A stretch of 64,000 nucleotides of DNA from Peribacillus sp. ACCC06369 (GTDB taxonomy: Bacteria; Bacillota; Bacilli; Bacillales; DSM-1321): positions 2,108,001 through 2,172,000 of the forward strand of contig NZ_JAUCEN010000002.1 of assembly GCF_030348945.1 (NCBI RefSeq), read 5' to 3'. Under the pieces are notes generated by a model. It made no database searches. It was not told the origin of the DNA and saw only the letters and a program-made list of their open reading frames with translations. Both the position numbers and the translations under genes were made by a program. This document shows, piece by piece, positions 1-64,000 of this stretch (positions within the stretch are counted from its first letter, which is position 1; every line of letters starts with the position of its first letter).

Positions 1-490
1 TCCGAATATAGAGTACTTTAGTTTTAATTACTTCAAATAATTTAATAAGCTGCTTATTTAGAGATGCACTTGCAATAATATCATGGAATTGTTGATTTAA
101 GCATGTAAGCTTCTGCTTGTCGTTTTTTCTCAGAGCTTCCTTTGATTCAATAATAATTTGTTCCAATTCGTTTAATTGGTCCTCTGTGATATGAGTGGCT
201 GCCAGTTTTGCTGATAGTGATTCAAGGCTTTTCCGGCATTCATAGATATCTAAAATATCTTGAGCATTAGGGTTATAAACTAATAAGATATTACCACTTT
301 GAACAAGCATGTCATCTTTTGTAAGCATTCGAAACGCTTCGCGAACTGTCCCTCTGCTTACCCCAATATATTCTGCTACCTTGGTTTCGACTAGACGTTC
401 TCCGGGCATGTATTTTCCTTCCATAATCATTTCTTTAACAATAGTATAAACCTGGCTATGAAGCGGTTCAGTTTTTGTAATTCCCCTCAT
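1..490 (-). CDS. GntR-family (FCD/FadR type) regulator, C-terminus off the window
   Basis: Reading the minus strand from ATG at 490 gives an open frame of 163 codons that runs off the left edge, so the C-terminal end is missing. The N-terminal 70 residues are a winged helix with the GntR pattern (PGERLVETKVAEYIGVSRGTVREAFRML). An all-helical FCD-type ligand domain follows, with the ECRKSLESLSAKLA stretch. The protein is very similar to the regulator at 10025-10714 (same MPGERLVETK/QPGERLVETK and DIYECR/DLYECR segments), so the two are paralogues. It is divergent from the CoA-transferase operon and shares its intergenic region with the operator-like palindrome at 848-867. FCD regulators usually respond to small organic acids; a role as local repressor is inferred. 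Family call is secure, ligand unknown. Confidence 0.9.
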   Translation of the reverse strand, partial: MRGITKTEPLHSQVYTIVKEMIMEGKYMPGERLVETKVAEYIGVSRGTVREAFRMLTKDDMLVQSGNILLVYNPNAQDILDIYECRKSLESLSAKLAATHITEDQLNELEQIIIESKEALRKNDKQKLTCLNQQFHDIIASASLNKQLIKLFEVIKTKVLYIR

Positions 491-847
491 AACAATCCTC
501 CCACGGTATGTAAATAATTTGAACTTTCACTCATTGGTGAAAGTTTTTGAAACGGTTACTTCTTAGAATATTTATAGAGGGCTCCCTAGATTCTCCCTTG
601 TCTGCTTATAAACATCTTAAAAGTTAATCAGGAATGCTTCTTCTGACGGTAAAAGGCTTCTTGTATTTATTGATTTGTATCATTATTTATTAACAATAGT
701 TTACTATACTTCATGTGTAAGTGAAAAGCTAGAACAGTAAACCCTCGCTCCGTAAATTTACACCATGCAAATAGACTTAAGATGATTTAAATAAGATGAT
801 TTAATTATAGAGTGAATATGTAAGAATAAAAAGTCAGAAAATTTAGT

Positions 848-867
848 GTTAACTGTTGACAGTCTAC
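848..867. promoter_or_regulatory. Operator-like palindrome GTnnACTGTnnACAGTnnAC
   Basis: The sequence GTTAACTGTTGACAGTCTAC is an interrupted inverted repeat (GT-nn-ACTGT-nn-ACAGT-nn-AC) that also reads as GT/AC pairs on a 7-bp period. It contains the -35 box TTGACA at 856-861. The same pattern recurs at 7488-7507 and 9936-9955 and nowhere else that I noticed. GT...AC half sites are typical of FCD-type GntR proteins, so I infer binding by the GntR at 1-490 and/or 10025-10714. Confidence 0.6.
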
Positions 868-884
868 CATTTTGAGATTAAAAT
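856..884 (+). promoter_or_regulatory. Sigma-A promoter of the CoA-transferase/maleate operon
   Basis: TTGACA (856-861), a 17-bp spacer and TAAAAT (879-884) match the vegetative consensus in 11 of 12 positions. Transcription would start near 891, leaving a leader of about 115 nt before the gene at 1008. The -35 box lies inside the palindrome at 848-867, so a bound regulator would block polymerase. Confidence 0.7.
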
Positions 885-1007
885 AAAAAAATGAAATCGC
901 TTACCAATATTTTGTAGATTTAAGCGCAAGAACGCTGATATACAGTTTCTTACAGAATTTTAGATTTATATACATAATTAATAATTCTAATTCAGGGGAT
1001 GTTCGAC

Positions 1008-2207
1008 ATGGCAAAGAAAGCACTTGAGGGATTAAGAGTTTTGGAAATGGGACAATTGATTGCGGGACCTTCCGCATCAAGACTGTTAGGTGAATTTGGA
1101 GCAGAGGTAATTAAGGTCGAAACTCCTGAGACTGGTGATCCGATCCGAACATGGCGTGTTGTTGAGAATGGAACCAGCCTTTGGTGGTATGTTCAATCTC
1201 GAAATAAAAAATCAATCACGATTAACCTGCGTGAAGCTGAAGGCCAGCGATTAATTCGTGAACTTGTTAAGGAAATTGATATTTTAATAGAAAACTTCCG
1301 CCCAGGAACAATGGAAAAATGGGGATTGGGATATGAAGATTTAAAGGCAATCAACCCACGTCTGATTATGATTCGTGTATCAGGCTATGGACAGGATGGG
1401 CCATATCGTGATAAGGCCGGATTTGGTTCGATTGGTGAAGCACTAGGAGGACTTCGTTACATAACTGGTTATCCGGACCGTCCACCTACACGTGTAGGGA
1501 TTAGTATTGGTGACTCATTATCTGCTCTTTACTCCGTAATTGGGGCATTAATGGCCGTTCATCATCGAGATGTAAACGGAACTGGAGAAGGACAAGTTAT
1601 CGATGTTGCACTGTATGAATCTGTATTTAGCATGATGGAAAGTACACTTCCTGAATTTGACCGTGCGGGAGTAATTCGTGAAAGAACGGGAAGTACGCTG
1701 CCTGGAATCACCCCATCTAACACATATTTATCTAGTGATGGAAAATATGTTGTTATTGGAGCAAACGGTGATGCTATATTCAAACGTCTTATGAATGCAA
1801 TGGGTCGCAGTGATATCGCGGAGGATCCTCGTTTTGAAAATAACTCGAAACGCTCTGAGCATGCAGATTTCTTAGATGCATTAATCGAAGAATGGACGAA
1901 GACTATGCCTTTTGATGAAGTAATGACATGTTTAGATGATGCAAAGGTTCCAGCCGGTGCGATTTACTCCATTGAGGATATTGTGAACGATCCGCATTAT
2001 CAAGCCCGTCAAATGATTCAAGAAGTGAACGTTGAAGAGTTAGGGACATTAAAAATGCCAGGAATTGTGCCTAAAATGAGTGAAACACCTGGTAAAATCG
2101 AATGGGCAGGCCCGAAATTAGGTGAGCACACTGATGAAGTGTTATCAGAGAAAATCCATTTATCCGAAGAACAAATCAAAAGCCTGAAGGAAAAAGGAAT
2201 TATCTAA
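1008..2207 (+). CDS. Family III CoA-transferase (CaiB/BaiF, Frc type)
   Basis: The 399-residue product has the usual family length and opens with LEGLRVLEMGQLIAGP, the standard N-terminal CoA-transferase motif, followed by LGEFGAEVIKVE. Asp169 in the GISIGDS motif corresponds to the aspartate that forms the acyl-aspartyl/CoA anhydride intermediate in formyl-CoA transferase. These enzymes move CoA from succinyl-CoA or acetyl-CoA to a carboxylic acid. I chose ATG 1008 over ATG 999 because AGGGGAT (994-1000) sits 7 nt before it. It is the first gene of an operon with an aconitase-type hydratase, an HMG-CoA-lyase-like enzyme and maleate isomerase. Activation of a (methyl)malate such as (R)-citramalate for cleavage is inferred; the acceptor cannot be read from sequence. 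Confidence 0.9.
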   Translation: MAKKALEGLRVLEMGQLIAGPSASRLLGEFGAEVIKVETPETGDPIRTWRVVENGTSLWWYVQSRNKKSITINLREAEGQRLIRELVKEIDILIENFRPGTMEKWGLGYEDLKAINPRLIMIRVSGYGQDGPYRDKAGFGSIGEALGGLRYITGYPDRPPTRVGISIGDSLSALYSVIGALMAVHHRDVNGTGEGQVIDVALYESVFSMMESTLPEFDRAGVIRERTGSTLPGITPSNTYLSSDGKYVVIGANGDAIFKRLMNAMGRSDIAEDPRFENNSKRSEHADFLDALIEEWTKTMPFDEVMTCLDDAKVPAGAIYSIEDIVNDPHYQARQMIQEVNVEELGTLKMPGIVPKMSETPGKIEWAGPKLGEHTDEVLSEKIHLSEEQIKSLKEKGII

Positions 2208-2218
2208 TAAGGGGTTGG

Positions 2219-3502
2219 ATGATAATGGGAATGACTATGTCGGAAAAGATCTTGGCAAGAGCCTCTGGACAGCCTGGCGTGAAAGCCGGGGATATTGTAT
2301 GGGTCAATGTAGATATTGCGATGATGCACGATTTGCTCGGACCCTGGCTGGTAGACGGTGGCTTCCGTCGTCTAGGCGGGAAATTGTTTGATAAAGAAAA
2401 GGTTGTCGTCGTTTCTGATCACTGTACCCCACCAGCAACCGTTCAACAAGCAGATATTCTGAAGTTCACGCGGGAATGGGCACGACAACAAGAACTTCCA
2501 TACTATTACGAATTTGAAGGTCCTTGTCATCAGGTAATTATGGAACACGGTCATGTCCGTCCGGGGCGATTGATACTTGGAACAGATTCTCATACGTGTA
2601 TGGCCGGGGGGCTAGGAGCTTTCGCAACCGGTATTGGTTCCACCGAAATGATTGGGGTCTTATTGACAGGTGAAACCTGGCTAAAGGTTCCAGAAACTAT
2701 CAAAGTTATGTGGGATGGGGAATTGCCTCATGGTGTGTACTCCAAAGATCTAGTACTTAAAACAATCAAAGATATTGGACATGCAGGAGCAACGTACCAA
2801 ACCATTGAATTTTCCGGCAGTGCCATAAGAGGCTTATCCATGGATGAACGCTTGGTTTTATCTAATATGGCGGTTGAAGCCGGTGCAAAAACAGGGCTGA
2901 TCCAACCAGATGAAACTGCTGCTGAATTTTTACGCTCGAAAGGTGTTCTCGAAGAACTTGATATGATAAAGAGTGATGATGATGCATCTTTTATCACAAC
3001 CTTACATTATAATGCTTCTGAATTAGAACCCCAGGTAGCCTGTCCGCATGAAGTCGATAATGTTCATCCTATTAGTGCAGTAGAAGGAAAAGCAGTGGAT
3101 CAGGTATATTTAGGTTCCTGCACAAATGGTCGATTAGAAGATCTGCGGATTGCTGCTCAAATCCTGAAGGGGAAAAAGATCTCTAAAAATATTCGTTGTC
3201 TCGTGGTACCAGCCTCACAGCATATTTGGATGCAGGCAAATAAAGAAGGAATTTTGGACATTTTGACGGAAGCAGGATGCTTTGTAAACATGCCATCTTG
3301 CGGCGCTTGTGGAGGATTCACCAGCGGAGTCATCGGGGCAGGAGAGGTGGTCATGTCTTCGTCGAACCGGAACTTTAGAGGAAGAATGGGTTCTCCAAAA
3401 GGTGAAGTGTATTTAGGATCTCCTGCTACAGTCGCTGCCACTGCAATCGAAGGAAAAATCGCTGATCCGCGTAAATATCTGCCAAAGGAGGTTAGGGTAT
3501 AA
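2219..3502 (+). CDS. Aconitase-superfamily hydratase, large subunit (LeuC/homoaconitase/dimethylmalate dehydratase type)
   Basis: The 427-residue protein carries the three [4Fe-4S] cysteine signatures of the superfamily: GSCTNG near residue 301 and SCGACGG near 360-363, plus LGTDSHTC in the N-terminal half and SSNRNFRGRMG near the C-terminus. The length fits the two-subunit isopropylmalate isomerase/homoaconitase/2,3-dimethylmalate dehydratase group, not one-chain aconitase. Its stop overlaps the small-subunit start by 1 nt (TAATG). No other leucine biosynthesis gene is nearby, and the neighbours are a maleate isomerase and a D-malate-type dehydrogenase. Hydration of maleate to D-malate or of citraconate to (R)-citramalate is therefore a reasonable inference. 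LeuC itself cannot be excluded from sequence alone. In-frame ATGs at 2225 and 2231 are alternative starts. Confidence 0.88.
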   Translation: MIMGMTMSEKILARASGQPGVKAGDIVWVNVDIAMMHDLLGPWLVDGGFRRLGGKLFDKEKVVVVSDHCTPPATVQQADILKFTREWARQQELPYYYEFEGPCHQVIMEHGHVRPGRLILGTDSHTCMAGGLGAFATGIGSTEMIGVLLTGETWLKVPETIKVMWDGELPHGVYSKDLVLKTIKDIGHAGATYQTIEFSGSAIRGLSMDERLVLSNMAVEAGAKTGLIQPDETAAEFLRSKGVLEELDMIKSDDDASFITTLHYNASELEPQVACPHEVDNVHPISAVEGKAVDQVYLGSCTNGRLEDLRIAAQILKGKKISKNIRCLVVPASQHIWMQANKEGILDILTEAGCFVNMPSCGACGGFTSGVIGAGEVVMSSSNRNFRGRMGSPKGEVYLGSPATVAATAIEGKIADPRKYLPKEVRV

Positions 3503-3999
3503 TGTCACTTATCATCCGAGGTCGTGTATGGAAATATGGGGATAATATTAATACTGACATCATTTCACCTGGGCAATACATGGGTTTGCCTGTAGAAAAA
3601 CAGGCCGTGCATGCCATGGAAGCGATTGATCCTGGTTTTGCGGGAAAGGTTCAGGCTGGTGACATACTGGTAGCAGGAAAAAATTTCGGGTCAGGCTCCA
3701 GTCGGGAAACGGCACAAATGGTATTGAAGCATTTCCAAATCGGCGCAATTATTGCAGATTCCTTCGCACGTATTTTTTATCGGAATTCGATCAATGTTGG
3801 TCTTCCGGTAGTGGAAATGATGGACACCTCTGTCATTCAAGAAGGTGATAAGGTTGAAGTCGATCTTTTGGCTGGTAAAATCATTAACCACACGCAAGGG
3901 ACAGAATACAAAGGTACAAAACTCCCTGAACATTTAATCGAAATGGTGACGCTTGGCGGTTTAGAGCCTTATCTAGCTAAGAAACTAGGTATCTCGTAA
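3502..3999 (+). CDS. Aconitase-superfamily hydratase, small subunit (LeuD/DmdB type)
   Basis: This 165-residue swivel-domain subunit shows GDNINTDIISPGQYM, GKNFGSGSSRE and FARIFYRNSINVGLP, the hallmark segments of LeuD-like small subunits. It is the partner of the gene at 2219, with which it shares the TAATG junction, implying translational coupling and a heterodimer. The loop after the N-terminal motif, which sets substrate choice in this family, reads YMGLP rather than the arginine-bearing YLRT/YLRV I associate with homoaconitase/isopropylmalate isomerase. This supports a different substrate, consistent with a maleate- or citraconate-type hydratase (inferred). Confidence 0.88.
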   Translation: MSLIIRGRVWKYGDNINTDIISPGQYMGLPVEKQAVHAMEAIDPGFAGKVQAGDILVAGKNFGSGSSRETAQMVLKHFQIGAIIADSFARIFYRNSINVGLPVVEMMDTSVIQEGDKVEVDLLAGKIINHTQGTEYKGTKLPEHLIEMVTLGGLEPYLAKKLGIS

Positions 4000-4020
4000 G
4001 TCAGAAAGGAGATGTTAACC

Positions 4021-4914
4021 ATGAATTTACCAAAAACGGTAGAGATAATTGAAGTTGGACCAAGGGACGGCCTTCAAAATGAAGCAAACTTTATCCCAAC
4101 AGGAAAAAAGATTGATTTGATTAATGCGTTAAACAAAACCGGCATTAAAAGAATGGAAGCTACATCTTTTGTACATCCGGTGTATGTACCCCAAATGAAG
4201 GACGCTAAAGAAGTGCTGGAAGGTATGGAACGCGAACTTGATGTGCAGTATATGGCCTTGATTCCGAATGAAAAAGGCTATGACCGAGCGATTGAGAATG
4301 GGGTAAAGGCCCTTTCTCTCGTAGTAGGAGCAAGTGACAGCTTTAATCTGAAAAATGTCAAAATGACCAGTGAAGAATCCATCACGAAATTTGTTAGTGT
4401 GATTGAGAAGGCAAAAGCAAATGGTATTTTCATTCGGTTTAATATCGCAACTTCGTTCTGGTGCCCTTTTGAAGGAAAGGTACATCCAGATGTGGTATTG
4501 GAAATCGTTCGTCGAGTTGACAGTTTAGGTGTTGATGAAATTGTTGTTTGTGATACAATCGGCCGTGCAAATCCGGCACAAGTTCATAATTTATTCGAGC
4601 AAATCTCAAAGGTGCAGCCGAAAGCGATGATAAGCGCACATTTCCATGATACATATGGCTTTGCGCAGGCAAATATTATAGCAGCCCTTCTAGCAGGGGT
4701 TACACGTTTTGACACTTCCGTTGGAGGCCTTGGAGGATGCCCGTTTGCCCCAGGTGCGGCAGGAAACGTCGCTACTGAAGATGTAGTATGCATGCTGCAT
4801 GAAATGGGGATTGAAACAGGAATTGATCTTCCTTCCCTTCTTTCTTGTGTAGAATTAGTAGAATCGTTAACCATTCGTGAATTAAAAGGTCATTACCATA
4901 AAGTCAAAGCATGA
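4021..4914 (+). CDS. HMG-CoA-lyase-like aldolase (DRE-TIM metallolyase)
   Basis: A 297-residue TIM-barrel lyase. It has the N-terminal VGPRDGLQNE motif (divalent-metal and substrate residues), the HFHDTYG metal-binding histidines, and the C-terminal signature GGLGGCPFAPGAAGN with the catalytic-loop cysteine at residue 240. HMG-CoA lyases split 3-hydroxy-3-methylglutaryl-CoA into acetyl-CoA and acetoacetate; relatives cleave citramalyl-CoA-like esters. ATG 4021 is preferred to ATG 4012 because AAAGGAG ends immediately before 4012. Encoded after a CoA-transferase and a hydratase, it could release acetyl-CoA and pyruvate from citramalyl-CoA. No other leucine-degradation gene is close, so a role in HMG-CoA metabolism looks less likely. 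A second member lies at 37578. Confidence 0.88.
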   Translation: MNLPKTVEIIEVGPRDGLQNEANFIPTGKKIDLINALNKTGIKRMEATSFVHPVYVPQMKDAKEVLEGMERELDVQYMALIPNEKGYDRAIENGVKALSLVVGASDSFNLKNVKMTSEESITKFVSVIEKAKANGIFIRFNIATSFWCPFEGKVHPDVVLEIVRRVDSLGVDEIVVCDTIGRANPAQVHNLFEQISKVQPKAMISAHFHDTYGFAQANIIAALLAGVTRFDTSVGGLGGCPFAPGAAGNVATEDVVCMLHEMGIETGIDLPSLLSCVELVESLTIRELKGHYHKVKA

Positions 4915-4951
4915 TCCAACAAAAATATCATTTCATTAGGAGGAAACAATT

Positions 4952-5707
4952 ATGAGTAAAAATTATCGAGTAGGTCTAATCGTACCAAGTTCAAACACAA
5001 CAATGGAAACAGAAATTCCGGCCATGCTTCATTCTAGAATTCAGGTAGAACCGGAAGAGACGTTCACATTCCATTCATCACGTATGCGTATGATGCATGT
5101 TAATCCAGAAGAATTGAAAAAAATGGACGTGGATAGCGTACGTTGTGCAGTTGAGCTTTCTGATGCTCGTTGTGATGTTTTAGCATATGCTTGTTTGGTT
5201 GCCATCATGTGTCAAGGTCCTGGATACCACGAAATCTCTGAAGAACGCCTTGGAAAGGCAACTGAAGAAAATGGTGGGGCAGCTCCAATGGTCAGTAGTG
5301 CTGGTGCATTAATTGAAGGCTTAAACACTATGGGTGCGAAAAAGGTTTCTATCATTACACCGTATATGAAGCCTCTGACTAAAACAGTTATTGAATATTT
5401 AAACGCAGCTGGTATTGAGGTAATCGATTCTATCAGTCTAGAAGTGGCAGACAATCTCGAAGTTGGCCGTTTGAATCCTATGAACTTGATTGAGCATGCA
5501 GATCGTTTGAATATTGAAGGTGCAGACGCTGTGGTATTATCGGCTTGCGTTCAGATGCCTTCTCTTCCAGCGATTCAAGCGGTGCAGGATCGTATAGGGG
5601 TACCGGTTCTATCTGCTGGAGTTGCTACGGTTTATAAGATTCTTAAGCAATTGGGCTTGAAAACTGAAGTTCCGAATACTGGAGCATTGCTATCAGGGAA
5701 GTATTAA
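4952..5707 (+). CDS. maiA: Maleate cis-trans isomerase (Asp/Glu racemase superfamily)
   Basis: The 251-residue protein matches maleate isomerase over its whole length: IVPSSNTTMETEIP at the N-terminus, FHSSRMRM near 40, the first catalytic cysteine C81 in AYACLVAIM and the second C199 in SACVQMPSLPA. The enzyme converts maleate to fumarate through a covalent cysteine adduct without cofactor. This is the most specific substrate clue in block A. AGGAGG precedes ATG 4952 by 7-8 nt. It is co-directional with the hydratase and lyase genes 38 nt upstream and is followed by a 115-nt gap containing a hairpin. A decayed second copy lies at about 9560-9806. Specificity for methylmaleate or maleamate derivatives cannot be excluded. 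Confidence 0.92.
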   Translation: MSKNYRVGLIVPSSNTTMETEIPAMLHSRIQVEPEETFTFHSSRMRMMHVNPEELKKMDVDSVRCAVELSDARCDVLAYACLVAIMCQGPGYHEISEERLGKATEENGGAAPMVSSAGALIEGLNTMGAKKVSIITPYMKPLTKTVIEYLNAAGIEVIDSISLEVADNLEVGRLNPMNLIEHADRLNIEGADAVVLSACVQMPSLPAIQAVQDRIGVPVLSAGVATVYKILKQLGLKTEVPNTGALLSGKY

Positions 5708-5759
5708 GAAAAGCGAAGCTAATCAACTGGCGAAAAGAATAAAGAATGACTCAGAATTT

Positions 5760-5783
5760 GCCGTCCTTTTTCTATAGGACGGC
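5760..5783 (+). other. Intercistronic hairpin
   Basis: GCCGTCCT (5760-5767) and AGGACGGC (5776-5783) form a perfect 8-bp stem with an 8-nt loop in the 115-nt gap between the isomerase and dehydrogenase genes. No U-run follows, so it is more likely an RNA-processing, stabilising or weak attenuation element than a full terminator. Confidence 0.45.
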
Positions 5784-5822
5784 GCCAGCCGAATATTTAA
5801 TAGGATAGGAGAACAAAAAACG

Positions 5823-6929
5823 ATGAGAAAACAATACAAAATTGCCGTTATTGCTGGAGATGGAATCGGTCCGGAAGTATTGACCGAGGGAATCAACGTA
5901 TTAAACAAAACGGCAGAGCTGGACGGATCGTTTGAGTTTCAATTCACCTATTTTCCATGGGGCTGTGAATATTACCTGAAGCATGGAAAAATGATGGATG
6001 TTGATGGATTAGAACAGCTAAAGGCGTTTGATTCCATTTATCTAGGAGCAGTAGGGTATCCGGGTGTTCCGGATCATATTTCCTTATGGGATCTTTTGCT
6101 TAAGATACGCAAAGGCTTTAATCAGTATGTAAATATCCGTCCGATTACACTTCTAGAAGGAGCGCCATGTCCGTTAAAGGATGTAAGTCGTGAGCAAATT
6201 GATATGTTAGTCATCCGCGAAAATAGTGAAGGCGAGTATGCAGGGGTCGGTGATTGGTTATTTAAAGGGCAGCCTCATGAAGTGGTCTTGCAGACTGGGG
6301 TATTTTCTCGCATAGGTACTGAACGGATTATTCGCTATGCCTTTGAAGAAGCAAGAAAACAGGGAAGATCTTTGACGAGCATTAGTAAAGGAAATGCATT
6401 GAATTATTCCATGGTTTTTTGGGATGAAGTCTTTGACGAAGTAGCCAAAGAGTATCCTGATGTGAAAACTTATTCATATTTAGTGGATGCTGCTGCAATG
6501 TTCTTCGTGAAGCAACCATGGCGCTTTGAAGTGGTTGTTACTTCCAATTTATTTGGAGACATCGTTACCGATTTAGGAGCCGCCATTGCAGGGGGACTAG
6601 GACTTGCAGCAGGTGCAAATATCAATCCAGAACGAGAATATCCATCCATGTTCGAGCCAATTCATGGATCCGCTCCTGATATCGCAGGAAAAGGAATAGC
6701 TAACCCATTGGCTTCGATATGGTCCGCTAGTCAAATGTTAGATTTTTTCGGTCACGAGGACTGGGGTAAAAGAGTTTTAAGTGCCATGGAAAGAGTGATG
6801 ATTGAAGCAGAGGTATTGACACCAGATATGGGTGGGACTTCTAGCACCACTCAAGTTGGAGCTAGAGTTATAGATGAAATCCAAGATATCCACACTAGTG
6901 ATATATCGACTGTTCAACCTACCCTATAA
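5823..6929 (+). CDS. D-malate/tartrate dehydrogenase (decarboxylating), TtuC/DmlA type
   Basis: A 368-residue beta-decarboxylating dehydrogenase of the isopropylmalate/isocitrate family. It begins IAVIAGDGIGPEV, has the LAGxGxP-like YLGAVGYPG, the Arg-containing KGFNQYVNIRP and RENSEGEY substrate segments, the Lys of ISKGNALN, Asp residues in SNLFGDIVTDLGA for Mg2+, and EPIHGSAPDIAGKG for NAD binding. The WDLLLKIRKGF and NIRP segments fit the tartrate/D-malate subgroup rather than LeuB. It would oxidise D-malate (product of maleate hydration) to pyruvate, CO2 and NADH. It follows the isomerase at 115 nt and is probably the last gene of the first transcription unit; no clear terminator is visible behind it. 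Confidence 0.88.
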   Translation: MRKQYKIAVIAGDGIGPEVLTEGINVLNKTAELDGSFEFQFTYFPWGCEYYLKHGKMMDVDGLEQLKAFDSIYLGAVGYPGVPDHISLWDLLLKIRKGFNQYVNIRPITLLEGAPCPLKDVSREQIDMLVIRENSEGEYAGVGDWLFKGQPHEVVLQTGVFSRIGTERIIRYAFEEARKQGRSLTSISKGNALNYSMVFWDEVFDEVAKEYPDVKTYSYLVDAAAMFFVKQPWRFEVVVTSNLFGDIVTDLGAAIAGGLGLAAGANINPEREYPSMFEPIHGSAPDIAGKGIANPLASIWSASQMLDFFGHEDWGKRVLSAMERVMIEAEVLTPDMGGTSSTTQVGARVIDEIQDIHTSDISTVQPTL

Positions 6930-7104
6930 TTTTTATAGAAGTGAATTCTGAACTAATGGTTGCAGAACTGGGATTATTCTTCAGTTATCAGGTGTTTATA
7001 CAATAAAGTCATGTAAGAAACTAAATCAAACACAACTAAAAGAAACATTCTCTTTAGATAAGAGCCTAAAGGTTTAACGAGAAAAGTTAAGCCGGTGCTA
7101 TAAA

Positions 7105-7372
7105 GAAAGAGGAGAGGTTTTCGGGTTATATTTTAAAAGGCTCAAAACAATATAGACAAGCTAGTCTTGCATTATTCCTTGGAGGATTTGTTACATTTGC
7201 GATCCTTTATACAACACAGCCGTTGCTTCCGATCTTCGCTAAGGAATTTCATATTTCAGCTCCAGCCTCTAGTTTAACACTATCTTTATCTCCCGGACTA
7301 TTGGCAGTTTCTATGTTAGTTGCAGCAGCATTGTCTCTTGTCCTACTAGCTTCAAAGAAAGCTTTGAGTTAG
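7105..7372 (+). pseudogene. Fragment of an MFS transporter (YnfM-like N-terminus)
   Basis: Translation in the frame ending at TAG 7370-7372 gives a stretch resembling the N-terminus of YnfM-type MFS carriers: SLALFLGGFVTFAILY, TTQPLLPIFAKEF, and SSLTLSLSPGLLA, followed at once by a short C-terminal-like tail (SLVLLASKK). Only about 80 residues remain of a normal ~400, with no convincing start codon, so most of the gene has been removed by an internal deletion. It sits between the D-malate dehydrogenase and the MatC-like carrier, suggesting that an older transporter was lost here. Confidence 0.7.
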
Positions 7373-7487
7373 TGTTATAAGCGATTTCAAGTCTTGGAAG
7401 TGACTCTGTTTACAGCAATGGAAAAAAGAAATTGGAGCTTGCATAGTTGTAAGCAGTGTCCTACTAAAAATTTTGTAGGTTTTTAAT

Positions 7488-7507
7488 GTAGACTGTTAAC
7501 GGTAAAT
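7488..7507. promoter_or_regulatory. Second copy of the GTnnAC operator pattern
   Basis: GTAGACTGTTAACGGTAAAT follows the same GTnnACnGTnnACnGTnnA(C/T) spacing as 848-867 and 9936-9955, with one mismatch at the last position. Here no TTGACA is embedded, and the downstream start codon is 550 bp away. Binding by a local GntR regulator is inferred. Confidence 0.45.
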
Positions 7508-7808
7508 GGTTGAGATTTTTTATTAAACAGAATATTTTAAAATTTTAAAAAGTGATTAGGGGAATTATAATTCTTTTGAGTCTCGACCGCTACATGTGAA
7601 GCTTTCAATAAACTTTAAGAAAAATAGAATCGAGATTTAGTGAAGAATACAAGATGTAAAATCTCAAGGGACTGAAAATTATTGGCACTTAGATTTCAAA
7701 TATTCATTATACCTATTTCTATAATTAAGTAAAAGAGTAGTCAGAGTCCTTAGTTATGAACGAATAAGTTGTTCGGGTGACGATAGGATTATTTTTTTGC
7801 GAACCAAA

Positions 7809-7823
7809 TGTAAGCGTTTTACA
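7809..7823. promoter_or_regulatory. Near-cre (CcpA) sequence
   Basis: TGTAAGCGTTTTACA resembles a catabolite-responsive element but is one base longer than the 14-bp consensus (TGTAANCGNTTACA type). It lies 235 bp before the MatC-like carrier. Only suggestive; compare the exact cre match at 26609. Confidence 0.3.
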
Positions 7824-8058
7824 TATAACGGCGGATAAATGAATTTTGTGAATACTGTGCAGAGGCTGGTCATGTAGATTATTGATTAAGATTACATAAT
7901 TGATAGTTGGTTCAGGTTGGCAAAAAATTTACAATTTATTTGAGTGTAAAGATCTATAGGCAGTTTTCATAGTATTTCATTGAATGTAACGGGGCTTTTC
8001 CGGTACCAGATTTGTCACCCAAAAACGTTAGCACACATTTAATTAGGAGGCGAATAAA

Positions 8059-9348
8059 ATGAGTCTAGAACTTATTACAATTTTTGTGCTTTTAGCCATG
8101 TTCATTATCGGTTCCGTTATTTCTGTTAACATGGGTATTTTAGGAATGGTTGCTGCTTTTGTCGTCGGTACGTATGTCAGTGGTTTAGCTGTAGAGGATA
8201 TCTATGCCGCTTTTCCTATTGACATGTTTATTCTTCTCACAGGGGTCACCTACTTGTTTGCAATTGCACTAAACAACGGTACTCTTGACTTAATTATTTC
8301 CGGGGGGCTCAAATTGGTTAAGGGTAACGTTGGCCTCCTGCCTTGGGTATTATTTTCACTTGCAGCGTTGTTATCGGCAGTTGGAGCATCAACCGTTGCA
8401 GTTGGCCCTATTTTATTCCCAATCGCTTTAAGATTAGCTCACCAACATAAGATTAATCCGATCCTGATGGGTACTTTGATTTCTACTGGAATGTATGCCG
8501 GTTCCTTCTCGCCACTGAATATCTTCGGCTTGGTTGTAAACGGTATCATGCATTCGGAAAAAATCCCACATTCACCTATAATGCTTTTCATCAACAGTTT
8601 TATTTTTTATGTATTAATTTCAATCGTTATATTTATAGCTTTCGGAGGACTTCGTTTACTTAAGCACACTACAAGTGCTCAATTGGAAATAGCAGCTACA
8701 ACTGAAGGGAATGCCGGAAGTATTCCTAACGAAAAAGAAGACCATGCTACTTTATGGTATCAAGTTGCGACACTTTTCGGTATCGGTCTTCTTATCACTA
8801 TGGCTCTTGCATTCGAAATGAACATGGGCTTTGGCGCATTGATGATTGGTCTGGTTCTTGGATTTATGGCCCCTTCAAAACAAACCCAAATTATAAAGCA
8901 AATGCCATGGGCTGTAATGATCATGGTAACAGGTATCATGACATATGTAGGGGTAATGGAAAAGGTTGGAACGATGGACTACATGACTGAACAAATCGCA
9001 AGCGTAGGTAATCCTGTACTTGCATCTCTTATGGCTTCATATGTTGGTGGGATTATCTCAGCGTTTGCTTCTACAACAGGTTTCCTAGCGGCTGTCATTC
9101 CACTTTCGGCTCCTATCTTACAGGATCCTACTATGTCGTCAATCGGTGTAGTTTCTGCACTAGCTGTAGCAGCCAGTGTTGTGGACATCAGTCCTTTCTC
9201 TACAAACGGGGCACTAATTATGGCAAACGTACAAGGGGTAAATGAGAGTCTATTCTTCAAAAAGCTATTAATGATTGCTGGTCTCTTCATTGCAATTGGA
9301 CCAGGACTAGCTTGGTTGATTTTCGTTGTTATCGGAACACCTTGGTAA
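8059..9348 (+). CDS. MatC/SLC13-like dicarboxylate carrier
   Basis: A 429-residue inner-membrane protein with about 11-12 hydrophobic segments. The N-terminal third resembles the MatC_N domain of malonate/dicarboxylate carriers (ITIFVLLAMFIIGSVISVNMG; GASTVAVGPILFPIA). Two re-entrant-type small-residue loops are visible, ASTVAVGP near 115 and STTGFLAAVIPLSAP near 340, as in ion-coupled carboxylate transporters. AGGAGG precedes ATG 8059 by 8 nt. Placed behind the maleate genes and between operator copies, it is the likely uptake system for the block A substrate (maleate, D-malate or citraconate). The substrate is inferred, and no energy-coupling ion can be named. Confidence 0.78.
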   Translation: MSLELITIFVLLAMFIIGSVISVNMGILGMVAAFVVGTYVSGLAVEDIYAAFPIDMFILLTGVTYLFAIALNNGTLDLIISGGLKLVKGNVGLLPWVLFSLAALLSAVGASTVAVGPILFPIALRLAHQHKINPILMGTLISTGMYAGSFSPLNIFGLVVNGIMHSEKIPHSPIMLFINSFIFYVLISIVIFIAFGGLRLLKHTTSAQLEIAATTEGNAGSIPNEKEDHATLWYQVATLFGIGLLITMALAFEMNMGFGALMIGLVLGFMAPSKQTQIIKQMPWAVMIMVTGIMTYVGVMEKVGTMDYMTEQIASVGNPVLASLMASYVGGIISAFASTTGFLAAVIPLSAPILQDPTMSSIGVVSALAVAASVVDISPFSTNGALIMANVQGVNESLFFKKLLMIAGLFIAIGPGLAWLIFVVIGTPW

Positions 9349-9478
9349 TAGATAAGATTATTAATATAAAATTGACTCTGCCGCTGATGGAATTTGGAGT
9401 CTCGCTTTAACACATCAAAAGAAGCAATGGAAATTGTTTTTGATCCAGATAATGGACAATATGGATGTTTATATTAAC

Positions 9479-9517
9479 AGCACTTCGACTAGAAAAAGTT
9501 GGGGTGCTTTTCCTTTT
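9479..9517 (+). terminator. Rho-independent terminator after the MatC-like gene
   Basis: AGCACTTCGACT (9479-9490) pairs with AGTTGGGGTGCT (9497-9508) through a 12-bp stem including G-U pairs, followed by TTTTCCTTTT. It ends the transcript of the carrier gene. Confidence 0.65.
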
Positions 9518-9559
9518 GGTCGCTAGGCTGGAGTACATGCCTAGAATTAAATAATTTAT

Positions 9560-9806
9560 TAACCTAATGGACTTTGTCCGCTTGAAGGAGCAGATGCTGT
9601 TGTATGGTAACAATCTAATTATTTATTATGTTCAGTATTATCCGCTTCTGTACAGATGCCTTCCCTCACAGCGATTCAAGCTGTGCAAGATCGTTTAGGA
9701 CTGCCGGTTCTATCGGCAGGAGTTTCTACTGTATGTAAGATCCTAGCAATTAAACCTTAAGAATGAGGTTGGGAATGGAGGACACTTGCTATCAGGGAAG
9801 TTTTAA
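9560..9806 (+). pseudogene. Decayed second copy of maleate isomerase (3' part)
   Basis: DNA from about 9560 to 9806 aligns with the last third of the intact isomerase at about 5495-5707. The best stretch corresponds to VQMPSL(P)AIQAVQDR(I/L)G(V/L)PVLSAGV, and the copy ends with the same CTATCAGGGAAG before the stop. About 35 bases are inserted after GATGCTGTTGTA, and the segment before LLSGK is shortened and out of frame; no start is present. It is an inactive remnant of a duplicated or horizontally acquired allele, close enough in sequence to be fairly recent. Confidence 0.85.
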
Positions 9807-9935
9807 CGGAGTCAACAGAATCCAGAAGGATAAAAATTAATAGAGGGTGGAGTCATTAAATCAATCCTTTTTTAGTGGATTTAAAAAAAGTATAATAACA
9901 GTTCTATTAAATAGGTTAATAAAAACTATAATAGT

Positions 9936-9955
9936 GTAAACGGTTGACAGTAAAC
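9936..9955. promoter_or_regulatory. Third copy of the GTnnAC operator pattern
   Basis: GTAAACGGTTGACAGTAAAC matches GTnnACnGTnnACnGTnnAC completely. As at 848-867 it encloses the -35 box (TTGACA 9944-9949). Its position before a GntR gene suggests autoregulation by the product of 10025-10714. Confidence 0.6.
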
Positions 9956-9972
9956 ATATAAGTCTGTATATT
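9944..9972 (+). promoter_or_regulatory. Sigma-A promoter of the second GntR gene
   Basis: TTGACA (9944-9949), a 17-bp spacer and TATATT (9967-9972). The -35 lies in the operator, the same layout as the promoter at 856-884. Transcription would start about 45 bp before the gene. Confidence 0.65.
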
Positions 9973-10024
9973 ATAATAGACATAATATTTTAAAAATTCA
10001 GTACTAAGGAAAGGGGATACAGCC

Positions 10025-10714
10025 ATGCAGATTATACGTCCTGGGCCACTTCATGAGCAAGCCTATCAGATCCTTCTCACTATGCTTTTAGAAGGGGAAT
10101 ATCAACCTGGGGAACGTTTGGTAGAAACAAAATTAGCAGAAAAACTTGGAGTAAGCCGAGGAACCATCCGAGAATCAATTCGGATGCTAATAAAGGATGG
10201 CCTTTTAATTCAGAATGAAAGCGTTATCAGCGTTTATAAACCAACACTTCAAGATGTTATTGATCTATACGAATGCCGAGAAAGATTAGAATCCCTTGCT
10301 GCTAAATTAGCAGTTGAAAATATGACAGAGTCTCTTGAGAAACAAATTAATGAAGTCTTAATGAAGTCAAAAAAAGCTTTAGCAGAAGAACATCCATCTA
10401 AATTAGTTGAATTAAATACACAATTTCACGAACTGATCATTAGAGCTTCCCGTAATAATCCACTTATGGGGTTGTTGGAAACGATTAGGACCAAGAGCTT
10501 ATATATGCGTAATAATATTCTTCGGGACTATTATTTGACTTCAAATCGTAAGAGCTATATTGGTGAACATGAACAAATCTTCAAGGCAATTATAGAACAA
10601 GATCCAATTAAAGCCGAAGAAGAGATGAGTAAGCACATTAATAATGATTTAAGTGCTTTCAATGATTTATTTAAAAATAAAACGTTGGACAATGTAAATA
10701 TTTGTAACAAATGA
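10025..10714 (+). CDS. GntR-family (FCD/FadR type) regulator
   Basis: The 229-residue protein has a GntR winged helix (residues about 5-70: PGERLVETKLAEKLGVSRGTIRESIRML) and a helical FCD-type domain (YECRERLESLAAKLA; NTQFHELIIRAS containing metal/ligand-pocket residues). It is paralogous to the partial regulator at 1-490. AAGGAAAGGGG provides the ribosome-binding site. Its own promoter contains the GTnnAC palindrome, so autoregulation and control of the linked amidase and MFS genes are inferred. The effector is probably a dicarboxylate or amide of the pathway. Confidence 0.9.
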   Translation: MQIIRPGPLHEQAYQILLTMLLEGEYQPGERLVETKLAEKLGVSRGTIRESIRMLIKDGLLIQNESVISVYKPTLQDVIDLYECRERLESLAAKLAVENMTESLEKQINEVLMKSKKALAEEHPSKLVELNTQFHELIIRASRNNPLMGLLETIRTKSLYMRNNILRDYYLTSNRKSYIGEHEQIFKAIIEQDPIKAEEEMSKHINNDLSAFNDLFKNKTLDNVNICNK

Positions 10715-10816
10715 TAGTTTGGTGAATTTCGGAAAAGTTTTAAAGATTATTAAAAATATAATGATTTTCAAGATAGGTTTTACAAGATCTTGGAGGTTTA
10801 CGAAGGGAAAAATATC

Positions 10817-11467
10817 ATGGCTAAAAATGAAGCAGATGATACTTTATTTAAAGAAAGAGGATTTGGAAAATTATTAGGATTCGGTAAGAAACCAGGATTG
10901 GTAGTCGTGGATATCATTACAGGATTTACTGATCCTACAATGCCTATGGGTTCTGATTTAACCCCACAGATTTCTCAAGTTAATAAGCTTTTACATACTA
11001 TGCATACACTTAATCTTCCAGTATTCTTTACTACCATTTCTTACGATGATGATACACTGGCGGATGCTGGATTATGGCATCAAAAAATGGAAGGGTTACA
11101 CACATTAAGAACTAGCACGGAAGCTGTAAAGGTTGATAGCCGACTAGACTTTCGGGCAGGAGATAGCTTAATTGTTAAAAAATATGCCTCAGCCTTCTTT
11201 GGGACAGACCTAATTTCACGCCTTAATACAAACGATATTGATACAGTTATAATCGTTGGGTGTACTACATGTGGATGCATTCGTGCCACAGCTGTGGATG
11301 CGCTGCAATATGGTTACAGACCGATTGTAGTTGAAGATGCAGTAGGGGATCGCTCATTGGCCTCGCATGAACAAAGTCTGTTTGATTTACAACAAAAATA
11401 TGCTGATGTCATAAAAACGGATCAAGTCATTGAAACTGTGACATCTAAATATGCCCCTATTTCATAA
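10817..11467 (+). CDS. Isochorismatase-family amidase (maleamate / N-carbamoylsarcosine amidohydrolase type)
   Basis: A 216-residue cysteine hydrolase with the family triad visible: Asp32 in LVVVDIITGF, Lys121/122 in LIVKKYASAFFGT, and the nucleophile Cys154 in CTTCGCIRATAVDA. The CTT(S/C)GC(I/V)RA form of the cysteine motif is the one seen in N-carbamoylsarcosine amidase and maleamate amidase (NicF), rather than nicotinamidase. Start ATG 10817 follows GAAGGG at normal spacing; TTG 10790 lies in the upstream GGAGG. Next to maleate genes it would make maleate from maleamate. Four kilobases further on, HyuAB would suit N-carbamoylsarcosine. Both remain possible. Confidence 0.82.
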   Translation: MAKNEADDTLFKERGFGKLLGFGKKPGLVVVDIITGFTDPTMPMGSDLTPQISQVNKLLHTMHTLNLPVFFTTISYDDDTLADAGLWHQKMEGLHTLRTSTEAVKVDSRLDFRAGDSLIVKKYASAFFGTDLISRLNTNDIDTVIIVGCTTCGCIRATAVDALQYGYRPIVVEDAVGDRSLASHEQSLFDLQQKYADVIKTDQVIETVTSKYAPIS

Positions 11468-11523
11468 AGTGGCCATAACACTAAATAATAACAACTTAAT
11501 TTTTTTCAAAGGGGGAAAATAGA

Positions 11524-12888
11524 ATGGAAGCAACCATTTCACAGCGCCTAGATCGACTTCCTGTTAAAAAGATCCATAAAACAGCAACAATATTGATTGG
11601 TACAGCCCTATTCTTTGAATTTTTCGAAGTGTTTTTAACTGGTGTTTTGGCCTCAGTTCTCCAAAATGAATTTCAAATAGATAAGGGTTTGATGCCTCTT
11701 ATGTTGGGCTCTAGTTTCTTTGGAATGTTTTTTGGAGCAATCTTCCTAAGTCGGGTTGCTGATAAATACGGTCGGAAAAAGGCGTTTGTCATCAATTTGT
11801 CTATCTATTCTGTGTTTACCTTTTTAATAGCGCTGAGCCCAGACGTAACCTTTATTATTCTGTTTAGATTCTTAGCAGGGGTAGGTCTTGGGGCACAACC
11901 ACCACTGTGTGCAACATATCTGAGTGAAATTCTTCCGGCTTCTAAACGCGGAAAATTTATTGCTTGGGCCTATACGATCGCGTTTTTAGCGATTCCAATT
12001 GAAGGTTTTTTAGCAAGACTTCTCGTTCCTCTAACCCCCCTTGGAATTGATGGATGGCGATGGATGTTCATAATTGGATCCATTGGAGCTATAATCGTAT
12101 TTTTACGTATTAAAAAATTGCCAGAATCACCTAGATGGTTAGAGTTAGATGGACGGAAAGATAAAGCAGAGGAGATCATGAAACAATTTGAAGGAAATGA
12201 TAACTGTGTTAGTGAGACTCCATTAAAACAGATAACCAGTCCAGCTAAAGCTAAAGTCGCACAACATGCACCCTTTTCTGCTATCTTTCAAAAGCAATAT
12301 ATCAGGCGAACTTTAATGATGTATATATTCCAAATATTCCAAACAGTTGGATATTATGGTTTTGGGACACTCGCACCGATCATTTTAAGCTCCAAGGGAT
12401 ATACAGTTACTTCATCTCTAGAGTACACAGCTCTGTCTTTCCTTGGATATCCTTTAGGCTCTTTGCTTGCTGTGCCATTGATTGAACGCATTGACCGCAA
12501 ATGGTTAATTGTCCTGACCGCCTTCGGTATGGGAGTGTTTGGCATGACGTTCGGCATGGCTGAAACCCCATTCCTCATTGTGTTTGCAGGATTTCTATTT
12601 ACAGTAGTCAGCAATATCTTTACCAGTACCTTTAATGTTTTCCAAGCTGAGATTTTTCCAACATCGATTCGAGCGACAGCATCCGGAAGCGCATACAGTT
12701 TGAGCCGTTTAACGAGTGGATTACTACCATTTATCTTACTGCCAGTGTTACATGCAAGTGGAGCAACGACAGTGTTTATGATAATTGCAGCAGCGATGTT
12801 AATTCTTATACTGGACATTGCCATACTTGCACCACGGACAACAGGCATATCCCTGGATAATGTCGAGGAAAGTACACATGCATCTTAA
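11524..12888 (+). CDS. MFS transporter, SP/aromatic-acid-niacin-type
   Basis: A 454-residue 12-segment carrier. It has the MFS motif A in loop 2-3 (SRVADKYGRKKAF), the ESPRWLE motif in the central loop that marks the sugar-porter/NiaP-like group, and a second RxxR-type motif (ERIDRKWL). It starts 56 nt after the amidase gene with a strong GGGGG ribosome-binding site, so it is probably co-transcribed. Import of the amide or acid handled by the amidase is inferred. The group includes niacin, benzoate-type and sugar carriers, so the substrate is open. Confidence 0.82.
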   Translation: MEATISQRLDRLPVKKIHKTATILIGTALFFEFFEVFLTGVLASVLQNEFQIDKGLMPLMLGSSFFGMFFGAIFLSRVADKYGRKKAFVINLSIYSVFTFLIALSPDVTFIILFRFLAGVGLGAQPPLCATYLSEILPASKRGKFIAWAYTIAFLAIPIEGFLARLLVPLTPLGIDGWRWMFIIGSIGAIIVFLRIKKLPESPRWLELDGRKDKAEEIMKQFEGNDNCVSETPLKQITSPAKAKVAQHAPFSAIFQKQYIRRTLMMYIFQIFQTVGYYGFGTLAPIILSSKGYTVTSSLEYTALSFLGYPLGSLLAVPLIERIDRKWLIVLTAFGMGVFGMTFGMAETPFLIVFAGFLFTVVSNIFTSTFNVFQAEIFPTSIRATASGSAYSLSRLTSGLLPFILLPVLHASGATTVFMIIAAAMLILILDIAILAPRTTGISLDNVEESTHAS

Positions 12889-13030
12889 ATAGGTGCACCT
12901 TGTATGTCCATTATACTATAGGCATTGAATAGTGAACTGGAATTCTTTAAGGGTTTTTATCTGATTGCTCATTTTGCATTTTGTATAGAAAGGTATGACA
13001 CCTCGCAATATTCAAGACATGAAATTTTTA

Positions 13031-13068
13031 GGAGCTGATACAAAGATTGATGGCACTGTATCAGCTCC
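13031..13068 (+). terminator. Hairpin, probable terminator behind the MFS gene
   Basis: GGAGCTGATACA (13031-13042) and TGTATCAGCTCC (13057-13068) form a perfect 12-bp stem with a 14-nt loop, 143 bp after the carrier stop. Only TT follows, so the U-run is weak. A role in ending the amidase-MFS transcript is likely but not certain. Confidence 0.45.
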
Positions 13069-13484
13069 TTATAATCGTCGGAAAATAATGTCATACATCG
13101 TTTGTAATGATGAACATATAGTAATAATGTTAATAAGTGGAAATTTGAGCTTGCAGGGCCAGGTGGGATAGAAAATGTTAATTACCTGGGGATTGAAGAA
13201 GGAGTTGGGCCATGCTAATAATTTTATAACTTAAACTCATTTCGAAGATAAAACACTGGTATATTATAATATTTTCCAGATAGAGCAAATAATATTAAAC
13301 ATGAATTATCAAAATTTGCTGAAGTGAGTGTGGAGAACATACAATACGCTTTAAAGAACCATGATAAGATCCTAATTTTAAAAGTATGACTATATCGCAG
13401 GTCCACCATGTGTAACTCATTCACAAAGGTATACCCTCATTTTTCAAATAAAGAAAAAGTTCTAAAATCAAAGATTAAACCAGT
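13069..13484. other. Gene-free stretch with possible coding remnant
   Basis: No intact gene is visible. On the plus strand around 13320-13390 a short frame resembling coding sequence (ENIQYALKNHDKILILK) is broken by stops, suggesting a remnant of an unknown gene. I could not assign it. Confidence 0.3.
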
Positions 13485-13525
13485 AACCACCTCTAACAAT
13501 CAGTTTTGAGAGGTGGTTTTACTTG
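13485..13525. terminator. Rho-independent terminator between convergent units
   Basis: AACCACCTCT (13485-13494) pairs with AGAGGTGGTT (13509-13518), followed by TTTACTT. It lies between the rightward MFS unit and the leftward sigma-54 activator gene and could serve either strand; the U-run favours the plus strand. Confidence 0.6.
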
Positions 13526-13602
13526 TATATACAATATTTATAGTATTGAATTTTACTATGTGGCAACCTTATTGAAAGTAATGGAGCTGTCCGCCAATAA
13601 CC

Positions 13603-15333
13603 CTATTGTTTTATATTTCTATGGTTAATATTATATTTTTTCAACTTTTTACTAATGGTTGATTGATTTACACTTAAGGCTTCAGCAATTTCTGTTGTTG
13701 TTCTATATTTCATCGAGGCGCGTTTTATAATTAGAGCTTCAATTGACTCTAAAGTTTTAAACAAGTCCAACTTATCTTCAAAGTAAATATTAATAGGTAG
13801 TGTTTCTTGTGAATGATTTGATAGTAAATATTTAATATCCTTTTTATTTATTTCATCATTCTTTGAAATGATTAATAATCTCTCAACAAAGTTTTTTAGT
13901 TCACGGATATTACCTTTCCAGGGTTGTTTAAGTATTTCGTGGATTGCATCCTTAGAAAGAGTTTTCTCAACCTTATATTCCATGCAAAATTCTTGGGTGA
14001 AGTAATCTACTAAAAGAGGAATGTCTTCTTTTCTTTCACGAAGAGGCGGTATTTCAATTGGAATAACATTTAATCGATAGAATAAATCTTCCCTAAATTT
14101 ACCTTCCCTGATTAAAGTCTCTATTTTTCGATTTGTGGAAGCTATTATACGTACGTTGATCTTATTAGTTTTCACACTGCCAATTGGGCGTATTTCTGAT
14201 TCTTGTAATACACGTAGCAGCTTCACTTGAAGAGAAAGTGGCATTTCTGTAATTTCATCTAAAAGTATTGTTCCATTGTTAGCGGCAAGAAATAAGCCAT
14301 CTTTACCCTCTTTAACTGCTCCTGTGAATGTACCCTTTTCATAACCGAATAATTCAGACTCTAATAAACTCTCAGGAATTGCACCACAGTTTATTTTGAT
14401 AAAGGGTTGAGCAGCACGGTTACTATATTCATGTATCATAGAAGCAATGATTTCTTTTCCAACACCCGACTCTCCTGTTATTAGAACTGAACTGTTATAT
14501 CTTGCAATCCTTTTTGTCTGTTCTGAGATTTTGTCCATTGTTTCACTTGAAAAAAGAAGCTTTTTAGGACTTGAATAGTCTCTTTTTACTTTTTCAAGCT
14601 CCCTTTGATAGCGTTCAACAATTGAACGAACTTCAAGTAATTCATCCTGTAACTTATTGATTTCTGTTATATCTCTTGAAGCATTCACTACTCTAATAAT
14701 ATTTCCATCTTTATCTTTTACAGGCGTACCGACTACGAGCAGGGTTTTACCAGTTGAAGTTTTTTGGATAGTTGATATCTTACGCTTTTCTTGAAGTACC
14801 ATTTTCGTGATTGAAGGAGTAAAAATTTTCTGTTTTTCTAATTCATAAACATTTTGTTCTAAAAACTCTTTTTTGCTAATTCCCCAATATCGCTCACAAG
14901 CAGAACTTACCCTTAACGTTTTTCCATTGGCATCTGAAACAAAAATAGCATCATAGGAAGAATCAAACAAAACTTTTAAATCTGTTGCCATTTCTTGATA
15001 TTCTTCAATGTTTTTAATAACTGGTTTGAAATAGATAACTAAGATACCTTCAAAAATTTGTTTTTCAAAAATCGGGATCATTCGTATAGTTACTTGCATA
15101 TCAGTATTTTTTTTACTAACAATTGTTCCTTGCCACAAATCCTTTGATTCAAATGCATAACTTATATATTGGAGAAACTCTTCCTTTTGGTACTCAAACA
15201 AATCATAAACTTCATAATTAAGGATCTCATAAATTAGTTTTTGATTTTGATTATAAACCTGATAGGAAATACCAGACGAATTGATTACTTCAGTTAAAAT
15301 TTTATCTGATAAAAAAGATGTTACAGACGTCAT
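13603..15333 (-). CDS. Sigma-54-dependent activator with PAS domain (NtrC/RocR-like)
   Basis: A 576-residue enhancer-binding protein. Residues 1-110 are an unassigned sensor-like region and about 120-235 a PAS domain (FDSSYDAIFVSDANG; VVNASRDITE). A short coiled linker follows, then the AAA+ domain at about 255-490 with Walker A GESGVGKE, the sigma-54 contact loop GTFTGA (consensus GAFTGA), Walker B GTILLDEI and the REDLFYRLNV sensor segment. A C-terminal TyrR/Fis-type helix-turn-helix (TTTEIAEALSVNQSTISKKLKK) ends the protein. It is divergent from hyuAB, whose promoter is a sigma-54 promoter, so it is almost certainly the activator of that operon. The PAS domain presumably senses the substrate. 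GGGGGG precedes ATG 15333. Confidence 0.92.
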   Translation of the reverse strand: MTSVTSFLSDKILTEVINSSGISYQVYNQNQKLIYEILNYEVYDLFEYQKEEFLQYISYAFESKDLWQGTIVSKKNTDMQVTIRMIPIFEKQIFEGILVIYFKPVIKNIEEYQEMATDLKVLFDSSYDAIFVSDANGKTLRVSSACERYWGISKKEFLEQNVYELEKQKIFTPSITKMVLQEKRKISTIQKTSTGKTLLVVGTPVKDKDGNIIRVVNASRDITEINKLQDELLEVRSIVERYQRELEKVKRDYSSPKKLLFSSETMDKISEQTKRIARYNSSVLITGESGVGKEIIASMIHEYSNRAAQPFIKINCGAIPESLLESELFGYEKGTFTGAVKEGKDGLFLAANNGTILLDEITEMPLSLQVKLLRVLQESEIRPIGSVKTNKINVRIIASTNRKIETLIREGKFREDLFYRLNVIPIEIPPLRERKEDIPLLVDYFTQEFCMEYKVEKTLSKDAIHEILKQPWKGNIRELKNFVERLLIISKNDEINKKDIKYLLSNHSQETLPINIYFEDKLDLFKTLESIEALIIKRASMKYRTTTEIAEALSVNQSTISKKLKKYNINHRNIKQ

Positions 15334-15447
15334 AAAATCCCCCCTATATTCTAAATTAACTAAACATTATGATTATTATAATAACTCAAATGATAAAAAG
15401 ATCAATTTTCAGATTATTAGATTTGTAAATCCAAAAGAAAAAAATAA

Positions 15448-15484
15448 AAAAATCCCTTTCAAATCAATAATTCTAGGGATTTTT
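15448..15484. promoter_or_regulatory. Inverted repeat, candidate activator-binding site
   Basis: AAAAATCCCT (15448-15457) and AGGGATTTTT (15475-15484) form a 10-bp inverted repeat with a 17-bp spacing. It lies about 30-65 bp upstream of the sigma-54 -24 element, between divergent genes where no upstream transcript needs a terminator. An enhancer for the activator at 13603 is inferred; the spacing is short for an enhancer, so a terminator-like role cannot be dismissed. Confidence 0.35.
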
Positions 15485-15511
15485 ATACAAAAAAAATTAA
15501 AAGTTACAATA

Positions 15512-15528
15512 TTGGCACTTTAATTGCT
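15512..15528 (+). promoter_or_regulatory. Sigma-54 (-24/-12) promoter of the hydantoinase operon
   Basis: TTGGCACTTTAATTGCT contains the invariant GG (15514-15515) and GC (15526-15527) exactly 10 bp apart, within the consensus TGGCAC-N5-TTGCW. The start would be near 15539, about 170 bp before hyuA. The divergent gene encodes the required activator. Confidence 0.9.
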
Positions 15529-15711
15529 TTATTTAAATTAATCGCCTGTAAGGGAGGGGGATTTCATTTGATAAGAAGGATTTAGGAGAAATGAAAAGGT
15601 TGGTGTTAATAATTTGGATGAAAAACGACTTATTAGAAGTGGGGACACGAACCTTTTAAGTTTCTGATGGGGAATATTAAAGTTTAAACAAATTAGTGAA
15701 GGAGGAATACA

Positions 15712-17838
15712 ATGGTACGCTTAGGTGTCGATGTTGGAGGAACATTTACTGATTTGATTTTAATTCATGAGGAGACCGATCAATCTTGGATTCATAAGGT
15801 ACCTTCAACACCCTCAGATCCGTCGGTAGCTATTATTAATGGTGTCACTGAAATATGTGTATTGGCAGGTATTGAACCGTCTAAGATTGATCAATTTTTC
15901 CATGGTACTACAGTTGCAACCAATATTGTATTAGAACATAACGGTGCAAATGTTGGAATGATCACGACTGAAGGGTTTAGAGATATCTTGCACATAGCAC
16001 GTCATAAACGCCCATACAACTTTTCTTTATATCAAGATTTACCCTGGCAAAAATTTCCACTCATTAAGCGTCGTAATCGTTTAGTTGTGCCTGAAAGGGT
16101 TTCAGCAACTGGTGAAGTATTGACTCCATTAGATGAAGAAGCAACTCGTCAACAAGTACGAAAACTGAAAGAAGCAAAAGTTGATGCTATCGCCGTTTGC
16201 TTTTTATATTCATTTAAAAACCCAAATCATGAAAACCGCGTAAAGGAAATTATTCAAGAAGAGTTTCCGGAAGCCTATCTATCTATTAGTAACGAAATCT
16301 TACCCCAATATCGTGAGTATGAGCGCTTTAGTACAGTTGCTCTGAATGCCTTTATCGGACCTAAAACTAGTCGATATATTAAACGTTTAGAAGATGTATT
16401 AAAAAAGATGGGTATAAAAACGAGTGTAAACTTAATGCAATCTAATGGTGGTATTGCTACTGCTCAGGTGGCGGCCGAAAAGCCAATTAGCTTACTTTTA
16501 TCCGGACCTGTTGGTGGGCTAATCGGAGGAATTAAAGCAGCTAAGAACGCAAAATTTGAAGATATTATTACCCTTGATATTGGTGGAACATCAGCTGACA
16601 TTGGTGTTGCACCAAACGGGAAAATGAGAATGCGTCATTTATTAGATACTCGTATTGGTCAATATAATGCAATGGTTCCAATGGTGGACATTGATACGAT
16701 TGGTGCAGGTGGAGGTTCGATTGCTTTTGTCGATGAAGGGGGAATTTTTCGCGTAGGACCTCAAAGTGCAGGTGCTGATCCTGGTCCAGCTTGTTATAAC
16801 CGTGGTGGAACAGTTCCAACTTCTACAGATGCAAATGTTCTATTGGGGCGTATTCATCCGCAAAGTCGTTTAGCAGGTTCAATGCAAATTAGACCAGAGC
16901 TTTCTGAAAAGGCATTTGATGGGCATATAGCTTCCAAGTTAAATATGACCCCTTTAGAAGCTGCAGCGGGTGCGCTAAAAATCATGACGCATAACATGGT
17001 AAACGCCATAGAAATGAATAGTGTACGGAAGGGCTATGATCCTCGCGACTTTACATTGGTTGCAGCTGGCGGTGCAGGTCCTTTATTCGCTTGTGATATT
17101 GCTGAGGAATTAAATATTCCGTATGTTGTTGTTCCACCGTATCCGGGAATTACAGCTGCAATGGGACTTCTATCCACAGATATAGCTTATGAAAAAGTTC
17201 ATACACTATGGGGAAGCTTAACAAATCCTGATGTGCCAGCTATTCGTGATGTGATTGAAAAACTTGAAAATGAATCATTATTAACGCTAAAAGAGGACGG
17301 CCTCTCAAATGAACAAATTTTCCTACGCCGAGTATGTGATTGCCGCTATACTGGTCAAGGTTACGAGCTTCGTGTTGATGCACCAGAAGGCGAAATCAAT
17401 GAAGTGTGGGTAAAAGAAGTCATTGAACGCTTTCACCAAGTACATGAACGGGAGTATGCTAGTCAATTTCCAGAACAAGAAGTCGTCGCAATTAATGTTC
17501 GTGTTATTGGTACCGGTCTTGTTCAGTCAAATAAAGAACAATTATTCGTAGATCAAGGAAAGGAAAATTTCACTGTAAACAATTACCCTTCTTATCCAGT
17601 TTATTTCTGGATAAAAGATCAGCTTCAAAAGCAGGATACAAAATTTATTAATCGTGAGGATGTACCGGTAGGAACAAAACTTGTAGGACCTGTTGTAATT
17701 CAACAGAAGGATAGCACTACTCTTTTACCTCCAAACTGTACCGCTACCTTTGATAATTACGGAAACATAGTGATTGATATGAAAGCAAAACTTTCTACAA
17801 AAGATTCTAAAGATGTATTAGCAACGGTAACCAAATAA
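15712..17838 (+). CDS. hyuA: Hydantoinase/oxoprolinase family subunit A (HyuA)
   Basis: A 708-residue ATP-dependent amidohydrolase subunit. The N-terminus GVDVGGTFTDLI is the actin-like ATPase phosphate motif, repeated as TLDIGGTSADIG near residue 290; the stretch around 320-380 with IGAGGGSIA and GPQSAGADPGPACY is typical of HyuA/HydA and oxoprolinase A. These proteins cleave cyclic amides (5-oxoproline, N-methylhydantoin) or carboxylate ketones using ATP, together with subunit B. AAGGAGG sits 7 nt before ATG 15712. It is first in the operon behind the sigma-54 promoter. Length and motif order are normal; the ring substrate cannot be read from the sequence. Confidence 0.9.
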   Translation: MVRLGVDVGGTFTDLILIHEETDQSWIHKVPSTPSDPSVAIINGVTEICVLAGIEPSKIDQFFHGTTVATNIVLEHNGANVGMITTEGFRDILHIARHKRPYNFSLYQDLPWQKFPLIKRRNRLVVPERVSATGEVLTPLDEEATRQQVRKLKEAKVDAIAVCFLYSFKNPNHENRVKEIIQEEFPEAYLSISNEILPQYREYERFSTVALNAFIGPKTSRYIKRLEDVLKKMGIKTSVNLMQSNGGIATAQVAAEKPISLLLSGPVGGLIGGIKAAKNAKFEDIITLDIGGTSADIGVAPNGKMRMRHLLDTRIGQYNAMVPMVDIDTIGAGGGSIAFVDEGGIFRVGPQSAGADPGPACYNRGGTVPTSTDANVLLGRIHPQSRLAGSMQIRPELSEKAFDGHIASKLNMTPLEAAAGALKIMTHNMVNAIEMNSVRKGYDPRDFTLVAAGGAGPLFACDIAEELNIPYVVVPPYPGITAAMGLLSTDIAYEKVHTLWGSLTNPDVPAIRDVIEKLENESLLTLKEDGLSNEQIFLRRVCDCRYTGQGYELRVDAPEGEINEVWVKEVIERFHQVHEREYASQFPEQEVVAINVRVIGTGLVQSNKEQLFVDQGKENFTVNNYPSYPVYFWIKDQLQKQDTKFINREDVPVGTKLVGPVVIQQKDSTTLLPPNCTATFDNYGNIVIDMKAKLSTKDSKDVLATVTK

Positions 17839-17919
17839 AAGTAGATTTCAATGTCTACATTTCAACACTGGAAATTTTTTTTACCTAATACAACACTTTA
17901 AAAAAGAAAGGAGATTTAC

Positions 17920-19695
17920 ATGACTGATAAAAATGCATATGAAAATATTGATCCCGTTACACTTGGGGTTATTGCTGGATCATTTAATTCAATCGCCAAA
18001 GAAATGGCACTAGTACTCTACCGGATGGCTTATTCCAGTATTATTCGTGAGTCTGAAGATCTCGGTGCTGGATTGTTTGATATAGATGGTAATGAGATAT
18101 GTGAGAGTGATTCCACTCCTATGCATATTGGTTCTCTGCCAGGATATATTGATGGGGTACGTCACTTTTTAGGGGATAATATTAACGATGGAGATATAAT
18201 TTTGCATAATAACCCTTATTATGGGGCTTCACATACTCCAGATCTAGCAATAATAATTCCAATTTATTATGAGGGTAAGCTTGTTGCATTTGCAGCTAAT
18301 ACAGGACATGTTCTTGATACTGGTGGTATGTCCCCAGGTTTGATGGTGGATGTCGTCGATGTTTATGCCGAAGGAAAGCATTATAACGCTATTAAATTAT
18401 ATAATAAAGGAGAAAAAAACGAGGAAATCTGGCGTCATATTTTTGAAAATGTACGTACACCAAAGGAAAATAAAGGTGACGTTGAGGCAATGATCGCATC
18501 GGCTAGGCTAGGTAAACGGCGCTACCTCGAGCTGATTGAACGATATGGTTTACAAACCGTGTTGGCAGCTCAAAAACGGTGGATGAATTATTCTGAAGAA
18601 ATGATTAGAAAAGAAATTGCAAAGATTCCAGATGGTATGTACAAAGCCCCTACAGGTTGGCTTGATGATGATGGCAGAAATTATGGTGATCGCTTACGAA
18701 TTGAAACTAGCATAAAAGTTAATGGAAGTGATTTAACCGTCGACTTATCAGGAAGTTCAGATCAAGTCGAAACCGCTTATAATGTCCCTTTCTCAGGTTC
18801 GACATTACCTGCGACTTATACAATTGTACGAGCAATCTTGCTGGATGAAGCTATTTCAGAAGTTTTTATTCCACAAAATAGCGGGATCTTCAAACCAATC
18901 AAAGTGGAAGCTCCAATTGGAAGTATATGGAACCCTAAATCTCCTGCAGCCTGTACAGCCCGCATTAATCAGGTGCAGCGATTGGCAGATCAAATCAACT
19001 TAGCCCTTTCTGGGGTCCTACCTGATAAGACTACTGCGGGTAACTCAGCACATGTTCACTTTAACTCATATGCTGGTATAAAAGAAGATTCAGGCGATTA
19101 TTGGGTATATATCGAAGTAAATGAAGGTTCCTATGGAGGACGCCATGGAAAGGATGGATTAGATAGTGTCGATAATCTCGTAGCAAATACTAGAAACAAT
19201 CCTATTGAAGAATTGGAAATGCGGCTCCCAATGAGATGTAACAGATATGAGCTCCGAGAAGAAGGTGCTTCAGCAGGAAAATGGCGTGGTGGAATTGGTA
19301 TTGTTAGAACGTGGGAGTTTTTAACTGATAGCTTGTTTACAGGGGAAGGCGATAGACATACAGACCCTCCGCGTGGTGTCTTTGGTGGCCAGGACGGATT
19401 AACCGGTTCCATGACATTGAATCCTAATACTGATGGTGAACAAAATCTTCATGCTAAACTAACAAACTATAAAATTCGAAAAGGTGATTTACTAGAAATT
19501 CGGACTCCTTGTGCAGGTGGTTATGGAAATCCAAATGAACGGGATCCTCAAATGGTTTTAGATGATATTCTTGATGATTTTATTTCTAAAGAAACAGTAA
19601 AAGAAGTTTATAAAGTCGTTATTCGTAATGATTTTACAATTGATGAAGAAGCAACGAAGCAATTAAGGAAAGGTTTGGAAGTATTAAATAGTTAA
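17920..19695 (+). CDS. hyuB: Hydantoinase/oxoprolinase family subunit B (HyuB)
   Basis: A 591-residue partner of HyuA. Typical HyuB segments are present: DPVTLGVIAGSFNSIAKEM at the N-terminus, HIGSLPGYIDGVRHF, NNPYYGASHTPDLAI, GHVLDTGGMSPG and the C-terminal GEGDRHTDPPRG and CAGGYGNP. AAAGAAAGGAG precedes ATG 17920. The 81-nt gap to hyuA and the shared direction indicate one transcript. Together the subunits would open a cyclic amide or imide; the amidase two genes downstream could hydrolyse the resulting carbamoyl or amide product. Confidence 0.9.
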   Translation: MTDKNAYENIDPVTLGVIAGSFNSIAKEMALVLYRMAYSSIIRESEDLGAGLFDIDGNEICESDSTPMHIGSLPGYIDGVRHFLGDNINDGDIILHNNPYYGASHTPDLAIIIPIYYEGKLVAFAANTGHVLDTGGMSPGLMVDVVDVYAEGKHYNAIKLYNKGEKNEEIWRHIFENVRTPKENKGDVEAMIASARLGKRRYLELIERYGLQTVLAAQKRWMNYSEEMIRKEIAKIPDGMYKAPTGWLDDDGRNYGDRLRIETSIKVNGSDLTVDLSGSSDQVETAYNVPFSGSTLPATYTIVRAILLDEAISEVFIPQNSGIFKPIKVEAPIGSIWNPKSPAACTARINQVQRLADQINLALSGVLPDKTTAGNSAHVHFNSYAGIKEDSGDYWVYIEVNEGSYGGRHGKDGLDSVDNLVANTRNNPIEELEMRLPMRCNRYELREEGASAGKWRGGIGIVRTWEFLTDSLFTGEGDRHTDPPRGVFGGQDGLTGSMTLNPNTDGEQNLHAKLTNYKIRKGDLLEIRTPCAGGYGNPNERDPQMVLDDILDDFISKETVKEVYKVVIRNDFTIDEEATKQLRKGLEVLNS

Positions 19696-19816
19696 AGATG
19701 TAATGTGATAAGTCGAGTTGGAGGGGGATTATCCCCCTACTACCGTTCTAGGAACAACCAAACTAACTTCTTGGGGTGACAGCATAACTAAAAAATGTTT
19801 TAAAAGGGGGTAGAAT

Positions 19817-21151
19817 ATGAAAAATTACCGCTACTTTATCATGGGGATGATTGTTTTTATGACCGTGATTAATTATGTTGACCGCGGGGCCCTTTCTTAT
19901 GCTCAGCAGGAAATGATTAAAGAATTTGGTTTTGATGCCATTTCATGGGGAGCGGTACTTGGTTTTTTTGGTTATGGCTATCTGTTTGGTTCTTTTTTCG
20001 GCGGTTTGTTAGCTGATCTCAAAGGACCCAAGTTTGTATGGATAGTTGCAGGAACAGCATGGTCGATTTTTGAATTGGCCACTGCCTTTGCAGGCGAAAT
20101 TGGTATGATGCTTTTTGGGGGTTCGGCTTTAGCAGGGTTCGCTGTATTTCGTATATTATTCGGTTTGGCAGAGGGACCGACATTTTCTACGATTAATCGA
20201 ACAAATGCCAATTGGGCAGCAACGAAAGAGCGAGGTTTTTCAGCATCTTTGGGGCTATTGGGAAGCCCTTTGGGTGCATTGTTGACAGCACCAATAGCTG
20301 TTGGTTTATTATCCATCACAAATTGGAGGATGATGTTTATCATTCTGGGTGCAATAGGACTTCTTTGGGTTATAACCTGGTCAAAAGTTTTTACAAACCT
20401 ACCGGAAGATAATCCAAGGGTTTCCAAAGAAGAATTGGCTCTTATCCGCTCAAAAGCAGACCTTCTTCCTAATGAAAAATTGGTAGAGGGGGGTTCTTCT
20501 AGCACAAAAAAATGGTACCACTTTTTCAAAAATCCAACCTTAGTCTTTAATGCGTTTGGCTATTTTGCTTTACAATACATTACCTTCCTTCTTTTAACAT
20601 GGACTCCTAAATATCTTCAGGATGTTTATGACTTTGAACTTTCTTCACTCTGGTATTTAGGGATGATCCCTTGGGTCGGTGCCTGTTTTACCGTAATCTT
20701 AGGAGGAAAGCTTTCAGATTACTTGAGAAGAAAAACAGGAAATTTACGAATTGCCCGTTCTGGTTTGGCGGTCGTTTCGCTATTCCTAACTGCTGTTTGC
20801 TTCCTGTTAATACCAACGGCCGACAGCATCGTCGGTGTAATGTTTTGGATGAGCATTGGTAATGCTTTCAATTTTTTACCTAATTCGGTTTATTGGTCTG
20901 TCATTCTTGATACTGAACCAAACCTCGCTGGTACATTTGGGGGAATCTCACACTTCATTTGTAATCTAGCTACCATTATTGCTCCTACATTAACAGGTTT
21001 TTTGGTTATCAAATATGGTTATCCTTCGATGTTTACCGCAGCTGTTGTTGCAACACTTATCGGAATGGTCGCTATGATGTTCGTAAAGCCAGGGAACTCA
21101 GTTATTAATAACAAGCAGAAAGGGGATATCGCTAGTGGAAGCAACTTATAA
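19817..21151 (+). CDS. MFS transporter, anion:cation symporter (ACS) type
   Basis: A 444-residue carrier with 12 predicted segments. The N-terminal segment (FMTVINYVDRGALSYA) and the motif GYLFGSFFGGLLADLKGPKFV are characteristic of ACS-family carriers for hexuronates, glucarate, pantothenate and other organic anions. GGGGG precedes ATG 19817. The gene overlaps the downstream amidase by 17 nt, showing that it belongs to the hyu operon and probably imports its substrate. The substrate itself is unknown. Confidence 0.85.
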   Translation: MKNYRYFIMGMIVFMTVINYVDRGALSYAQQEMIKEFGFDAISWGAVLGFFGYGYLFGSFFGGLLADLKGPKFVWIVAGTAWSIFELATAFAGEIGMMLFGGSALAGFAVFRILFGLAEGPTFSTINRTNANWAATKERGFSASLGLLGSPLGALLTAPIAVGLLSITNWRMMFIILGAIGLLWVITWSKVFTNLPEDNPRVSKEELALIRSKADLLPNEKLVEGGSSSTKKWYHFFKNPTLVFNAFGYFALQYITFLLLTWTPKYLQDVYDFELSSLWYLGMIPWVGACFTVILGGKLSDYLRRKTGNLRIARSGLAVVSLFLTAVCFLLIPTADSIVGVMFWMSIGNAFNFLPNSVYWSVILDTEPNLAGTFGGISHFICNLATIIAPTLTGFLVIKYGYPSMFTAAVVATLIGMVAMMFVKPGNSVINNKQKGDIASGSNL

Positions 21152-22556
21152 AGATGAGATACTCCAATGGGACTTATTCAAATTGTCCAATGCAATCTAC
21201 AACAAACAAATCTCGCCAGTTGAAGTAACGGGGCACATCATCGAACGAATTTCTCAAGTTAATCCAAAAATAAATGCCTATATTACTGTATTAGAAGATC
21301 AAGCGATAAAGGATGCGAAGCAAGCCGAGAAAGAAGTCACTATGGGGAATTGGAGAGGACCCCTTCACGGCATTCCAATAGGTGTGAAGGATATGATATA
21401 TACTAAAAACATTAAAACAACGATGGGTTCGGAATTGTTTAAGAATTTTTTACCGGATTACAATGCCACAGTTGTTGAAAAATTAAAGCGGGCTGGTGCC
21501 ATAATCATCGGAAAACAAAATACACATGAATTTGCCTATGGTCCTACTGGCGACCGTTCCTATTTTGGTCCTGTAAGAAATCCATATGATTTGTCAAAAA
21601 TGACGGGTGGTTCTAGCAGTGGATCTGCTGCAGCTGTTGCGTCAGCATTATGTTACGGAGCTTTGGGTACTGATACAGGCGGATCGGTAAGAATCCCCTC
21701 TTCAATATGCGGGATTGTTGGGATGAAACCAACTTTTGGACGGGTTAGCAAATACGGGTTATATCCGACTAGCTGGACGCTGGATCATATAGGGCCAATG
21801 ACAAGATGTGTAAAAGACAACGCGATTCTCTTAAACGTGTTGTCAGAGTATGATAGCCAAGATTATTATTCTATCAAAACAACAAAGGAAGACTTCACTA
21901 GGCTATTAAATAAAGGAATAAAAGGAAGTGTAATCGGCATTCCTTCATCCTTCTTTTTTGAGAGAGTCGAATCAGAAGTAAAGAATCAGGTCTTCCAAGC
22001 GATTGAAGTTTTTAAAAGCCTCGGTGCAGAAGTTCGTCCAGTGAATATACCTCAGATACAGAAAATATCTTTGGCACATCAAATGATAGTTAAATGTGAG
22101 GCATATACCATTCATGAATCACCGCTTGACAACTCCCCGGAGTTGTATGACACGGAAGTAAAAGAACGATTATTAAGCGGCTCAATACCAAAAGCATTGG
22201 AGTATGTTAAAGCCTTACAGATGAAACAGGTGGCTATTCATGAATTTAACCAGGTGCTTGAAAAGGTAGATGTCATATTATTTCCGACAGTATCCGTTTT
22301 GCCTCCCGATATCGAACAACGAGAAGTAACGATTGACGGCCATCCGGAACATGTCCGCTCCGCAATCAATCGTCTTAACGGTCCAACAAATTTAAACGGT
22401 TTTCCAAGTTTACAAATTCCTTGCGGCTTTTCATCGTCAGGCATACCAATTGGCCTTCAGTTAATCGGAAAACAGTTGGATGAAGCTAATCTGTATCGTT
22501 TCGCTCATTCATTTGAGCAAGAAGTCTCCCTCCCAACAGTAAAAATGAATATATAG
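21135..22556 (+). CDS. Amidase-signature hydrolase (GatA/AtzF-like)
   Basis: A 473-residue amidase. The Ser-cisSer-Lys triad is visible: Lys in GIPIGVKDMIYT near residue 83, and the two serines in MTGGSSSGSAAAVA and TDTGGSVRIPSS (about 155-190). GTG 21135 is chosen because AAAGGGGAT ends 7-8 nt before it, placing the start inside the MFS gene (17-nt overlap). It ends the hyu operon, just before a strong terminator. It could hydrolyse the open-chain amide or carbamoyl acid generated by HyuAB. A GatA role in tRNA amidation is unlikely, as gatC/gatB are absent. Confidence 0.88.
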   Translation: MEATYKDEILQWDLFKLSNAIYNKQISPVEVTGHIIERISQVNPKINAYITVLEDQAIKDAKQAEKEVTMGNWRGPLHGIPIGVKDMIYTKNIKTTMGSELFKNFLPDYNATVVEKLKRAGAIIIGKQNTHEFAYGPTGDRSYFGPVRNPYDLSKMTGGSSSGSAAAVASALCYGALGTDTGGSVRIPSSICGIVGMKPTFGRVSKYGLYPTSWTLDHIGPMTRCVKDNAILLNVLSEYDSQDYYSIKTTKEDFTRLLNKGIKGSVIGIPSSFFFERVESEVKNQVFQAIEVFKSLGAEVRPVNIPQIQKISLAHQMIVKCEAYTIHESPLDNSPELYDTEVKERLLSGSIPKALEYVKALQMKQVAIHEFNQVLEKVDVILFPTVSVLPPDIEQREVTIDGHPEHVRSAINRLNGPTNLNGFPSLQIPCGFSSSGIPIGLQLIGKQLDEANLYRFAHSFEQEVSLPTVKMNI

Positions 22557-22649
22557 GATAATTCGTGAGTCATTACTTAGATGTTCCCATTGAAACAGTT
22601 TACAACTCTATTACTGGTAGTTTAGAGCCCTTAGCTAAAGATAAAATGA

Positions 22650-22683
22650 GGTGTCGTCCGAAATCGGATGACGCCTTTTTAAT
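22650..22683 (+). terminator. Terminator of the hydantoinase operon
   Basis: GGTGTCGTCCG (22650-22660) and CGGATGACGCC (22665-22675) pair over 11 bp (two G-U pairs) with a 4-nt loop, followed by TTTTTAATT. The preceding bases 22566-22640 could encode a short peptide segment (VPIETVYNSITGSLEPL), perhaps a gene remnant. Confidence 0.8.
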
Positions 22684-22780
22684 TAGTAAAAGTTAGATAT
22701 TCAACATATTTTTTATAGTTATTGACTGATGAGCAAATCGTTTCAATCAATATTCAACTTAGAATGTATTTATAACTAAA

Positions 22781-22800
22781 AATTCACACTTGTGTGAATT
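22781..22800. promoter_or_regulatory. Perfect inverted repeat AATTCACAC-TT-GTGTGAATT
   Basis: Two perfect 9-bp arms separated by 2 bp lie 70 bp before the GntR gene at 22870. A dimeric regulator site is likely; which protein binds is unknown. Confidence 0.5.
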
Positions 22801-22831
22801 GATTAAATATTATATATTTAAAAGAGGAAAC

Positions 22832-22843
22832 ATTGTCGACAAT
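22832..22843. promoter_or_regulatory. 12-bp palindrome ATTGTCGACAAT, candidate GntR operator
   Basis: A perfect palindrome just before the ribosome-binding site of the GntR gene. TTGTCGACAA-type cores resemble known FCD-GntR operators, so autoregulation is inferred. Confidence 0.5.
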
Positions 22844-22869
22844 ATCGTAATACAATTTTCTTTTAGGGG

Positions 22870-23526
22870 GTGTCAGGGTTAGCAAACGTGAAAAAAACAA
22901 TAGCCTTAAAGATAGCAGAAGAAATTACTGCAAGAATTGGAAAGCGTATTTTAAATCCGGGTGAACATCTCATTGAGACTGCTATAGCTGATGAATTTCA
23001 AACTAGTCGAGCTCCTGTTCGAGAAGCTTTATTAATGTTAGAGCGTGACCGGCTAGTTCAACGTATCCCGCATCATGGTGTCGTAGTTAGACGGTTTACT
23101 AGAAACGATATTCATGAGCTATATGATGTTATTTACCGCCTTGAAGAAATTTCAATGGAAAAGGCGATTGCTAGGGTTAGTCAAGAAGATATAAAAAACC
23201 TAGAAGAAGTAGTTGATAAACAGATTCAGGCTGTAAAGGATCATAACATTGAGGAATACTATGATTTAAACGAACAATTTCATAACTTTATATTTTCCAT
23301 TGCTGGAAACACAGTATTGAGTGAAACGTATTCTTCACTTAGGCGGTCAGCTAAGCCTTTCAGGATGTTATCGATGGCTCAAGGAAGTAATCTGAGTTCA
23401 TCGTTAGACGAGCATAAAAAACAAGTTAAAGCTCTGGCAGGCAAAGATGTAAGTGAAGGGAAGCTTGCTATACATGAGCAAGAAATTCGTTCACTCCAAT
23501 CGTTAGACATACTATTTCCAGAATAG
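22870..23526 (+). CDS. GntR-family (FCD type) regulator
   Basis: A 218-residue regulator: winged helix with HLIETAIADEFQTSRAPVREALLMLERDRLV and HHGVVVRRFTRNDI, then an FCD domain (YDVIYRLEEISMEKAIARV; YDLNEQFHNFIFSIAGN with the His typical of the metal site). GTG 22870 has a G-rich run immediately before it; GTG 22888 (start VKKTIALKIAEEI) is an alternative with GTCAGGG at better spacing. It is followed after 12 nt by the DUF1185 gene and then a dehydrogenase, suggesting one operon controlled by its own product through the two palindromes upstream. Confidence 0.87.
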   Translation: MSGLANVKKTIALKIAEEITARIGKRILNPGEHLIETAIADEFQTSRAPVREALLMLERDRLVQRIPHHGVVVRRFTRNDIHELYDVIYRLEEISMEKAIARVSQEDIKNLEEVVDKQIQAVKDHNIEEYYDLNEQFHNFIFSIAGNTVLSETYSSLRRSAKPFRMLSMAQGSNLSSSLDEHKKQVKALAGKDVSEGKLAIHEQEIRSLQSLDILFPE

Positions 23527-23538
23527 AGAGGAGTATTC

Positions 23539-24126
23539 ATGATGGAGATCAGAAAATTGTATACAGTGTTAGAGGAAACATTTATTGAGGGTTATAAGAA
23601 AGTTGAGATACCTGTAAGGGTTGCTGTTGTGGCGGCAGTTATTAGAAATCCATATGCAGGTAAATATGTAGAGGATCTTCAGCCTTTAATCGATACTTAT
23701 TCTGCTAATTTAGGGCAACTATTACCTACAAAGGCACTTGAGGCACTGGGGATAACAGGCGAAGAATGTGAGGCTTATGGAAAGGCCGCACTCGTTGGGA
23801 TTGATGGAGAAATTGAACATGGTTCCGCAATTATCCACACGATGATATTTGGCAACGAAATCCGAAAAATCTGTGGCGATGCGAAGACATTGTTGCCTTC
23901 AGCTGAAAAAAGGGGTACTGCAGGTGCGTCTATCGATTTAGCGATCAAACACAAAATGGATCCAAAGGTCCGCTCTCATCATATGAGTTTTGAATTTAGA
24001 ATTCCTGATGCACCTAGAGCAGATGAAATTCTTGTTGCTGTAGCCGTTACTTCTAGCGGCAGAGCACACCCAAGAATTGGATCCCTGCATTCAGAATTAG
24101 CGGCACAAGGTGAAGACCAGGATTAA
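23539..24126 (+). CDS. DUF1185 (amino-acid-synthesis family) protein
   Basis: A 195-residue protein that I recognise as the DUF1185 'amino acid synthesis' family from its conserved segments: VRVAVVAAVIRNPYAGKY near residue 25, GKAALVGIDGEIEHGSAIIHT near 90, SAEKRGTAGASIDLAIKHK near 135 and the C-terminal SSGRAHPRIG. No biochemical role is established that I can cite. Members are found beside hydantoinase and amide-degradation genes, as here. GAGAGGAG precedes ATG 23539. It is encoded between the GntR and the dehydrogenase genes. A hydrolase or isomerase acting on a ring or keto acid is possible, but this is speculation. Confidence 0.8.
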   Translation: MMEIRKLYTVLEETFIEGYKKVEIPVRVAVVAAVIRNPYAGKYVEDLQPLIDTYSANLGQLLPTKALEALGITGEECEAYGKAALVGIDGEIEHGSAIIHTMIFGNEIRKICGDAKTLLPSAEKRGTAGASIDLAIKHKMDPKVRSHHMSFEFRIPDAPRADEILVAVAVTSSGRAHPRIGSLHSELAAQGEDQD

Positions 24127-24144
24127 TTGGAAGGAATGAATGCA

Positions 24145-25065
24145 ATGGTTAATATTGGCTTTATCGGGATCGGGAAAATGGGTCGATTGATGTCAGAGAA
24201 TTTATTGAATAGTGGATACAAACTTTCTATTTATGATAAAAATTTAGATTCGATGAATCAATTAAAAGAAAAAGGGGCGATTATTGCGTCTTCCGTTCAC
24301 GAGATAGGTACAAGAAATGACATCATTTTCACTATGCTGCCAGATTCACATTCAGTAGAATCAGTATTGGATGGTGAACATGGTTTATTCCATTCTATGA
24401 AGCAAGGTGGAATGATTGTGGATATGAGCAGTTCTTATGTTTTTTCTACAAAACAACTGGCAAAGAGAGCATCTGCATTAAGATTAACGTTGGTAGACGC
24501 ACCAGTTTCCGGTGGTATAAAAGGTGCTAAAGAGGGGACTCTGACAATTATGGTCGGAGCAAATCAAGAAGATTTTTTGAAAGTGCTCCCCTATTTAAAA
24601 GCCGTGGGAAAAGTAATCAATCTGGTGGGAGATACAGGATCAGGTCATGCTCTGAAAGCTATCAATAACTTTCTTTCAGCAACTTCCCTATATGCCACAA
24701 GTGAAGCAATGATATTAGCTAAAAAGCTAGGAATTGATTTAGAAATTGCTTTAGATACCATAAATAAAAGCTCTGGTCAAAGTTTTTCGACACATTATAA
24801 ATACCCAGCGTTTATATTACCGCGTAGTTTTGATTCGGGTTTCTCACTTGATTTACTTCTAAAAGATGTAAAAATGGTATCTTCAATTGCAAAGGATACT
24901 AAAATACCAGTTTTGTTAGCTGCGATAGTTGAACAAATTTATGAAGCAGCAAGTAGAACAGGAGAAAAAAATCAGGATCATACGGAGGTTATTAAATTTT
25001 TGGAGAGAATTTCAAATTTCAGTTTACAAGAGGTTGATGAGTTGCAGCATAATAATCATACCTAA
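24145..25065 (+). CDS. 3-hydroxyisobutyrate dehydrogenase-family NAD(P) oxidoreductase
   Basis: A 306-residue beta-hydroxyacid dehydrogenase. It has the Rossmann motif IGFIGIGKMGRLM at the N-terminus, the substrate motif DAPVSGGIKGAKEGTL near 125, and the catalytic lysine in GHALKAINNFLSA near 175. Members oxidise or reduce 3-hydroxyisobutyrate, tartronate semialdehyde or similar. ATG 24145 (MVNIGFIG) lies 9 nt behind GGAAGGA; upstream TTG/ATG codons are within that site. It is the third gene of the GntR-DUF1185 operon; its hydroxy acid substrate is not identifiable from sequence. Confidence 0.88.
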   Translation: MVNIGFIGIGKMGRLMSENLLNSGYKLSIYDKNLDSMNQLKEKGAIIASSVHEIGTRNDIIFTMLPDSHSVESVLDGEHGLFHSMKQGGMIVDMSSSYVFSTKQLAKRASALRLTLVDAPVSGGIKGAKEGTLTIMVGANQEDFLKVLPYLKAVGKVINLVGDTGSGHALKAINNFLSATSLYATSEAMILAKKLGIDLEIALDTINKSSGQSFSTHYKYPAFILPRSFDSGFSLDLLLKDVKMVSSIAKDTKIPVLLAAIVEQIYEAASRTGEKNQDHTEVIKFLERISNFSLQEVDELQHNNHT

Positions 25066-25650
25066 GCACAGAATGTAAGGGAATATCCGTTTAAATTAGT
25101 TTATTACTATTGGATTTTGGCAAATTATATATATACTGGAACCCTCCGTTCTTCATTATTCAGCAGATAGAATTGGTTTTTCTCGTTTCTCAATTTCACA
25201 GTTAGATCGGAGGGGATTTTCTGTACTATGTCTACGTTAAGTTTATTACCTTATGAATCGAACCCACCATTCCTCATATCAATTTCTATCCTATTTTTTT
25301 TTAATCCATGAACAATTTTATATATGACTTTAATTTACAACAAAAAATTTGTCAGGTTTATCTTTTTAAAATGTTTTCAAGAACGTTTATTCACTTATAC
25401 CAACTTTTCAAAAACCTGCTAATGTGGGCATTGAAACGGTTTATCAAAAGAGTGTTTTCACTTTCTTTAAGAATAGATAAAGTTTTTAAAAATAATTATA
25501 ATATTTTGAAATTTTTGTTTATTTATGGATAAAATTCTTGTATATTATAAATTAGAAAGAAAAAATTGGATCTAATCTACATAAAAATATTGATAGTTAG
25601 CCTGATCCTCTCAAGAAGTGGATAGCAGGTCATTTCTTTTTTTATTTTTT
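25066..25650. other. AT-rich intergenic region, no gene seen
   Basis: Apart from short AT-rich frames with no ribosome-binding site or coding character, nothing is recognisable. TTGGATCTAATCTAC at 25566-25580 is a degenerate relative of the block C operator and may be a secondary site. Confidence 0.3.
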
Positions 25651-25664
25651 TGGATCCAATATCC
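25650..25664. promoter_or_regulatory. Block C operator TTGGAT-N5-ATCC (citE-like gene)
   Basis: TTGGATCCAATATCC. The GGAT/ATCC arms surround a 5-bp centre. It lies 17 bp before the TTG start of the CitE-like gene, overlapping the leader. The same pattern occurs at 26691, 31530, 31598 and 37525. Confidence 0.6.
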
Positions 25665-25681
25665 TAAAAGGAGGCTTATAG

Positions 25682-26539
25682 TTGAATATAAAACGGTCCT
25701 ATTTGTTCGTTCCTGCCAATTCAAGAATGATTGAGAAAGCTCTTAGCAGTGAAGCTGATTGTGTCATTCTTGATTTAGAAGATGCAGTAGCCATTAATGA
25801 AAAGAAGACAGCAAGGGAAATGGCAGTAGTTGCTCTGCAAAACAGCCGTTCTCAAAAGGATGTTTATATAAGGATCAATGAGATTACCACCCCGCTATGG
25901 AGAGAAGATTTAGAGGCCGCTGTAGATGCTGGTTCAAAAGGAATAATCGTACCAAAGGCGGAAAGTGCTGGTAACATGAAGATAATTTGCAATGCAGCAC
26001 TTGAACACTTCGATAAGAAAAATAAAAAAAGCAAACATTTCGAGGTTCTGCCTCTAATTGAAACGGCAAGAGGGGTACATTTTGCTTATAATATTGCAAC
26101 TTCACATTACCTTATTTCACGCCTAGTCTTTGGTTCTCTTGATTATTCCCTCGATATAGATTGTCAGTTAACAGATCATGGAGATGAACTACTGTATGCT
26201 AGGTCACAGATCGTAAATGCTTCAAAGGCGGCAGGTGTTGGGAGTCCGGTGGACTCAGCTTATCCAGACCTTGGGAATGATCAAGGATTGAATAGTGAGA
26301 CATTGAGATCAAGGAAGCTAGGATTTAGGTCAAAATTAGCTATTCATCCAAAACAATTGGAGCCCATTCATCATGTTCTTACACCAAGCCAGAAAGAGGT
26401 TGAAGAGGCAATGTATATTGTGAATGCTTTTGAACTGGCTGAACAAAAAGGGAGTGCATCCATTTCAATTGGAACAAAATTTGTGGACTATCCTGTTTAT
26501 AAAAAAGCAAAGACAATTTTGCAATATGCCAGCTTATAA
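25682..26539 (+). CDS. CitE-like lyase (HpcH/HpaI family; citramalyl-CoA or malyl-CoA lyase type)
   Basis: A 285-residue TIM-barrel lyase with the family residues visible: VILDLEDAV (about 28-36), Arg64 in YIRIN, Glu127 in PLIETARG and Asp154 in FGSLDYSLD for Mg2+, and KLAIHPKQL near 225. CitE relatives cleave citryl-, malyl- or citramalyl-CoA. No citD, citF or citC is nearby, so this is not citrate lyase. With the CoA-transferase and hydratases of block C, cleavage of citramalyl-CoA to acetyl-CoA and pyruvate is the likeliest role (inferred). Start is TTG 25682 after AAAGGAGG. An operator sits in its leader. Confidence 0.85.
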   Translation: MNIKRSYLFVPANSRMIEKALSSEADCVILDLEDAVAINEKKTAREMAVVALQNSRSQKDVYIRINEITTPLWREDLEAAVDAGSKGIIVPKAESAGNMKIICNAALEHFDKKNKKSKHFEVLPLIETARGVHFAYNIATSHYLISRLVFGSLDYSLDIDCQLTDHGDELLYARSQIVNASKAAGVGSPVDSAYPDLGNDQGLNSETLRSRKLGFRSKLAIHPKQLEPIHHVLTPSQKEVEEAMYIVNAFELAEQKGSASISIGTKFVDYPVYKKAKTILQYASL

Positions 26540-26608
26540 AAATATCAATGTTCTTTTATATAAAGGAGTTGATAGAAAAGTTTAAAAAATGCTTATTTTG
26601 AATGAATT

Positions 26609-26623
26609 TTGAAAGCGCATTCA
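26609..26623. promoter_or_regulatory. CcpA site (cre)
   Basis: TTGAAAGCGCATTCA matches the cre consensus WTGNAANCGNWNNCW at every defined position. It lies about 165 bp before tctB, upstream of the operator at 26691. Catabolite repression of the transporter operon by CcpA is expected. Confidence 0.7.
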
Positions 26624-26690
26624 TTTCATTAGAAGAAATATAAGTGAATATCAAATAAACAAAATATTAATAAATTAGTTTGCATTATCA

Positions 26691-26707
26691 TTGGATACAG
26701 AATCCAA
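26691..26707. promoter_or_regulatory. Block C operator TTGGAT-N5-ATCCAA (tctBAC)
   Basis: TTGGATACAGAATCCAA has perfect 6-bp arms and a 5-bp centre, 68 bp before the tctB start. It is one of two full-length copies; the other is at 31598-31614. Confidence 0.7.
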
Positions 26708-26774
26708 TTAGACAAATTAAAAGGACAATATAGTAAAAACTATCTATTTAATGTTTGATAAAGGGAGGGAAAGT

Positions 26775-27233
26775 ATGTTAGCAAGAAATATGCTGGCCGA
26801 CCGTATCGGAGGAATTATATGTATTATTGTTGGTGGAATCGCGCTATCGGAAGCTGTGCGTTTGTACCCAATGCGGACGGGTCCGTTAATAGGAGACCAT
26901 ACGATGCCGGGGGTTATAGGCGGGTTAATGATCTTGTTCGGTTTATTAATTTTCATTGTTAAGGGAGAAATTTTTAAGACTGAATACCCCAACAGTAAAA
27001 CAATGAGAAGAATGCTTCTCACACTATGTTTGTTATTCATCTATTGGTTTTTACTTGGTATTTTAGGTTATACCATTACTACCTTGTTAGTATCCACAGG
27101 TTTATTTAAAGTTATTGGCAACTACAGCATAATCAAATCTCTTATTTTTGGAATTTTGTTAACATTGGTTCTTTATTTACTATTTATTTTTTGGCTCGGT
27201 ATGCCGTTCCCAACTGGAATTTTTAATATTTAA
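26775..27233 (+). CDS. tctB: Tripartite tricarboxylate transporter, small membrane subunit TctB
   Basis: A 152-residue protein with four hydrophobic segments, the usual TctB topology, directly before the large subunit gene. ATG 26775 is chosen because AAGGGAGG (26760-26767) precedes it at 7 nt; ATG 26751 has no such site. TctB associates with TctA in the membrane and contributes to secondary active uptake. The order tctB-tctA-tctC is intact, with spacings of 18 and 43 nt. An operator and a cre site lie upstream. Confidence 0.85.
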   Translation: MLARNMLADRIGGIICIIVGGIALSEAVRLYPMRTGPLIGDHTMPGVIGGLMILFGLLIFIVKGEIFKTEYPNSKTMRRMLLTLCLLFIYWFLLGILGYTITTLLVSTGLFKVIGNYSIIKSLIFGILLTLVLYLLFIFWLGMPFPTGIFNI

Positions 27234-27251
27234 TAAAGTAGAGGTGATGAT

Positions 27252-28772
27252 ATGGATGCAGTGGGTATGCTTATATCCGGTTTTACAGAAGCTTTAACGC
27301 CAATTAACCTAATGATGGCTGTAATAGGTGTTTTGGTAGGAACATTAGTTGGCATGTTACCAGGACTCGGACCTACATCCGCAATTGCCATTTTGTTGCC
27401 GTTAACAACTGTACTTGGCCCTGTTGAAGGGATCATTATGTTGGCTGGCATTTACTATGGTGCCATGTATGGTGGTTCTACAACAGCAATTTTGCTTAAT
27501 ATTCCAGGAGAGGTTTCATCTGTTCCCACCTGTCTAGATGGTTACCCGCTTGCTAAACAGGGAAGGGGAGGGCCGGCGCTTGGCATCGCAGCGATATCAT
27601 CTTTTGTTGCAGGAGTTTTAGGGGTAATTGGTCTCGTATTTTTTGCTCCGATCCTTGCTAATCAAGCGCTGAAATTTGGTCCTCCGGAATACTTCGCCCT
27701 GATGATATTAGCTCTAACTGTCATTATTAATTTGGCAGGTAATTCAATAATTAAGGGCTTAATTATGGGCCTTTTCGGTTATATGCTATCGATGGTGGGA
27801 ATGGGTCCTACAGGAGGACAACCTCGATTTGATTTTGGTATTGATGCTCTTTCTGCAGGATTTGACATGATCAGCATTATTATAGGGTTGTTTGCTATTA
27901 CAGAAGTTATAAAGGGAATGGAAGAAAAACAAACAGCAATTTCTGTAGGTAAGATTGGAAGTGTATATCCAAGCAAATCAGATTTACGGAAGAGTTCCAA
28001 AGCGATGATCCGTGGTGGGTTCATAGGATTTATAATGGGAATTTTACCTGGTTGCTCAACTGCAGTTACAACGTTTTTATCCTATGACATTGAAAAGAAG
28101 ATGTCCAAAAATCCTGAAAAGTTTGGTAAAGGGGCAATTGAAGGAGTTGCAGCACCAGAAGCAGCAAACAACGCAACAAGTTCCGCTGGTTTTATTCCAT
28201 TGTTTGCACTCGGGATTCCGAGTTCGCCGCCTTTGGCAATTCTTCTCGCTGGCCTAATGATTTATGGTCTTCAGCCTGGACCAGTCCTGTTTGAGCAAAG
28301 CGGTAGTTTTGTTTGGACCGTTATTGCCAGTATGTTTATTGGAAACATCATGTTATTAGCGTTAAACTTGCCATTGGTTGGTTTGTGGGCGAAGTTGACT
28401 CAAATTCCATACGGGGTGATTGCACCTATTATTCTGATTCTTAGCTTTATTGGTGCCTACACGGTTCGAAACAATCTATTCGATGTATTCGTTGCATTGA
28501 TATTTGGTGTGCTAGGATATTTTTTACACAAATATCGTTGGCCTGTAGTTCCGCTCATTTTATGCTTTATCCTCGGGCCAATGTTAGAACAATCCTTTGT
28601 TCAATCATTATCTATGTCAAAAGGAGAGTTCTCCATTTTTATAGACCGTCCAATTTCATTGACTATTCTCTTGGCTTCTCTGGTGTTGTTTGTTATTTCT
28701 ATCATTTTAATAAAACGCACGAAAACACGAGTTAAAGAAGTGGTGGGTACAGATCTTGATATTTCTGAATAA
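27252..28772 (+). CDS. tctA: Tripartite tricarboxylate transporter, large membrane subunit TctA
   Basis: The 506-residue protein carries the conserved TctA features: GMLPGLGPTSAIAILLP near residue 36, GIYYGAMYGGSTTAILLNIPGE near 65, and the second-half repeat GFIMGILPGCSTAVTTFLSYDIEKK with GVAAPEAANNATSSAGFIPLFALGIP. About 10-12 membrane segments are visible. It forms the translocation channel and works with TctB and the periplasmic-type binding protein TctC. Typical substrates of the family are citrate, tricarballylate, terephthalate and other carboxylates. Confidence 0.92.
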   Translation: MDAVGMLISGFTEALTPINLMMAVIGVLVGTLVGMLPGLGPTSAIAILLPLTTVLGPVEGIIMLAGIYYGAMYGGSTTAILLNIPGEVSSVPTCLDGYPLAKQGRGGPALGIAAISSFVAGVLGVIGLVFFAPILANQALKFGPPEYFALMILALTVIINLAGNSIIKGLIMGLFGYMLSMVGMGPTGGQPRFDFGIDALSAGFDMISIIIGLFAITEVIKGMEEKQTAISVGKIGSVYPSKSDLRKSSKAMIRGGFIGFIMGILPGCSTAVTTFLSYDIEKKMSKNPEKFGKGAIEGVAAPEAANNATSSAGFIPLFALGIPSSPPLAILLAGLMIYGLQPGPVLFEQSGSFVWTVIASMFIGNIMLLALNLPLVGLWAKLTQIPYGVIAPIILILSFIGAYTVRNNLFDVFVALIFGVLGYFLHKYRWPVVPLILCFILGPMLEQSFVQSLSMSKGEFSIFIDRPISLTILLASLVLFVISIILIKRTKTRVKEVVGTDLDISE

Positions 28773-28815
28773 ACAATTAATTTTTTCTGCTATAAACTAT
28801 TAGGGGGGAATTATT

Positions 28816-29829
28816 ATGAAGAAAAAAGAATTATTTGGTTTACTTTCTGGTGTGATGGCATTGAGTATCGCTTTATCAGGCTGTACTTCAAATGCGGCTT
28901 CAGGCGATCAAAAAAAAGTGTCTGAATATCCGACAAAACAAATTGAGGTAATCGTACCATTTGCAGCCGGAGGTGGGACTGACCTTTCTGCCAGAGCAAT
29001 GAGTGAATATTTAAGTGAAGAGTGGGGTAAGTCAGTAGTAGTCATAAATAAACCAGGTGCTGGCGGTGCAACAGGAACTCAAGAGGTTCTTAAGCAAGGT
29101 TCTAAAGACGGACATACCGTATTGGTTCAGAGTGTTTCTGCTGTATCAGCACTTTACGCAGGTAATACACATTTACCTTTTAGTATGAAAGACCAAAAGT
29201 TTCTAGCCAAAATGACAGGCGACCCTCTTGCATATGTTGTAAGTGCAGATTCTCCCTTCCAGAATATAAATGATTTAAATGAGTGGGTAAAGAAAAATCC
29301 AGATAAGTTTACATTTGCTAGCAATGGTCCCACGGCTATAGGGACTTTCGGTACGATCCAGTGGATGGATAGTATTGGTGCTGATTTCTCAAAAGATAGT
29401 CTTGTTGCGACCAATGGTTCAGGTGACGCACTTCCAAAGGTGGCAGGTGGACATATTACACTTGCCGTACAAGGGGTAAGTGAGGTATCCAATTTAACGA
29501 AAGCAGGCAAGTTGAAAATATTAGGTATTGAAGCACCTGAGAGAAGCCCGTTCTTCCCTGATGTTCCTACCATGAAAGAACAAGGTGTTAATAATATAGA
29601 TGTTACGTTATGGTACGGCGTAACCGCACCTTCTGGAACTCCTGATTATGTAGTGAAAAAGTGGGAATCTACAATTAACAAAATGATAAAAGACCCTAAA
29701 TTTCTCAAAAAATTAGACAGCATTAATGTTCGCCCTAATTATGCAAATGCTGCTGATTTTACCAAATCAGTAAAAGAAGAAACAAAAGATTATACGAAAA
29801 TTGCAAAGGAAAAAGGATTAGTTAAATAG
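28816..29829 (+). CDS. tctC: Tripartite tricarboxylate transporter substrate-binding lipoprotein TctC
   Basis: A 337-residue lipoprotein. The signal peptide ends in the lipobox LSGC with Cys23, followed by the TctC domain: YPTKQIEVIVPFAAGGGTDLSARAM, VINKPGAGGATGT and PTMKEQGVN. These Bug/TctC proteins capture a carboxylate and hand it to TctAB. GGGGGG precedes ATG 28816, 43 nt behind tctA. A terminator follows at 29850. The pocket motif GGGTDLSAR is standard, so nothing narrows the substrate. Confidence 0.92.
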   Translation: MKKKELFGLLSGVMALSIALSGCTSNAASGDQKKVSEYPTKQIEVIVPFAAGGGTDLSARAMSEYLSEEWGKSVVVINKPGAGGATGTQEVLKQGSKDGHTVLVQSVSAVSALYAGNTHLPFSMKDQKFLAKMTGDPLAYVVSADSPFQNINDLNEWVKKNPDKFTFASNGPTAIGTFGTIQWMDSIGADFSKDSLVATNGSGDALPKVAGGHITLAVQGVSEVSNLTKAGKLKILGIEAPERSPFFPDVPTMKEQGVNNIDVTLWYGVTAPSGTPDYVVKKWESTINKMIKDPKFLKKLDSINVRPNYANAADFTKSVKEETKDYTKIAKEKGLVK

Positions 29830-29849
29830 TATATTTTTTCGAATACGTG

Positions 29850-29884
29850 AAGGGGATATGGGTATACATATCCTTTCTTTTTCT
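29850..29884 (+). terminator. Terminator of tctBAC
   Basis: AAGGGGATATG (29850-29860) pairs with CATATCCTTT (29867-29876), followed by a U-rich CTTTTTC tract. Confidence 0.65.
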
Positions 29885-29950
29885 ATGTATCGTTAGGTAA
29901 AAGTTAAATCCGAAAGCTCAAATTTTGAAAGGAAGGAGAGGTGAGAGGAT

Positions 29951-31405
29951 ATGAATTCACCAAAAATGAAAATTTCGGCGAAACCGTCACAGTCTTTGTC
30001 TATTAAAATTCCTAAAGTGCTTACTCTCACTTTAGGTCTGATTATTATGATTGTTGTCTACGTTATTCTTCCGCAGGAGTATACAGAGTCAGCAAGAATC
30101 ATGTTAGCCTTTCTTGCACTTAGTGTATTTTATTGGACGTTTGAACCTATACCAATTGGGTTAACAGCACTAATCTTACTGGTTTTTATGCTCGTGTTCG
30201 GTGTGGTTTCTACAGAAGTGGTTTACAGTGGCTTTGCCTCCCCCGCTATTTTTCTTATTATCGGTGGAATGATGTTGGCACGGGCTGTCAATGATACTCC
30301 TCTTGCCGAAAGAATTGCCTATATATTTTTGGCAAAATGGGGTGGTACAGCTAAGGGCCTATTAGCAAGCATTCTAGTCATACCGCAAATTCAATCGTTT
30401 TTTATACCAGCTGCCGCTGTTAGAACCGCTTTGCTCCTTCCTGTTGCATTAATGTCACTTGATACGATTGGAGAACGAGGAAAAGGTAACCTTACAAAAC
30501 TGATCTTGCTGGGTGTCGCGTTCGGTTCCACTATTAGTGGAACAGCTGTCATGACAGCAGCTATTGGAAATATATTGACCGTTGAGTTATTAAAAGAATT
30601 TCTCGAAATAAAGATTACCTATCTTCAATGGTTTTTTTACACGTTTCCTATATGGATTGCCCTTATTCCTATAGCTTGGTATGTATTATTAAAAAGTTTC
30701 CCATTAACAGATGAAGAAAAAAACTTTCCCCATGTAAAAAAGGAAATAGAAAATAAACTTGCTGACCTTGGTAAAGTAAACAACGAGGAAAAAAGATGTA
30801 TTGGTATATTACTATTAATTGTGGCACTTTGGTTTACAGAGCCCTGGCATGGTCTACATCCTAGTGTCCCAGCGCTTATAGGGGTCGTATTAATGACACT
30901 TCCAGGTATTGGGTGTACAAAGTGGGATCATATAATCAAAATTAATTTTGATACGGTTCTCTTAATGGGGGTAACGTTATCACTTGGTTATGCCTTTAAT
31001 AAATCCGGAGCTGCTACTCTTGTCGGTAAAAGTTTAAGTACAGAGTGGATTATTGACCTCCTGCGTTCTCCTGTATTGGCGGTGATTACCATCTTAGTTC
31101 TTACTCAAATACTACACATTGCCGTAGCAAACGTCTCTACGGCAGTAGTAACTTTGATCCCAATTTTTATAGGGTTAGCGACTCAAGCCGGAGCAGATGC
31201 TGTTCTTATTTGTTTGACAGCCTCACTAGCATGCTTGCACGGATATATTTTGGTTGTTGAAGCTACTCCAAATATAATTGTCCATAGTTCGGGGAGAATT
31301 CAACAAAAGGAGTTTTTTATACCAGGAGTAAAATTAACAATTTGGATGAGCATCATAACACTCGTAACTGCTGTTACTTGGTGGAACTGGGTGGGATTAT
31401 TATAA
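29951..31405 (+). CDS. DASS/SLC13-type sodium:carboxylate transporter
   Basis: A 484-residue membrane protein with about 12 segments and the DASS fold landmarks: FEPIPIGLTALILLVFMLVFG near residue 55, a first re-entrant motif SGTAVMTAAIGN near 195 (the family usually has SNTA-like), and a second near 400 (ANVSTAVVTLIP). Such carriers take up C4-C6 di- and tricarboxylates with Na+. GGAAGGAGAGG precedes ATG 29951. It is 121 nt beyond the tctC gene and separated from it by a terminator, so the block has two independent uptake systems. The substrate is inferred to be a pathway acid. Confidence 0.82.
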   Translation: MNSPKMKISAKPSQSLSIKIPKVLTLTLGLIIMIVVYVILPQEYTESARIMLAFLALSVFYWTFEPIPIGLTALILLVFMLVFGVVSTEVVYSGFASPAIFLIIGGMMLARAVNDTPLAERIAYIFLAKWGGTAKGLLASILVIPQIQSFFIPAAAVRTALLLPVALMSLDTIGERGKGNLTKLILLGVAFGSTISGTAVMTAAIGNILTVELLKEFLEIKITYLQWFFYTFPIWIALIPIAWYVLLKSFPLTDEEKNFPHVKKEIENKLADLGKVNNEEKRCIGILLLIVALWFTEPWHGLHPSVPALIGVVLMTLPGIGCTKWDHIIKINFDTVLLMGVTLSLGYAFNKSGAATLVGKSLSTEWIIDLLRSPVLAVITILVLTQILHIAVANVSTAVVTLIPIFIGLATQAGADAVLICLTASLACLHGYILVVEATPNIIVHSSGRIQQKEFFIPGVKLTIWMSIITLVTAVTWWNWVGLL

Positions 31406-31529
31406 ATAGTTACTATAAAACTTTCACATTTGAAAGAATTAGAAGAGCGGAATTTCAATGTACACATAAAGAGATCTGTTATATAATTTAAATATTCAAA
31501 TTTATTAAAATATATAGACTTCTTTTTTT

Positions 31530-31542
31530 AGATCCTGTATCC
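31530..31542. promoter_or_regulatory. Degenerate block C operator
   Basis: AGATCCTGTATCC keeps the ATCC arm and centre spacing, with AGAT instead of GGAT. It lies 56 bp upstream of the full copy at 31598, suggesting a paired site. Confidence 0.4.
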
Positions 31543-31561
31543 TATAAATGAATACTGTTTT

Positions 31562-31588
31562 AAACAGCATTAAAGTGACTGTTTTTTT
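31562..31588 (+). terminator. Weak terminator-like element
   Basis: AAACAG (31562-31567) and CTGTTT (31579-31584) with a trailing T-run. The short stem makes it uncertain, but the position behind the DASS gene is suitable. Confidence 0.3.
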
Positions 31589-31597
31589 ATAAAAAAA

Positions 31598-31614
31598 TTG
31601 GATCCAATATCCAA
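31598..31614. promoter_or_regulatory. Block C operator TTGGAT-N5-ATCCAA (MmgE/PrpD unit)
   Basis: TTGGATCCAATATCCAA has perfect 6-bp arms. It lies 64 bp before the start codon of the MmgE/PrpD gene. A TTG within it opens the frame but is not the translation start. Confidence 0.7.
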
Positions 31615-31678
31615 GGAAGATTTCTTACTTACTTCTACTTATATACTAAAAAATTTTAGGAGAAATGAGGGTTTCTTA

Positions 31679-33061
31679 ATGACACATAGCCAGACACTTG
31701 CAGGTTTTATTTCTGAAACAAAGTATGAAAATATCCCAGATGAAGTGATTGAATTTACGAAGCTTTGTATTCTTGATTGGCTCGGGACTGCACTTGCGGG
31801 AAAAGATAAGGCCCCTATTCAAATGATTAACCAGTTCGTCGAGGAAACTGGAGGAAACCCTCAATCAACAACGATTACAGGCATTAAAACCTCGGCTGTA
31901 AACGCTGCGCTTCTAAACGGGGCAGCAAGCCATATTGTTGAACTTGATGACGTTCATAAGGGTTCTATTTTACATGCTGGCACTGTCGTGATACCGGCCG
32001 CGTTAAGTATAGCAGAAGCAAAAAATTGTAGCGGAAAGGAATTAATTGAAGCTGTGGTAGTAGGTTATGAAATCTGTTTCAGAATTGGAGAGGCTGTTTC
32101 ACCTTCTCATTATTACTACTGGCATAATACAGCCACTTGCGGAACCTTTGGTGCGGCAGCTGCTGCGGCTAAGCTATTGGGGTTGAATGAGGCTCAAATT
32201 GCATCAGCTCTTGGAAGCGCAGGCACACAAGCGGCTGGTTTATGGGAGTTTATTGAGGACGGGGCGATGTCTAAACAACTTCATCCAGCAAAGGCCGCTT
32301 CAAATGGATTAATTTCTGCCCTTTTAGCGGAAAAAGGATTTACATCAGCAAGTAAAATTCTTGAAGGAAAACGGGGATTCTTCAAAGCAATGTCCGATGA
32401 ATATGATGAATCGAAAATTACTCAGGGGCTGGGAAAGAGCTATAAAATTATTGAAAATTCCTTTAAAATTCATGCATCTTGTCGGCATACCCATCCTGCC
32501 ATAGATATGATTATTGCTCTAGTGAAAGAAAACCCAATTCAATTAAGCCAAGTCTCTAAAATAAATGTTAAAACCTATCAAGTCGCATTAGATATTACGG
32601 ATAATTCAGATCCTCAATCCGTGTATGCAGCCAAATTTAGTCTTCAATTTTGCGTAGCACTGGGATTAATTAACGAATCAGCCAGTTTATATGATTATAA
32701 CGAAGATACATTATGGGATGAAACGATTCGTAAAACGATGTCACTAATAGCTGTATCAGTAGATCCAGAAGTAAATAGGGCGTATCCCGATAAATGGGGA
32801 GCTGTGGTAGAGATTGAATTAACGAACGGAAAAATCCTTAGCAAACAAACAAATTATCCCAAAGGGGACCCTGAAAATGCTGTTACATCTCAAGATTTGA
32901 TTGCAAAATTTGAACAGCTTACCAGTGAATTCGATGTAAATGAAACCAAGATGTATATTGAGCGGATAATGAATCTGGAGACATTCCATGTCGTTAGTGA
33001 TTTTTTTGAGAAACAAATGGGGGATGAACCATGGGGGCAAGAGAAATTGCACCAGCATTAA
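31679..33061 (+). CDS. MmgE/PrpD-family protein (2-methylcitrate dehydratase / cis-aconitate decarboxylase superfamily)
   Basis: A 460-residue protein of normal family length. The active-site segments are visible: ELDDVHKGSILHAGTVVIPAAL near residue 85, YWHNTATCGTFGAAAAAA near 145, MSKQLHPAKAASNG near 200 and HASCRHTHPAIDM near 270, aligning with Asp, His and Lys residues of PrpD and the IRG1/CadA decarboxylases. Members dehydrate 2-methylcitrate or related acids, or decarboxylate cis-aconitate to itaconate. ATG 31679 is chosen: GAGGG lies 7 nt before it and the upstream frame runs through an operator. No prpB or prpC is nearby, so a 2-methylcitrate cycle role is doubtful. Its position in a C5-acid cluster suggests a hydroxyacid dehydratase. 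Confidence 0.86.
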   Translation: MTHSQTLAGFISETKYENIPDEVIEFTKLCILDWLGTALAGKDKAPIQMINQFVEETGGNPQSTTITGIKTSAVNAALLNGAASHIVELDDVHKGSILHAGTVVIPAALSIAEAKNCSGKELIEAVVVGYEICFRIGEAVSPSHYYYWHNTATCGTFGAAAAAAKLLGLNEAQIASALGSAGTQAAGLWEFIEDGAMSKQLHPAKAASNGLISALLAEKGFTSASKILEGKRGFFKAMSDEYDESKITQGLGKSYKIIENSFKIHASCRHTHPAIDMIIALVKENPIQLSQVSKINVKTYQVALDITDNSDPQSVYAAKFSLQFCVALGLINESASLYDYNEDTLWDETIRKTMSLIAVSVDPEVNRAYPDKWGAVVEIELTNGKILSKQTNYPKGDPENAVTSQDLIAKFEQLTSEFDVNETKMYIERIMNLETFHVVSDFFEKQMGDEPWGQEKLHQH

Positions 33062-33240
33062 TGACCAAGAAATGGCGGTTCCATTGGAATCGAGTTAATG
33101 GGATGGTGGATAATAAGACGGTCAATTTAAGTGGAAATTTCCGGAACGCTATGAAGAACATTGATGAAATTTGGTTGAAAGTAACTATTGCTAAGCATAC
33201 ATCACTGTACCGCAATTTAGTTATGAACCACTTTATTTAA
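33061..33240 (+). CDS. Possible small protein coupled to MmgE/PrpD
   Basis: A 59-codon frame whose ATG overlaps the preceding stop (TAATG), the classic layout of translational coupling. The product (rich in Asn, Lys, Trp at the N-terminus, ending NLVMNHFI) resembles nothing I know. It could be a genuine small subunit, a gene remnant or chance. Between it and the next gene, AAGGAGG (from about 33261) precedes only a 6-codon frame, hinting at further decay. Confidence 0.25.
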   Translation: MTKKWRFHWNRVNGMVDNKTVNLSGNFRNAMKNIDEIWLKVTIAKHTSLYRNLVMNHFI

Positions 33241-33342
33241 AATCTATTAAACCATGTTTAAGGAGGTATGATGTGAAAATAGAACTGATGTAGATGATCA
33301 GAGGCCTACAACTAAAAAATAATACAAAGAGGCATTTAAATC

Positions 33343-33837
33343 ATGGATGGACAAAAATTAAAACAAGAAATCAATGCGCGTATAGAGAATTGTACCGTGA
33401 AAGAGCTAAAACATATACAGCATATGATTCATACGATGAAAAGTCCAGAAAGAGGGGGTTTACATTACTTAGGAAGCTTTCTGGGAATAAATCTAACAGA
33501 AATAGATAGGATTTCGATGGATCTTGGTATGCAAAATGCTAATAAATATGGAGTAGCGCAAGGTGGGGCTGTATATACTCTCGCCGATGTCGCTCTTGGT
33601 TATAAAATTATTTCAGACGTTGGTGACGAGAGTAAAGTTCTGACCATTGAGTTGAAGGTCAATTACATGAAGCAAGGAAAAGGCCGAAAACTTTATGCAG
33701 AACCCATTATTCTACATCAGGGGAAAAGTACGGTTGTTGGACAATGTATGATTTTAGATGAACAAAATGATGTTATTGCTGCTGCGCTAGGAACTTTTTT
33801 TGTAATGAGGCCAACCCATTTATTAAAGGGAGGTTAA
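33343..33837 (+). CDS. PaaI-type hotdog thioesterase
   Basis: A 164-residue hotdog-fold protein. The PaaI signature GVAQGGAVYTLADVALGY lies near residue 65, where the Gly-Gly and Asp/Glu-type residues line the active site. LTIELKVNYMKQ and AALGTFFV form the strands that end the domain. The first 45 residues are helical and not part of the standard domain. Such enzymes hydrolyse acyl-CoA thioesters and often free CoA from stalled intermediates. It precedes the fumarase-type genes by 4 nt, so one transcript is clear. The start site AGAGG is weak. Confidence 0.82.
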   Translation: MDGQKLKQEINARIENCTVKELKHIQHMIHTMKSPERGGLHYLGSFLGINLTEIDRISMDLGMQNANKYGVAQGGAVYTLADVALGYKIISDVGDESKVLTIELKVNYMKQGKGRKLYAEPIILHQGKSTVVGQCMILDEQNDVIAAALGTFFVMRPTHLLKGG

Positions 33838-33841
33838 TAGA

Positions 33842-34687
33842 TTGAGAACCATCCATTATAAAGATATTGTTCAAAAGGTTTCGGTCATTTGCCAGGAAGC
33901 AAATTATGACCTTGGAGAAGATGTAGTACATGCATTTAAAACTGCTATGAAAAACGAAGCATCAGAAATAGGAAAAGATATTCTTGGCCAATTGATAGAG
34001 AATGCGAATATTGCAACGACAGAACGAGTTCCGATGTGTCAGGATACAGGAGTTTCTGTTTTTATTGTGGAATTAGGACAAGATTGCCATATTGATGGAG
34101 GCAATTTAAATGAAGCAATCAATGAAGGAGTCAAAAAAGGGTATGAGGAAGGCTATTTAAGACACTCAATTGTTGATCATCCAATTACACGAAAAAAAAG
34201 CCTTGGGTATAATACCCCTTCCATCATTCATGTTGAAATTGTACCAGGAGATCAGTTAATCATCCACATGTCAGCTAAAGGTGGAGGAAGCGAAAACATG
34301 AGCACGCTTAAAATGTTAAAGCCTTCGGACGGTCTTCAAGGAATAAAGAATTTTATCCTTGAAACCGTGCGAACAGCAGGGCCCAACGCGTGTCCCCCAC
34401 TTGTAGTAGGAGTAGGAATCGGCGGGAACTTTGAAAAATGCGCCTATTTGGCTAAAAAGTCTTTGTTCAGGCCAATCGGGGTACGAAGCCATCTTGAAGA
34501 AATAGCGGTACTCGAAGCGGAGTTAATGGAGGAAATCAACAAACTGGGTATCGGTCCTCAAGGGATGGGGGGGAGTACAACGGCACTTGATGTGAAGATT
34601 GAAATTGCTCCTTGCCACATCGCCGCATTACCAGTAGCGATTAACTTAAACTGCCATGCAAGCCGACATAAAGAAATCACTCTTTAA
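33842..34687 (+). CDS. Class I fumarase/tartrate dehydratase alpha subunit (possible mesaconase)
   Basis: A 281-residue Fe-S hydro-lyase subunit. The three cluster cysteines appear in the family contexts: [10 protein letters not shown] near residue 63, [13 protein letters not shown] near 183 and LNCHASRH near 270. [10 protein letters not shown] near 140 is the substrate-binding signature. Class I fumarases, L-tartrate dehydratase and mesaconase share this fold, with alpha and beta parts here as separate genes. Start is TTG 33842, 4 nt after the thioesterase stop and behind GGGAGG. In a cluster with an itaconate-type CoA-transferase and a CitE-like lyase, hydration of mesaconate to (S)-citramalate is plausible. 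Confidence 0.88.
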
Positions 34688-34701
34688 ATGAGGTGTTTAT
34701 T

Positions 34702-35256
34702 TTGACTGTTAAAAGAGTAACTGTTCCCTTTGATATAGAAACTGTTCAATCATTAAAAGCGGGAGACCGGTTGTTAATAAGCGGAACTGTTTACGCAGCA
34801 AGGGATGCTGCGCACAAACGAATGGCAGAATCCCTGGAAAAGGGTGAAGAGCTTCCTTTTAATATGGATGGAGAAGTCATTTATTATGTCGGTCCAACTC
34901 CAGCCAAGACAGGACAAATCATAGGCTCTGCAGGACCGACTACAAGCGGCAGGATGGATAAGTATACACCAGCACTGTTGGAACTAGGCTTAAAAGGGAT
35001 GATTGGTAAAGGATATCGAAGCCAGGATGTTATTGATTCGATAAGAAGTAACCAGGCACTTTATCTGGGTGCTATAGGGGGTTCTGGAGCTTTATTAGCG
35101 CGTACGATAAAAGAAGTAGAAGTAATCGCCTATGAAGACTTAGGAACCGAAGCCATTCGTAAAATGGTTATAGAAGATTTTCCGGTTATTGTCATAAATG
35201 ATTCGTTCGGTAATGATTGGTATAAACAAAGCGCTGAAGAATTTCGTATTATCTAG
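34702..35256 (+). CDS. Class I fumarase/tartrate dehydratase beta subunit
   Basis: A 184-residue partner of the alpha subunit. Landmarks are GDRLLISGTVYAARDAAHKR near residue 25, YYVGPTPA and the catalytic region SAGPTTSGRMD near 75, and GKGYRS with AIGGSGALLA near 120. TTG 34702 (MTVKRVTVPF) lies 7 nt behind TGAGGTG; GTG 34693 is inside that site. Alpha and beta are separated by 14 nt. The pair is complete. Confidence 0.88.
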   Translation: MTVKRVTVPFDIETVQSLKAGDRLLISGTVYAARDAAHKRMAESLEKGEELPFNMDGEVIYYVGPTPAKTGQIIGSAGPTTSGRMDKYTPALLELGLKGMIGKGYRSQDVIDSIRSNQALYLGAIGGSGALLARTIKEVEVIAYEDLGTEAIRKMVIEDFPVIVINDSFGNDWYKQSAEEFRII

Positions 35257-35300
35257 GATGATATTTAGGGTTCTTATATTAAAACATAAGGAGGATTTCT

Positions 35301-36485
35301 ATGTTGCCGTTAGAAGGTATAACTGTAGTAAGCTTAGAGCAGGCAGTAGCAGCCCCCTTTGCTACCAGACAATTAGCTGATTTAGGAGCGCGCGTTATTA
35401 AAATTGAAAGGCCAAATACAGGAGATTTTGCTCGAAACTATGATACAACTGTTCACGGCATGTCCAGCCATTTCGTTTGGTTAAATCGTTCCAAGGAATC
35501 CGTGTGTCTTGATTTAAAACAAGAAGAATCAACCATCATATTGGATAAAATTCTGTCACAAGCTGATGTTTTTGTACAAAATTTAGCACCAGGGGCAGTT
35601 GATAGACTGGGTTTCAGCCCATCTATCCTCAAGGAAAAATACCCTCAACTCATTATTTGTGGAATATCAGGATATGGATCGAATGGATCTTATCGGGACA
35701 AAAAAGCCTATGACTTACTCATTCAATGTGAGGCAGGTTTAGTTTCAATTACGGGAACCGATGACAATCCCTCAAAATCTGGAATATCGATCGCAGATAT
35801 AGCTGCAGGCATGTATGCGTATACTGGTATTTTAACGGCGCTTCTTGCCCGTCATAAAACAGGTAAGGGTACAGTCATTGAAGTGTCTATGCTTGAGGCT
35901 CTTGCGGAATGGATGGGTTATCCGATTTATTATTCTGAATATGGGGGGACAGATCCAAAACGGACTGGTTCAAGCCATGCTACTATTTATCCGTATGGTC
36001 CTTTTAAAACAGGAGATAACAAGCTTGTTTTTATGGGAATACAAAATGAAAGAGAGTGGGCTTATTTCTGCGAAAAAGTTTTAGAAAGCCCTGATTTGGC
36101 CATTGATAGTCAATTCATTAGTAATTCGAAGCGTGTTTCTAACAGGGATATACTGAAACCGATTATTGATTCTGCTTTCCATAAATTAAATGCAGATCAA
36201 GTTATTGATCTTCTTGAGAAAGCAAAAATTGCAAATGCACGTCTAAATACTGTAAATGATCTGGTTAACCATCCTCAGTTAAGGGAACGGAATCGTTGGA
36301 GGGAGGTTCATTCACCGGTTGGAACTTTAAAAGCATTATTGCCACCCGTAACGTTTGAAGATTTAGATGTAATTATGAATCCTATACCGGAAGTAGGAGA
36401 ACATACAGAATCAGTTTTAAAAGAATTTGGAATTGACACAGAAAAACTTCAACAAAGTAAAAAGACAGATGTTTTACAGAATTAA
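35301..36485 (+). CDS. Family III CoA-transferase, itaconate/mesaconate type
   Basis: A 394-residue CaiB/BaiF protein with catalytic Asp166 in SGISIADIAAGMYAYTG. The stretches SLEQAVAAPFATRQLADLGARV, GDFARNYD, SHFVWLNRSKES and VEWMGYP-like AEWMGYPIYY are those I associate with the itaconate CoA-transferase/RipA group rather than the formyl- or carnitine-type enzymes. It would make itaconyl-, mesaconyl- or citramalyl-CoA from succinyl-CoA or acetyl-CoA. AAGGAGG precedes ATG 35301. It closes the MmgE-thioesterase-fumarase operon, followed by a strong terminator. Confidence 0.88.
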   Translation: MLPLEGITVVSLEQAVAAPFATRQLADLGARVIKIERPNTGDFARNYDTTVHGMSSHFVWLNRSKESVCLDLKQEESTIILDKILSQADVFVQNLAPGAVDRLGFSPSILKEKYPQLIICGISGYGSNGSYRDKKAYDLLIQCEAGLVSITGTDDNPSKSGISIADIAAGMYAYTGILTALLARHKTGKGTVIEVSMLEALAEWMGYPIYYSEYGGTDPKRTGSSHATIYPYGPFKTGDNKLVFMGIQNEREWAYFCEKVLESPDLAIDSQFISNSKRVSNRDILKPIIDSAFHKLNADQVIDLLEKAKIANARLNTVNDLVNHPQLRERNRWREVHSPVGTLKALLPPVTFEDLDVIMNPIPEVGEHTESVLKEFGIDTEKLQQSKKTDVLQN

Positions 36486-36496
36486 AGTAAACTGAT

Positions 36497-36532
36497 AAAA
36501 CCTATCATCCCTTTGTTTATGGTAGGTTTTTT
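36497..36532 (+). terminator. Terminator after the second CoA-transferase
   Basis: AAAACCTATCAT (36497-36508) and ATGGTAGGTTTT (36519-36530) form a stem with one G-U pair, followed by TT. Confidence 0.75.
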
Positions 36533-36632
36533 ACCGTATACTTTGTAAGATAATGAAAATTTATATCGTTAATTACTAAGGGTAATGATATTCTAAATAT
36601 AAGATAATTTCACCGAGAATGGATTGATATAA

Positions 36633-37301
36633 TTGAAGAAAAACTTGAATTTAAAATTGGAAGATCGTGATACTCTTCATTTAAAAGTAACGAATGTAAT
36701 ACGACAAGAGATATTAAATGGTAATTTTGAGCCCGGGGAAAGATTAGTTCAAGAAGAGCTAGCTAATTCTTTAGGAGTAAGTAGAATGCCTGTACGAGAA
36801 GCTTTACGATTGTTAGAAGCAGAGGGATTAATTCAACTTGAACCTCACAAAGGTGCAATCGTGAAATCCATGAATGTGGAAGATGTAGAAGAAATATATG
36901 AAATGAGGTCAAGGCTTGAAGGGTTAGCTGTAAGTATAAGTGCAAATAAGCTAAGTGAAGAAGAGATTATCGAATTGGAAAAGTTGACTATGCAAATGAA
37001 AAACAATAATGAGGAAGAAGACTTTGTAAAAGCAAATATAGAATTTCATTCCATATTAATGAAGCACTGTAACTGGAAAAGATTGATTGGTGTGATTGAA
37101 AAGCTATGGAATGGATTTCCCCAACAAACACCTACCATGCTGTCAGGGCAAATAGATCAATCAAATAAAGAACATGAACAGATTTTAGAAGCAATCAAAA
37201 GAAATGACGCAGAACATGCAGGAGTTCTTGTGTCGAATCATATTAAACGAACCGGTAATTTACTGGTTAAAAATATGCAGGAGAATAGAAAGAAAAGGTA
37301 A
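36633..37301 (+). CDS. GntR-family (FCD type) regulator of block C
   Basis: A 222-residue regulator. The winged helix (residues about 15-80) reads PGERLVQEELANSLGVSRMPVREALRLLEAEGLI and PHKGAIVKSM. The FCD domain has YEMRSRLEGLAVSI and IEFHSILMKHCN with the metal-type His. It begins at TTG 36633 with a weak ribosome-binding site, suggesting low expression. It is bracketed by terminators, so it is a single transcript in the middle of block C. It is the best candidate to bind the TTGGAT-N5-ATCC sites found before four transcription units. Its ligand is probably a pathway acid or CoA ester. Confidence 0.9.
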   Translation: MKKNLNLKLEDRDTLHLKVTNVIRQEILNGNFEPGERLVQEELANSLGVSRMPVREALRLLEAEGLIQLEPHKGAIVKSMNVEDVEEIYEMRSRLEGLAVSISANKLSEEEIIELEKLTMQMKNNNEEEDFVKANIEFHSILMKHCNWKRLIGVIEKLWNGFPQQTPTMLSGQIDQSNKEHEQILEAIKRNDAEHAGVLVSNHIKRTGNLLVKNMQENRKKR

Positions 37302-37340
37302 AATAGAACTCAAAGACAGTATACCTTTATTCTCTTGACT

Positions 37341-37368
37341 AAACCTTATCAAAAGATAAGGTTTTTTT
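37341..37368 (+). terminator. Terminator after the block C GntR gene
   Basis: AAACCTTATC (37341-37350) and GATAAGGTTT (37355-37364) form a perfect 10-bp stem with an AAAA loop and a T-run. Confidence 0.85.
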
Positions 37369-37524
37369 GCGCACTTTAAGTAAAAAGATGTTAATTGCAA
37401 GTGAGGTAATACAAATACAGCTTAAACTCAGTAAATAAAAGAGATTGAAAAAGGGAAATCACAGTAGTTAAATTAAAACTCAAAATAAATTGTTAAAATA
37501 TTTCGAATATGTAGACAAATTAAA

Positions 37525-37539
37525 TTGGATCCAGTATCC
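37525..37539. promoter_or_regulatory. Block C operator TTGGAT-N5-ATCC (lyase-hydratase-dehydrogenase unit)
   Basis: TTGGATCCAGTATCC lies 38 bp before the start of the HMG-CoA-lyase-like gene and matches the copies at 25650, 26691 and 31598. Confidence 0.65.
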
Positions 37540-37577
37540 TATTATTATATAAAATAATAAAAAGGAGTGATACGCTG

Positions 37578-38504
37578 TTGAAACTACAAGGTTGTATTCA
37601 AATAAATGAAGTGGGTTTGAGAGATGGGCTTCAATTAGAAGATCGGATATTATCGGTCGAACAAAAAATCAAATTAGTAGATGCTCTTATTGATGCAAAT
37701 GTTAAGACTATTGAATTTGGTTCATTTGTTCATCCAAAGCTTGTACCTCAAATGAAAAATTCCAGAGAACTATATGAATTGATATCTGAAAAGCATCAAG
37801 ATATTGACTTTATTGCGCTAATTCCTAATTTAAAAGGGGTAATTCTTGCAGCAGAAGTAGGAGTTCAACGGGTGAATACAGTTCTTTCGGCTAGCAATAC
37901 TCATAATCTTCAAAATGTAAGAAAAACTAAAAGACAATCATTAGAAGAATTTTTAAGAATAAAGGAATATTGTGAAGAGAAGGAGATATTGCTTGATTGT
38001 TCTATAGCTACTACATTCGGTTGCCCATTTGAAGGGGACATTCACGAAGAAGTCATCTTTTCAATTATCGAGAGCGTGATCCAAGCTGGAGTGAATGTAA
38101 TTACTTTAGCAGATACAACGGGTATGGCAAACCCAAAACAGGTCTATGATCTTTCTAAAAATGTGTTGGAAAAATGGCCAAACCAACCTTTTAATTTACA
38201 TTTTCATAACACAAGAGGAATGGGTTTGGCAAACGTATTAGGAGGGATCCAGGCGGGTATTAGTAGTTTCGATGCATCACTGGGTGGCCTGGGAGGTTGT
38301 CCGTTTGCACCAGGAGCAACAGGAAATATTTGCACAGAAGATGTAGTTCATATGTTAGAAGAGATGCAGTTGAAAACAGATATTTCCTTAGATGACTTAT
38401 TGGAAGCTTCCAAGATGTTACGAAGCATATTAGATCATGAGCTGCCTGGACAAATTCTCAAATCTGGAAAGAGTTCCAGACTATATCCTGTTCCAGCGAT
38501 TTAG
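37578..38504 (+). CDS. HMG-CoA-lyase-like aldolase (second copy)
   Basis: A 308-residue DRE-TIM lyase: VGLRDGLQLE at the N-terminus (where the block A enzyme has VGPRDGLQNE), HFHNTRGMG for metal binding, and GGLGGCPFAPGATGN with the catalytic cysteine near residue 237. Compared with the copy at 4021 it is clearly diverged, so it probably has its own substrate. TTG 37578 follows AAAGGAG at 10 nt. It is co-transcribed with an enoyl-CoA hydratase and an acyl-CoA dehydrogenase, fitting cleavage of a 3-hydroxy-3-methyl-type acyl-CoA after dehydrogenation and hydration. Confidence 0.87.
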   Translation: MKLQGCIQINEVGLRDGLQLEDRILSVEQKIKLVDALIDANVKTIEFGSFVHPKLVPQMKNSRELYELISEKHQDIDFIALIPNLKGVILAAEVGVQRVNTVLSASNTHNLQNVRKTKRQSLEEFLRIKEYCEEKEILLDCSIATTFGCPFEGDIHEEVIFSIIESVIQAGVNVITLADTTGMANPKQVYDLSKNVLEKWPNQPFNLHFHNTRGMGLANVLGGIQAGISSFDASLGGLGGCPFAPGATGNICTEDVVHMLEEMQLKTDISLDDLLEASKMLRSILDHELPGQILKSGKSSRLYPVPAI

Positions 38505-38551
38505 TAAACAATATTACTGCGAAAAAATGATAGTACAAGGAGCTGGAAGAT

Positions 38552-39346
38552 ATGAAACAATGGGAAACCATCATTTTAGAAAAAAGTGATCGTCTTCAAG
38601 GTGTATATATCATAACTTTAGATCGGCCTGATTCTATGAATGCTCTAAATACACAAATGGGCAATGATCTGATTGAATGCTTGAAAATGCTGAAAAAACA
38701 AAGTGATTGCAGGGTTTTACTACTAACAGGTTCAGGAGAAAAAGCTTTCTGTGTCGGGGCTGATCTAAAGGAAAGAAATGGAATGACAAAAGAAGATTGG
38801 AAAAATCAACATGATATTTTTGAGGAAGTAACATTATTAATTCGTGAATTTCCCTTTCCAGTGCTAGCTTTACTCAATGGTTACGCACTTGGTGGCGGCT
38901 TTGAAATAGCGTTAAGTTGTGACATGAGAATTGCTGCCTCTAATGTAAAGTTAGGTTTTCCAGAAGTAAAGATTGGAATTTTGCCAGGGATAGGAGGCAC
39001 ACAACTATTAACACGATTGGTGCCTACTGGTTTAGCGAAAGAATTACTATTTAGTGGTAAACAAATATCTGCCTCAGAAGCTGAGAAGATAGGGTTAATT
39101 AATAAAGTAATCAGTACTGATAACAATCTAGAGGAAGCGCTTTCATTTGTAAAAAATATCGCGAAAAATGCTCCTATTTCTCTTCAACAGATTAAAATGG
39201 CTGTGAATGCTGGCTCTCAAGTAGATTTAACCACCGCTTTAAAGATCGAACTTCAAGCTTATTATAAATGTGCAGATTCTGAAGATAGATTAGAAGGAAT
39301 CCAGGCATTCAATGACAAAAGAGAGCCAGTTTGGCAAGGTAAATAA
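38552..39346 (+). CDS. Enoyl-CoA hydratase/isomerase
   Basis: A 264-residue crotonase-fold protein. The oxyanion and CoA-binding segment AFCVGADLKERNG lies near residue 65. The region GGGFEIALSCDMRIAA and FPEVKIGILPGIGGTQLL (about 108-150) supplies the two glutamates used in water addition. AAGGAGC precedes ATG 38552. It is the middle gene of the lyase-hydratase-dehydrogenase transcript. In this context it would hydrate the enoyl-CoA made by the dehydrogenase; itaconyl-CoA or mesaconyl-CoA are candidates. Confidence 0.9.
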   Translation: MKQWETIILEKSDRLQGVYIITLDRPDSMNALNTQMGNDLIECLKMLKKQSDCRVLLLTGSGEKAFCVGADLKERNGMTKEDWKNQHDIFEEVTLLIREFPFPVLALLNGYALGGGFEIALSCDMRIAASNVKLGFPEVKIGILPGIGGTQLLTRLVPTGLAKELLFSGKQISASEAEKIGLINKVISTDNNLEEALSFVKNIAKNAPISLQQIKMAVNAGSQVDLTTALKIELQAYYKCADSEDRLEGIQAFNDKREPVWQGK

Positions 39347-39401
39347 TAATCGGAAATCGTTCTCAAAATGAAAATTTTATAGATGACTAGGAGGAATTAA
39401 A

Positions 39402-40562
39402 ATGACTACAAGTACAGTAACAGACCTTGATATAATTCGGAAAAGTGTTCGATCCCTTTGTGCGAAGTTCCCTGAAACATATTGGAAGGAATTAGATGAA
39501 AAGAAAGCGTATCCAGAAGAATTCATTAAAACCCTAACACAAGAGGGATGGTTATCAGTTCTTATTCCTGAAGAATATGGCGGTGCAGGTTTAGGAATGA
39601 AGGAAGCTAGCGTAATTCTTGAAGAAGTGAACAGATCTGGTGGAAACGCAGGTGCAGGGCATGCGCAAATGTATACAATGGGAGCAGTACTTCGTCATGG
39701 GAACCAAGAACAAAAACAAAGATTCCTCCCTAAAATCGCCAGTGGTGAACTCCGCCTTCAAGCATTTGGAATTACCGAACCTACAGCTGGTAGTGATACA
39801 ACAAGCATCACGACTACAGCGGTAAAGAAAGGTAATCGATATATTGTAAATGGACAAAAAATTTGGATTTCACGTACAGAACATTCAGATTTGATGTTAC
39901 TTTTAGCAAGAACCACACCTAAGGAACAGGTTGCCAAAAAGACCGATGGGTTAAGTTTATTCTTGCTTGATATGAAAGACCAAAAAGATAATATTACAAT
40001 TCGGCCAATAGACACAATGATTAACCATCACACAACAGAAGTATTCTTTGAGAATGTAGAAATACCAGAAGAAAATTTAATAGGTGAAGAAGGAAAAGGA
40101 TTTCGTTATGTACTTAGTGGAATGAATGCAGAACGAATTCTTATTGCCGCTGAAAGCATTGGCGATGGATTATATTTCATTGATAAATCTGTTCAATACG
40201 CAAATGAGAGAGTAGTATTTGACCGCCAAATCGGACAAAATCAAGGAGTTCAGTTTCCAATTTCCCAGTCCTATATGGAGATTCAAGCAGCTCAATTAAT
40301 GAGAGATAAAGCAGCGGAAATGTTCGACAAAGGTGAAAACTGTGGAGCAGAAGCTAATATGTCGAAGTATTTGGCAACAGAAGCTACTTGGAAGGCTGCT
40401 AATGCTGCTATGACTACATATGGTGGCTACGGTTTTGCTACTGAATATAATATTGAAAGAAAGTTTCGTGAAGCACGATTGTTTATTGTGGCCCCAGTTA
40501 CTAATAATCTTGTATTGAGTTATGTTGGCCAACATGTTTTAGGATTACCACGATCATTTTAA
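39402..40562 (+). CDS. Acyl-CoA dehydrogenase
   Basis: A 386-residue flavin dehydrogenase. Landmarks are LIPEEYGGAGLGM near 50, the FAD/substrate motif AFGITEPTAGSDTT near 125, NGQKIWISRTEHSDL near 150 and YGGYGFATEYNIERKFREARL near 345. The C-terminus ends APVTNNLVLSYVGQHVLGLP, so the EGT glutamate of short/medium-chain enzymes is absent. The glutamate in NAERILIAAE (about 245) may act instead, as in isovaleryl-CoA dehydrogenase. AGGAGG precedes ATG 39402. A branched or dicarboxylic acyl-CoA such as methylsuccinyl-CoA is an attractive but unproven substrate. A strong terminator follows. Confidence 0.9.
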   Translation: MTTSTVTDLDIIRKSVRSLCAKFPETYWKELDEKKAYPEEFIKTLTQEGWLSVLIPEEYGGAGLGMKEASVILEEVNRSGGNAGAGHAQMYTMGAVLRHGNQEQKQRFLPKIASGELRLQAFGITEPTAGSDTTSITTTAVKKGNRYIVNGQKIWISRTEHSDLMLLLARTTPKEQVAKKTDGLSLFLLDMKDQKDNITIRPIDTMINHHTTEVFFENVEIPEENLIGEEGKGFRYVLSGMNAERILIAAESIGDGLYFIDKSVQYANERVVFDRQIGQNQGVQFPISQSYMEIQAAQLMRDKAAEMFDKGENCGAEANMSKYLATEATWKAANAAMTTYGGYGFATEYNIERKFREARLFIVAPVTNNLVLSYVGQHVLGLPRSF

Positions 40563-40599
40563 TCCCTGATGATATTTTATAAGAATTAAATAATACCTT

Positions 40600-40650
40600 A
40601 AAAGTCGATCTTTATCCGGAGTTTTCAGCCAACAAGGATCGACTTTTAAA
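40600..40650 (+). terminator. Terminator at the end of block C
   Basis: AAAAGTCGATC (40600-40610) and GATCGACTTTT (40637-40647) form a perfect 11-bp stem with a 26-nt loop. Confidence 0.65.
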
Positions 40651-40989
40651 TGTACAATGGTAGTATTCGTATAATACTAATTATAGGTTAAATTGTAAAG
40701 TGACAATAAAGTCATATAATAAGTAGATTAGACGACACCAGTTCAATGTTCCTCGGTAATCCTTCCAGAAGGTATCGAAAAAAAGAATTAGTTGTCCCTT
40801 ATAATTTATAATAGGTTACTTTCTAATTGTTTTATCAGTAGTTGCAATTATTAAGTCAGTGAATTGTTGTCTTAAAAAATAATAATTCTGGAGTACTTTG
40901 AAGAAGGGAAATTTTTCTCTTCTTTTTTTATACATAAATAAGAACTTATGTTCTATAATATGAGTTATAGGATGAATGGAGATGTTCTT
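40651..40989. other. Gene-free stretch before yolD-like gene
   Basis: No gene is recognised. A short plus-strand segment near 40745-40800 could encode a remnant (MFLGNPSRRY-like) but is broken. Confidence 0.3.
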
Positions 40990-41334
40990 ATGACGCTTAA
41001 AGATCGTGGAAACATAAAGTGGCAATCGTCGATGTTTCTGCCCGAACACGTTAAACTGCTTAAAGACTTAAATAAGGATTATTATCGTCAAGTAAAGCCA
41101 ATATTAGATGAATACCAGTTAGAGGAGTTTGAGAACAAGATACACACTGCTATGGAGTTTAGTTCAACTGTAAAGTTTACTGTTTTTGAAGATGGTTTTG
41201 ATTGGGAATATACGGGAATAATACACAGATTAGATCCGTTGACAAAGCTGATTCATTTAGAGTTGGAGAAAGATAAGGGGCATATTATTAGGGTGAAGTT
41301 TGAGGATCTTGTAGCTGTAGATGTAATAAAGTGA
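40990..41334 (+). CDS. YolD-like protein
   Basis: A 114-residue protein beginning MTLKDRGNIKWQSSMFLPEHVKLLK, the conserved YolD opening, with YTGIIHRLDPLTKLIHLE further on. YolD-like proteins are small Bacillus proteins usually encoded just before a Y-family DNA polymerase (uvrX/yqjW). Here no polymerase gene follows, so it is either a solitary member or left over from a lost pair. ATG 40990 lies behind GGAGA; upstream in-frame ATGs lack a site. A stem CATCC/GGGTG with a T-run at about 41389-41410 may terminate it. Confidence 0.85.
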   Translation: MTLKDRGNIKWQSSMFLPEHVKLLKDLNKDYYRQVKPILDEYQLEEFENKIHTAMEFSSTVKFTVFEDGFDWEYTGIIHRLDPLTKLIHLELEKDKGHIIRVKFEDLVAVDVIK

Positions 41335-41807
41335 AGATATAACTAATACTGAAACATCTACTTGTTTAAAATAATGAATTGCTAAAGCATCCTTTCGAGG
41401 GTGTTTTTTTACAAGGGTGCGGAATAGGTAGATGTTAGGCATAGTACTGATACGTCTCAGTGAGGTTTTCTTTAGCTTTTACATTATCTACCTCAGAGAA
41501 TATTGTAATATTAGTGCTACAATTATCTTGAGGTGATAACTTTGTTTATTTCTCCAATGCTTTTGCACAAAACAGAGCAACCCTTTGAGGATGATGATTT
41601 TATAACCGAGCTCAAGGTATCTCCATAAATGTTCATGTACATTATTTGAAATTATATCCATATGCTTATATAACATTTGTTTTCGTCTAATTGATTGTGT
41701 GTACATAATTATTTCACTGTACATAAATAGCAGATATTAACGGATATCTTTGTACAAGAGTTAATTATATTTTCTTGTTAAACTAACAGGTGCTTTACTT
41801 CATTACC
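41335..41807. other. Intergenic region before the group II intron
   Basis: After the likely yolD terminator (about 41389-41410) no gene is recognised on either strand. The leftward frames here have no ribosome-binding site or coding character. Confidence 0.35.
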
Positions 41808-41832
41808 AGGAGCTGATCAGCAGCTCCTTTTC
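41808..41832 (+). terminator. Terminator hairpin at the intron insertion point
   Basis: AGGAGCTG (41808-41815), loop ATCAG and CAGCTCCT (41821-41828), followed by TTTTC. The intron begins at the next base (41833). Group IIC introns characteristically insert just behind such hairpins. Confidence 0.85.
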
Positions 41833-43686
41833 GTGCGCCCGGCATGGGTGCAATCTATAGGGTGAAAGTCCCGAACCATGAAGGCAGTAGTAGTGGTTAG
41901 CTTAATGCAAGGGTGTCCACGGTGACGTGGAATCTGAAGGAAGCAAGCGGCAAACCTTCGGTCTGAGGAACACGAACTTCATATAAGGCTAGGTATCATT
42001 GGATGAGTTTGCGAAACAAAACAAAGTCCTTACTGCCGAAGGTGGTACAGAGTAAATGAAGCAGATAGATGGAGGGAAAGATTGCACTCTTACCCGGGGA
42101 GGTCTGATGACAGCCAAGTACACTTGGTAACCTGTCCAGTGATGGACAGCTGAATCATCAGAAGTCAGCAGAGGTCATAGTACTTGTCTACTCGAGAAGA
42201 TAAGGAAGGACCGAACAGATTAAGGAGGATGAATACTAGGCGTTCGTTATCTGCGAAGAAGCAAACAATTCCTAACGGAACTTATTTGAAGGAAGATGTG
42301 GTGAATACACGGGGAACTTCAAAAGGGTGGAGCAGATAAAGGCACAAATAGACCATTTATCCACGTAGAAAGGATATCAACGATGTTAATGGAACAGATA
42401 CTAGAGAGGGAAAACTTAATACAGGCATTGAAGCGTGTAGAAAGAAATAAGGGAAGCCATGGTGTAGATGGAATGCCGGTTCAAAACCTGAGACCGCACC
42501 TCGCAACCGAATGGTACAACATGAAAACTGCCCTTTTACAGGGTACCTATCAACCGAAGCCCGTCCGTCGTATCGAAATCCCGAAACCAAACGGCGGAGT
42601 TCGGCTATTGGGTATTCCAACCGTTCTAGACCGTTTCATTCAACAAGCCATTGCCCAAATATTAACCAGGATATATGACTCAACCTTTTCGGAGAATAGC
42701 TATGGTTTTCGCCCTAACAAACAAGGGCACCAGGCGGTTCGAAAGGCAAAGTCCTATATAACCGAAGGTTATACATGGGTAGTGGATATGGACTTGGAGA
42801 AGTTCTTCGATAAAGTGAATCATGACAAGCTCATGGGAATGTTAGAGCGGAAAATTGAAGATAAACGAGTTCTCAAACTGATTCGTAGATTCCTTCAAGC
42901 AGGCATTATGATAGGCGGACTTTTTCATAAAAGTGAGGAGGGAACTCCGCAAGGAGGTCCGTTAAGTCCTTTATTATCTAATATCATGTTAGACGATTTA
43001 GATAAAGAACTAGAGAAACGCAATCTTCGATTCGTAAGGTATGCGGATGACAGTACTATCTTTGTGAAGACACGAAAAGCCGCCAAACGTGCAATGGGAA
43101 ATATCTCAAGCTTCATTGAAAATAAACTGAAGCTAAAGGTCAACTACGAGAAGTCGAAGTATGATCGCCCTTGGAACAGAACGTTTCTCGGTTTTAGTTT
43201 CACGAAGTCAAAGAAGAACCCGAAGGTTCTACTGGCTAAACAAACGGTGAAGAGAGTAAAGAAACGAATCAGGGAAATGACCTCGAGAAAATTACCGAAA
43301 CCCATGAAACTCCGAATAAATAAGTTAAAGCAATACCTTAGAGGTTGGATGGGTTATTTCGCCCTCATTGATACTCCGAACGTTTTGAAGAATTTAGATT
43401 CATGGATTCGAAGAAGACTCAGGATGTGCCTATGGAAGCAATGGAAATTGCCAAGAACGAGAGTGAGGAAACTCAAAGGATTAGGCGCCCCATTTGGAAA
43501 AGCGTATGAATGGGGAAATAGCAGAAAGGGTTATTGGCGCATAGCGCATAGTCCTATTCTAGACAAAACCCTTAATAATGTTTATTGGCACCACCAAGGG
43601 TTAGTAAATCTATATGAACGATATACAAAACTACGTCAGACTTAAACTGAACCGCCGGGAGGCTAGGCGCCTCCTCCTACTCGATT
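41833..43686 (+). mobile_element. Group IIC (bacterial class C) intron, domain V apparently deleted
   Basis: The element begins GTGCGCCCGGCATGGGTG, a group II 5' end, includes the conserved domain I stretch (GGGTGAAAGTCCCGAACC), encodes a reverse transcriptase at 42383, and ends with a hairpin and CCTACTCGATT as class C introns do. Its start directly abuts a terminator stem. At the 3' end GAACCGCCG (43649-43657), the usual opening of domain V, joins directly to GGAGGC-TAGGC-GCCTCC (43658-43674), the domain VI stem. The remainder of the 34-nt catalytic domain V and the proximal domain VI strand are missing. Self-splicing should therefore be lost. Exact ends are inferred from the family pattern. 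Confidence 0.85.
42383..43645 (+). CDS. ltrA: Group II intron reverse transcriptase/maturase
   Basis: A 420-residue intron-encoded protein: RT motifs GVDGMPV, RRIEIPKPNGGVRLLGIP, VVDMDLEKFFDKVNHDKLM, EEGTPQGGPLSPLLSNI and the catalytic RYADDSTIF, then the maturase (X) domain with LKQYLRGWMGYFAL and RRRLRMCLWKQWK. No HNH endonuclease domain follows, as expected for class C elements, which use exposed single strands as targets. AAAGGATAT precedes ATG 42383. The reading frame is intact even though the intron RNA seems disabled, so it could still act in trans. Confidence 0.93.
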   Translation: MLMEQILERENLIQALKRVERNKGSHGVDGMPVQNLRPHLATEWYNMKTALLQGTYQPKPVRRIEIPKPNGGVRLLGIPTVLDRFIQQAIAQILTRIYDSTFSENSYGFRPNKQGHQAVRKAKSYITEGYTWVVDMDLEKFFDKVNHDKLMGMLERKIEDKRVLKLIRRFLQAGIMIGGLFHKSEEGTPQGGPLSPLLSNIMLDDLDKELEKRNLRFVRYADDSTIFVKTRKAAKRAMGNISSFIENKLKLKVNYEKSKYDRPWNRTFLGFSFTKSKKNPKVLLAKQTVKRVKKRIREMTSRKLPKPMKLRINKLKQYLRGWMGYFALIDTPNVLKNLDSWIRRRLRMCLWKQWKLPRTRVRKLKGLGAPFGKAYEWGNSRKGYWRIAHSPILDKTLNNVYWHHQGLVNLYERYTKLRQT

Positions 43687-44148
43687 TTTCACGGACAATT
43701 TATCAATTAAGGTGTACCATTACTTTTAGTTCCGTTACATCTTCCTTGAGAGGTTGATAATCTAAAAAATGCCATTTCAAAAGCGTAAAAATACGCTTAT
43801 AGTAAGGTGAACAAAGCTACATCATCACTTTATTATTTTTTCTACAATCAGCAGTCCACACATGTTGAATGTGTCTCGCAGCTCATTTTAAAAGAAGGCA
43901 ACTAACCCTTATGGGAGTTGCCTTCTTATGTTTATTGTAATGGATTTACAAAGCTGTATTTAATATGAATTGTTATGTCTAACGGGTGCGATTCCCAATA
44001 ATGAAGGATCGCTTTTTCTTATTCGAGTAAAAGGAAGTTTTATGGAAGAAGGAGTTTGTGTATTATTTGTAGAAGTTTAAAAAGTTACAAACGAATGGTT
44101 TGAGGAATTTCTCTGAACGACCTAATTTTTATTTTAGGAGGGAACAAC
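43687..44148. other. Intergenic region after the intron
   Basis: No gene is seen. It contains a good hairpin: AAGAAGGCAACT (43892-43903) with AGTTGCCTTCTT (43916-43927), a likely terminator with a weak U-tract. Confidence 0.45.
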
Positions 44149-44445
44149 ATGGAAGTTTTTGCGAAATATTTAGCGGGTATCGATAACCCCGAGCACTGCG
44201 AACGAACAGAGGAAATTTTGGCGTGGGTTGCTAATATATTCCCCAATTTGGAATCACAAATCAAGTGGAATACGCCAATGTTTTCCGATCACGTTTGGCA
44301 ACAATATGGTAATAACCATAGCAATAATCCAAATGAAGTCTTCATAATTGAGGTATGGACAGAGCGAGGTTATTCGCTTTGTCGTTTCTTTATTAATTAT
44401 GAAATAAGAATGCAAGGGGTTGTCCAGAAAGTCAGTGAAAACTAA
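44149..44445 (+). pseudogene. DUF1801/YdhG-like gene with replaced 3' half
   Basis: The first 48 residues match the YdhG/DUF1801 N-terminus ([37 protein letters not shown]). The family continues from MFTDH into GTFIIGF and about 70 more residues, but here the frame passes at about 44293 into unrelated sequence (VWQQYGNN...) and ends at residue 98 inside an IS-end-like segment. A deletion or insertion joined two pieces, so the product is probably not functional. GGAGGG precedes ATG 44149. Confidence 0.75.
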
Positions 44446-44466
44446 CTGACTGGCGGCCTTTTTATT
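44415..44466. repeat. IS-end-like sequence with hairpin
   Basis: AGGGGTTGTCCAGAAAGTCAGT resembles the terminal repeat of IS elements common in Bacillaceae. AGTCAGT (44430-44436) pairs with ACTGACT (44445-44451), then GGCGGCCTTTTTATTTTT follows, which could also act as a terminator. No second end or transposase was found, so it is at most a relic. Confidence 0.35.
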
Positions 44467-44553
44467 TTTGCTCTTTTCCCGCCCTTTCCACGGTCGAGCG
44501 TCGAGCTTAGTGTAGATTTTATCTGTGTCCTTTAGCTTAATTCCGCTACTTAA

Positions 44554-44732
44554 TTAAAAAGGTTCGTTAGTTTTTTTATGCCATTTATAGAAATTACGAA
44601 GGATTTTAATTAAATACCATGAAAATAAACTTCTGTAACTGATAATAAAGACAATACCCAAGAAGACCCATTCCATTCCGTAAATAATGGAACCAATAAA
44701 AATACCCTTAACTAATGAATCACTATAGGCTT
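44554..44732 (-). pseudogene. C-terminal fragment of a small membrane protein
   Basis: On the minus strand an open stretch of about 57 codons ends at 44554. It encodes one or two hydrophobic segments followed by a basic tail (GSIIYGMEWVFLG, FIISYRSLFSWYL, KWHKKTNEPF). It has no start codon and begins just after a TGA, so it looks like the end of a broken gene. I do not recognise the family. Confidence 0.4.
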
Positions 44733-45277
44733 TTATTCATCTACAAAAGTTCCTAAATAATCGCAGTGAAAAATAATTTATTCCTTTTCGATTTGTGTAG
44801 ACGGTGCAGCCTTTTTTATTTGCTGAAAATCGATTGAATTAGTACTAATGAGTTCATTTACCAAGTTTCATTCATATAGAGATAACCTGATTTTAAACAA
44901 TTCTCGATATTCATTAACAACCAAGTATATTTTGCCCGCTGATGGTCATTATAAATAAAGAAGAAGGGGCTAGTGATTACGTATGATTCACATCATATAG
45001 TAAATGAGGTGTCGGTTAAAGACGTTTAACTTAACTACTGGAAGCTTCATTAAAAAATCGATTCGAGCAAGGAGATGGTTCTCTTGCACGTAAAAGCAGA
45101 AAACTCATTCAATAATTGTCATTTATGCTTTGAAAGTTGATAATACTTTTAAGATATAGGGGATGGTTGCTTTGGATGGTAAACTCTAGTAGATACCAGT
45201 ATTTACTCTAATGTAGATGAGGTGTTTATCGCAGAGAATTTATGCTGATTCGAAATGAAGCAAACCCCTTTTTCAGA
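44733..45277. other. Gene-poor region with decayed sequence
   Basis: No intact gene or RNA is recognised on either strand. The composition and short broken frames suggest accumulated remnants. Confidence 0.3.
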
Positions 45278-45310
45278 CAGGGTGCAACTTTCCGTTGCAT
45301 CCTGTTTTTA
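45278..45310 (+). terminator. Rho-independent terminator
   Basis: CAGGGTGCAAC (45278-45288) and GTTGCATCCTG (45294-45304) pair over 11 bp with a 5-nt loop and are followed by TTTTTA. The gene it once served is not evident. Confidence 0.75.
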
Positions 45311-45460
45311 TGTATTTTCTTTTCTTGTTATCACAAGGGTGATTCATTTTATGTTATAAAAAGAACACAATAATGAAAAGCATATGTGTAACAAGATGAT
45401 AAAAAAATAATACACTAATATCTGAGAAGGCATAAATCAAACAAGAAGGATGGGATCCTG

Positions 45461-45688
45461 ATGGTTGATGAAAATAAACAAAAAAACAAACGGGAACAAT
45501 GGAAAAAGCAATTTATGAATAATCTGAAGAAGGAAGCTGTCAAAAATATCATAGCAGGAATGGGAGACCTAGCAAAATTAGATGCTAAAGTCAATAATAC
45601 TTACACTGTATACATCAAGGATGGAAGGGTGATAAAGCAACCTACAAATGGGAAGCGTGTTGTCATTAATGGAAAAGTCCAAAATTAA
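45461..45688 (+). CDS. Small basic protein of unknown function
   Basis: A 75-residue lysine-rich protein; residues 1-30 are strongly charged and likely helical (ENKQKNKREQWKKQF), and the C-terminal part reads TYTVYIKDGRVIKQP and KRVVINGKV, a short beta segment. AAGGATGGGAT precedes ATG 45461. The coding character is convincing, but I do not recognise the family. Confidence 0.6.
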   Translation: MVDENKQKNKREQWKKQFMNNLKKEAVKNIIAGMGDLAKLDAKVNNTYTVYIKDGRVIKQPTNGKRVVINGKVQN

Positions 45689-46243
45689 CAGAGAAGAGTT
45701 AGGAAAAACATTAAGGATTTCTTTATTAATTTAACTCAAGCTCCTCTTCAATTAAAAGATTTCTACAATCCAATTTTTAATAAAGAAATAATGACAAGGA
45801 ATCACTGCGATTTGGCAGGACCACCACAATTGTTATAGGGATGATTCCCATTCCTAAGCAGCATAAGCAAATAAGGAAGGTAAGGTCATCAACCTTGTAG
45901 CTATTTGGACATAGGGTATATAACAACAAATAAATATGATATAAAAAGAGGAGGGATATGCCCTCTTTTTTTATAATTCATCCAAAAATCTGCGATTGAA
46001 TTGAATGACATTGTGAGGAACTCTGTATTAGATATGTCTTTATGGAATTAATTCCTTCTTCAACAACTAGTTTGGTCGAATCGAAAATCTTTTCTTACTT
46101 TTTATCAAATATTCTTTTACACATTTGATTTCCATGACAAATGATACATTCAACAATTCTTGTGGTTCCCCTGGTTATTCCAACAATTCGGATTCGTATA
46201 AACCTATTCAGGGGTATAACCAATTTCATATGATACAAATCAG
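45689..46243. other. Intergenic region with terminator
   Basis: No gene is seen. GAGGG-ATATG-CCCTC (45951-45965) with flanking A- and T-runs (AAAAAGAG and TTTTTTT to 45972) is a good terminator, usable in both directions. The rest is featureless. Confidence 0.5.
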
Positions 46244-47002
46244 TCATTCATTTTTAATATCTTTTAAATGACCGGAACGTACGACTTTAGTTTTTAAATA
46301 TTTTTCATTAAACTCGGAAATATCTCCCCATAACGGAACTCTGCCTGCAACATTGGCACCTGAGTTTTGAAGGGCTTCTAATTTTCTCGGATTGTTGGTG
46401 ATAAGAGTCACTGGATTAGAACGCAGGTTTTTTAACACTCGAATGGCGTCATCATAGTTACGTGCATCATCCACAAATCCAAGCTCCAAATTCGCTTCCA
46501 CCGTATCCAAGCCTTTTTCTTGCAGAACATAAGCCATGGCTTTACTAAATAATCCGATGCCTCTTCCTTCGTGATTCGCTAAATAAAATAAAGCACCAGA
46601 TCCATGAGTCGCAATCATTTTCATAGCCTGCTTTAATTGAAAGCCACAATCACAGCGTTTGCTGCCAAATATATCCCCAGTATGACAAATACTATGCATA
46701 CGGATAAGGGCATCGGAGGAGCTTTGAAAATCTCCATAAAGTAACACACTTGATTGCTGCATTTCCGCTAAGTTTGAAGAGGCTAAAGTTTCAATGATCT
46801 TTTCTATATTATAAGTGCCGTCACCACAAAAATGACCTGCCATATTCTCACATCGTAACCAGCAATACCATTGGAATATAATTGTTTCGCCCTCTAAGTT
46901 AACTGGTAATTTGATGGGGCCGACTAAATAAATGGATGTTTCATCACTTTTAATAACGTTAATTTTATCTTCTAATATCAAAGCCACTTTTTCATTAATC
47001 AT
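46244..47002 (-). CDS. ribA: GTP cyclohydrolase II (stand-alone RibA)
   Basis: A 252-residue protein with the GTP cyclohydrolase II signatures. The zinc site is RMHSICHTGDIFGSKRCDCGFQL near residue 105 (Cys, then CDC 11 residues on). ANHEGRGIGLFSKA near 143 holds the catalytic region, where HEGRGIGL is usually QEGRGIGL. ITNNPRKLEAL near 205 is the purine-binding motif. The enzyme converts GTP to the first riboflavin precursor. There is no RibB domain and no other rib gene or FMN riboswitch nearby, so it is either a second copy or serves a specialised pathway. The N-terminal 65 residues are less conserved. AGGAGG precedes ATG 47002. Confidence 0.88.
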   Translation of the reverse strand: MINEKVALILEDKINVIKSDETSIYLVGPIKLPVNLEGETIIFQWYCWLRCENMAGHFCGDGTYNIEKIIETLASSNLAEMQQSSVLLYGDFQSSSDALIRMHSICHTGDIFGSKRCDCGFQLKQAMKMIATHGSGALFYLANHEGRGIGLFSKAMAYVLQEKGLDTVEANLELGFVDDARNYDDAIRVLKNLRSNPVTLITNNPRKLEALQNSGANVAGRVPLWGDISEFNEKYLKTKVVRSGHLKDIKNE

Positions 47003-47426
47003 TTAATTCCTCCTGATGCTTCAAAATATTTAGTTTACTGTTTGCATAATAATATTTTTGACAATTTATACTACGCTTAATAGTTCTTTTCATATTGTAC
47101 CCAATCCATTCTTTGTGAATCTTTTTATAAGTAGAAAAAAACTCCAAATTTACTAAAGCAAAGGACAAGAGTAAAAGTCCCCTTTTTTGGTGATGGAAAA
47201 TTCATATCCATACTCTAAATTTAACAAGACCCTTACAACAACCTCAATGACGAGGAACTGCAGTTTGTACCCATTGTTTTATTCAAGGGGCTAGATAGTG
47301 AAATTTTTTTCTGGAACATGCATATAATCGAAGGTGAAAAGGAGTTATTTAGTCCTTGGTGATAGTTGAAATTGGAAAACATTTCCGTTAACATGGAATA
47401 AGAATCATATATTAGGAGGTTATACA
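47003..47426. other. Intergenic region between divergent ribA and yhaQ
   Basis: No gene or riboswitch is recognised. Promoters for both divergent genes should lie here, but I could not pick convincing boxes. Confidence 0.35.
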
Positions 47427-48326
47427 TTGGCTTTACAAATCAATCAAGTTACGAAAAAGTTCGGGGATTTCACAGCTGTCAATCAGCTTGATTTAACTAT
47501 TCCCGAGAAAGAAATGTTCGGTTTTTTAGGTGGGAACGGAGCGGGAAAAACGACCACGTTCCGGATGATACTCGGCCTGCTTGACCCCACTGAAGGGGAA
47601 GTGATCTGGGAAGGTAAGAAAATTGATTATACGACCAGTTCATTGATTGGCTATCTTCCTGAGGAACGCGGACTATATCCAAAACTGAAGGTCCGTGATC
47701 AAATTGTGTATTTGGCTAGATTAAGAGGGATGAACAAACGGGATGCTTTGAAAGAGTTGGAGTATTGGCTGGATCGATTTATGGTCCCCGAGTACATCGA
47801 CAAGCGAGTTGAAGAGCTTTCAAAGGGAAATCAGCAAAAAATCCAGCTGATCGCCTCCATGATTCATAAACCTAAATTACTTATCCTTGACGAACCCTTC
47901 AGTGGGCTGGATCCGGTTAATGTGGAAATACTGAAGAAAGCGGTCATCGACTTAAAGGACGGAGGCACTACAATCGTTTTCTCGAGCCATCGCATGGAGC
48001 ATGTTGAGGAGATGTGTGAGCATCTTTGCATCATGCATAAAGGTTCCCCCGTTGTGGCTGGTAAATTAAAAGAAATTAAGCGTTCTTTTGGTAAAAAGAA
48101 TGTGTCAATTAAAGCTGATTTTGATTTATCATTCTTGGATACTTATTCAGGTGTAACAAAAGTTAAGAACACGATGGAAGGGAAAATTCTTCAAGTCACT
48201 GGTGAAGATGTAGCTGAGAACATGATTCGTGACCTTGTTCCAAGGGGTTTCGTTCGAAAATTCGAATTGGAAGAACCATCGCTGACGGATATTTTCATTG
48301 AAAAAGTAGGTGCTGTCTATGAATAA
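47427..48326 (+). CDS. yhaQ: ABC exporter ATP-binding protein (YhaQ/NatA-like)
   Basis: A 299-residue ATPase with Walker A GGNGAGKTT near residue 35, the signature region VEELSKGNQQKIQL near 130, Walker B LLILDEP near 152 and the H-loop FSSHRM near 187. A C-terminal domain of about 80 residues follows, as in YhaQ/NatA. Start is TTG 47427 after AGGAGG. The stop overlaps the permease start by 8 nt. The two form a two-component ABC-2 exporter; the relative NatAB extrudes Na+, and the YhaQP substrate is unclear. Confidence 0.9.
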   Translation: MALQINQVTKKFGDFTAVNQLDLTIPEKEMFGFLGGNGAGKTTTFRMILGLLDPTEGEVIWEGKKIDYTTSSLIGYLPEERGLYPKLKVRDQIVYLARLRGMNKRDALKELEYWLDRFMVPEYIDKRVEELSKGNQQKIQLIASMIHKPKLLILDEPFSGLDPVNVEILKKAVIDLKDGGTTIVFSSHRMEHVEEMCEHLCIMHKGSPVVAGKLKEIKRSFGKKNVSIKADFDLSFLDTYSGVTKVKNTMEGKILQVTGEDVAENMIRDLVPRGFVRKFELEEPSLTDIFIEKVGAVYE

Positions 48327-49569
48327 ATTTTGGATTGTCCTTTCCCATACATATCTATCAAAATTAAAAACGAAATCCTTCATCATTTCTACAATCATAA
48401 TGATGGCCTTGATTCTCGTCCTTACGAATATTTCGAAACTTATAGATTCATTCGATAGTGATGATCAGGAAAAGGTTGCCGTCATCGATCAGACTGAAAA
48501 TCGCTTATTTGCTCCTTATAAGAGTGCGGTAGCAAGTGTGAACGAAGATCTCTCGGTACTATCCGCCAAGGATGAAAAGGAAGCGGAGGAAATGGTTAGC
48601 GCTGAAGAAATCGTTGGGTATCTGTTAATCGAAAACGATGACAGCGTCGGTTTCAAGGGAACGTATAAAGCGAATCAAATTTCAGATTCCATGGTAAGCA
48701 ATGATTTGCTTTTAGCGCTTACCCAATTGAAGGGTCAAATAACTGCGAAGGAATTGAATTTGACAGAGCAGCAAATCGCTCAATTGAATACGCCGCCAGC
48801 ATTTGATACGATTGCGCTTCAGAAAAATGCCAAAACGGAAGAGGATCTTAATCAAGCGCGCGGTCTCGTGTATGTGCTCCTATTTGTCATTTACTTCGGT
48901 GTGTTGATGTATGCAACGATGATTGCAATGGAAGTAGCCACTGAAAAAACATCACGAGTCATGGAAATCCTGATTTCAAGTGTCCCGCCCGTCACGCAGA
49001 TGTTTGCCAAAATAATGGGGGTGGCTTTGCTTAGTCTTACTCAAATGATTTTATTTTTTGGAGTGGGTTATTTCTCGATTAAACAAAACTTGATAGAAAT
49101 GGATGAAGGATTCTTCTCGTTTTTTGGTTTCGGCAGCACCGATATCTCAACGATCATTTATGCAATCATTTTCGCTTTGCTTGGTTATTTTCTGTACGCA
49201 ACTCTTGCGGCATGCCTTGGGTCCGTTGTCAGCAAAATTGAAGATGTCCAGCAAATGATTTCACCGATGACCATGTTAGTTGTCATTGCCTTCATGATTG
49301 CGATGTTTGGACTGGGGAATCCGTCAGCCAGTTATATTACGATTACATCATTCATTCCATTTTTCACGCCTATGATCATGTTCTTGCGCGTAGGCATGCT
49401 TGATGTTCCATTCTGGGAAATCGCCATCAGCATTGCAGTGTTGATTCTAACCATTGTTTTACTTGGAATAATCGGAGCAAAAATCTATCGTGGCGGAGTC
49501 TTGATGTACGGTAGCTCAAAATCACTGAAAAGCATCAAGAATGCCCTGCAATTATCAAAGAAAAATTAA
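48319..49569 (+). CDS. yhaP: ABC-2 type permease (YhaP/NatB-like)
   Basis: A 416-residue membrane protein: one N-terminal segment, a large extracytoplasmic domain (residues about 45-190), then five or six C-terminal segments with the conserved MEVATEKTSRVMEILISSVPP near 215. ATG 48319 is chosen, overlapping the yhaQ stop. A long terminator follows immediately. It pairs with the upstream ATPase in export of an unknown compound or ion. Confidence 0.9.
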   Translation: MNKFWIVLSHTYLSKLKTKSFIISTIIMMALILVLTNISKLIDSFDSDDQEKVAVIDQTENRLFAPYKSAVASVNEDLSVLSAKDEKEAEEMVSAEEIVGYLLIENDDSVGFKGTYKANQISDSMVSNDLLLALTQLKGQITAKELNLTEQQIAQLNTPPAFDTIALQKNAKTEEDLNQARGLVYVLLFVIYFGVLMYATMIAMEVATEKTSRVMEILISSVPPVTQMFAKIMGVALLSLTQMILFFGVGYFSIKQNLIEMDEGFFSFFGFGSTDISTIIYAIIFALLGYFLYATLAACLGSVVSKIEDVQQMISPMTMLVVIAFMIAMFGLGNPSASYITITSFIPFFTPMIMFLRVGMLDVPFWEIAISIAVLILTIVLLGIIGAKIYRGGVLMYGSSKSLKSIKNALQLSKKN

Positions 49570-49572
49570 AAG

Positions 49573-49620
49573 AAACCTGAATCCTTCAACATTTCCTGTT
49601 GGAGGTATTCAGGTTTTTTA
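49573..49620 (+). terminator. Terminator of yhaQP
   Basis: AAACCTGAAT (49573-49582) pairs with ATTCAGGTTT (49607-49616), extended inside by CCTTCAAC and GTTGGAGG, then TTTT. Confidence 0.85.
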
Positions 49621-49744
49621 ATAAGATAATAACATTCAAATTAAAAATATTATAAGAGTTATGAAAAAGGAACGAAAAGTAACATAGATATAAGGGAAGA
49701 TAAATATATTCCATTTATGTAACCACGATTAGGAGTGAACTATA

Positions 49745-50047
49745 ATGAGCAATCTGGTAACGTTGACGATAGCTTCAGAAGCGTTTCTCTTGCTATCCTT
49801 CATCATTATTATTTTATCAACCAGGAATCCGAAAAAGAATGTTCTCTTTGTCATCCTATTCATCATTGGAGCTGCACCGCTTTTATATTTAGCCATAGAT
49901 CATCTAAAAAACGATTATATGGATGCGAATATCGGATTGGGCCTTGCCTTTATGTATACCTGGATATATAGCGCAGTAGCCTTTATCATTGCCATCATTT
50001 TTTTAGTGAAAAAGAAAAGGAATAATAATATTTCAAAAGAACTGTAA
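49745..50047 (+). CDS. Small membrane protein, unknown
   Basis: A 100-residue protein with three hydrophobic segments (about 8-25, 32-50 and 68-88) and a positively charged C-terminus (KKKRNNN). AGGAGTGAAC precedes ATG 49745, and a strong terminator follows. The family is not recognised. Confidence 0.75.
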   Translation: MSNLVTLTIASEAFLLLSFIIIILSTRNPKKNVLFVILFIIGAAPLLYLAIDHLKNDYMDANIGLGLAFMYTWIYSAVAFIIAIIFLVKKKRNNNISKEL

Positions 50048-50098
50048 TTATCGCTTTTTGGAATCTGAAATCATATGAAAATAAAAACTTTTATATAA

Positions 50099-50142
50099 AT
50101 GCAGTGGATACATAAAAAAAATGTATTCACTGCATTTTTTTT
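50099..50142 (+). terminator. Strong terminator
   Basis: ATGCAGTGGATACAT (50099-50113) and ATGTATTCACTGCAT (50121-50135) form a 15-bp stem with one G-U pair, flanked by A-runs and a T-run of eight. Confidence 0.9.
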
Positions 50143-50308
50143 ATGTTTTCGATAATTCACAGCCGATAAGTTCCGGAACATTCTTTAATGATGTCTTGTC
50201 AGCCAGAGAAATCATACTTTCTTTAAATGTGACATTCCTGTAACAAACATTTTCTACAATAAATGTTGAATTGAGAGCTAGAAAATATAACGTTTAGGAG
50301 AGAATTAT

Positions 50309-51595
50309 ATGAAGTCCATTAAAATTTTGATTTCCTTTATATTGACAATGATGGCATTATTCGTATCTGGATGCAGTACGATGATTCCGAAGGAAGAGGA
50401 GGAGCTAGAACTAATAGCTGACGACACCTCTAGTGGTAAAGTAGGGTTTTGGGATGAACAGAAAAGAGGAACGAATTTCATGAATTCCAAATCCTTGCCT
50501 GAAAACTATAAAGCAGCCAATGAGTTTAATATTGAATTTATTCGTTTGGCTCCCGATAAATGGGCAAAAGACTATGACTTTTTGTTTAATGACCAGCCTG
50601 ATGATCATCCTAAAAGAGATTTTTTAATGGGAAACGCAGATGAATACAAAGGTATTGATGAGGAAGATTTTTCTAAATTGAAGTCAGATTTGGATGCTGC
50701 GTATGAACGTGGATCTAAGGTTGTTTTGACAGTACTCAGTCTTCCAGGAAACCGGTGGAGACAGTTTAACAATTATGAAAACGATGATCGCATTTGGAAA
50801 GATTTTAGATATCATCAACAATCCGCTTTATTCTGGAGAGATCTTGCACAGAGATTGAAAGATCATCCGGCTGTGGTAGGTTATAACTTGATTAATGAAC
50901 CACATCCCGAAACAGCTACAGGATTCAATGATTTTTGGACAGAGGATTATAGGGAGTGGTATAACAATGTAGAACATACAGCAGCAGATTTAAATGAATT
51001 GTATAAAACAATTGTACATTCTGTTCGAACTGTGGATAAAGAAACACCGATTATTCTTAATTCGGGTCTTTATGCCACGCCATGGGCATTTGAATATTTA
51101 AAACCAATTAAGGATGATAAGGTTTTATATGCGTTCCATATGTATGAGCCATATGAAATGACAAGTCAAAATAAAAGAAAAGGTTTTAAATATAAATACC
51201 CTGGTCCCGTGAGAGTTGGAGAACAGCAAACAGTGAAAACATTTGATAAAAGTGCCTTAAAGGAATTTTTAGAACCTGTTAGGAAGTGGGCAAAAGAAAA
51301 TAATATACCAGATAATCGTATTATTGCCGAAGAATTTGGTATTAATCGTAGGGTCGAAGGCTCTGACAGGTATATTGATGACTTAATTTCAGTTTTCAAT
51401 GATTATGGGTGGCATTGGGCCTTTTATGCATTCCGTGAAGATACTTGGGAGGGGATGGATTATCAACTCGGGAATCAGGCGCCTAACTGGAAATACTGGG
51501 GGGCGTTGGATAATGGTGAAAAGCCAAACCGAGAAGAAATAGAAATAAATAATCCGATTTGGAATGTGCTGAAAAAGGAATTAATGGGGAAATAA
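50309..51595 (+). CDS. Glycoside hydrolase family 5-like lipoprotein
   Basis: A 428-residue secreted lipoprotein: signal peptide with lipobox VSGC (Cys22), then a TIM-barrel of the cellulase (GH5) type. The acid/base glutamate is Glu197 in GYNLINEPH, the family signature, and the nucleophile is Glu342 in IAEEFGINR. FHMYEPYE near 275 and WHWAFYAFRED near 372 are typical of the fold. GH5 members hydrolyse beta-glucans, mannans or glycolipids; the exact glycan is not evident. GGAGAG precedes ATG 50309. It is a single gene, upstream of the two-component system. Confidence 0.88.
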   Translation: MKSIKILISFILTMMALFVSGCSTMIPKEEEELELIADDTSSGKVGFWDEQKRGTNFMNSKSLPENYKAANEFNIEFIRLAPDKWAKDYDFLFNDQPDDHPKRDFLMGNADEYKGIDEEDFSKLKSDLDAAYERGSKVVLTVLSLPGNRWRQFNNYENDDRIWKDFRYHQQSALFWRDLAQRLKDHPAVVGYNLINEPHPETATGFNDFWTEDYREWYNNVEHTAADLNELYKTIVHSVRTVDKETPIILNSGLYATPWAFEYLKPIKDDKVLYAFHMYEPYEMTSQNKRKGFKYKYPGPVRVGEQQTVKTFDKSALKEFLEPVRKWAKENNIPDNRIIAEEFGINRRVEGSDRYIDDLISVFNDYGWHWAFYAFREDTWEGMDYQLGNQAPNWKYWGALDNGEKPNREEIEINNPIWNVLKKELMGK

Positions 51596-51678
51596 CTTCT
51601 ATTTGTAATAAAACATAAAAAGAAAGTTAAGTCTTATATTAAGGTTTCACTTTTTTGGATGAATAAGGAGAGTTTTCA

Positions 51679-52326
51679 ATGAACATTTTGATAGCTGATG
51701 ATGAAAAACGGTTGACAGTCATATTGAAGACTTATTTCGAGAAAGAAGGATTTAATGTGTATGTTGCTTATGATGGTGATGAGGCTTTGAACCTCTTCTT
51801 TTCTAATAAAATCGATTTGGTTGTGTTGGATTGGATGATGCCGAAATTAAATGGAATGGAAGTCTGTTCTGAAATAAAGAAAGTGAGCTTGGTGAAAGTA
51901 GTGATGCTGACAGCTAGATCATCTAATGATGATGAATTCAGTGCACTAGATATTGGAGCCGATGAGTATATACGAAAACCATTTGACCCGCGAATATTGA
52001 TTCTAAGAGTGAAAAAGATGCTTGGTATGGAAAAAATAGTAGGGATCAGGGATTTGAAAATCGATTTGCTTAGACTGAAAGTATATAAAAATGGTAATGA
52101 AGTAATCCTTTACAAAAAAGAATTTGAGTTGTTGGCATTTTTATATAAAAATAAGGGGCAAATATTGTCCAGGGATACTTTGTTATCAATGGTATGGGGA
52201 ATGAGTTATATCGGGGAAGAAAGAACAGTCGACACGCATATTAATAGATTGCGGGATAAGATTGGGGCTCACAACATTCTCACTCATAGGGGATTGGGGT
52301 ATAGCTTCCATGATAAAGAGCAATAA
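51679..52326 (+). CDS. OmpR-family response regulator
   Basis: A 215-residue two-domain regulator. The receiver domain shows the acidic pair ADDEK (residues 6-10), the phosphorylated Asp in LVVLDWMMPKLNG near residue 52, the Thr/Lys in MLTARSS and YIRKPFD. The winged helix begins around 120 and ends with ERTVDTHINRLRDKIG and LTHRGLGYSF. TAAGGAGAG precedes ATG 51679. It overlaps the histidine kinase by 17 nt. The likely target is the adjacent cell-wall hydrolase or envelope genes (inferred). Confidence 0.92.
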   Translation: MNILIADDEKRLTVILKTYFEKEGFNVYVAYDGDEALNLFFSNKIDLVVLDWMMPKLNGMEVCSEIKKVSLVKVVMLTARSSNDDEFSALDIGADEYIRKPFDPRILILRVKKMLGMEKIVGIRDLKIDLLRLKVYKNGNEVILYKKEFELLAFLYKNKGQILSRDTLLSMVWGMSYIGEERTVDTHINRLRDKIGAHNILTHRGLGYSFHDKEQ

Positions 52327-53701
52327 AATAAGCACTAAATTATTATCCATGGTCAGTATAATAATGGTTATCGTTTTCGGTATATCTTATTTATTAAACA
52401 ACTATTTTTTGTCTGATTATTATTTGTATAAAATGAAGCAAAAACTCACATCAACTTACGATGAAATAAATGATTTGAGTATCAATAAATTAAAGGAAAT
52501 TGAAAATTCCACTGAAATTACTAACAATGTAACAATCGTTATCATCGAAAATAAAAGTAATATCGATGAACTGAATGAGCTTATGCAATTTAGTCTATAT
52601 AAAGAAAAAATTCCATTGAATAAGTTTTGGATAACGGAGGATACATTAAAAAAGGTAAACGAGGGTGAAATTGTCAAACAGTTATATAATCAAGGGAAAA
52701 TAAAGTCAAGCTTGCTGACTTTATTGTATGAGCAGGAGGGTCACCTGGTTTTAATCGGTACAGTTGTCGTTCATAATACCGATGCCATGGAAATTATCAA
52801 TCAACTAAATTTTTACTCCATTGTTTTCGGTATCATCATCATCTTATTGTTAGTCGCATATTATTCCAAAAAAATCATTACTCCATTAGAAAAGCTACAA
52901 AGTGTGGCAAAAGATATTGCCAATTTGAACTTTAAACAAGTAGATATAAAGTCAGGAGATGAAATAGAGGAATTATCTCACAGTATCAATGATATGAGCA
53001 CTCGCTTAAAAAATGCCCATTTACAATTGGAAATGAAAAATCAGAATTTAAATTCATTGGTAACAAACATATCCCATGAGGTGAAGACACCGTTATCATT
53101 AATACAAGCCTATACAATCGGCATAATGGATGGCTTAGATGATGGGACATATACAAATGTTATCTTGGAACAAGTGAAAAATACATCTGATATGGTAGAT
53201 CATTTAATTATGCTTGCTAAAGTGCAAGCCTTGGATGCCAGCAAAGAAACGTTCGATTTAAGAGAGTTTCTCCAAAAGTTAATTTTCCATTATAAAGCTC
53301 TATTGAATAACGCTGGCATAGAAGTTCGCGATCACTTAGATTCAGCTGAGAAATGCATGGTAAAAGCAGATAAAAGACAAATGGATATTGTATTTAACAA
53401 CCTTATTAGCAACGCCATTAAGTATGGGGAAGAAGATTTTTTTGTCATAACATTGGAGAATGATTTTGACGGCAGTTTGAAATTCGAAATAAAAAATAAA
53501 ACAACAATAGTAAAAGAAGAACATTTGCAAAATATATGGGATTCTTTTTATGTGATAGAAAAATCGAGAAATAAAGAAATTTCTGGAACGGGATTGGGCT
53601 TGGCAATAGTAGCCAATATATTGGCTAAAAATGATTTAAGATATGAAGTTACTTTAAACGAGATGAATATTCATTTTACGATATGGTTTGAAACACAGTA
53701 G
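52310..53701 (+). CDS. Sensor histidine kinase
   Basis: A 463-residue membrane kinase: a first membrane segment (about 15-35), an extracytoplasmic sensor domain to about 165, a second segment (166-185), HAMP, then the H-box NISHEVKTPLSLIQAYT with the phosphorylated His near 262, the N-box FNNLISNAIKYGEE and the G-box ISGTGLGLAIV. ATG 52310 (MIKSNKIS) overlaps the response-regulator gene; an upstream TTG in frame is less likely. The sensor domain has no recognised ligand motif. It signals to the partner at 51679. Confidence 0.9.
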   Translation: MIKSNKISTKLLSMVSIIMVIVFGISYLLNNYFLSDYYLYKMKQKLTSTYDEINDLSINKLKEIENSTEITNNVTIVIIENKSNIDELNELMQFSLYKEKIPLNKFWITEDTLKKVNEGEIVKQLYNQGKIKSSLLTLLYEQEGHLVLIGTVVVHNTDAMEIINQLNFYSIVFGIIIILLLVAYYSKKIITPLEKLQSVAKDIANLNFKQVDIKSGDEIEELSHSINDMSTRLKNAHLQLEMKNQNLNSLVTNISHEVKTPLSLIQAYTIGIMDGLDDGTYTNVILEQVKNTSDMVDHLIMLAKVQALDASKETFDLREFLQKLIFHYKALLNNAGIEVRDHLDSAEKCMVKADKRQMDIVFNNLISNAIKYGEEDFFVITLENDFDGSLKFEIKNKTTIVKEEHLQNIWDSFYVIEKSRNKEISGTGLGLAIVANILAKNDLRYEVTLNEMNIHFTIWFETQ

Positions 53702-53702
53702 G

Positions 53703-53730
53703 GCATCACCACATTGGTGATGCTTTTTTT
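53703..53730 (+). terminator. Terminator of the two-component operon
   Basis: GCATCACC (53703-53710) and GGTGATGC (53716-53723) with a 5-nt loop and TTTTTTT. Confidence 0.9.
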
Positions 53731-53818
53731 GTCATACTGTTGTGACATATGAAAGGTACTATATTAATCAGAGATGGACTTTCGATGTTCCAAATAAGGG
53801 ATGAAAAGGGGAAGAAAA

Positions 53819-54706
53819 GTGAAACGAGTAAGATTAGGGAAAATTATTATTTTTGCATTGATATTGATAGGAGCTCTGAATTTTATAAAATTATTTGATA
53901 TTAACTCAATTTCTACAGAAAAAATGAAAGAAATTCAAAATGTTATTGATGAGACAAGTATTGGGAAAATACAAGTGAACTGGAAAGACGTTGCTGCGAT
54001 AGCGAGTGTGGAATATGCACTAGACACAATGACAAAGCAAGAAATAGAAAAGACGGCAAATCTGTTTATTGAGAAGAAGAAAAATCAATATCGATTGAAA
54101 GAGGTTGATGAAGTGATTGAAGCGTTAGGTTATAGTGAAAAACAAAAAAAAGAAGTCCATGCATATTTGAAATATTTAAATGCTGAGGGTACTAGCTCAA
54201 ATAAAGAAAATAAAGATAGCTTGCAAGTGAGTTTCATTTCCAGCATAAAAGAGGGGGCCATTGATAATTATAAAGAAAATGGTATTCTTCCTTCTATTAC
54301 AATAGCACAAGCTATATTGGAATCCGGTTGGGGAAAATCAGAGTTGTCTGTGAAGTATAACAATATATTTGGGATAAAAAGTTATAACTGGGATGGCAAG
54401 TCGGCAAATATTAGTACGAGAGAATTTCATGAAGAGAATATTCAAGCTGATTTTAGAGTGTATGATACGATTTCCGATTCTCTCCAAGATCATGCAGCTT
54501 TTTTAACTAAAAATCCCCGATATGAAAAGAATGGTTTATTTTCTTCTAAAACTTATACGGAGCAGGCGACAGCATTACAAGAAGCAGGGTATAGTACAAT
54601 AGAAAATGAAGCGGGCGAGAAAATATATAGTGAGTTATTAATAGAATTGATTAGGCAGTATCAATTACAATTGATTGATAGTGAAGCACATCTTAATTAT
54701 GGTTAA
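53819..54706 (+). CDS. GH73-type glucosaminidase, membrane-anchored
   Basis: A 295-residue protein with an N-terminal basic stretch and one membrane segment (KIIIFALILIGALNFI), a helical region to about 130, and a C-terminal N-acetylglucosaminidase (GH73/FlgJ-type) domain. The catalytic glutamate lies in SITIAQAILESGWGKSELS, followed by YNNIFGIKSYNWDGK and FRVYDTISDSLQDHAAFL. It cleaves peptidoglycan at the outer membrane face. GTG 53819 is preferred (AAAAGGGGAAG before it) over ATG 53801. A region around 45-110 resembles the small helical domain found in other Bacillus wall hydrolases. It follows the two-component genes and may belong to their regulon (inferred). Confidence 0.88.
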   Translation: MKRVRLGKIIIFALILIGALNFIKLFDINSISTEKMKEIQNVIDETSIGKIQVNWKDVAAIASVEYALDTMTKQEIEKTANLFIEKKKNQYRLKEVDEVIEALGYSEKQKKEVHAYLKYLNAEGTSSNKENKDSLQVSFISSIKEGAIDNYKENGILPSITIAQAILESGWGKSELSVKYNNIFGIKSYNWDGKSANISTREFHEENIQADFRVYDTISDSLQDHAAFLTKNPRYEKNGLFSSKTYTEQATALQEAGYSTIENEAGEKIYSELLIELIRQYQLQLIDSEAHLNYG

Positions 54707-54856
54707 TGTTTTAATAAACTGTATGGATGATCTGCTAATTACCTGTCCCTTAAACAGTATATTGTGAAAGTGAGTTTAGTTGCTAGAAAGACCTAATCCC
54801 AATGATATGAATAAAGAACTAAGATTGTAGTAAATAATGAACATAAAACTAATTCT

Positions 54857-54885
54857 TTGCATAGGGTAGGAGGGTATGGTATATT
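54857..54885 (+). promoter_or_regulatory. Promoter of csoR-copZ
   Basis: TTGCAT (54857-54862), a 17-bp spacer and TATATT (54880-54885). The CsoR-type operator lies in the spacer. Confidence 0.65.
54861..54878. promoter_or_regulatory. CsoR operator of csoR-copZ
   Basis: ATAGGGTAGGAGGGTATG is the G/C-rich pseudo-palindrome expected for CsoR (TACCC...GGGTA class), located between -35 and -10. Apo-CsoR would block transcription; Cu(I) binding would release it. Confidence 0.7.
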
Positions 54886-54906
54886 AATTTTCGAGGAGGG
54901 ATGGGA

Positions 54907-55254
54907 ATGGATGAAATGATGAATAGTCAAGATTCTATGAATGAAGAAGAATGCTGTACGACTTCTTCTCACGGCCGAAAGAGTCATCACTCAGAAGCAG
55001 TAAAAAAGAATTTAACAACCCGGTTAAATCGAATCGAAGGTCAAATTCGCGGTATAAAGGGTCTTATTGAAAAAGATACGTACTGTGATGATGTGATTAC
55101 CCAAATAGCAGCTACACAAAGTGCGATGAATAGTGTGGCCAAGATTTTATTGGAAGGCCATCTAAGGAATTGTGTGGTCGAACGCCTGAATGATGGGGAT
55201 ACAGAGGTTATAGATGAAGTGCTTGTAACGATACAAAAATTAATGAAAAAATAA
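54907..55254 (+). CDS. csoR: Copper-sensing repressor CsoR
   Basis: A 115-residue all-helical repressor with the Cu(I) ligands of CsoR in place: Cys60 in DTYCDD, His85 and Cys89 in EGHLRNCV. LTTRLNRIEGQIRGIKGLIE forms the first helix and DNA/ligand interface. An extra N-terminal segment has a Cys-Cys pair (EECCTT) and several histidines, which may also bind metal. ATG 54907 is preferred to ATG 54901 given the GAGGAGGG spacing. Start of the cop operon. Confidence 0.93.
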   Translation: MDEMMNSQDSMNEEECCTTSSHGRKSHHSEAVKKNLTTRLNRIEGQIRGIKGLIEKDTYCDDVITQIAATQSAMNSVAKILLEGHLRNCVVERLNDGDTEVIDEVLVTIQKLMKK

Positions 55255-55270
55255 AGGAGTAGTGGTTAAA

Positions 55271-55477
55271 ATGGAAAAGGTAACATTGAATGTAAGTGGA
55301 ATGTCTTGTGGTCATTGTGTGAATGCAGTTGAAGGGAATGTAGGTAAACTGGCAGGTGTTGAAAGCGTAAAAGTGCATTTGGATGCAGGCAAAGTGGATG
55401 TAGCGTTTGATCATGAAAAAGTATCACTTGAAAAAATAAAAGAAACGATTGATGATCAAGGCTACGATGTCGAGTAA
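55271..55477 (+). CDS. copZ: Copper chaperone CopZ
   Basis: A 68-residue heavy-metal-associated domain with the Cu(I)-binding motif MSCGHC near residue 12 and the C-terminal GYDVE. It carries Cu(I) to CopA and CsoR. ATG 55271 is chosen (AAGGAG at 11 nt); GTG 55262 is too close to the site. 16 nt after csoR, followed by an operator and copA. Confidence 0.93.
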   Translation: MEKVTLNVSGMSCGHCVNAVEGNVGKLAGVESVKVHLDAGKVDVAFDHEKVSLEKIKETIDDQGYDVE

Positions 55478-55519
55478 GATTTGAGGGTGCTGTTAAAGCA
55501 CTTCTTTTTTACAAAGAAT

Positions 55520-55538
55520 TATACCCCATAGCGGTATA
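55520..55538. promoter_or_regulatory. CsoR-type operator in front of copA
   Basis: TATACCCCATAGCGGTATA is an inverted repeat (TATACC/GGTATA) of CsoR type, between copZ and copA, 17 bp before the copA start. It implies a separate copper-controlled promoter for copA or repression by read-through block. Confidence 0.65.
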
Positions 55539-55554
55539 GGAAGGCGGGGATGAT

Positions 55555-57969
55555 GTGAGCAGACAGATAAAAGAAACAAGTATGCAGATTTCAGGCATGA
55601 CTTGCGCTGCCTGTGCAACCAGGATTGAAAAAGGGTTAAACAGGATGGAAGGCGTTGAGGAAGCCACCGTTAATTTGGCCCTTGAGAAATCGGTCATTAA
55701 ATATGATTCGGAAAAATTAAGCACCCATGACTTTGAAAAGAAAATACAAGACCTTGGCTATGATGTAGTGAAAGAGAAAAAGGATTTTACGATTACTGGC
55801 ATGACCTGTGCTGCCTGTGCTACCCGAATTGAGAAAGGGTTAAATAAGTTGGATGGAGTGAGTATGGCTAATGTGAATCTTGCGCTCGAAAATGCGACCG
55901 TCGAGTATGATCCTTCCGAAGCCTCCCCACTTGATATCATTCAACGAGTGGAGAAGTTGGGGTATGGGGCGATCATCAAGGAAGATAATAGGGATTCAGT
56001 GGATTTCCGTCAGAAAGAAATTCAAAAACAAAAGAATAACTTCATCTTTTCGGTGATTTTATCTTTTCCATTGTTATGGGCGATGGTAAGTCATTTCAGT
56101 TTTACTTCGTTCATCTATATGCCTGATTTCCTCATGAATCCCTGGGTGCAAATGGCATTTGCCACCCCTGTGCAATTCATCATTGGGAAGCAGTTTTATG
56201 TTGGTGCTTATAAAGCCTTGAAAAACAAAAGTGCCAATATGGATGTATTGGTTGCAATGGGAACATCCGCTGCTTATTTTTACAGTGTCTATCAGGCAAT
56301 CATCTCAAGCGGTTCCCATCACAATACAGCACAACTTTACTTCGAAACTAGTTCGATTCTTATCACCCTCATTCTTTTAGGGAAGCTTTTTGAAGCAAAA
56401 GCAAAAGGGCGTTCTTCCGAGGCCATCAAAAAATTGATGGGGCTTCAGGCCAAAACGGCATTGGTGTTAAGGAATGGGGAAGAACGTGAAATACCGCTTG
56501 AAGAAGTCATTGTAGGGGATACTGTTTTGGTGAAGCCGGGTGAAAAGATCCCTGTCGATGGAGAAGTGATCGAAGGGAACTCTGCAGTAGATGAATCCAT
56601 GTTAACGGGTGAGAGCATTCCGGTGGATAAAACAAACGGGGATCCTGTGATCGGATCAACATTGAATAAAAATGGTTTTCTCAAAATGAAAGCGACAAAG
56701 ATCGGAAGGGATACAGCTCTTTCCCAAATCATCAAAGTCGTCGAAGATGCGCAAGGGTCCAAAGCTCCGATTCAACGGCTTGCTGACCAAATTTCCAGTG
56801 TTTTCGTTCCAATTGTTGTCGGGATCGCCCTTTTAACTTTTCTGGTTTGGATAATATGGGTTAACCCTGGAGAATTCACACCAGCTTTTGAAGCGATGAT
56901 TGCAGTGCTTGTCATAGCCTGTCCATGTGCTTTAGGTCTGGCCACCCCCACATCCATCATGGCAGGATCAGGTCGGGCCGCCGAATTCGGTATTTTATTT
57001 AAAGGCGGGGAACACTTGGAAACCACTCACCATATTGATACGGTCATTTTGGATAAGACGGGAACGGTAACGAATGGTACCCCTGTACTGACCGATGTCC
57101 TCATCGAGAATGGAATGGAACAAGAACAGTTTTTATCTCTTATCGGTGCAGCTGAAAAACAATCTGAACACCCTCTTGCCCAATCGATCGTTCAAGGAAT
57201 TCAAGCAAGACAGATATCACTTGCGGTGGTTGAGGAATTTGAAGCGATTCCTGGTTACGGGGTGAGAGCTGTAGTGGATCAAAAAGTGTTATTCGTGGGA
57301 ACGCGTAAATTGATGAAGCAAAATAACGTGGATATCACAAAGGCGCTAACAGCGATGGAAGAACTTGAAGAGCAAGGGAAAACCGCGATGCTCGCAAGCA
57401 TTGGAGGAGAATATGCAGGCATCATTGCTGTTGCGGATACGATTAAAGATACCTCCCTAACGGCGATTAAAAGGTTAAAAGCAATGGATATCCAGGTCAT
57501 CATGATAACCGGGGATAATCAAAAGACAGCAAATGCAATCGGCAATCAAGTGGGCATTGACCAAGTGATTGCAGAAGTCCTTCCAGAAGGGAAAGCGGAA
57601 GAAGTTAAAAAACTGCAGTCAGCCGGTAAAAGAGTGGCAATGGTCGGGGATGGGATTAATGATGCACCCGCGCTTGCACTTGCTGATATAGGAATGGCTA
57701 TCGGAACAGGGACGGACGTAGCCATGGAAGCTGCTGATATCACTTTGATCCGGGGTGATTTGAACAGTATTGCAGATGCAATCCTCATGAGCAGGAAAAC
57801 GATGCGAAATATCAAACAAAACCTATTCTGGGCATTTGCCTATAACGTAATCGGAATACCAATTGCGGCAATTGGACTGCTTGCCCCATGGTTAGCGGGT
57901 GCTGCCATGGCTTTCAGTTCTGTATCAGTCGTATTAAATGCACTTCGTCTTCAACGGGTAAAGCTCTAA
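55555..57969 (+). CDS. copA: Copper-exporting P-type ATPase CopA
   Basis: An 804-residue P1B-ATPase. Two N-terminal metal-binding domains each carry [15 protein letters not shown] (near residues 17 and 85). The actuator has [11 protein letters not shown], the membrane site is [12 protein letters not shown] near 456, the phosphorylation loop is [11 protein letters not shown] near 500 and the hinge is [12 protein letters not shown] near 700. It uses ATP to export Cu(I). Start is GTG 55555 behind GGCGGGGA. The two N-domains are more alike than usual, hinting at internal duplication. A terminator follows at 57991. Confidence 0.95.
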
Positions 57970-57990
57970 AGAGCATGTAACCATATATTG

Positions 57991-58023
57991 AAGGCATTGG
58001 TACTTATATCAATGCCTTTTTCT
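57991..58023 (+). terminator. Terminator of the copper operon
   Basis: AAGGCATTG (57991-57999) and CAATGCCTT (58010-58018) with TTTTCT behind it. Confidence 0.8.
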
Positions 58024-58067
58024 ATCTGCCATACGCCTCGAGCAATCGGATTGTCATTCCTTATAGT

Positions 58068-58103
58068 AAAAAAGCAGATGATCCTGGAAAGGGGATCATC
58101 TGC
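58068..58103 (-). terminator. Terminator of the leftward dinB-like gene
   Basis: GCAGATGATCC (58074-58084) and GGATCATCTGC (58093-58103) form a perfect 11-bp stem. On the minus strand the stem is followed by TTTTTTAC, so it serves the DinB-family gene at 58181. Confidence 0.85.
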
Positions 58104-58180
58104 ATTCATCTGGAATGAGCTTTAGATATTTACAGCCACCCCTAATGATGTTTCTTTGTTTTCGAGGTGCCATACCGAGC

Positions 58181-58684
58181 TTATTTTAAACAGTAAAATA
58201 CATAATCTGTAGGTGTGCCACGCTCGCCTTGTTGATGGAGCATCGCCGACACATTACCGCGATGATAGGTCCCGTGATTCACTACATGATGGATGAGGTC
58301 GGCAAGTACAAACTCACACGCCCCCATTTTGGGATGTTCGGTTACAATGGTCCGTTCAAGATCAGGCTGCGTAGCAAGAAAAACGTCATAATCCTTTGCA
58401 AGTTCATCATAGTAGGATTCAAGTTCATTTATTGAAACTCCATCCACTTCTTCCCGTCGCCTTTTAACTTTCTTAAAAGTATCTTGAATGGTGCTTCCTT
58501 TCATTATCTCCAACCATGTGACGTCTGTTGCGTAAAGGTGAACCAGGACTTCCTTTATGGAGGGAAAGACACTTTTTAACGTGTCGCCATAGACTCCGTC
58601 CGGTAATTGTTTTAGGTTTTGGAACACTTGCTGATTAGCCCAAACGTGGTAATCATACATTTTCTTGGCACGGTCCTTTTCCAT
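58181..58684 (-). CDS. DinB-family protein (possible metal-dependent thiol transferase)
   Basis: A 167-residue four-helix-bundle protein. The three metal-ligand histidines fit DinB: one in YDYHVWANQQ near residue 13, and HHVVNHGTYHRGNVS near 130. DinB proteins form the bacillithiol-S-transferase-like group in Bacilli. ATG 58684 (MEKDRAKKMYDYH) is preferred as it follows GGAGTGAG; an upstream in-frame ATG at 58774 gives an atypical tail. Promoter not identified. Family call secure, substrate unknown. Confidence 0.85.
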   Translation of the reverse strand: MEKDRAKKMYDYHVWANQQVFQNLKQLPDGVYGDTLKSVFPSIKEVLVHLYATDVTWLEIMKGSTIQDTFKKVKRRREEVDGVSINELESYYDELAKDYDVFLATQPDLERTIVTEHPKMGACEFVLADLIHHVVNHGTYHRGNVSAMLHQQGERGTPTDYVFYCLK

Positions 58685-58785
58685 TTTCTCACTCCTTCCA
58701 TTGTTACTAAATCCCTTTCGACATAATTTAAAGAATACCTTTATCAAAAGCTGAATGTTCCAGATGCCGAGCATTCCCCTTACTA

Positions 58786-59068
58786 TTAATCCAGTAACTT
58801 CCTATTGATAAACACATACACAATTGTTAAAAGTACTAATATGGCTAGGATAAGAGTTTTACCTTCATAAGGATAGTCGGTCATGCTATTTATAATTATT
58901 AACAATCCTAACGGAAGAAAAAAGCCCCCGCCAGTCACTTTCCCCAATAAAGACTTATTATTAATCATCTTTTCATTAAATCCTGCTAACAGCCAAGTTT
59001 GTTTTTTGATTCCCCAAATAGGAAACCAATAAAAGAGCCATTCCAATAATCAATAAACGATAGTCCAT
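58786..59068 (-). pseudogene. DUF3784-like membrane protein with a frameshift
   Basis: On the minus strand ATG 59068 (after GGGAG) opens MDYRLLIIGMALLLVSYLG and then goes out of frame. The next frame supplies GIKKQTWLLAGFNEK, GKVTGGGFFLPLGLL and the C-terminal FINRKLLD. Removing one base from the CCCC run at 59012-59015 fuses both into a normal DUF3784-type protein of about 93 residues with three membrane segments. Either the gene is inactive or there is a single-base error. Confidence 0.75.
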
Positions 59069-59360
59069 CTCAACAACTCCCAAGTAAAGTTTTATCCTAT
59101 TAGTTTATTATGATCTGTAATTACAAAAGTTTCCTTTTATTAAAAGACATTCTCCATCCTCACTACGTAAACCTTGGATTGGGATGGGATAATTAGAAAA
59201 AAAATGAAATAAACGCACTAAAAAATGGTAACATTATATTGTGGTTATTATGGATCGGAGGTGGAGTGAAGGGAACGGTGTAAACCATATCTGGAATAAT
59301 CGATTCGAATGAGAAAGAAATAAAAAGGTTAAGTAGAATGATATTATTACTATAAAAAAA

Positions 59361-60533
59361 ATGAAAAGATTCGGTGATTTTGTGAATAAACGTAAAAGTT
59401 ACTTTGATTCAAATCTAGCTATGTTAATCATCATTCTGATGGTTTTCAGTAGCGTTAGTTTATACAGTGCCCAAAAATATGCACAGCTTGATATAGATTA
59501 TTTTCAGCAGCAAATTGTCTGGTTTGTAGTAAGCGGAGTGATTGTTCTGGCCATTTTTTATTTTGATTTTGAGACGATCATGAAACTAACTCCCTTTATA
59601 TATTCATTCGGCATTTTGCTGCTACTATTTGTATTGTTAGGTCCCGATAGTATAGCCCCAGTCCGGAAGGGGGCTAAATCATGGATTGAAATTCCAGGAT
59701 TAGGCTCCATACAACCATCCGAGTTCATGAAAATATTTTTAATATTGATGTTGTCTTATATCCTGACTAAACATATTGACAAGTTTCCGGTAGGGGATAT
59801 AAGGACAGATATTAAATTATTGTTTAAAATGGGATTGATAGCTGCTTTGCCAATCGGTCTTACGCTTCTGCAGAATGACTTTGGCACTTCATTGGTAATG
59901 GCCGTCATCACCATGGGAATCATCCTTGTATCGGGGATCAATTGGAAAATGATAGCTTCTGTAGTTTCTTTAGTGGTCAGTATTGTATGTTCTTTGGTAA
60001 TCATCTATCTATATGATCCTGATCTATTATTGAACTTACTGGATGGATATCAATTGGATAGGATAAATTCTTGGCTGGATCCATTTGGCCATGGCCAGGG
60101 AATCGGTTATCAATTGAAGCAGTCCATATTAGCGATTGGTTCCGGTATGACTGAAGGGAAAGGCTTCAACCAAAGCAATGTATATATTCCTGAAGCACAT
60201 ACCGATTTTATATTTACCATAGTGGCTGAAGAATTTGGGTTCATAGGGGCAAGTTTGCTAATATCCCTATATTTCTTCATCATTTATAAAATCGTTGCGA
60301 CTGCATTGAGTTCTTCTTTTTTCGAATCTTTTATATGTGTAGGTGTCATCTCTTTCTTGACCTTCCACATATTTCAAAATATCGGAATGGTCATCGGTCT
60401 AATTCCAATCACAGGAATTCCTCTGCCATTAATGAGCTATGGAGGGAGTTCGGTGATGGCTACGATGATGGGACTTGGTTTGGTATTGAATGTTTCATTG
60501 AAGAAAAAGGATTATATGTTTTCGAATAAGTGA
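59361..60533 (+). CDS. rodA: FtsW/RodA/SpoVE-family peptidoglycan polymerase
   Basis: A 390-residue SEDS-family protein with about 10 membrane segments. Key segments are GAKSWIEIPGLGSIQPSEFMKI near 107, QNDFGTSLVMA near 173, PEAHTDFIFTIVAEEFG near 275 and the C-terminal PITGIPLPLMSYGGSS near 350. The family polymerises lipid II glycan strands; RodA works in side-wall growth with a class B PBP. RodA is preferred over FtsW because of the FIFTIVAEEFG region and context, but the paralogue assignment is uncertain. No clear ribosome-binding site precedes ATG 59361; a 5-codon leader with AAAGG sits at 59338. Confidence 0.85.
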   Translation: MKRFGDFVNKRKSYFDSNLAMLIIILMVFSSVSLYSAQKYAQLDIDYFQQQIVWFVVSGVIVLAIFYFDFETIMKLTPFIYSFGILLLLFVLLGPDSIAPVRKGAKSWIEIPGLGSIQPSEFMKIFLILMLSYILTKHIDKFPVGDIRTDIKLLFKMGLIAALPIGLTLLQNDFGTSLVMAVITMGIILVSGINWKMIASVVSLVVSIVCSLVIIYLYDPDLLLNLLDGYQLDRINSWLDPFGHGQGIGYQLKQSILAIGSGMTEGKGFNQSNVYIPEAHTDFIFTIVAEEFGFIGASLLISLYFFIIYKIVATALSSSFFESFICVGVISFLTFHIFQNIGMVIGLIPITGIPLPLMSYGGSSVMATMMGLGLVLNVSLKKKDYMFSNK

Positions 60534-61139
60534 CAAAACTTTTAGGATTTATTTAAAATACGATAGGCTAAACTAATTTCAATAATAGAAAGTGTAGCCC
60601 AAAGAGGAAGGTTAAGAAATATGTGCCCCTACTTAACTCTTACCGGGAGAGAAATGTTAGCACTCAGATCAAGCAATGCTTGGTCTTTTTTTTATGAATA
60701 AACGGCATGAAGAAATGTAGGATACTGCTTAACAAATACTATTACAGCATTCATAAGTTGGAGGAATGTGATCCATTTTAAAATTAATAAATTAGTAGGC
60801 CGTTCAGAGGTTCCACAGGGGTAGCATAAAAAATGCGACTAACAAAATAGGTATCGATATTTTTGGTTTTATGGTTCTTTAATCCTGTAATTTAGATTTT
60901 TTTAAAAAAATATACATTTAATATAGATATATTATCATATAAATGCTAAGGTTTAATAGTAACTAATACTCATTCTAAAGGGCGCCGCATTCTATTTACT
61001 GGAACAGTTCCGGCTTCACCTTCCACTTAGATTCATTACATAAACGTGCATGTTCCATGAAGGAATTTATTTTTACTTCTTTCTTTAAATGTAGGAAAAA
61101 TGTTAGATTAAAAAACTACAAAAAGGGGAATCGAATATT
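60534..61139. other. Intergenic region with terminator behind rodA-like gene
   Basis: AGATCAAGC (60666-60674) and GCTTGGTCT (60678-60686) form a stem with a G-U pair and a T-run to 60693, a good terminator. Otherwise no gene is recognised. Confidence 0.6.
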
Positions 61140-61250
61140 ATGAAAAAAATGTTTGCTTTTTCAGTATCTTTGGTTATTTTATTTACCTTTGTAGCTCCTT
61201 CCTTTGCAAGTAAGAAGTTATCACCGAGACATCTACAGAACAAGAATTAA
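61140..61250 (+). pseudogene. Signal-peptide ORF, truncated secreted protein
   Basis: A 36-codon frame with a clear signal peptide (MKKMFAFSVSLVILFTF and a PSFA-S cleavage motif) that stops soon after the cleavage site. In another frame the following bases read EVITETSTEQELKE before a stop, so a small frameshift separates the signal from a natural-looking mature part. AAAAGGGG precedes ATG 61140. It probably formed one gene with, or duplicated, the protein encoded just downstream (LTEQEIEDLY). Confidence 0.55.
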
Positions 61251-61284
61251 AAGAGTAAGCCTTTTTTTTTAAGGTCTAGAAATA

Positions 61285-61722
61285 ATGAGTAATACAATTT
61301 TAACGGAACAAGAGATTGAAGACTTGTATAATGAAGTTATGAGTATTGGAACACCTAACGTTGGTGGTATTACTTCCTATGTTCCTATTTCAGGTGGATC
61401 AACGAAAACAGAAATACCTCCAATTTATAGAACCTACAAAAATACTGGTGTAAATGAAGCTAAAAATCTAATTTTCGCATATATGATGAAAAAGATTCCT
61501 AAAAAATTAACAGATAGCGTATTTTTAAATTGGCTTTTTGTAAAGTTAAATAGCTGGTCTAAAATTAGTCCAACTTATGTGGGTTCTTGGGTATCAAGTT
61601 CTTATAGCACTGCAGAAAAGAAAAGGAATTATCATGCAATAGTGGTTCGTTATGGAAAAATTAATTGTACATCACCTAAATCTGTTCAATATTTCCAATG
61701 CAATTACTGGTTCGGGAAATAA
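61285..61722 (+). CDS. Unknown protein, possibly secreted product that lost its signal peptide
   Basis: A 145-residue protein with no recognised domain. It starts LTEQEIEDLYNEV, has a Gly/Ser/Thr-rich segment near 25-40, a helical basic stretch (AYMMKKIPKKL) near 70, and two C-terminal cysteines spaced as in NCTSPKSVQYFQC. No signal peptide is present, but a signal-peptide ORF ends 34 nt upstream. The next gene encodes a four-segment membrane protein 23 nt on. Toxin/immunity pairs have this layout, but that is speculation. Confidence 0.55.
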   Translation: MSNTILTEQEIEDLYNEVMSIGTPNVGGITSYVPISGGSTKTEIPPIYRTYKNTGVNEAKNLIFAYMMKKIPKKLTDSVFLNWLFVKLNSWSKISPTYVGSWVSSSYSTAEKKRNYHAIVVRYGKINCTSPKSVQYFQCNYWFGK

Positions 61723-61745
61723 TAATCTAGGGAATGGGGGATTAG

Positions 61746-62111
61746 ATGAAATTGAAAATATTATTAAGAATAGGTATCTTATTATTATTTTCTTTTCTAA
61801 TGATTTTTGATTATTTCCCACATATCGTTTTCAATGACATACCTGAGACGGCACTGACATTTGGAATTATCTCAGTGGCGATTATCTATATTGTCCTTAA
61901 TCGAAAGACTGAAAAAGAATGTGAACATTCATTAATTGTAGAAGCAGTATTTATTTTTTATACTTTAGTGCTAATAGGAGTATTAACATTAATGGGGGGA
62001 GAATCCACTGTAGGAATCTCCTTAAAAAATCCTATCTTATGGTTTGTTTTATTATTGACAATAGTTGATATGACATTAAGATATAGGAAAATTAATGATA
62101 GCAAACTCTAG
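61746..62111 (+). CDS. Four-segment membrane protein, unknown
   Basis: A 121-residue protein with four hydrophobic segments (about 6-23, 34-50, 63-82, 92-108) and a charged C-terminus. GGGGG precedes ATG 61746. It is tightly linked to the preceding unknown protein, so a protective or export partner is conceivable. No family is recognised. Confidence 0.65.
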   Translation: MKLKILLRIGILLLFSFLMIFDYFPHIVFNDIPETALTFGIISVAIIYIVLNRKTEKECEHSLIVEAVFIFYTLVLIGVLTLMGGESTVGISLKNPILWFVLLLTIVDMTLRYRKINDSKL

Positions 62112-62147
62112 ACTTAAGAAATCGGGGCATTTCGGGGCGATAAAAAA

Positions 62148-62264
62148 CAGCCACATGGCTGCCTCTTTACTTTAAATTATCTAAGACTCAAAAGCTTTAG
62201 GAACAGTACATGTACTTTATTATTTTTTATAACAAACGAAGAAGCCTTTATAGCTTCTTCGTTT
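62148..62264. terminator. Two hairpins between convergent genes
   Basis: CAGCC-ACAT-GGCTG (62148-62161) followed by CTCTTTACTTT would end the rightward transcript. AAACGAAGAAGC (62234-62245) and GCTTCTTCGTTT (62253-62264) form a perfect 12-bp stem; on the minus strand GTTATA follows, serving the gene at 62285. Confidence 0.55.
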
Positions 62265-62284
62265 GAATGTTTAAGAGTGTTCCC

Positions 62285-62692
62285 TTATTTCGCAATAAAT
62301 TGAATGCTATAATCTTTTCCATTGATACCCTTCAGCAAGGATTTTATTAATTTTGCGTACCTTTCCTCCAGCCAATCTCGGGCGAACTCATTAGGTGCAA
62401 CCAATGTCATTTGGTCATTTTCAATCGAAGTCAAGTATACATCTTTCAACCATGTCTCATAGCTAGGCTTAGAGATCTTTTTCTGCAATTGTACTTTAAC
62501 GAGGGAGAATATATCTTGATCGTCCAACAATTCAGTTTGTAATGTGACATCTTCAAACGGTGGCACAGCTTCTTTATCTGGTTTTAAATGATTTATTATT
62601 TGAGTGGCACGATTTAATTCATGTTCAAGTGAAAGTTTAAGCTCTTGTAACTCTTTCATTAAAATATCTTTAGATTTATCATTTCTATCCAT
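62285..62692 (-). CDS. DnaA-domain-I-like protein
   Basis: A 135-residue protein. Residues about 10-40 are a charged, coiled-coil-like helix (ELKLSLEHELNRA). The C-terminal part (about 70-125) closely resembles DnaA domain I: KISKPSYETWLKDV and LVAPNEFARDWLEERYAKLI, as in replication initiator DnaA. The AAA+ and DNA-binding domains are absent. Domain I mediates DnaA self-association and binding of DnaB, SirA or others, so a stand-alone copy could modulate initiation. The start codon is ATG 62692; no clear ribosome-binding site was noted. Confidence 0.8.
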   Translation of the reverse strand: MDRNDKSKDILMKELQELKLSLEHELNRATQIINHLKPDKEAVPPFEDVTLQTELLDDQDIFSLVKVQLQKKISKPSYETWLKDVYLTSIENDQMTLVAPNEFARDWLEERYAKLIKSLLKGINGKDYSIQFIAK

Positions 62693-62999
62693 TGTACGTC
62701 CCCTTGCTATCTGGTTATCTTTTTATTTAGTATAACTTCTTTTTGTTCTAATCCCATGACGAATTCTACACGAAATAAAACCTAGAAAACTATACTGAAG
62801 CCTTATGTAAGAAGTGATGATCATTTTCATTAAATAATCCAGAAAAATTAGTCCACGAGTCCAAGAATTGAACACGAGGTGGTTAAGTAAGGGAAATATA
62901 CTGCATGAAATACACAGTGATCATTAAAAATAATTCCAATATAATTCAGAGAGATAGTTCCTACAGCTATCATGATTGAATGAAGTTAGAAAGATTAAA
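62693..62999. other. Intergenic region
   Basis: No gene or RNA is recognised. Confidence 0.3.
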
Positions 63000-63191
63000 T
63001 CAAATTTCATTCCTGTTTTTGAAATATTGTACATTTGGTTCTTTTTCATGCTCAAGTAAATTCAATAGTTTATCCAGTTCCTGGCTATTATGTAATGTTT
63101 TTGGAGAAGTTAATCCATATGTCAATGCGGTAGTTATTAAATCTTTCCTCAATATCTCGATTTTTTCATGTAATGCTTCAATACTTACCAA
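63000..63191 (-). CDS. Spo0E-like sporulation phosphatase
   Basis: A 63-residue protein with the Spo0E-family signature SQELDKLLN in the second helix, preceded by EALHEKIEILRKDL as the first. Family members dephosphorylate Spo0A~P and delay sporulation. TTG 63191 (after GAGGG) is preferred; TTG 63206 would add five residues. It supports assignment to an endospore former. Confidence 0.82.
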   Translation of the reverse strand: MVSIEALHEKIEILRKDLITTALTYGLTSPKTLHNSQELDKLLNLLEHEKEPNVQYFKNRNEI

Positions 63192-63206
63192 TGCAAAATC
63201 CCTCAA

Positions 63207-63784
63207 GTACTTTCTTTTATTGTTATGAATCTATTATTACATAAATTAGGTTGCTTTCAAATACAAAGTAAGTGTTCACTTATAAAAAATAACTTATTCG
63301 GGAGGGAGCAATACAAATCTGAAAATGAAAAATCTACATACTATCATTCATATATGTCGTTACAAATAACTGTTTGTATAAGATTATTGCCTCCGTACAA
63401 TACGAACCGTTAAAAACATCAGGATCTTAATTTGATATGGCATAAATTTGTGATAAGGAATATAATTTGTATTAGGTAAACTTTTTGATTTTATTTTCAT
63501 ATAGTTAATATCCATTTTTAGAGAGTTGTAATCGTAAAACCGTATAATATAGGAGAGTTTTTAATATTTGTTAAATTCTTAAGAATAGATATTTATTCTC
63601 CTTTTTACTAACTGTTTTCGTTTATTGCTAGGATGGAAATGATTAGTTGCTGAGTTTATCAAAAATTAATTAGAGATGAAACTATTAAAGTGTTAAGAAG
63701 CATCAAGAGGTTTTGACTTAATAATTTTAAGATGGACAAGCTCTATATTTTACTATGAAGATGAGGAAAAATTTCATATTTTAT
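63207..63784. other. Intergenic region before the riboswitch
   Basis: No intact gene is recognised. The short rightward frame at 63225-63413 has no ribosome-binding site. The promoter of the riboswitch transcript should lie in the last 100 bases. Confidence 0.3.
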
Positions 63785-63970
63785 TGGAATGGGTATATTC
63801 GTTTAATAGCGAATATTTAAAAGGGAAGCCGGTGCAAAATCCGGCACGGTCCCGCCGCTGTAAGGGTGAGTCCTATGCAAGAAAGTCACTGGATAATATC
63901 CGGGAAGACGCATGGAGATGATGAACCTAAGTCAGAAGACCTGCCTGTTCTAGAAATGCTGTTAACCTAC
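63785..63970 (+). ncRNA. Adenosylcobalamin (B12) riboswitch
   Basis: The class is recognised by AAAAGGGAAGCCGGTGCAAA, ATCCGGCACGGTCCCGCC, GCTGTAAGGG, a B12-box-like AGTCACTGG, GGGAAGACG and AAGTCAGAAGACCTGCC in canonical order. ATATTCG/CGAATAT precedes as an early stem. The 3' part leads into a purine-rich GGGAGATAGGGAGG, the ribosome-binding site of the next gene, so translational control is plausible. Exact ends are approximate. Confidence 0.95.
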
Positions 63971-63991
63971 GGGAGATAGGGAGGTGTTAGA

Positions 63992-64000
63992 GTGCTAGAA
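63992..64000 (+). CDS. Start of a gene controlled by the B12 riboswitch (truncated by window end)
   Basis: GTG CTA GAA, 11 nt behind GGGAGG, is a plausible start. Only three codons are in the window, so no product can be named; riboswitch context suggests cobalamin transport, synthesis or a B12-independent isoenzyme. Confidence 0.5.

Follow-up and report, generated by a model that had tools for sequence, protein, structure and literature searches.

A ∼15-kb gene cluster in a soil Bacillus relative (Peribacillus-like) probably serves, as one regulon under GntR control, to break down branched C5 dicarboxylates. The cluster lies within a stretch of 64,000 nucleotides (the window). Profile searches matched all 14 of its genes, which share a single orientation (+, positions 25682–40562), and every gene class named in the first-pass annotation was present, with the family as first given (Table 1). 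That annotation had proposed a Gram-positive cluster for the degradation of branched C5 dicarboxylates with methylsuccinate and mesaconate entry, and the identity of the acyl-CoA dehydrogenase (ACD, 61%), CoA-transferase (CaiB, 56%), and MmgE/PrpD-family protein (MmgE, 41%) to P. aeruginosa proteins bears this out. Homology to characterized enzymes gives good support to the C5-acid reading, whose observed basis is gene content, homology, the proposed catalytic residues of MmgE, a common operator, and conserved linkage.

Table 1. Genes and putative operator sites of the cluster (positions in the window)
Feature	Positions	Strand	Evidence
Putative operator before CitE, TTGGATCCAATATCCTA	25650–25666	+	0 mismatches
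CitE-like C-C lyase (HpcH/HpaI)	25682–26539	+	PF03328 3e-42
Putative operator before TctB, TTGGATACAGAATCCAA	26691–26707	+	1 mismatch
TctB, small membrane subunit, tripartite tricarboxylate transporter	26751–27233	+	PF07331 2.6e-17
TctA, large membrane subunit	27252–28772	+	PF01970 1.3e-161
TctC, solute-binding protein	28816–29829	+	PF03401 4.5e-48
DASS-family dicarboxylate carrier	29951–31405	+	TIGR00785 227.4 vs NCBIfam cut-off 198.6
Putative operator site 1 before MmgE	31528–31544	+	2 mismatches
Putative operator site 2 before MmgE, TTGGATCCAATATCCAA	31598–31614	+	0 mismatches
MmgE/PrpD-family protein, 460 aa	31679–33061	+	41% to P. aeruginosa Msi
4HBT hotdog thioesterase	33343–33837	+	PF03061
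Class I fumarase/mesaconase-type alpha subunit	33842–34687	+	PF05681 4.7e-114; NF004885 above cut-off
Class I fumarase/mesaconase-type beta subunit	34693–35256	+	PF05683 1.6e-60; NF005310 above cut-off
CaiB family III CoA-transferase	35301–36485	+	56% to P. aeruginosa CaiB-type transferase
GntR-FCD regulator	36633–37301	+	PF00392 + PF07729
Putative operator before HMGL, TTGGATCCAGTATCCTA	37525–37541	+	0 mismatches
HMGL-like lyase	37578–38504	+	PF00682
Crotonase-type enoyl-CoA hydratase (ECH)	38552–39346	+	PF00378
Acyl-CoA dehydrogenase (ACD)	39402–40562	+	61% to P. aeruginosa dehydrogenase

Predicted pathway

In the proposed pathway, the acids would be taken up via TctCBA or DASS, (S)-methylsuccinate would be converted to its (R) form by MmgE, and (R)-methylsuccinate would be activated with succinyl-CoA by CaiB. 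ACD would then convert methylsuccinyl-CoA to mesaconyl-C4-CoA, ECH would hydrate this product to citramalyl-CoA, and CitE and/or HMGL would yield acetyl-CoA and pyruvate. Mesaconate would enter through its hydration to (S)-citramalate by FumAB, followed by CaiB and CitE, and itaconate through CaiB and then the same hydratase. From the observed features we infer all substrates, the assignment of the hydratase, and the split of labor between the two lyases; itaconate is the least certain substrate because its hydratase step is among these assignments. Nothing specific points to tricarballylate or 2-methylcitrate as substrates, and the thioesterase perhaps serves in CoA release.

CoA-transferase and acyl-CoA dehydrogenase

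When compared with the proteins of the P. aeruginosa itaconate/methylsuccinate cluster (L083), CaiB was 56% identical over 385 residues (blastp, 453 bits) and ACD was 61% identical over 380 residues (blastp, 508 bits); the 15 other matches of ACD in the same genome had at most 34% identity. The proteins of that cluster are reported to be a methylsuccinyl-CoA dehydrogenase, an itaconate/(R)-methylsuccinate CoA-transferase, a methylsuccinate isomerase, and a citramalyl-CoA lyase (PMC12290011; PMC9875883). We propose from this homology that CaiB is a succinyl-CoA:(R)-methylsuccinate/itaconate/(S)-citramalate CoA-transferase and that ACD is a methylsuccinyl-C4-CoA dehydrogenase.

MmgE is a candidate methylsuccinate isomerase

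The listed reading frame of MmgE starts from a TTG at 31598, within an operator site (31598–31614); the true start is likely the ATG at 31679, which gives a protein of 460 aa, the same as for P0001 and P0002. The Msi residues H88, E91, H102, Y148, H152, K202, and K266 were kept in the window protein and in 79/79 aligned proteins of related loci (79 of the 80 loci were checked, as one lacks a long enough MmgE frame). These seven proposed catalytic residues also occur in 5/9 references outside the Msi clade, so they mark a working MmgE/PrpD site and not a substrate. An ASCRHTH segment was found in 76/80 proteins of the clade (the window protein included) and in 10/10 Msi-clade references; it was present in 0/19 paralogues and 0/9 other references. 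In a quick tree, which was not used as support, the window MmgE clade fell outside the Msi clade, with long branches between them, and far from E. coli PrpD. We propose that MmgE, the single PF03972 match in the genome, is a (S)-(R)-methylsuccinate isomerase.

Other activities of this family were considered for MmgE. Its assignment as a PrpD methylcitrate dehydratase was ruled out by score and residues, as PrpD models gave 41–52 bits against cut-offs of 458–950 (best, 51.8 versus 575). The best solved relatives of MmgE are B. subtilis “IRG1” and IDS epimerase, but roles as a cis-aconitate decarboxylase or an IDS epimerase were rejected, since the solved relatives lack ASCRHTH in the alignments and the gene context is unsuited. 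The same scores bear on a tricarboxylate system (for tricarballylate, aconitate, or citrate) in which MmgE would be an aconitate decarboxylase or methylcitrate dehydratase and CitE a citryl-CoA lyase. Although TctABC is present and many MmgE relatives are labeled 2-methylcitrate dehydratase in the sources (a general label), this system is highly improbable given the PrpD scores, the score of 200 versus 443 for the CitE model, the Msi-like ASCRHTH of a protein far from E. coli PrpD, and the fact that ACD and CaiB would be left unexplained.

Fumarase subunits, hydratase, and lyases

Class I fumarases hydrate mesaconate (PMC4682846). The FumAB subunits are proposed by homology to act as a mesaconase, and they could also be a plain fumarase. 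Two further matches to class I fumarase lie elsewhere in the same genome, as does a class II FumC that exceeds its cut-off; the second class I fumarase sits in another context than the cluster, with an ABC transporter and a gene of glycosyl hydrolase family 88 beside it.

There is no MaoC-type itaconyl-CoA hydratase among the 14 cluster genes, and a genome-wide MaoC search with the mesaconyl-CoA hydratase profile PF19315 as its only model gave no match. ECH is proposed as the putative mesaconyl-C4-CoA (itaconyl-CoA) hydratase. The CitE-like protein is 36% identical to the P. aeruginosa lyase and scored below cut-off with the CitE model (200 versus 443) and the RipC model (166.7 versus 375); we propose from its sequence that it is an (S)-citramalyl-CoA lyase. 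The first-pass annotation had held that known itaconate degradation is covered by the cluster, which holds only in part: the cluster has no MaoC-type hydratase, PF19315 has no match in the genome, and the lyase scores far below the RipC cut-off.

HMGL exceeded the cut-off of the HMG-CoA-lyase subfamily model NF004283 (301.6 versus 246), a family score that does not imply a substrate. Its RDG, HFH, and GGCP segments are invariant across 10 aligned HMGLs, and it is 57–64% identical to six HMGLs of related clusters and 38–43% identical to three other HMGL-like proteins of the same genome. We propose HMGL as a second enzyme that cleaves citramalyl-CoA, perhaps in its (R) form.

A C6 acid would likewise fit HMGL and ECH. 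In such a branched-acid system, CaiB would activate 3-methylglutarate or 3-hydroxy-3-methylglutarate, ACD and ECH would form HMG-CoA via 3-methylglutaconyl-CoA, HMGL would yield acetyl-CoA and acetoacetate, and MmgE, FumAB, and CitE would act on related acids. The HMGL subfamily score, the presence of ECH in 19/19 HMGL loci, and the best solved relative of CaiB, a succinate-hydroxymethylglutarate CoA-transferase (phmmer, 219 bits), are consistent with this system. However, CaiB and ACD are much nearer to the P. aeruginosa proteins than to that transferase or to the best PDB dehydrogenase (229 bits for ACD), the genome has the three other HMGL-like proteins, and MmgE and FumAB would have no place, so we consider a C6 system unlikely.

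A common operator in the cluster

A common 17-bp operator, TTGGATMCARTATCCWA, was derived from inverted repeats and lies upstream of CitE, TctB, MmgE (two sites), and HMGL. At 0–1 mismatches, all 4 of the sites in the 5.6-Mb genome fall inside the cluster. At ≤2 mismatches, the operator was present in 52/80 related loci and absent from 28/80, including some Bacillales; an exact copy lies upstream of the 4HBT gene in two other genomes. The GntR protein encoded in the cluster is its predicted binder. The first-pass annotation had claimed one regulon without evidence, and a common operator that stands before the transcription units of the cluster and is rare elsewhere in the genome now supports that claim. 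A literature search for the operator sequence returned no related publication by title.

FCD-GntR proteins have operators of the form TnGTnnnACnA and similar. When the + strand was scanned (19001–46000), matches to these forms did not recur between the operon starts of the cluster, and no CRE sites were found. We claim no promoters because sigma-70 counts matched those of shuffles (60 versus 58.4).

Linkage and modules in related loci

The best 80 of 84 MmgE relatives were taken, and neighborhoods were counted in the 62 of these loci that have both flanks of ∼10 kb (18 short-flank loci were left out). FumB was found in 50 of the 62 loci, FumA in 49, CitE in 50, the cluster's GntR type in 48, ACD in 38, CaiB in 36, and DASS in 32, and all 19 loci with HMGL also carry ECH. 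Because these families recur in full-flank loci, linkage of the cluster is beyond chance. The MaoC protein of one related locus matches PF19315 (one representative was scanned), and its protein cluster occurs in 18/62 loci. MaoC was present in 4/26 ECH loci (Fisher test, p = 0.053; p = 0.069 with genus-by-pattern units; both ignore relatedness), which is only suggestive of mutual exclusion between ECH and MaoC. The genus units follow the record titles, except that one locus titled Chryseobacterium was assigned to Cytobacillus, as its MmgE falls in that group.

The partners of MmgE in these relatives are either a CoA-transferase and an acyl-CoA dehydrogenase or a duplicated succinate-dehydrogenase-like complex and a succinyl-CoA-ligase-like enzyme, which suggests a second, activate-later route. 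The SdhA of one locus (L134) belongs to the Carboxydocella cluster itself rather than being a housekeeping copy. In the activate-first module, CaiB and acyl-CoA dehydrogenase would follow the known route. In the oxidize-first module, the duplicated SdhCAB-like complex would be a methylsuccinate dehydrogenase, the class I fumarase a mesaconase, and the SucCD-like ligase a citramalate-CoA ligase. The window would hold a mirror image, with an (R)-citramalyl-CoA branch (ECH and HMGL) beside an (S) branch (FumAB and CitE). It is possible, if somewhat doubtful, that all of these parts form a one-operator Bacillales C5-acid regulon with interchangeable activate-first and oxidize-first modules plus, in the window, the mirror branch. 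Literature searches found no description of an oxidize-first route or a methylsuccinate-oxidizing membrane complex.

These modules also bear on whether a different 2-substituted succinate (such as ethylsuccinate or an acid of plant or fungal origin) is the true substrate of the same chemistry, with C5 acids secondary. The MmgE/PrpD, SDH-like, and class I fumarase modules are all compatible with such a substrate, Msi has room for larger C3-modified substrates (PMC12290011), and transporter types differ greatly from locus to locus. Against this, ACD and CaiB are close to proteins of a cluster for which enzyme activity on methylsuccinate has been measured, and we regard a different substrate as improbable.

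Relation to known systems

The first-pass annotation had presented the system as a candidate undescribed one. This claim is weaker for the core set of CoA-transferase, acyl-CoA dehydrogenase, MmgE/PrpD isomerase, and CitE-like lyase, which studies of 2023 and 2025 established for Pseudomonas and Cupriavidus (PMC9875883, PMC12290011); an itaconate route is also reported for M. tuberculosis (PMC6689899). The novelty here lies in the form taken in Bacillales, in the operator, and in the modules that are interchangeable among relatives. Open-literature searches for Bacillota methylsuccinate/itaconate clusters and methylsuccinate dehydrogenase turned up the Pseudomonas and Cupriavidus papers and gave no description of such a Bacillales cluster in the titles or abstract openings among the matches listed.

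The Pseudomonad cluster (PA0878–PA0883 type; ict, ich, ccl, mcd, and msi) shares the CoA-transferase (56%), dehydrogenase (61%), MmgE/PrpD protein (41%), and CitE-like lyase (36%) with the window. In contrast, the window cluster has a crotonase ECH and HMGL and no MaoC hydratase, a dedicated two-subunit class I fumarase (FumAB), TctBAC and DASS instead of TRAP transporters, a GntR instead of a LysR regulator, and a different gene order.

RipA of the Yersinia-type RipABC route is a family I CoA-transferase, whereas the window enzyme belongs to family III, and the window lyase is below the RipC cut-off. EC 4.1.3.46 is said by Friedmann and colleagues to belong to the HMGL family and EC 2.8.3.20 to the CaiB family. 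An HMGL-family citramalyl-CoA lyase of this kind would explain the window HMGL, whose stereochemistry and function here are putative. The (R)-citramalyl-CoA lyase (EC 4.1.3.46) and (R)-citramalate CoA-transferase (EC 2.8.3.20) are listed in PMC8307300. Both RipABC and the M. tuberculosis (Gram-positive) itaconate route resemble the window in that a CitE-fold lyase cleaves citramalyl-CoA; the M. tuberculosis lyase, Rv2498c, also cleaves (R)-HMG-CoA (PMC6689899).

PMC4682846 and PMC9875883 describe mesaconate use via a class I fumarase mesaconase in Burkholderia xenovorans and P. putida (PP_0897). This route has the same set of class I fumarase, CoA-transferase, and citramalyl-CoA lyase, but the window fumarase has two subunits and lies inside the regulon. 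Methylaspartate (glutamate-fermentation) clusters, known from Clostridia and certain other Firmicutes, also carry a class I fumarase in two parts that is a putative mesaconase (PMC4682846). These clusters are likewise Gram-positive, with separate fumarase-type subunits adjoining citramalate-cleaving genes, but they contain glutamate mutase, methylaspartate ammonia-lyase, and citramalate lyase. The 14 genes of the window cluster include none of these three and would act through CoA esters.

Implications

Itaconate and its relatives are antimicrobial and immune metabolites. Methylsuccinate isomerases have been assigned to Pseudomonadota in 96.2% of cases (PMC12290011). If our reading is true, this isomerase map would be extended by a Bacillales system that shares the dehydrogenase and transferase but has a hydratase/lyase pair of its own and a fumarase dedicated to it. 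The operator provides a sequence handle by which members of the regulon could be located across many Gram-positive genomes, and it may also be of use in biosensors; the SDH-like variant, if true, would be a methylsuccinate-oxidizing membrane complex.

Composition of the cluster and its likeness to the pseudomonad cluster

The gene families that the first-pass annotation had assigned to the putative C5-acid cluster were all recovered, as fourteen genes in a single direction. In our reading of the sequence, the cluster likely serves degradation of C5 acids (methylsuccinate, mesaconate, itaconate). The genome that holds it is 5.62 Mb. Its MmgE protein shares 99% identity with a Peribacillus sp. 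TH14 MmgE and 87% with one of P. cavernae. The cluster is patchy across the genus, MmgE being found in 3 of 36 genomes (search at E ≤ 1e-120). The class I fumarase subunits could instead serve fumarate, although two further class I fumarase matches, and a class II fumarase scoring above its cut-off, are encoded elsewhere in the genome.

A P. aeruginosa record among the related loci (L083) contains the run MaoC-ACD-VOC-MmgE-CaiB-CitE-TRAP, which, judging by gene order, we take for the PA0878-PA0886 cluster. As described in PMC12290011 and PMC9875883, the CoA-transferase, dehydrogenase, isomerase, and lyase of that cluster were assigned through enzymology and heterologous growth. Identity between the two systems is 61% for the acyl-CoA dehydrogenase (ACD), 56% for the CoA-transferase (CaiB), 41% for MmgE, and 36% for CitE. 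The window ACD is without a close paralogue, the 15 further matches in the genome being at most 34% identical.

Features of the window
Feature	Position	Remarks
Second organic-acid cluster	999-10714	CaiB, LeuCD-like hydratase subunits, HMGL, arylmalonate-decarboxylase/EutA-like protein, tartrate/D-malate dehydrogenase, MatC carrier, GntR-FCD
Palindrome	22781-22800	AATTCACACTTGTGTGAATT; differs from the cluster operator
GntR-FCD gene	22870	downstream of the palindrome
Putative C5-acid cluster	25682-40562	fourteen genes
Operator, CitE	25650	≤2 mismatches
Operator, TctB	26691	≤2 mismatches
Operators, MmgE	31528, 31598	≤2 mismatches
Operator, HMGL	37525	≤2 mismatches
Group II intron	41916-43645	RF02001 and RF01998 matches; reverse transcriptase/maturase; just downstream of the C5-acid cluster
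Cobalamin riboswitch	63774-63962	right end of the window

MmgE as a candidate methylsuccinate isomerase

The seven residues proposed for Msi, the methylsuccinate isomerase of the pseudomonad cluster (H88, E91, H102, Y148, H152, K202, and K266), are all present in the window MmgE and are conserved in 79 of 79 aligned proteins from the related loci, which represent the best 80 of 84 relatives; the 19 MmgE paralogues have Asp at Glu91. Because this set occurs not only in 10 of 10 Msi-clade references but also in 5 of 9 others, it is not specific. More telling for a putative Msi-like assignment is a segment that surrounds the catalytic lysine, ASCRHTH, picked post hoc once the alignment was in view: it is found in 76 of 80 members of the window's clade and all 10 Msi-clade references, and in this alignment it is absent from the 19 paralogues and the nine other references. 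In a quick tree, the Bacillota MmgE proteins formed their own group, separated from Msi by long branches, so the assignment depends on this segment and on gene context. Adjacency of ACD and isomerase is regarded in PMC12290011 as strong evidence for the isomerase; in 19 of 79 loci, the gene immediately preceding MmgE is ACD.

Six related loci (L044, L047, L048, L049, L051, and L054) have a second MmgE/PrpD paralogue near 4 kb, 31-34% identical to the window MmgE, between DASS and a CitE gene preceded by an operator-like site. With Asp in place of Glu91 and no ASCRHTH segment, this paralogue may act on a different acid. The MmgE proteins of records titled Chryseobacterium sp. ISL-80 (L052) and Pseudomonas sp. 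ISL-84 (L058) are nested within Cytobacillus, and these records are therefore probably misnamed or contaminated.

A shared operator

Inverted repeats of the window's intergenic regions have TTGGATMCARTATCCWA in common. With this pattern, derived solely from the window, sites with up to two mismatches occur at five window places, all of the cluster; allowing three gives 12 strand matches at eight places, including these five, against a shuffle expectation of 1.52. MmgE likely starts at 31679 because the TTG at 31598 falls in an operator site. Genome-wide, all four sites with at most one mismatch are inside the cluster; relaxing the limit to two mismatches yields 12 strand matches, of which six fall outside it, compared with 3 for a reversed control pattern. 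The single regulon proposed in the first-pass annotation is thus supported, both by these genomic sites and by the operator shared among the CitE, TctB, MmgE, and HMGL starts. We infer that the cluster GntR protein binds it. The separate palindrome upstream of another GntR-FCD gene suggests a distinct regulon for a group with AA_synth and 3-hydroxyisobutyrate-dehydrogenase-like genes.

In the 80 related loci, 105 sites (≤2 mismatches) were found in 52 loci, compared with an average of 2.6 in ten dinucleotide shuffles, and 91 of them fall outside open-frame bodies, though frames cover 80% of bases. The 28 operator-free loci include those of the anaerobes and of several Bacillales, many of the anaerobe loci having a PrpR-like sigma-54 activator instead. 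When ten whole genomes, selected from loci already known to have sites, were scanned at ≤1 mismatch, there were 30 strand matches versus 1 for the control pattern; 24, including all 13 exact ones, sit before system-type genes, and 20 fall within previously fetched loci. Among the ten outside, the four exact matches stand before HMGL-ECH (two) or the 4HBT thioesterase (two), and the six others, with one mismatch each, have no related gene after them. Given these exact distant operators, the regulon appears to extend to HMGL, ECH, and the thioesterase even where about 14-42 kb separates them from the operators of the main cluster.

Hydratase and lyases

A MaoC hydratase was not found among the cluster's genes, and the mesaconyl-CoA hydratase profile PF19315 had zero matches in a whole-genome search. 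MaoC proteins occur in 18 of the 62 loci with full flanks, and the single representative scanned matches PF19315. The sole CoA-ester hydratase of the window cluster is the enoyl-CoA hydratase (ECH), which is present in all 19 HMGL loci of the 62. The cluster HMG-CoA-lyase-like protein (HMGL) is 57-64% identical to six of its kind, against 38-43% for three further HMGL-like proteins encoded in the genome; judged by sequence, the HMGLs of these clusters form a group of their own. A predicted mirror-image (R)-citramalyl-CoA branch would explain why the cluster has two lyases. The known EC 4.1.3.46 enzyme is of the HMGL type. This EC number is given in PMC8307300. The second organic-acid cluster of the window, whose tartrate/D-malate dehydrogenase exceeds the TIGR02089 cut-off, perhaps serves citraconate, maleate, or (R)-citramalate use. 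Its CaiB, LeuCD-like hydratase, HMGL, and dehydrogenase genes, all within 999-9348, fit an (R)-citramalate or citraconate route, which makes the (R)-citramalyl-CoA branch more plausible.

Apparently interchangeable modules

Among the 62 loci, all centred on the same MmgE, ACD is accompanied by CaiB in 33 of 38 and an SdhA-like protein by a SucC-like ligase subunit in 11 of 15, and only 1 of the 15 SdhA-like loci has ACD. Counted as 43 genus-by-pattern units, the trend is weaker but the same (21/26, 8/12, and 1/12, respectively). The clustered SDH-like flavoprotein is a second genomic copy: the P. saganii and P. cavernae proteins share 88% and 85% identity, respectively, with that of Cytobacillus (L047), and all three genomes have an additional SdhA-like copy elsewhere (72-73%). 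At 15 SdhA positions (E. coli numbering), compared for what we take to be their roles, clustered and housekeeping copies agree save at 352, 402, and 404, where the clustered copies differ among themselves. A further 34 positions separate 11 clustered Bacillales copies from 3 housekeeping ones by fixed differences, and one of these differences, V353M, adjoins the active-site histidine.

The simplest reading of this trade, from gene content, is that species with the SDH/ligase module would oxidize methylsuccinate to mesaconate before CoA activation, and that the others, including the window's, would activate methylsuccinate before oxidizing it. In P. saganii (L051), an SDH/ligase operon and an HMGL-ECH-ACD operon each have an exact operator ahead. 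MmgE also occurs in Desulfosporosinus- and Carboxydocella-type anaerobes (L065-L072, L074-L076, and L081), mostly accompanied by SdhCAB-like or SucCD-like genes, a sigma-54 activator resembling PrpR, or a DUF1847 protein, in combinations that differ from locus to locus.

We judge the cluster to be a new Gram-positive version of an already known type of system, and its interchangeable modules to be the most original part.
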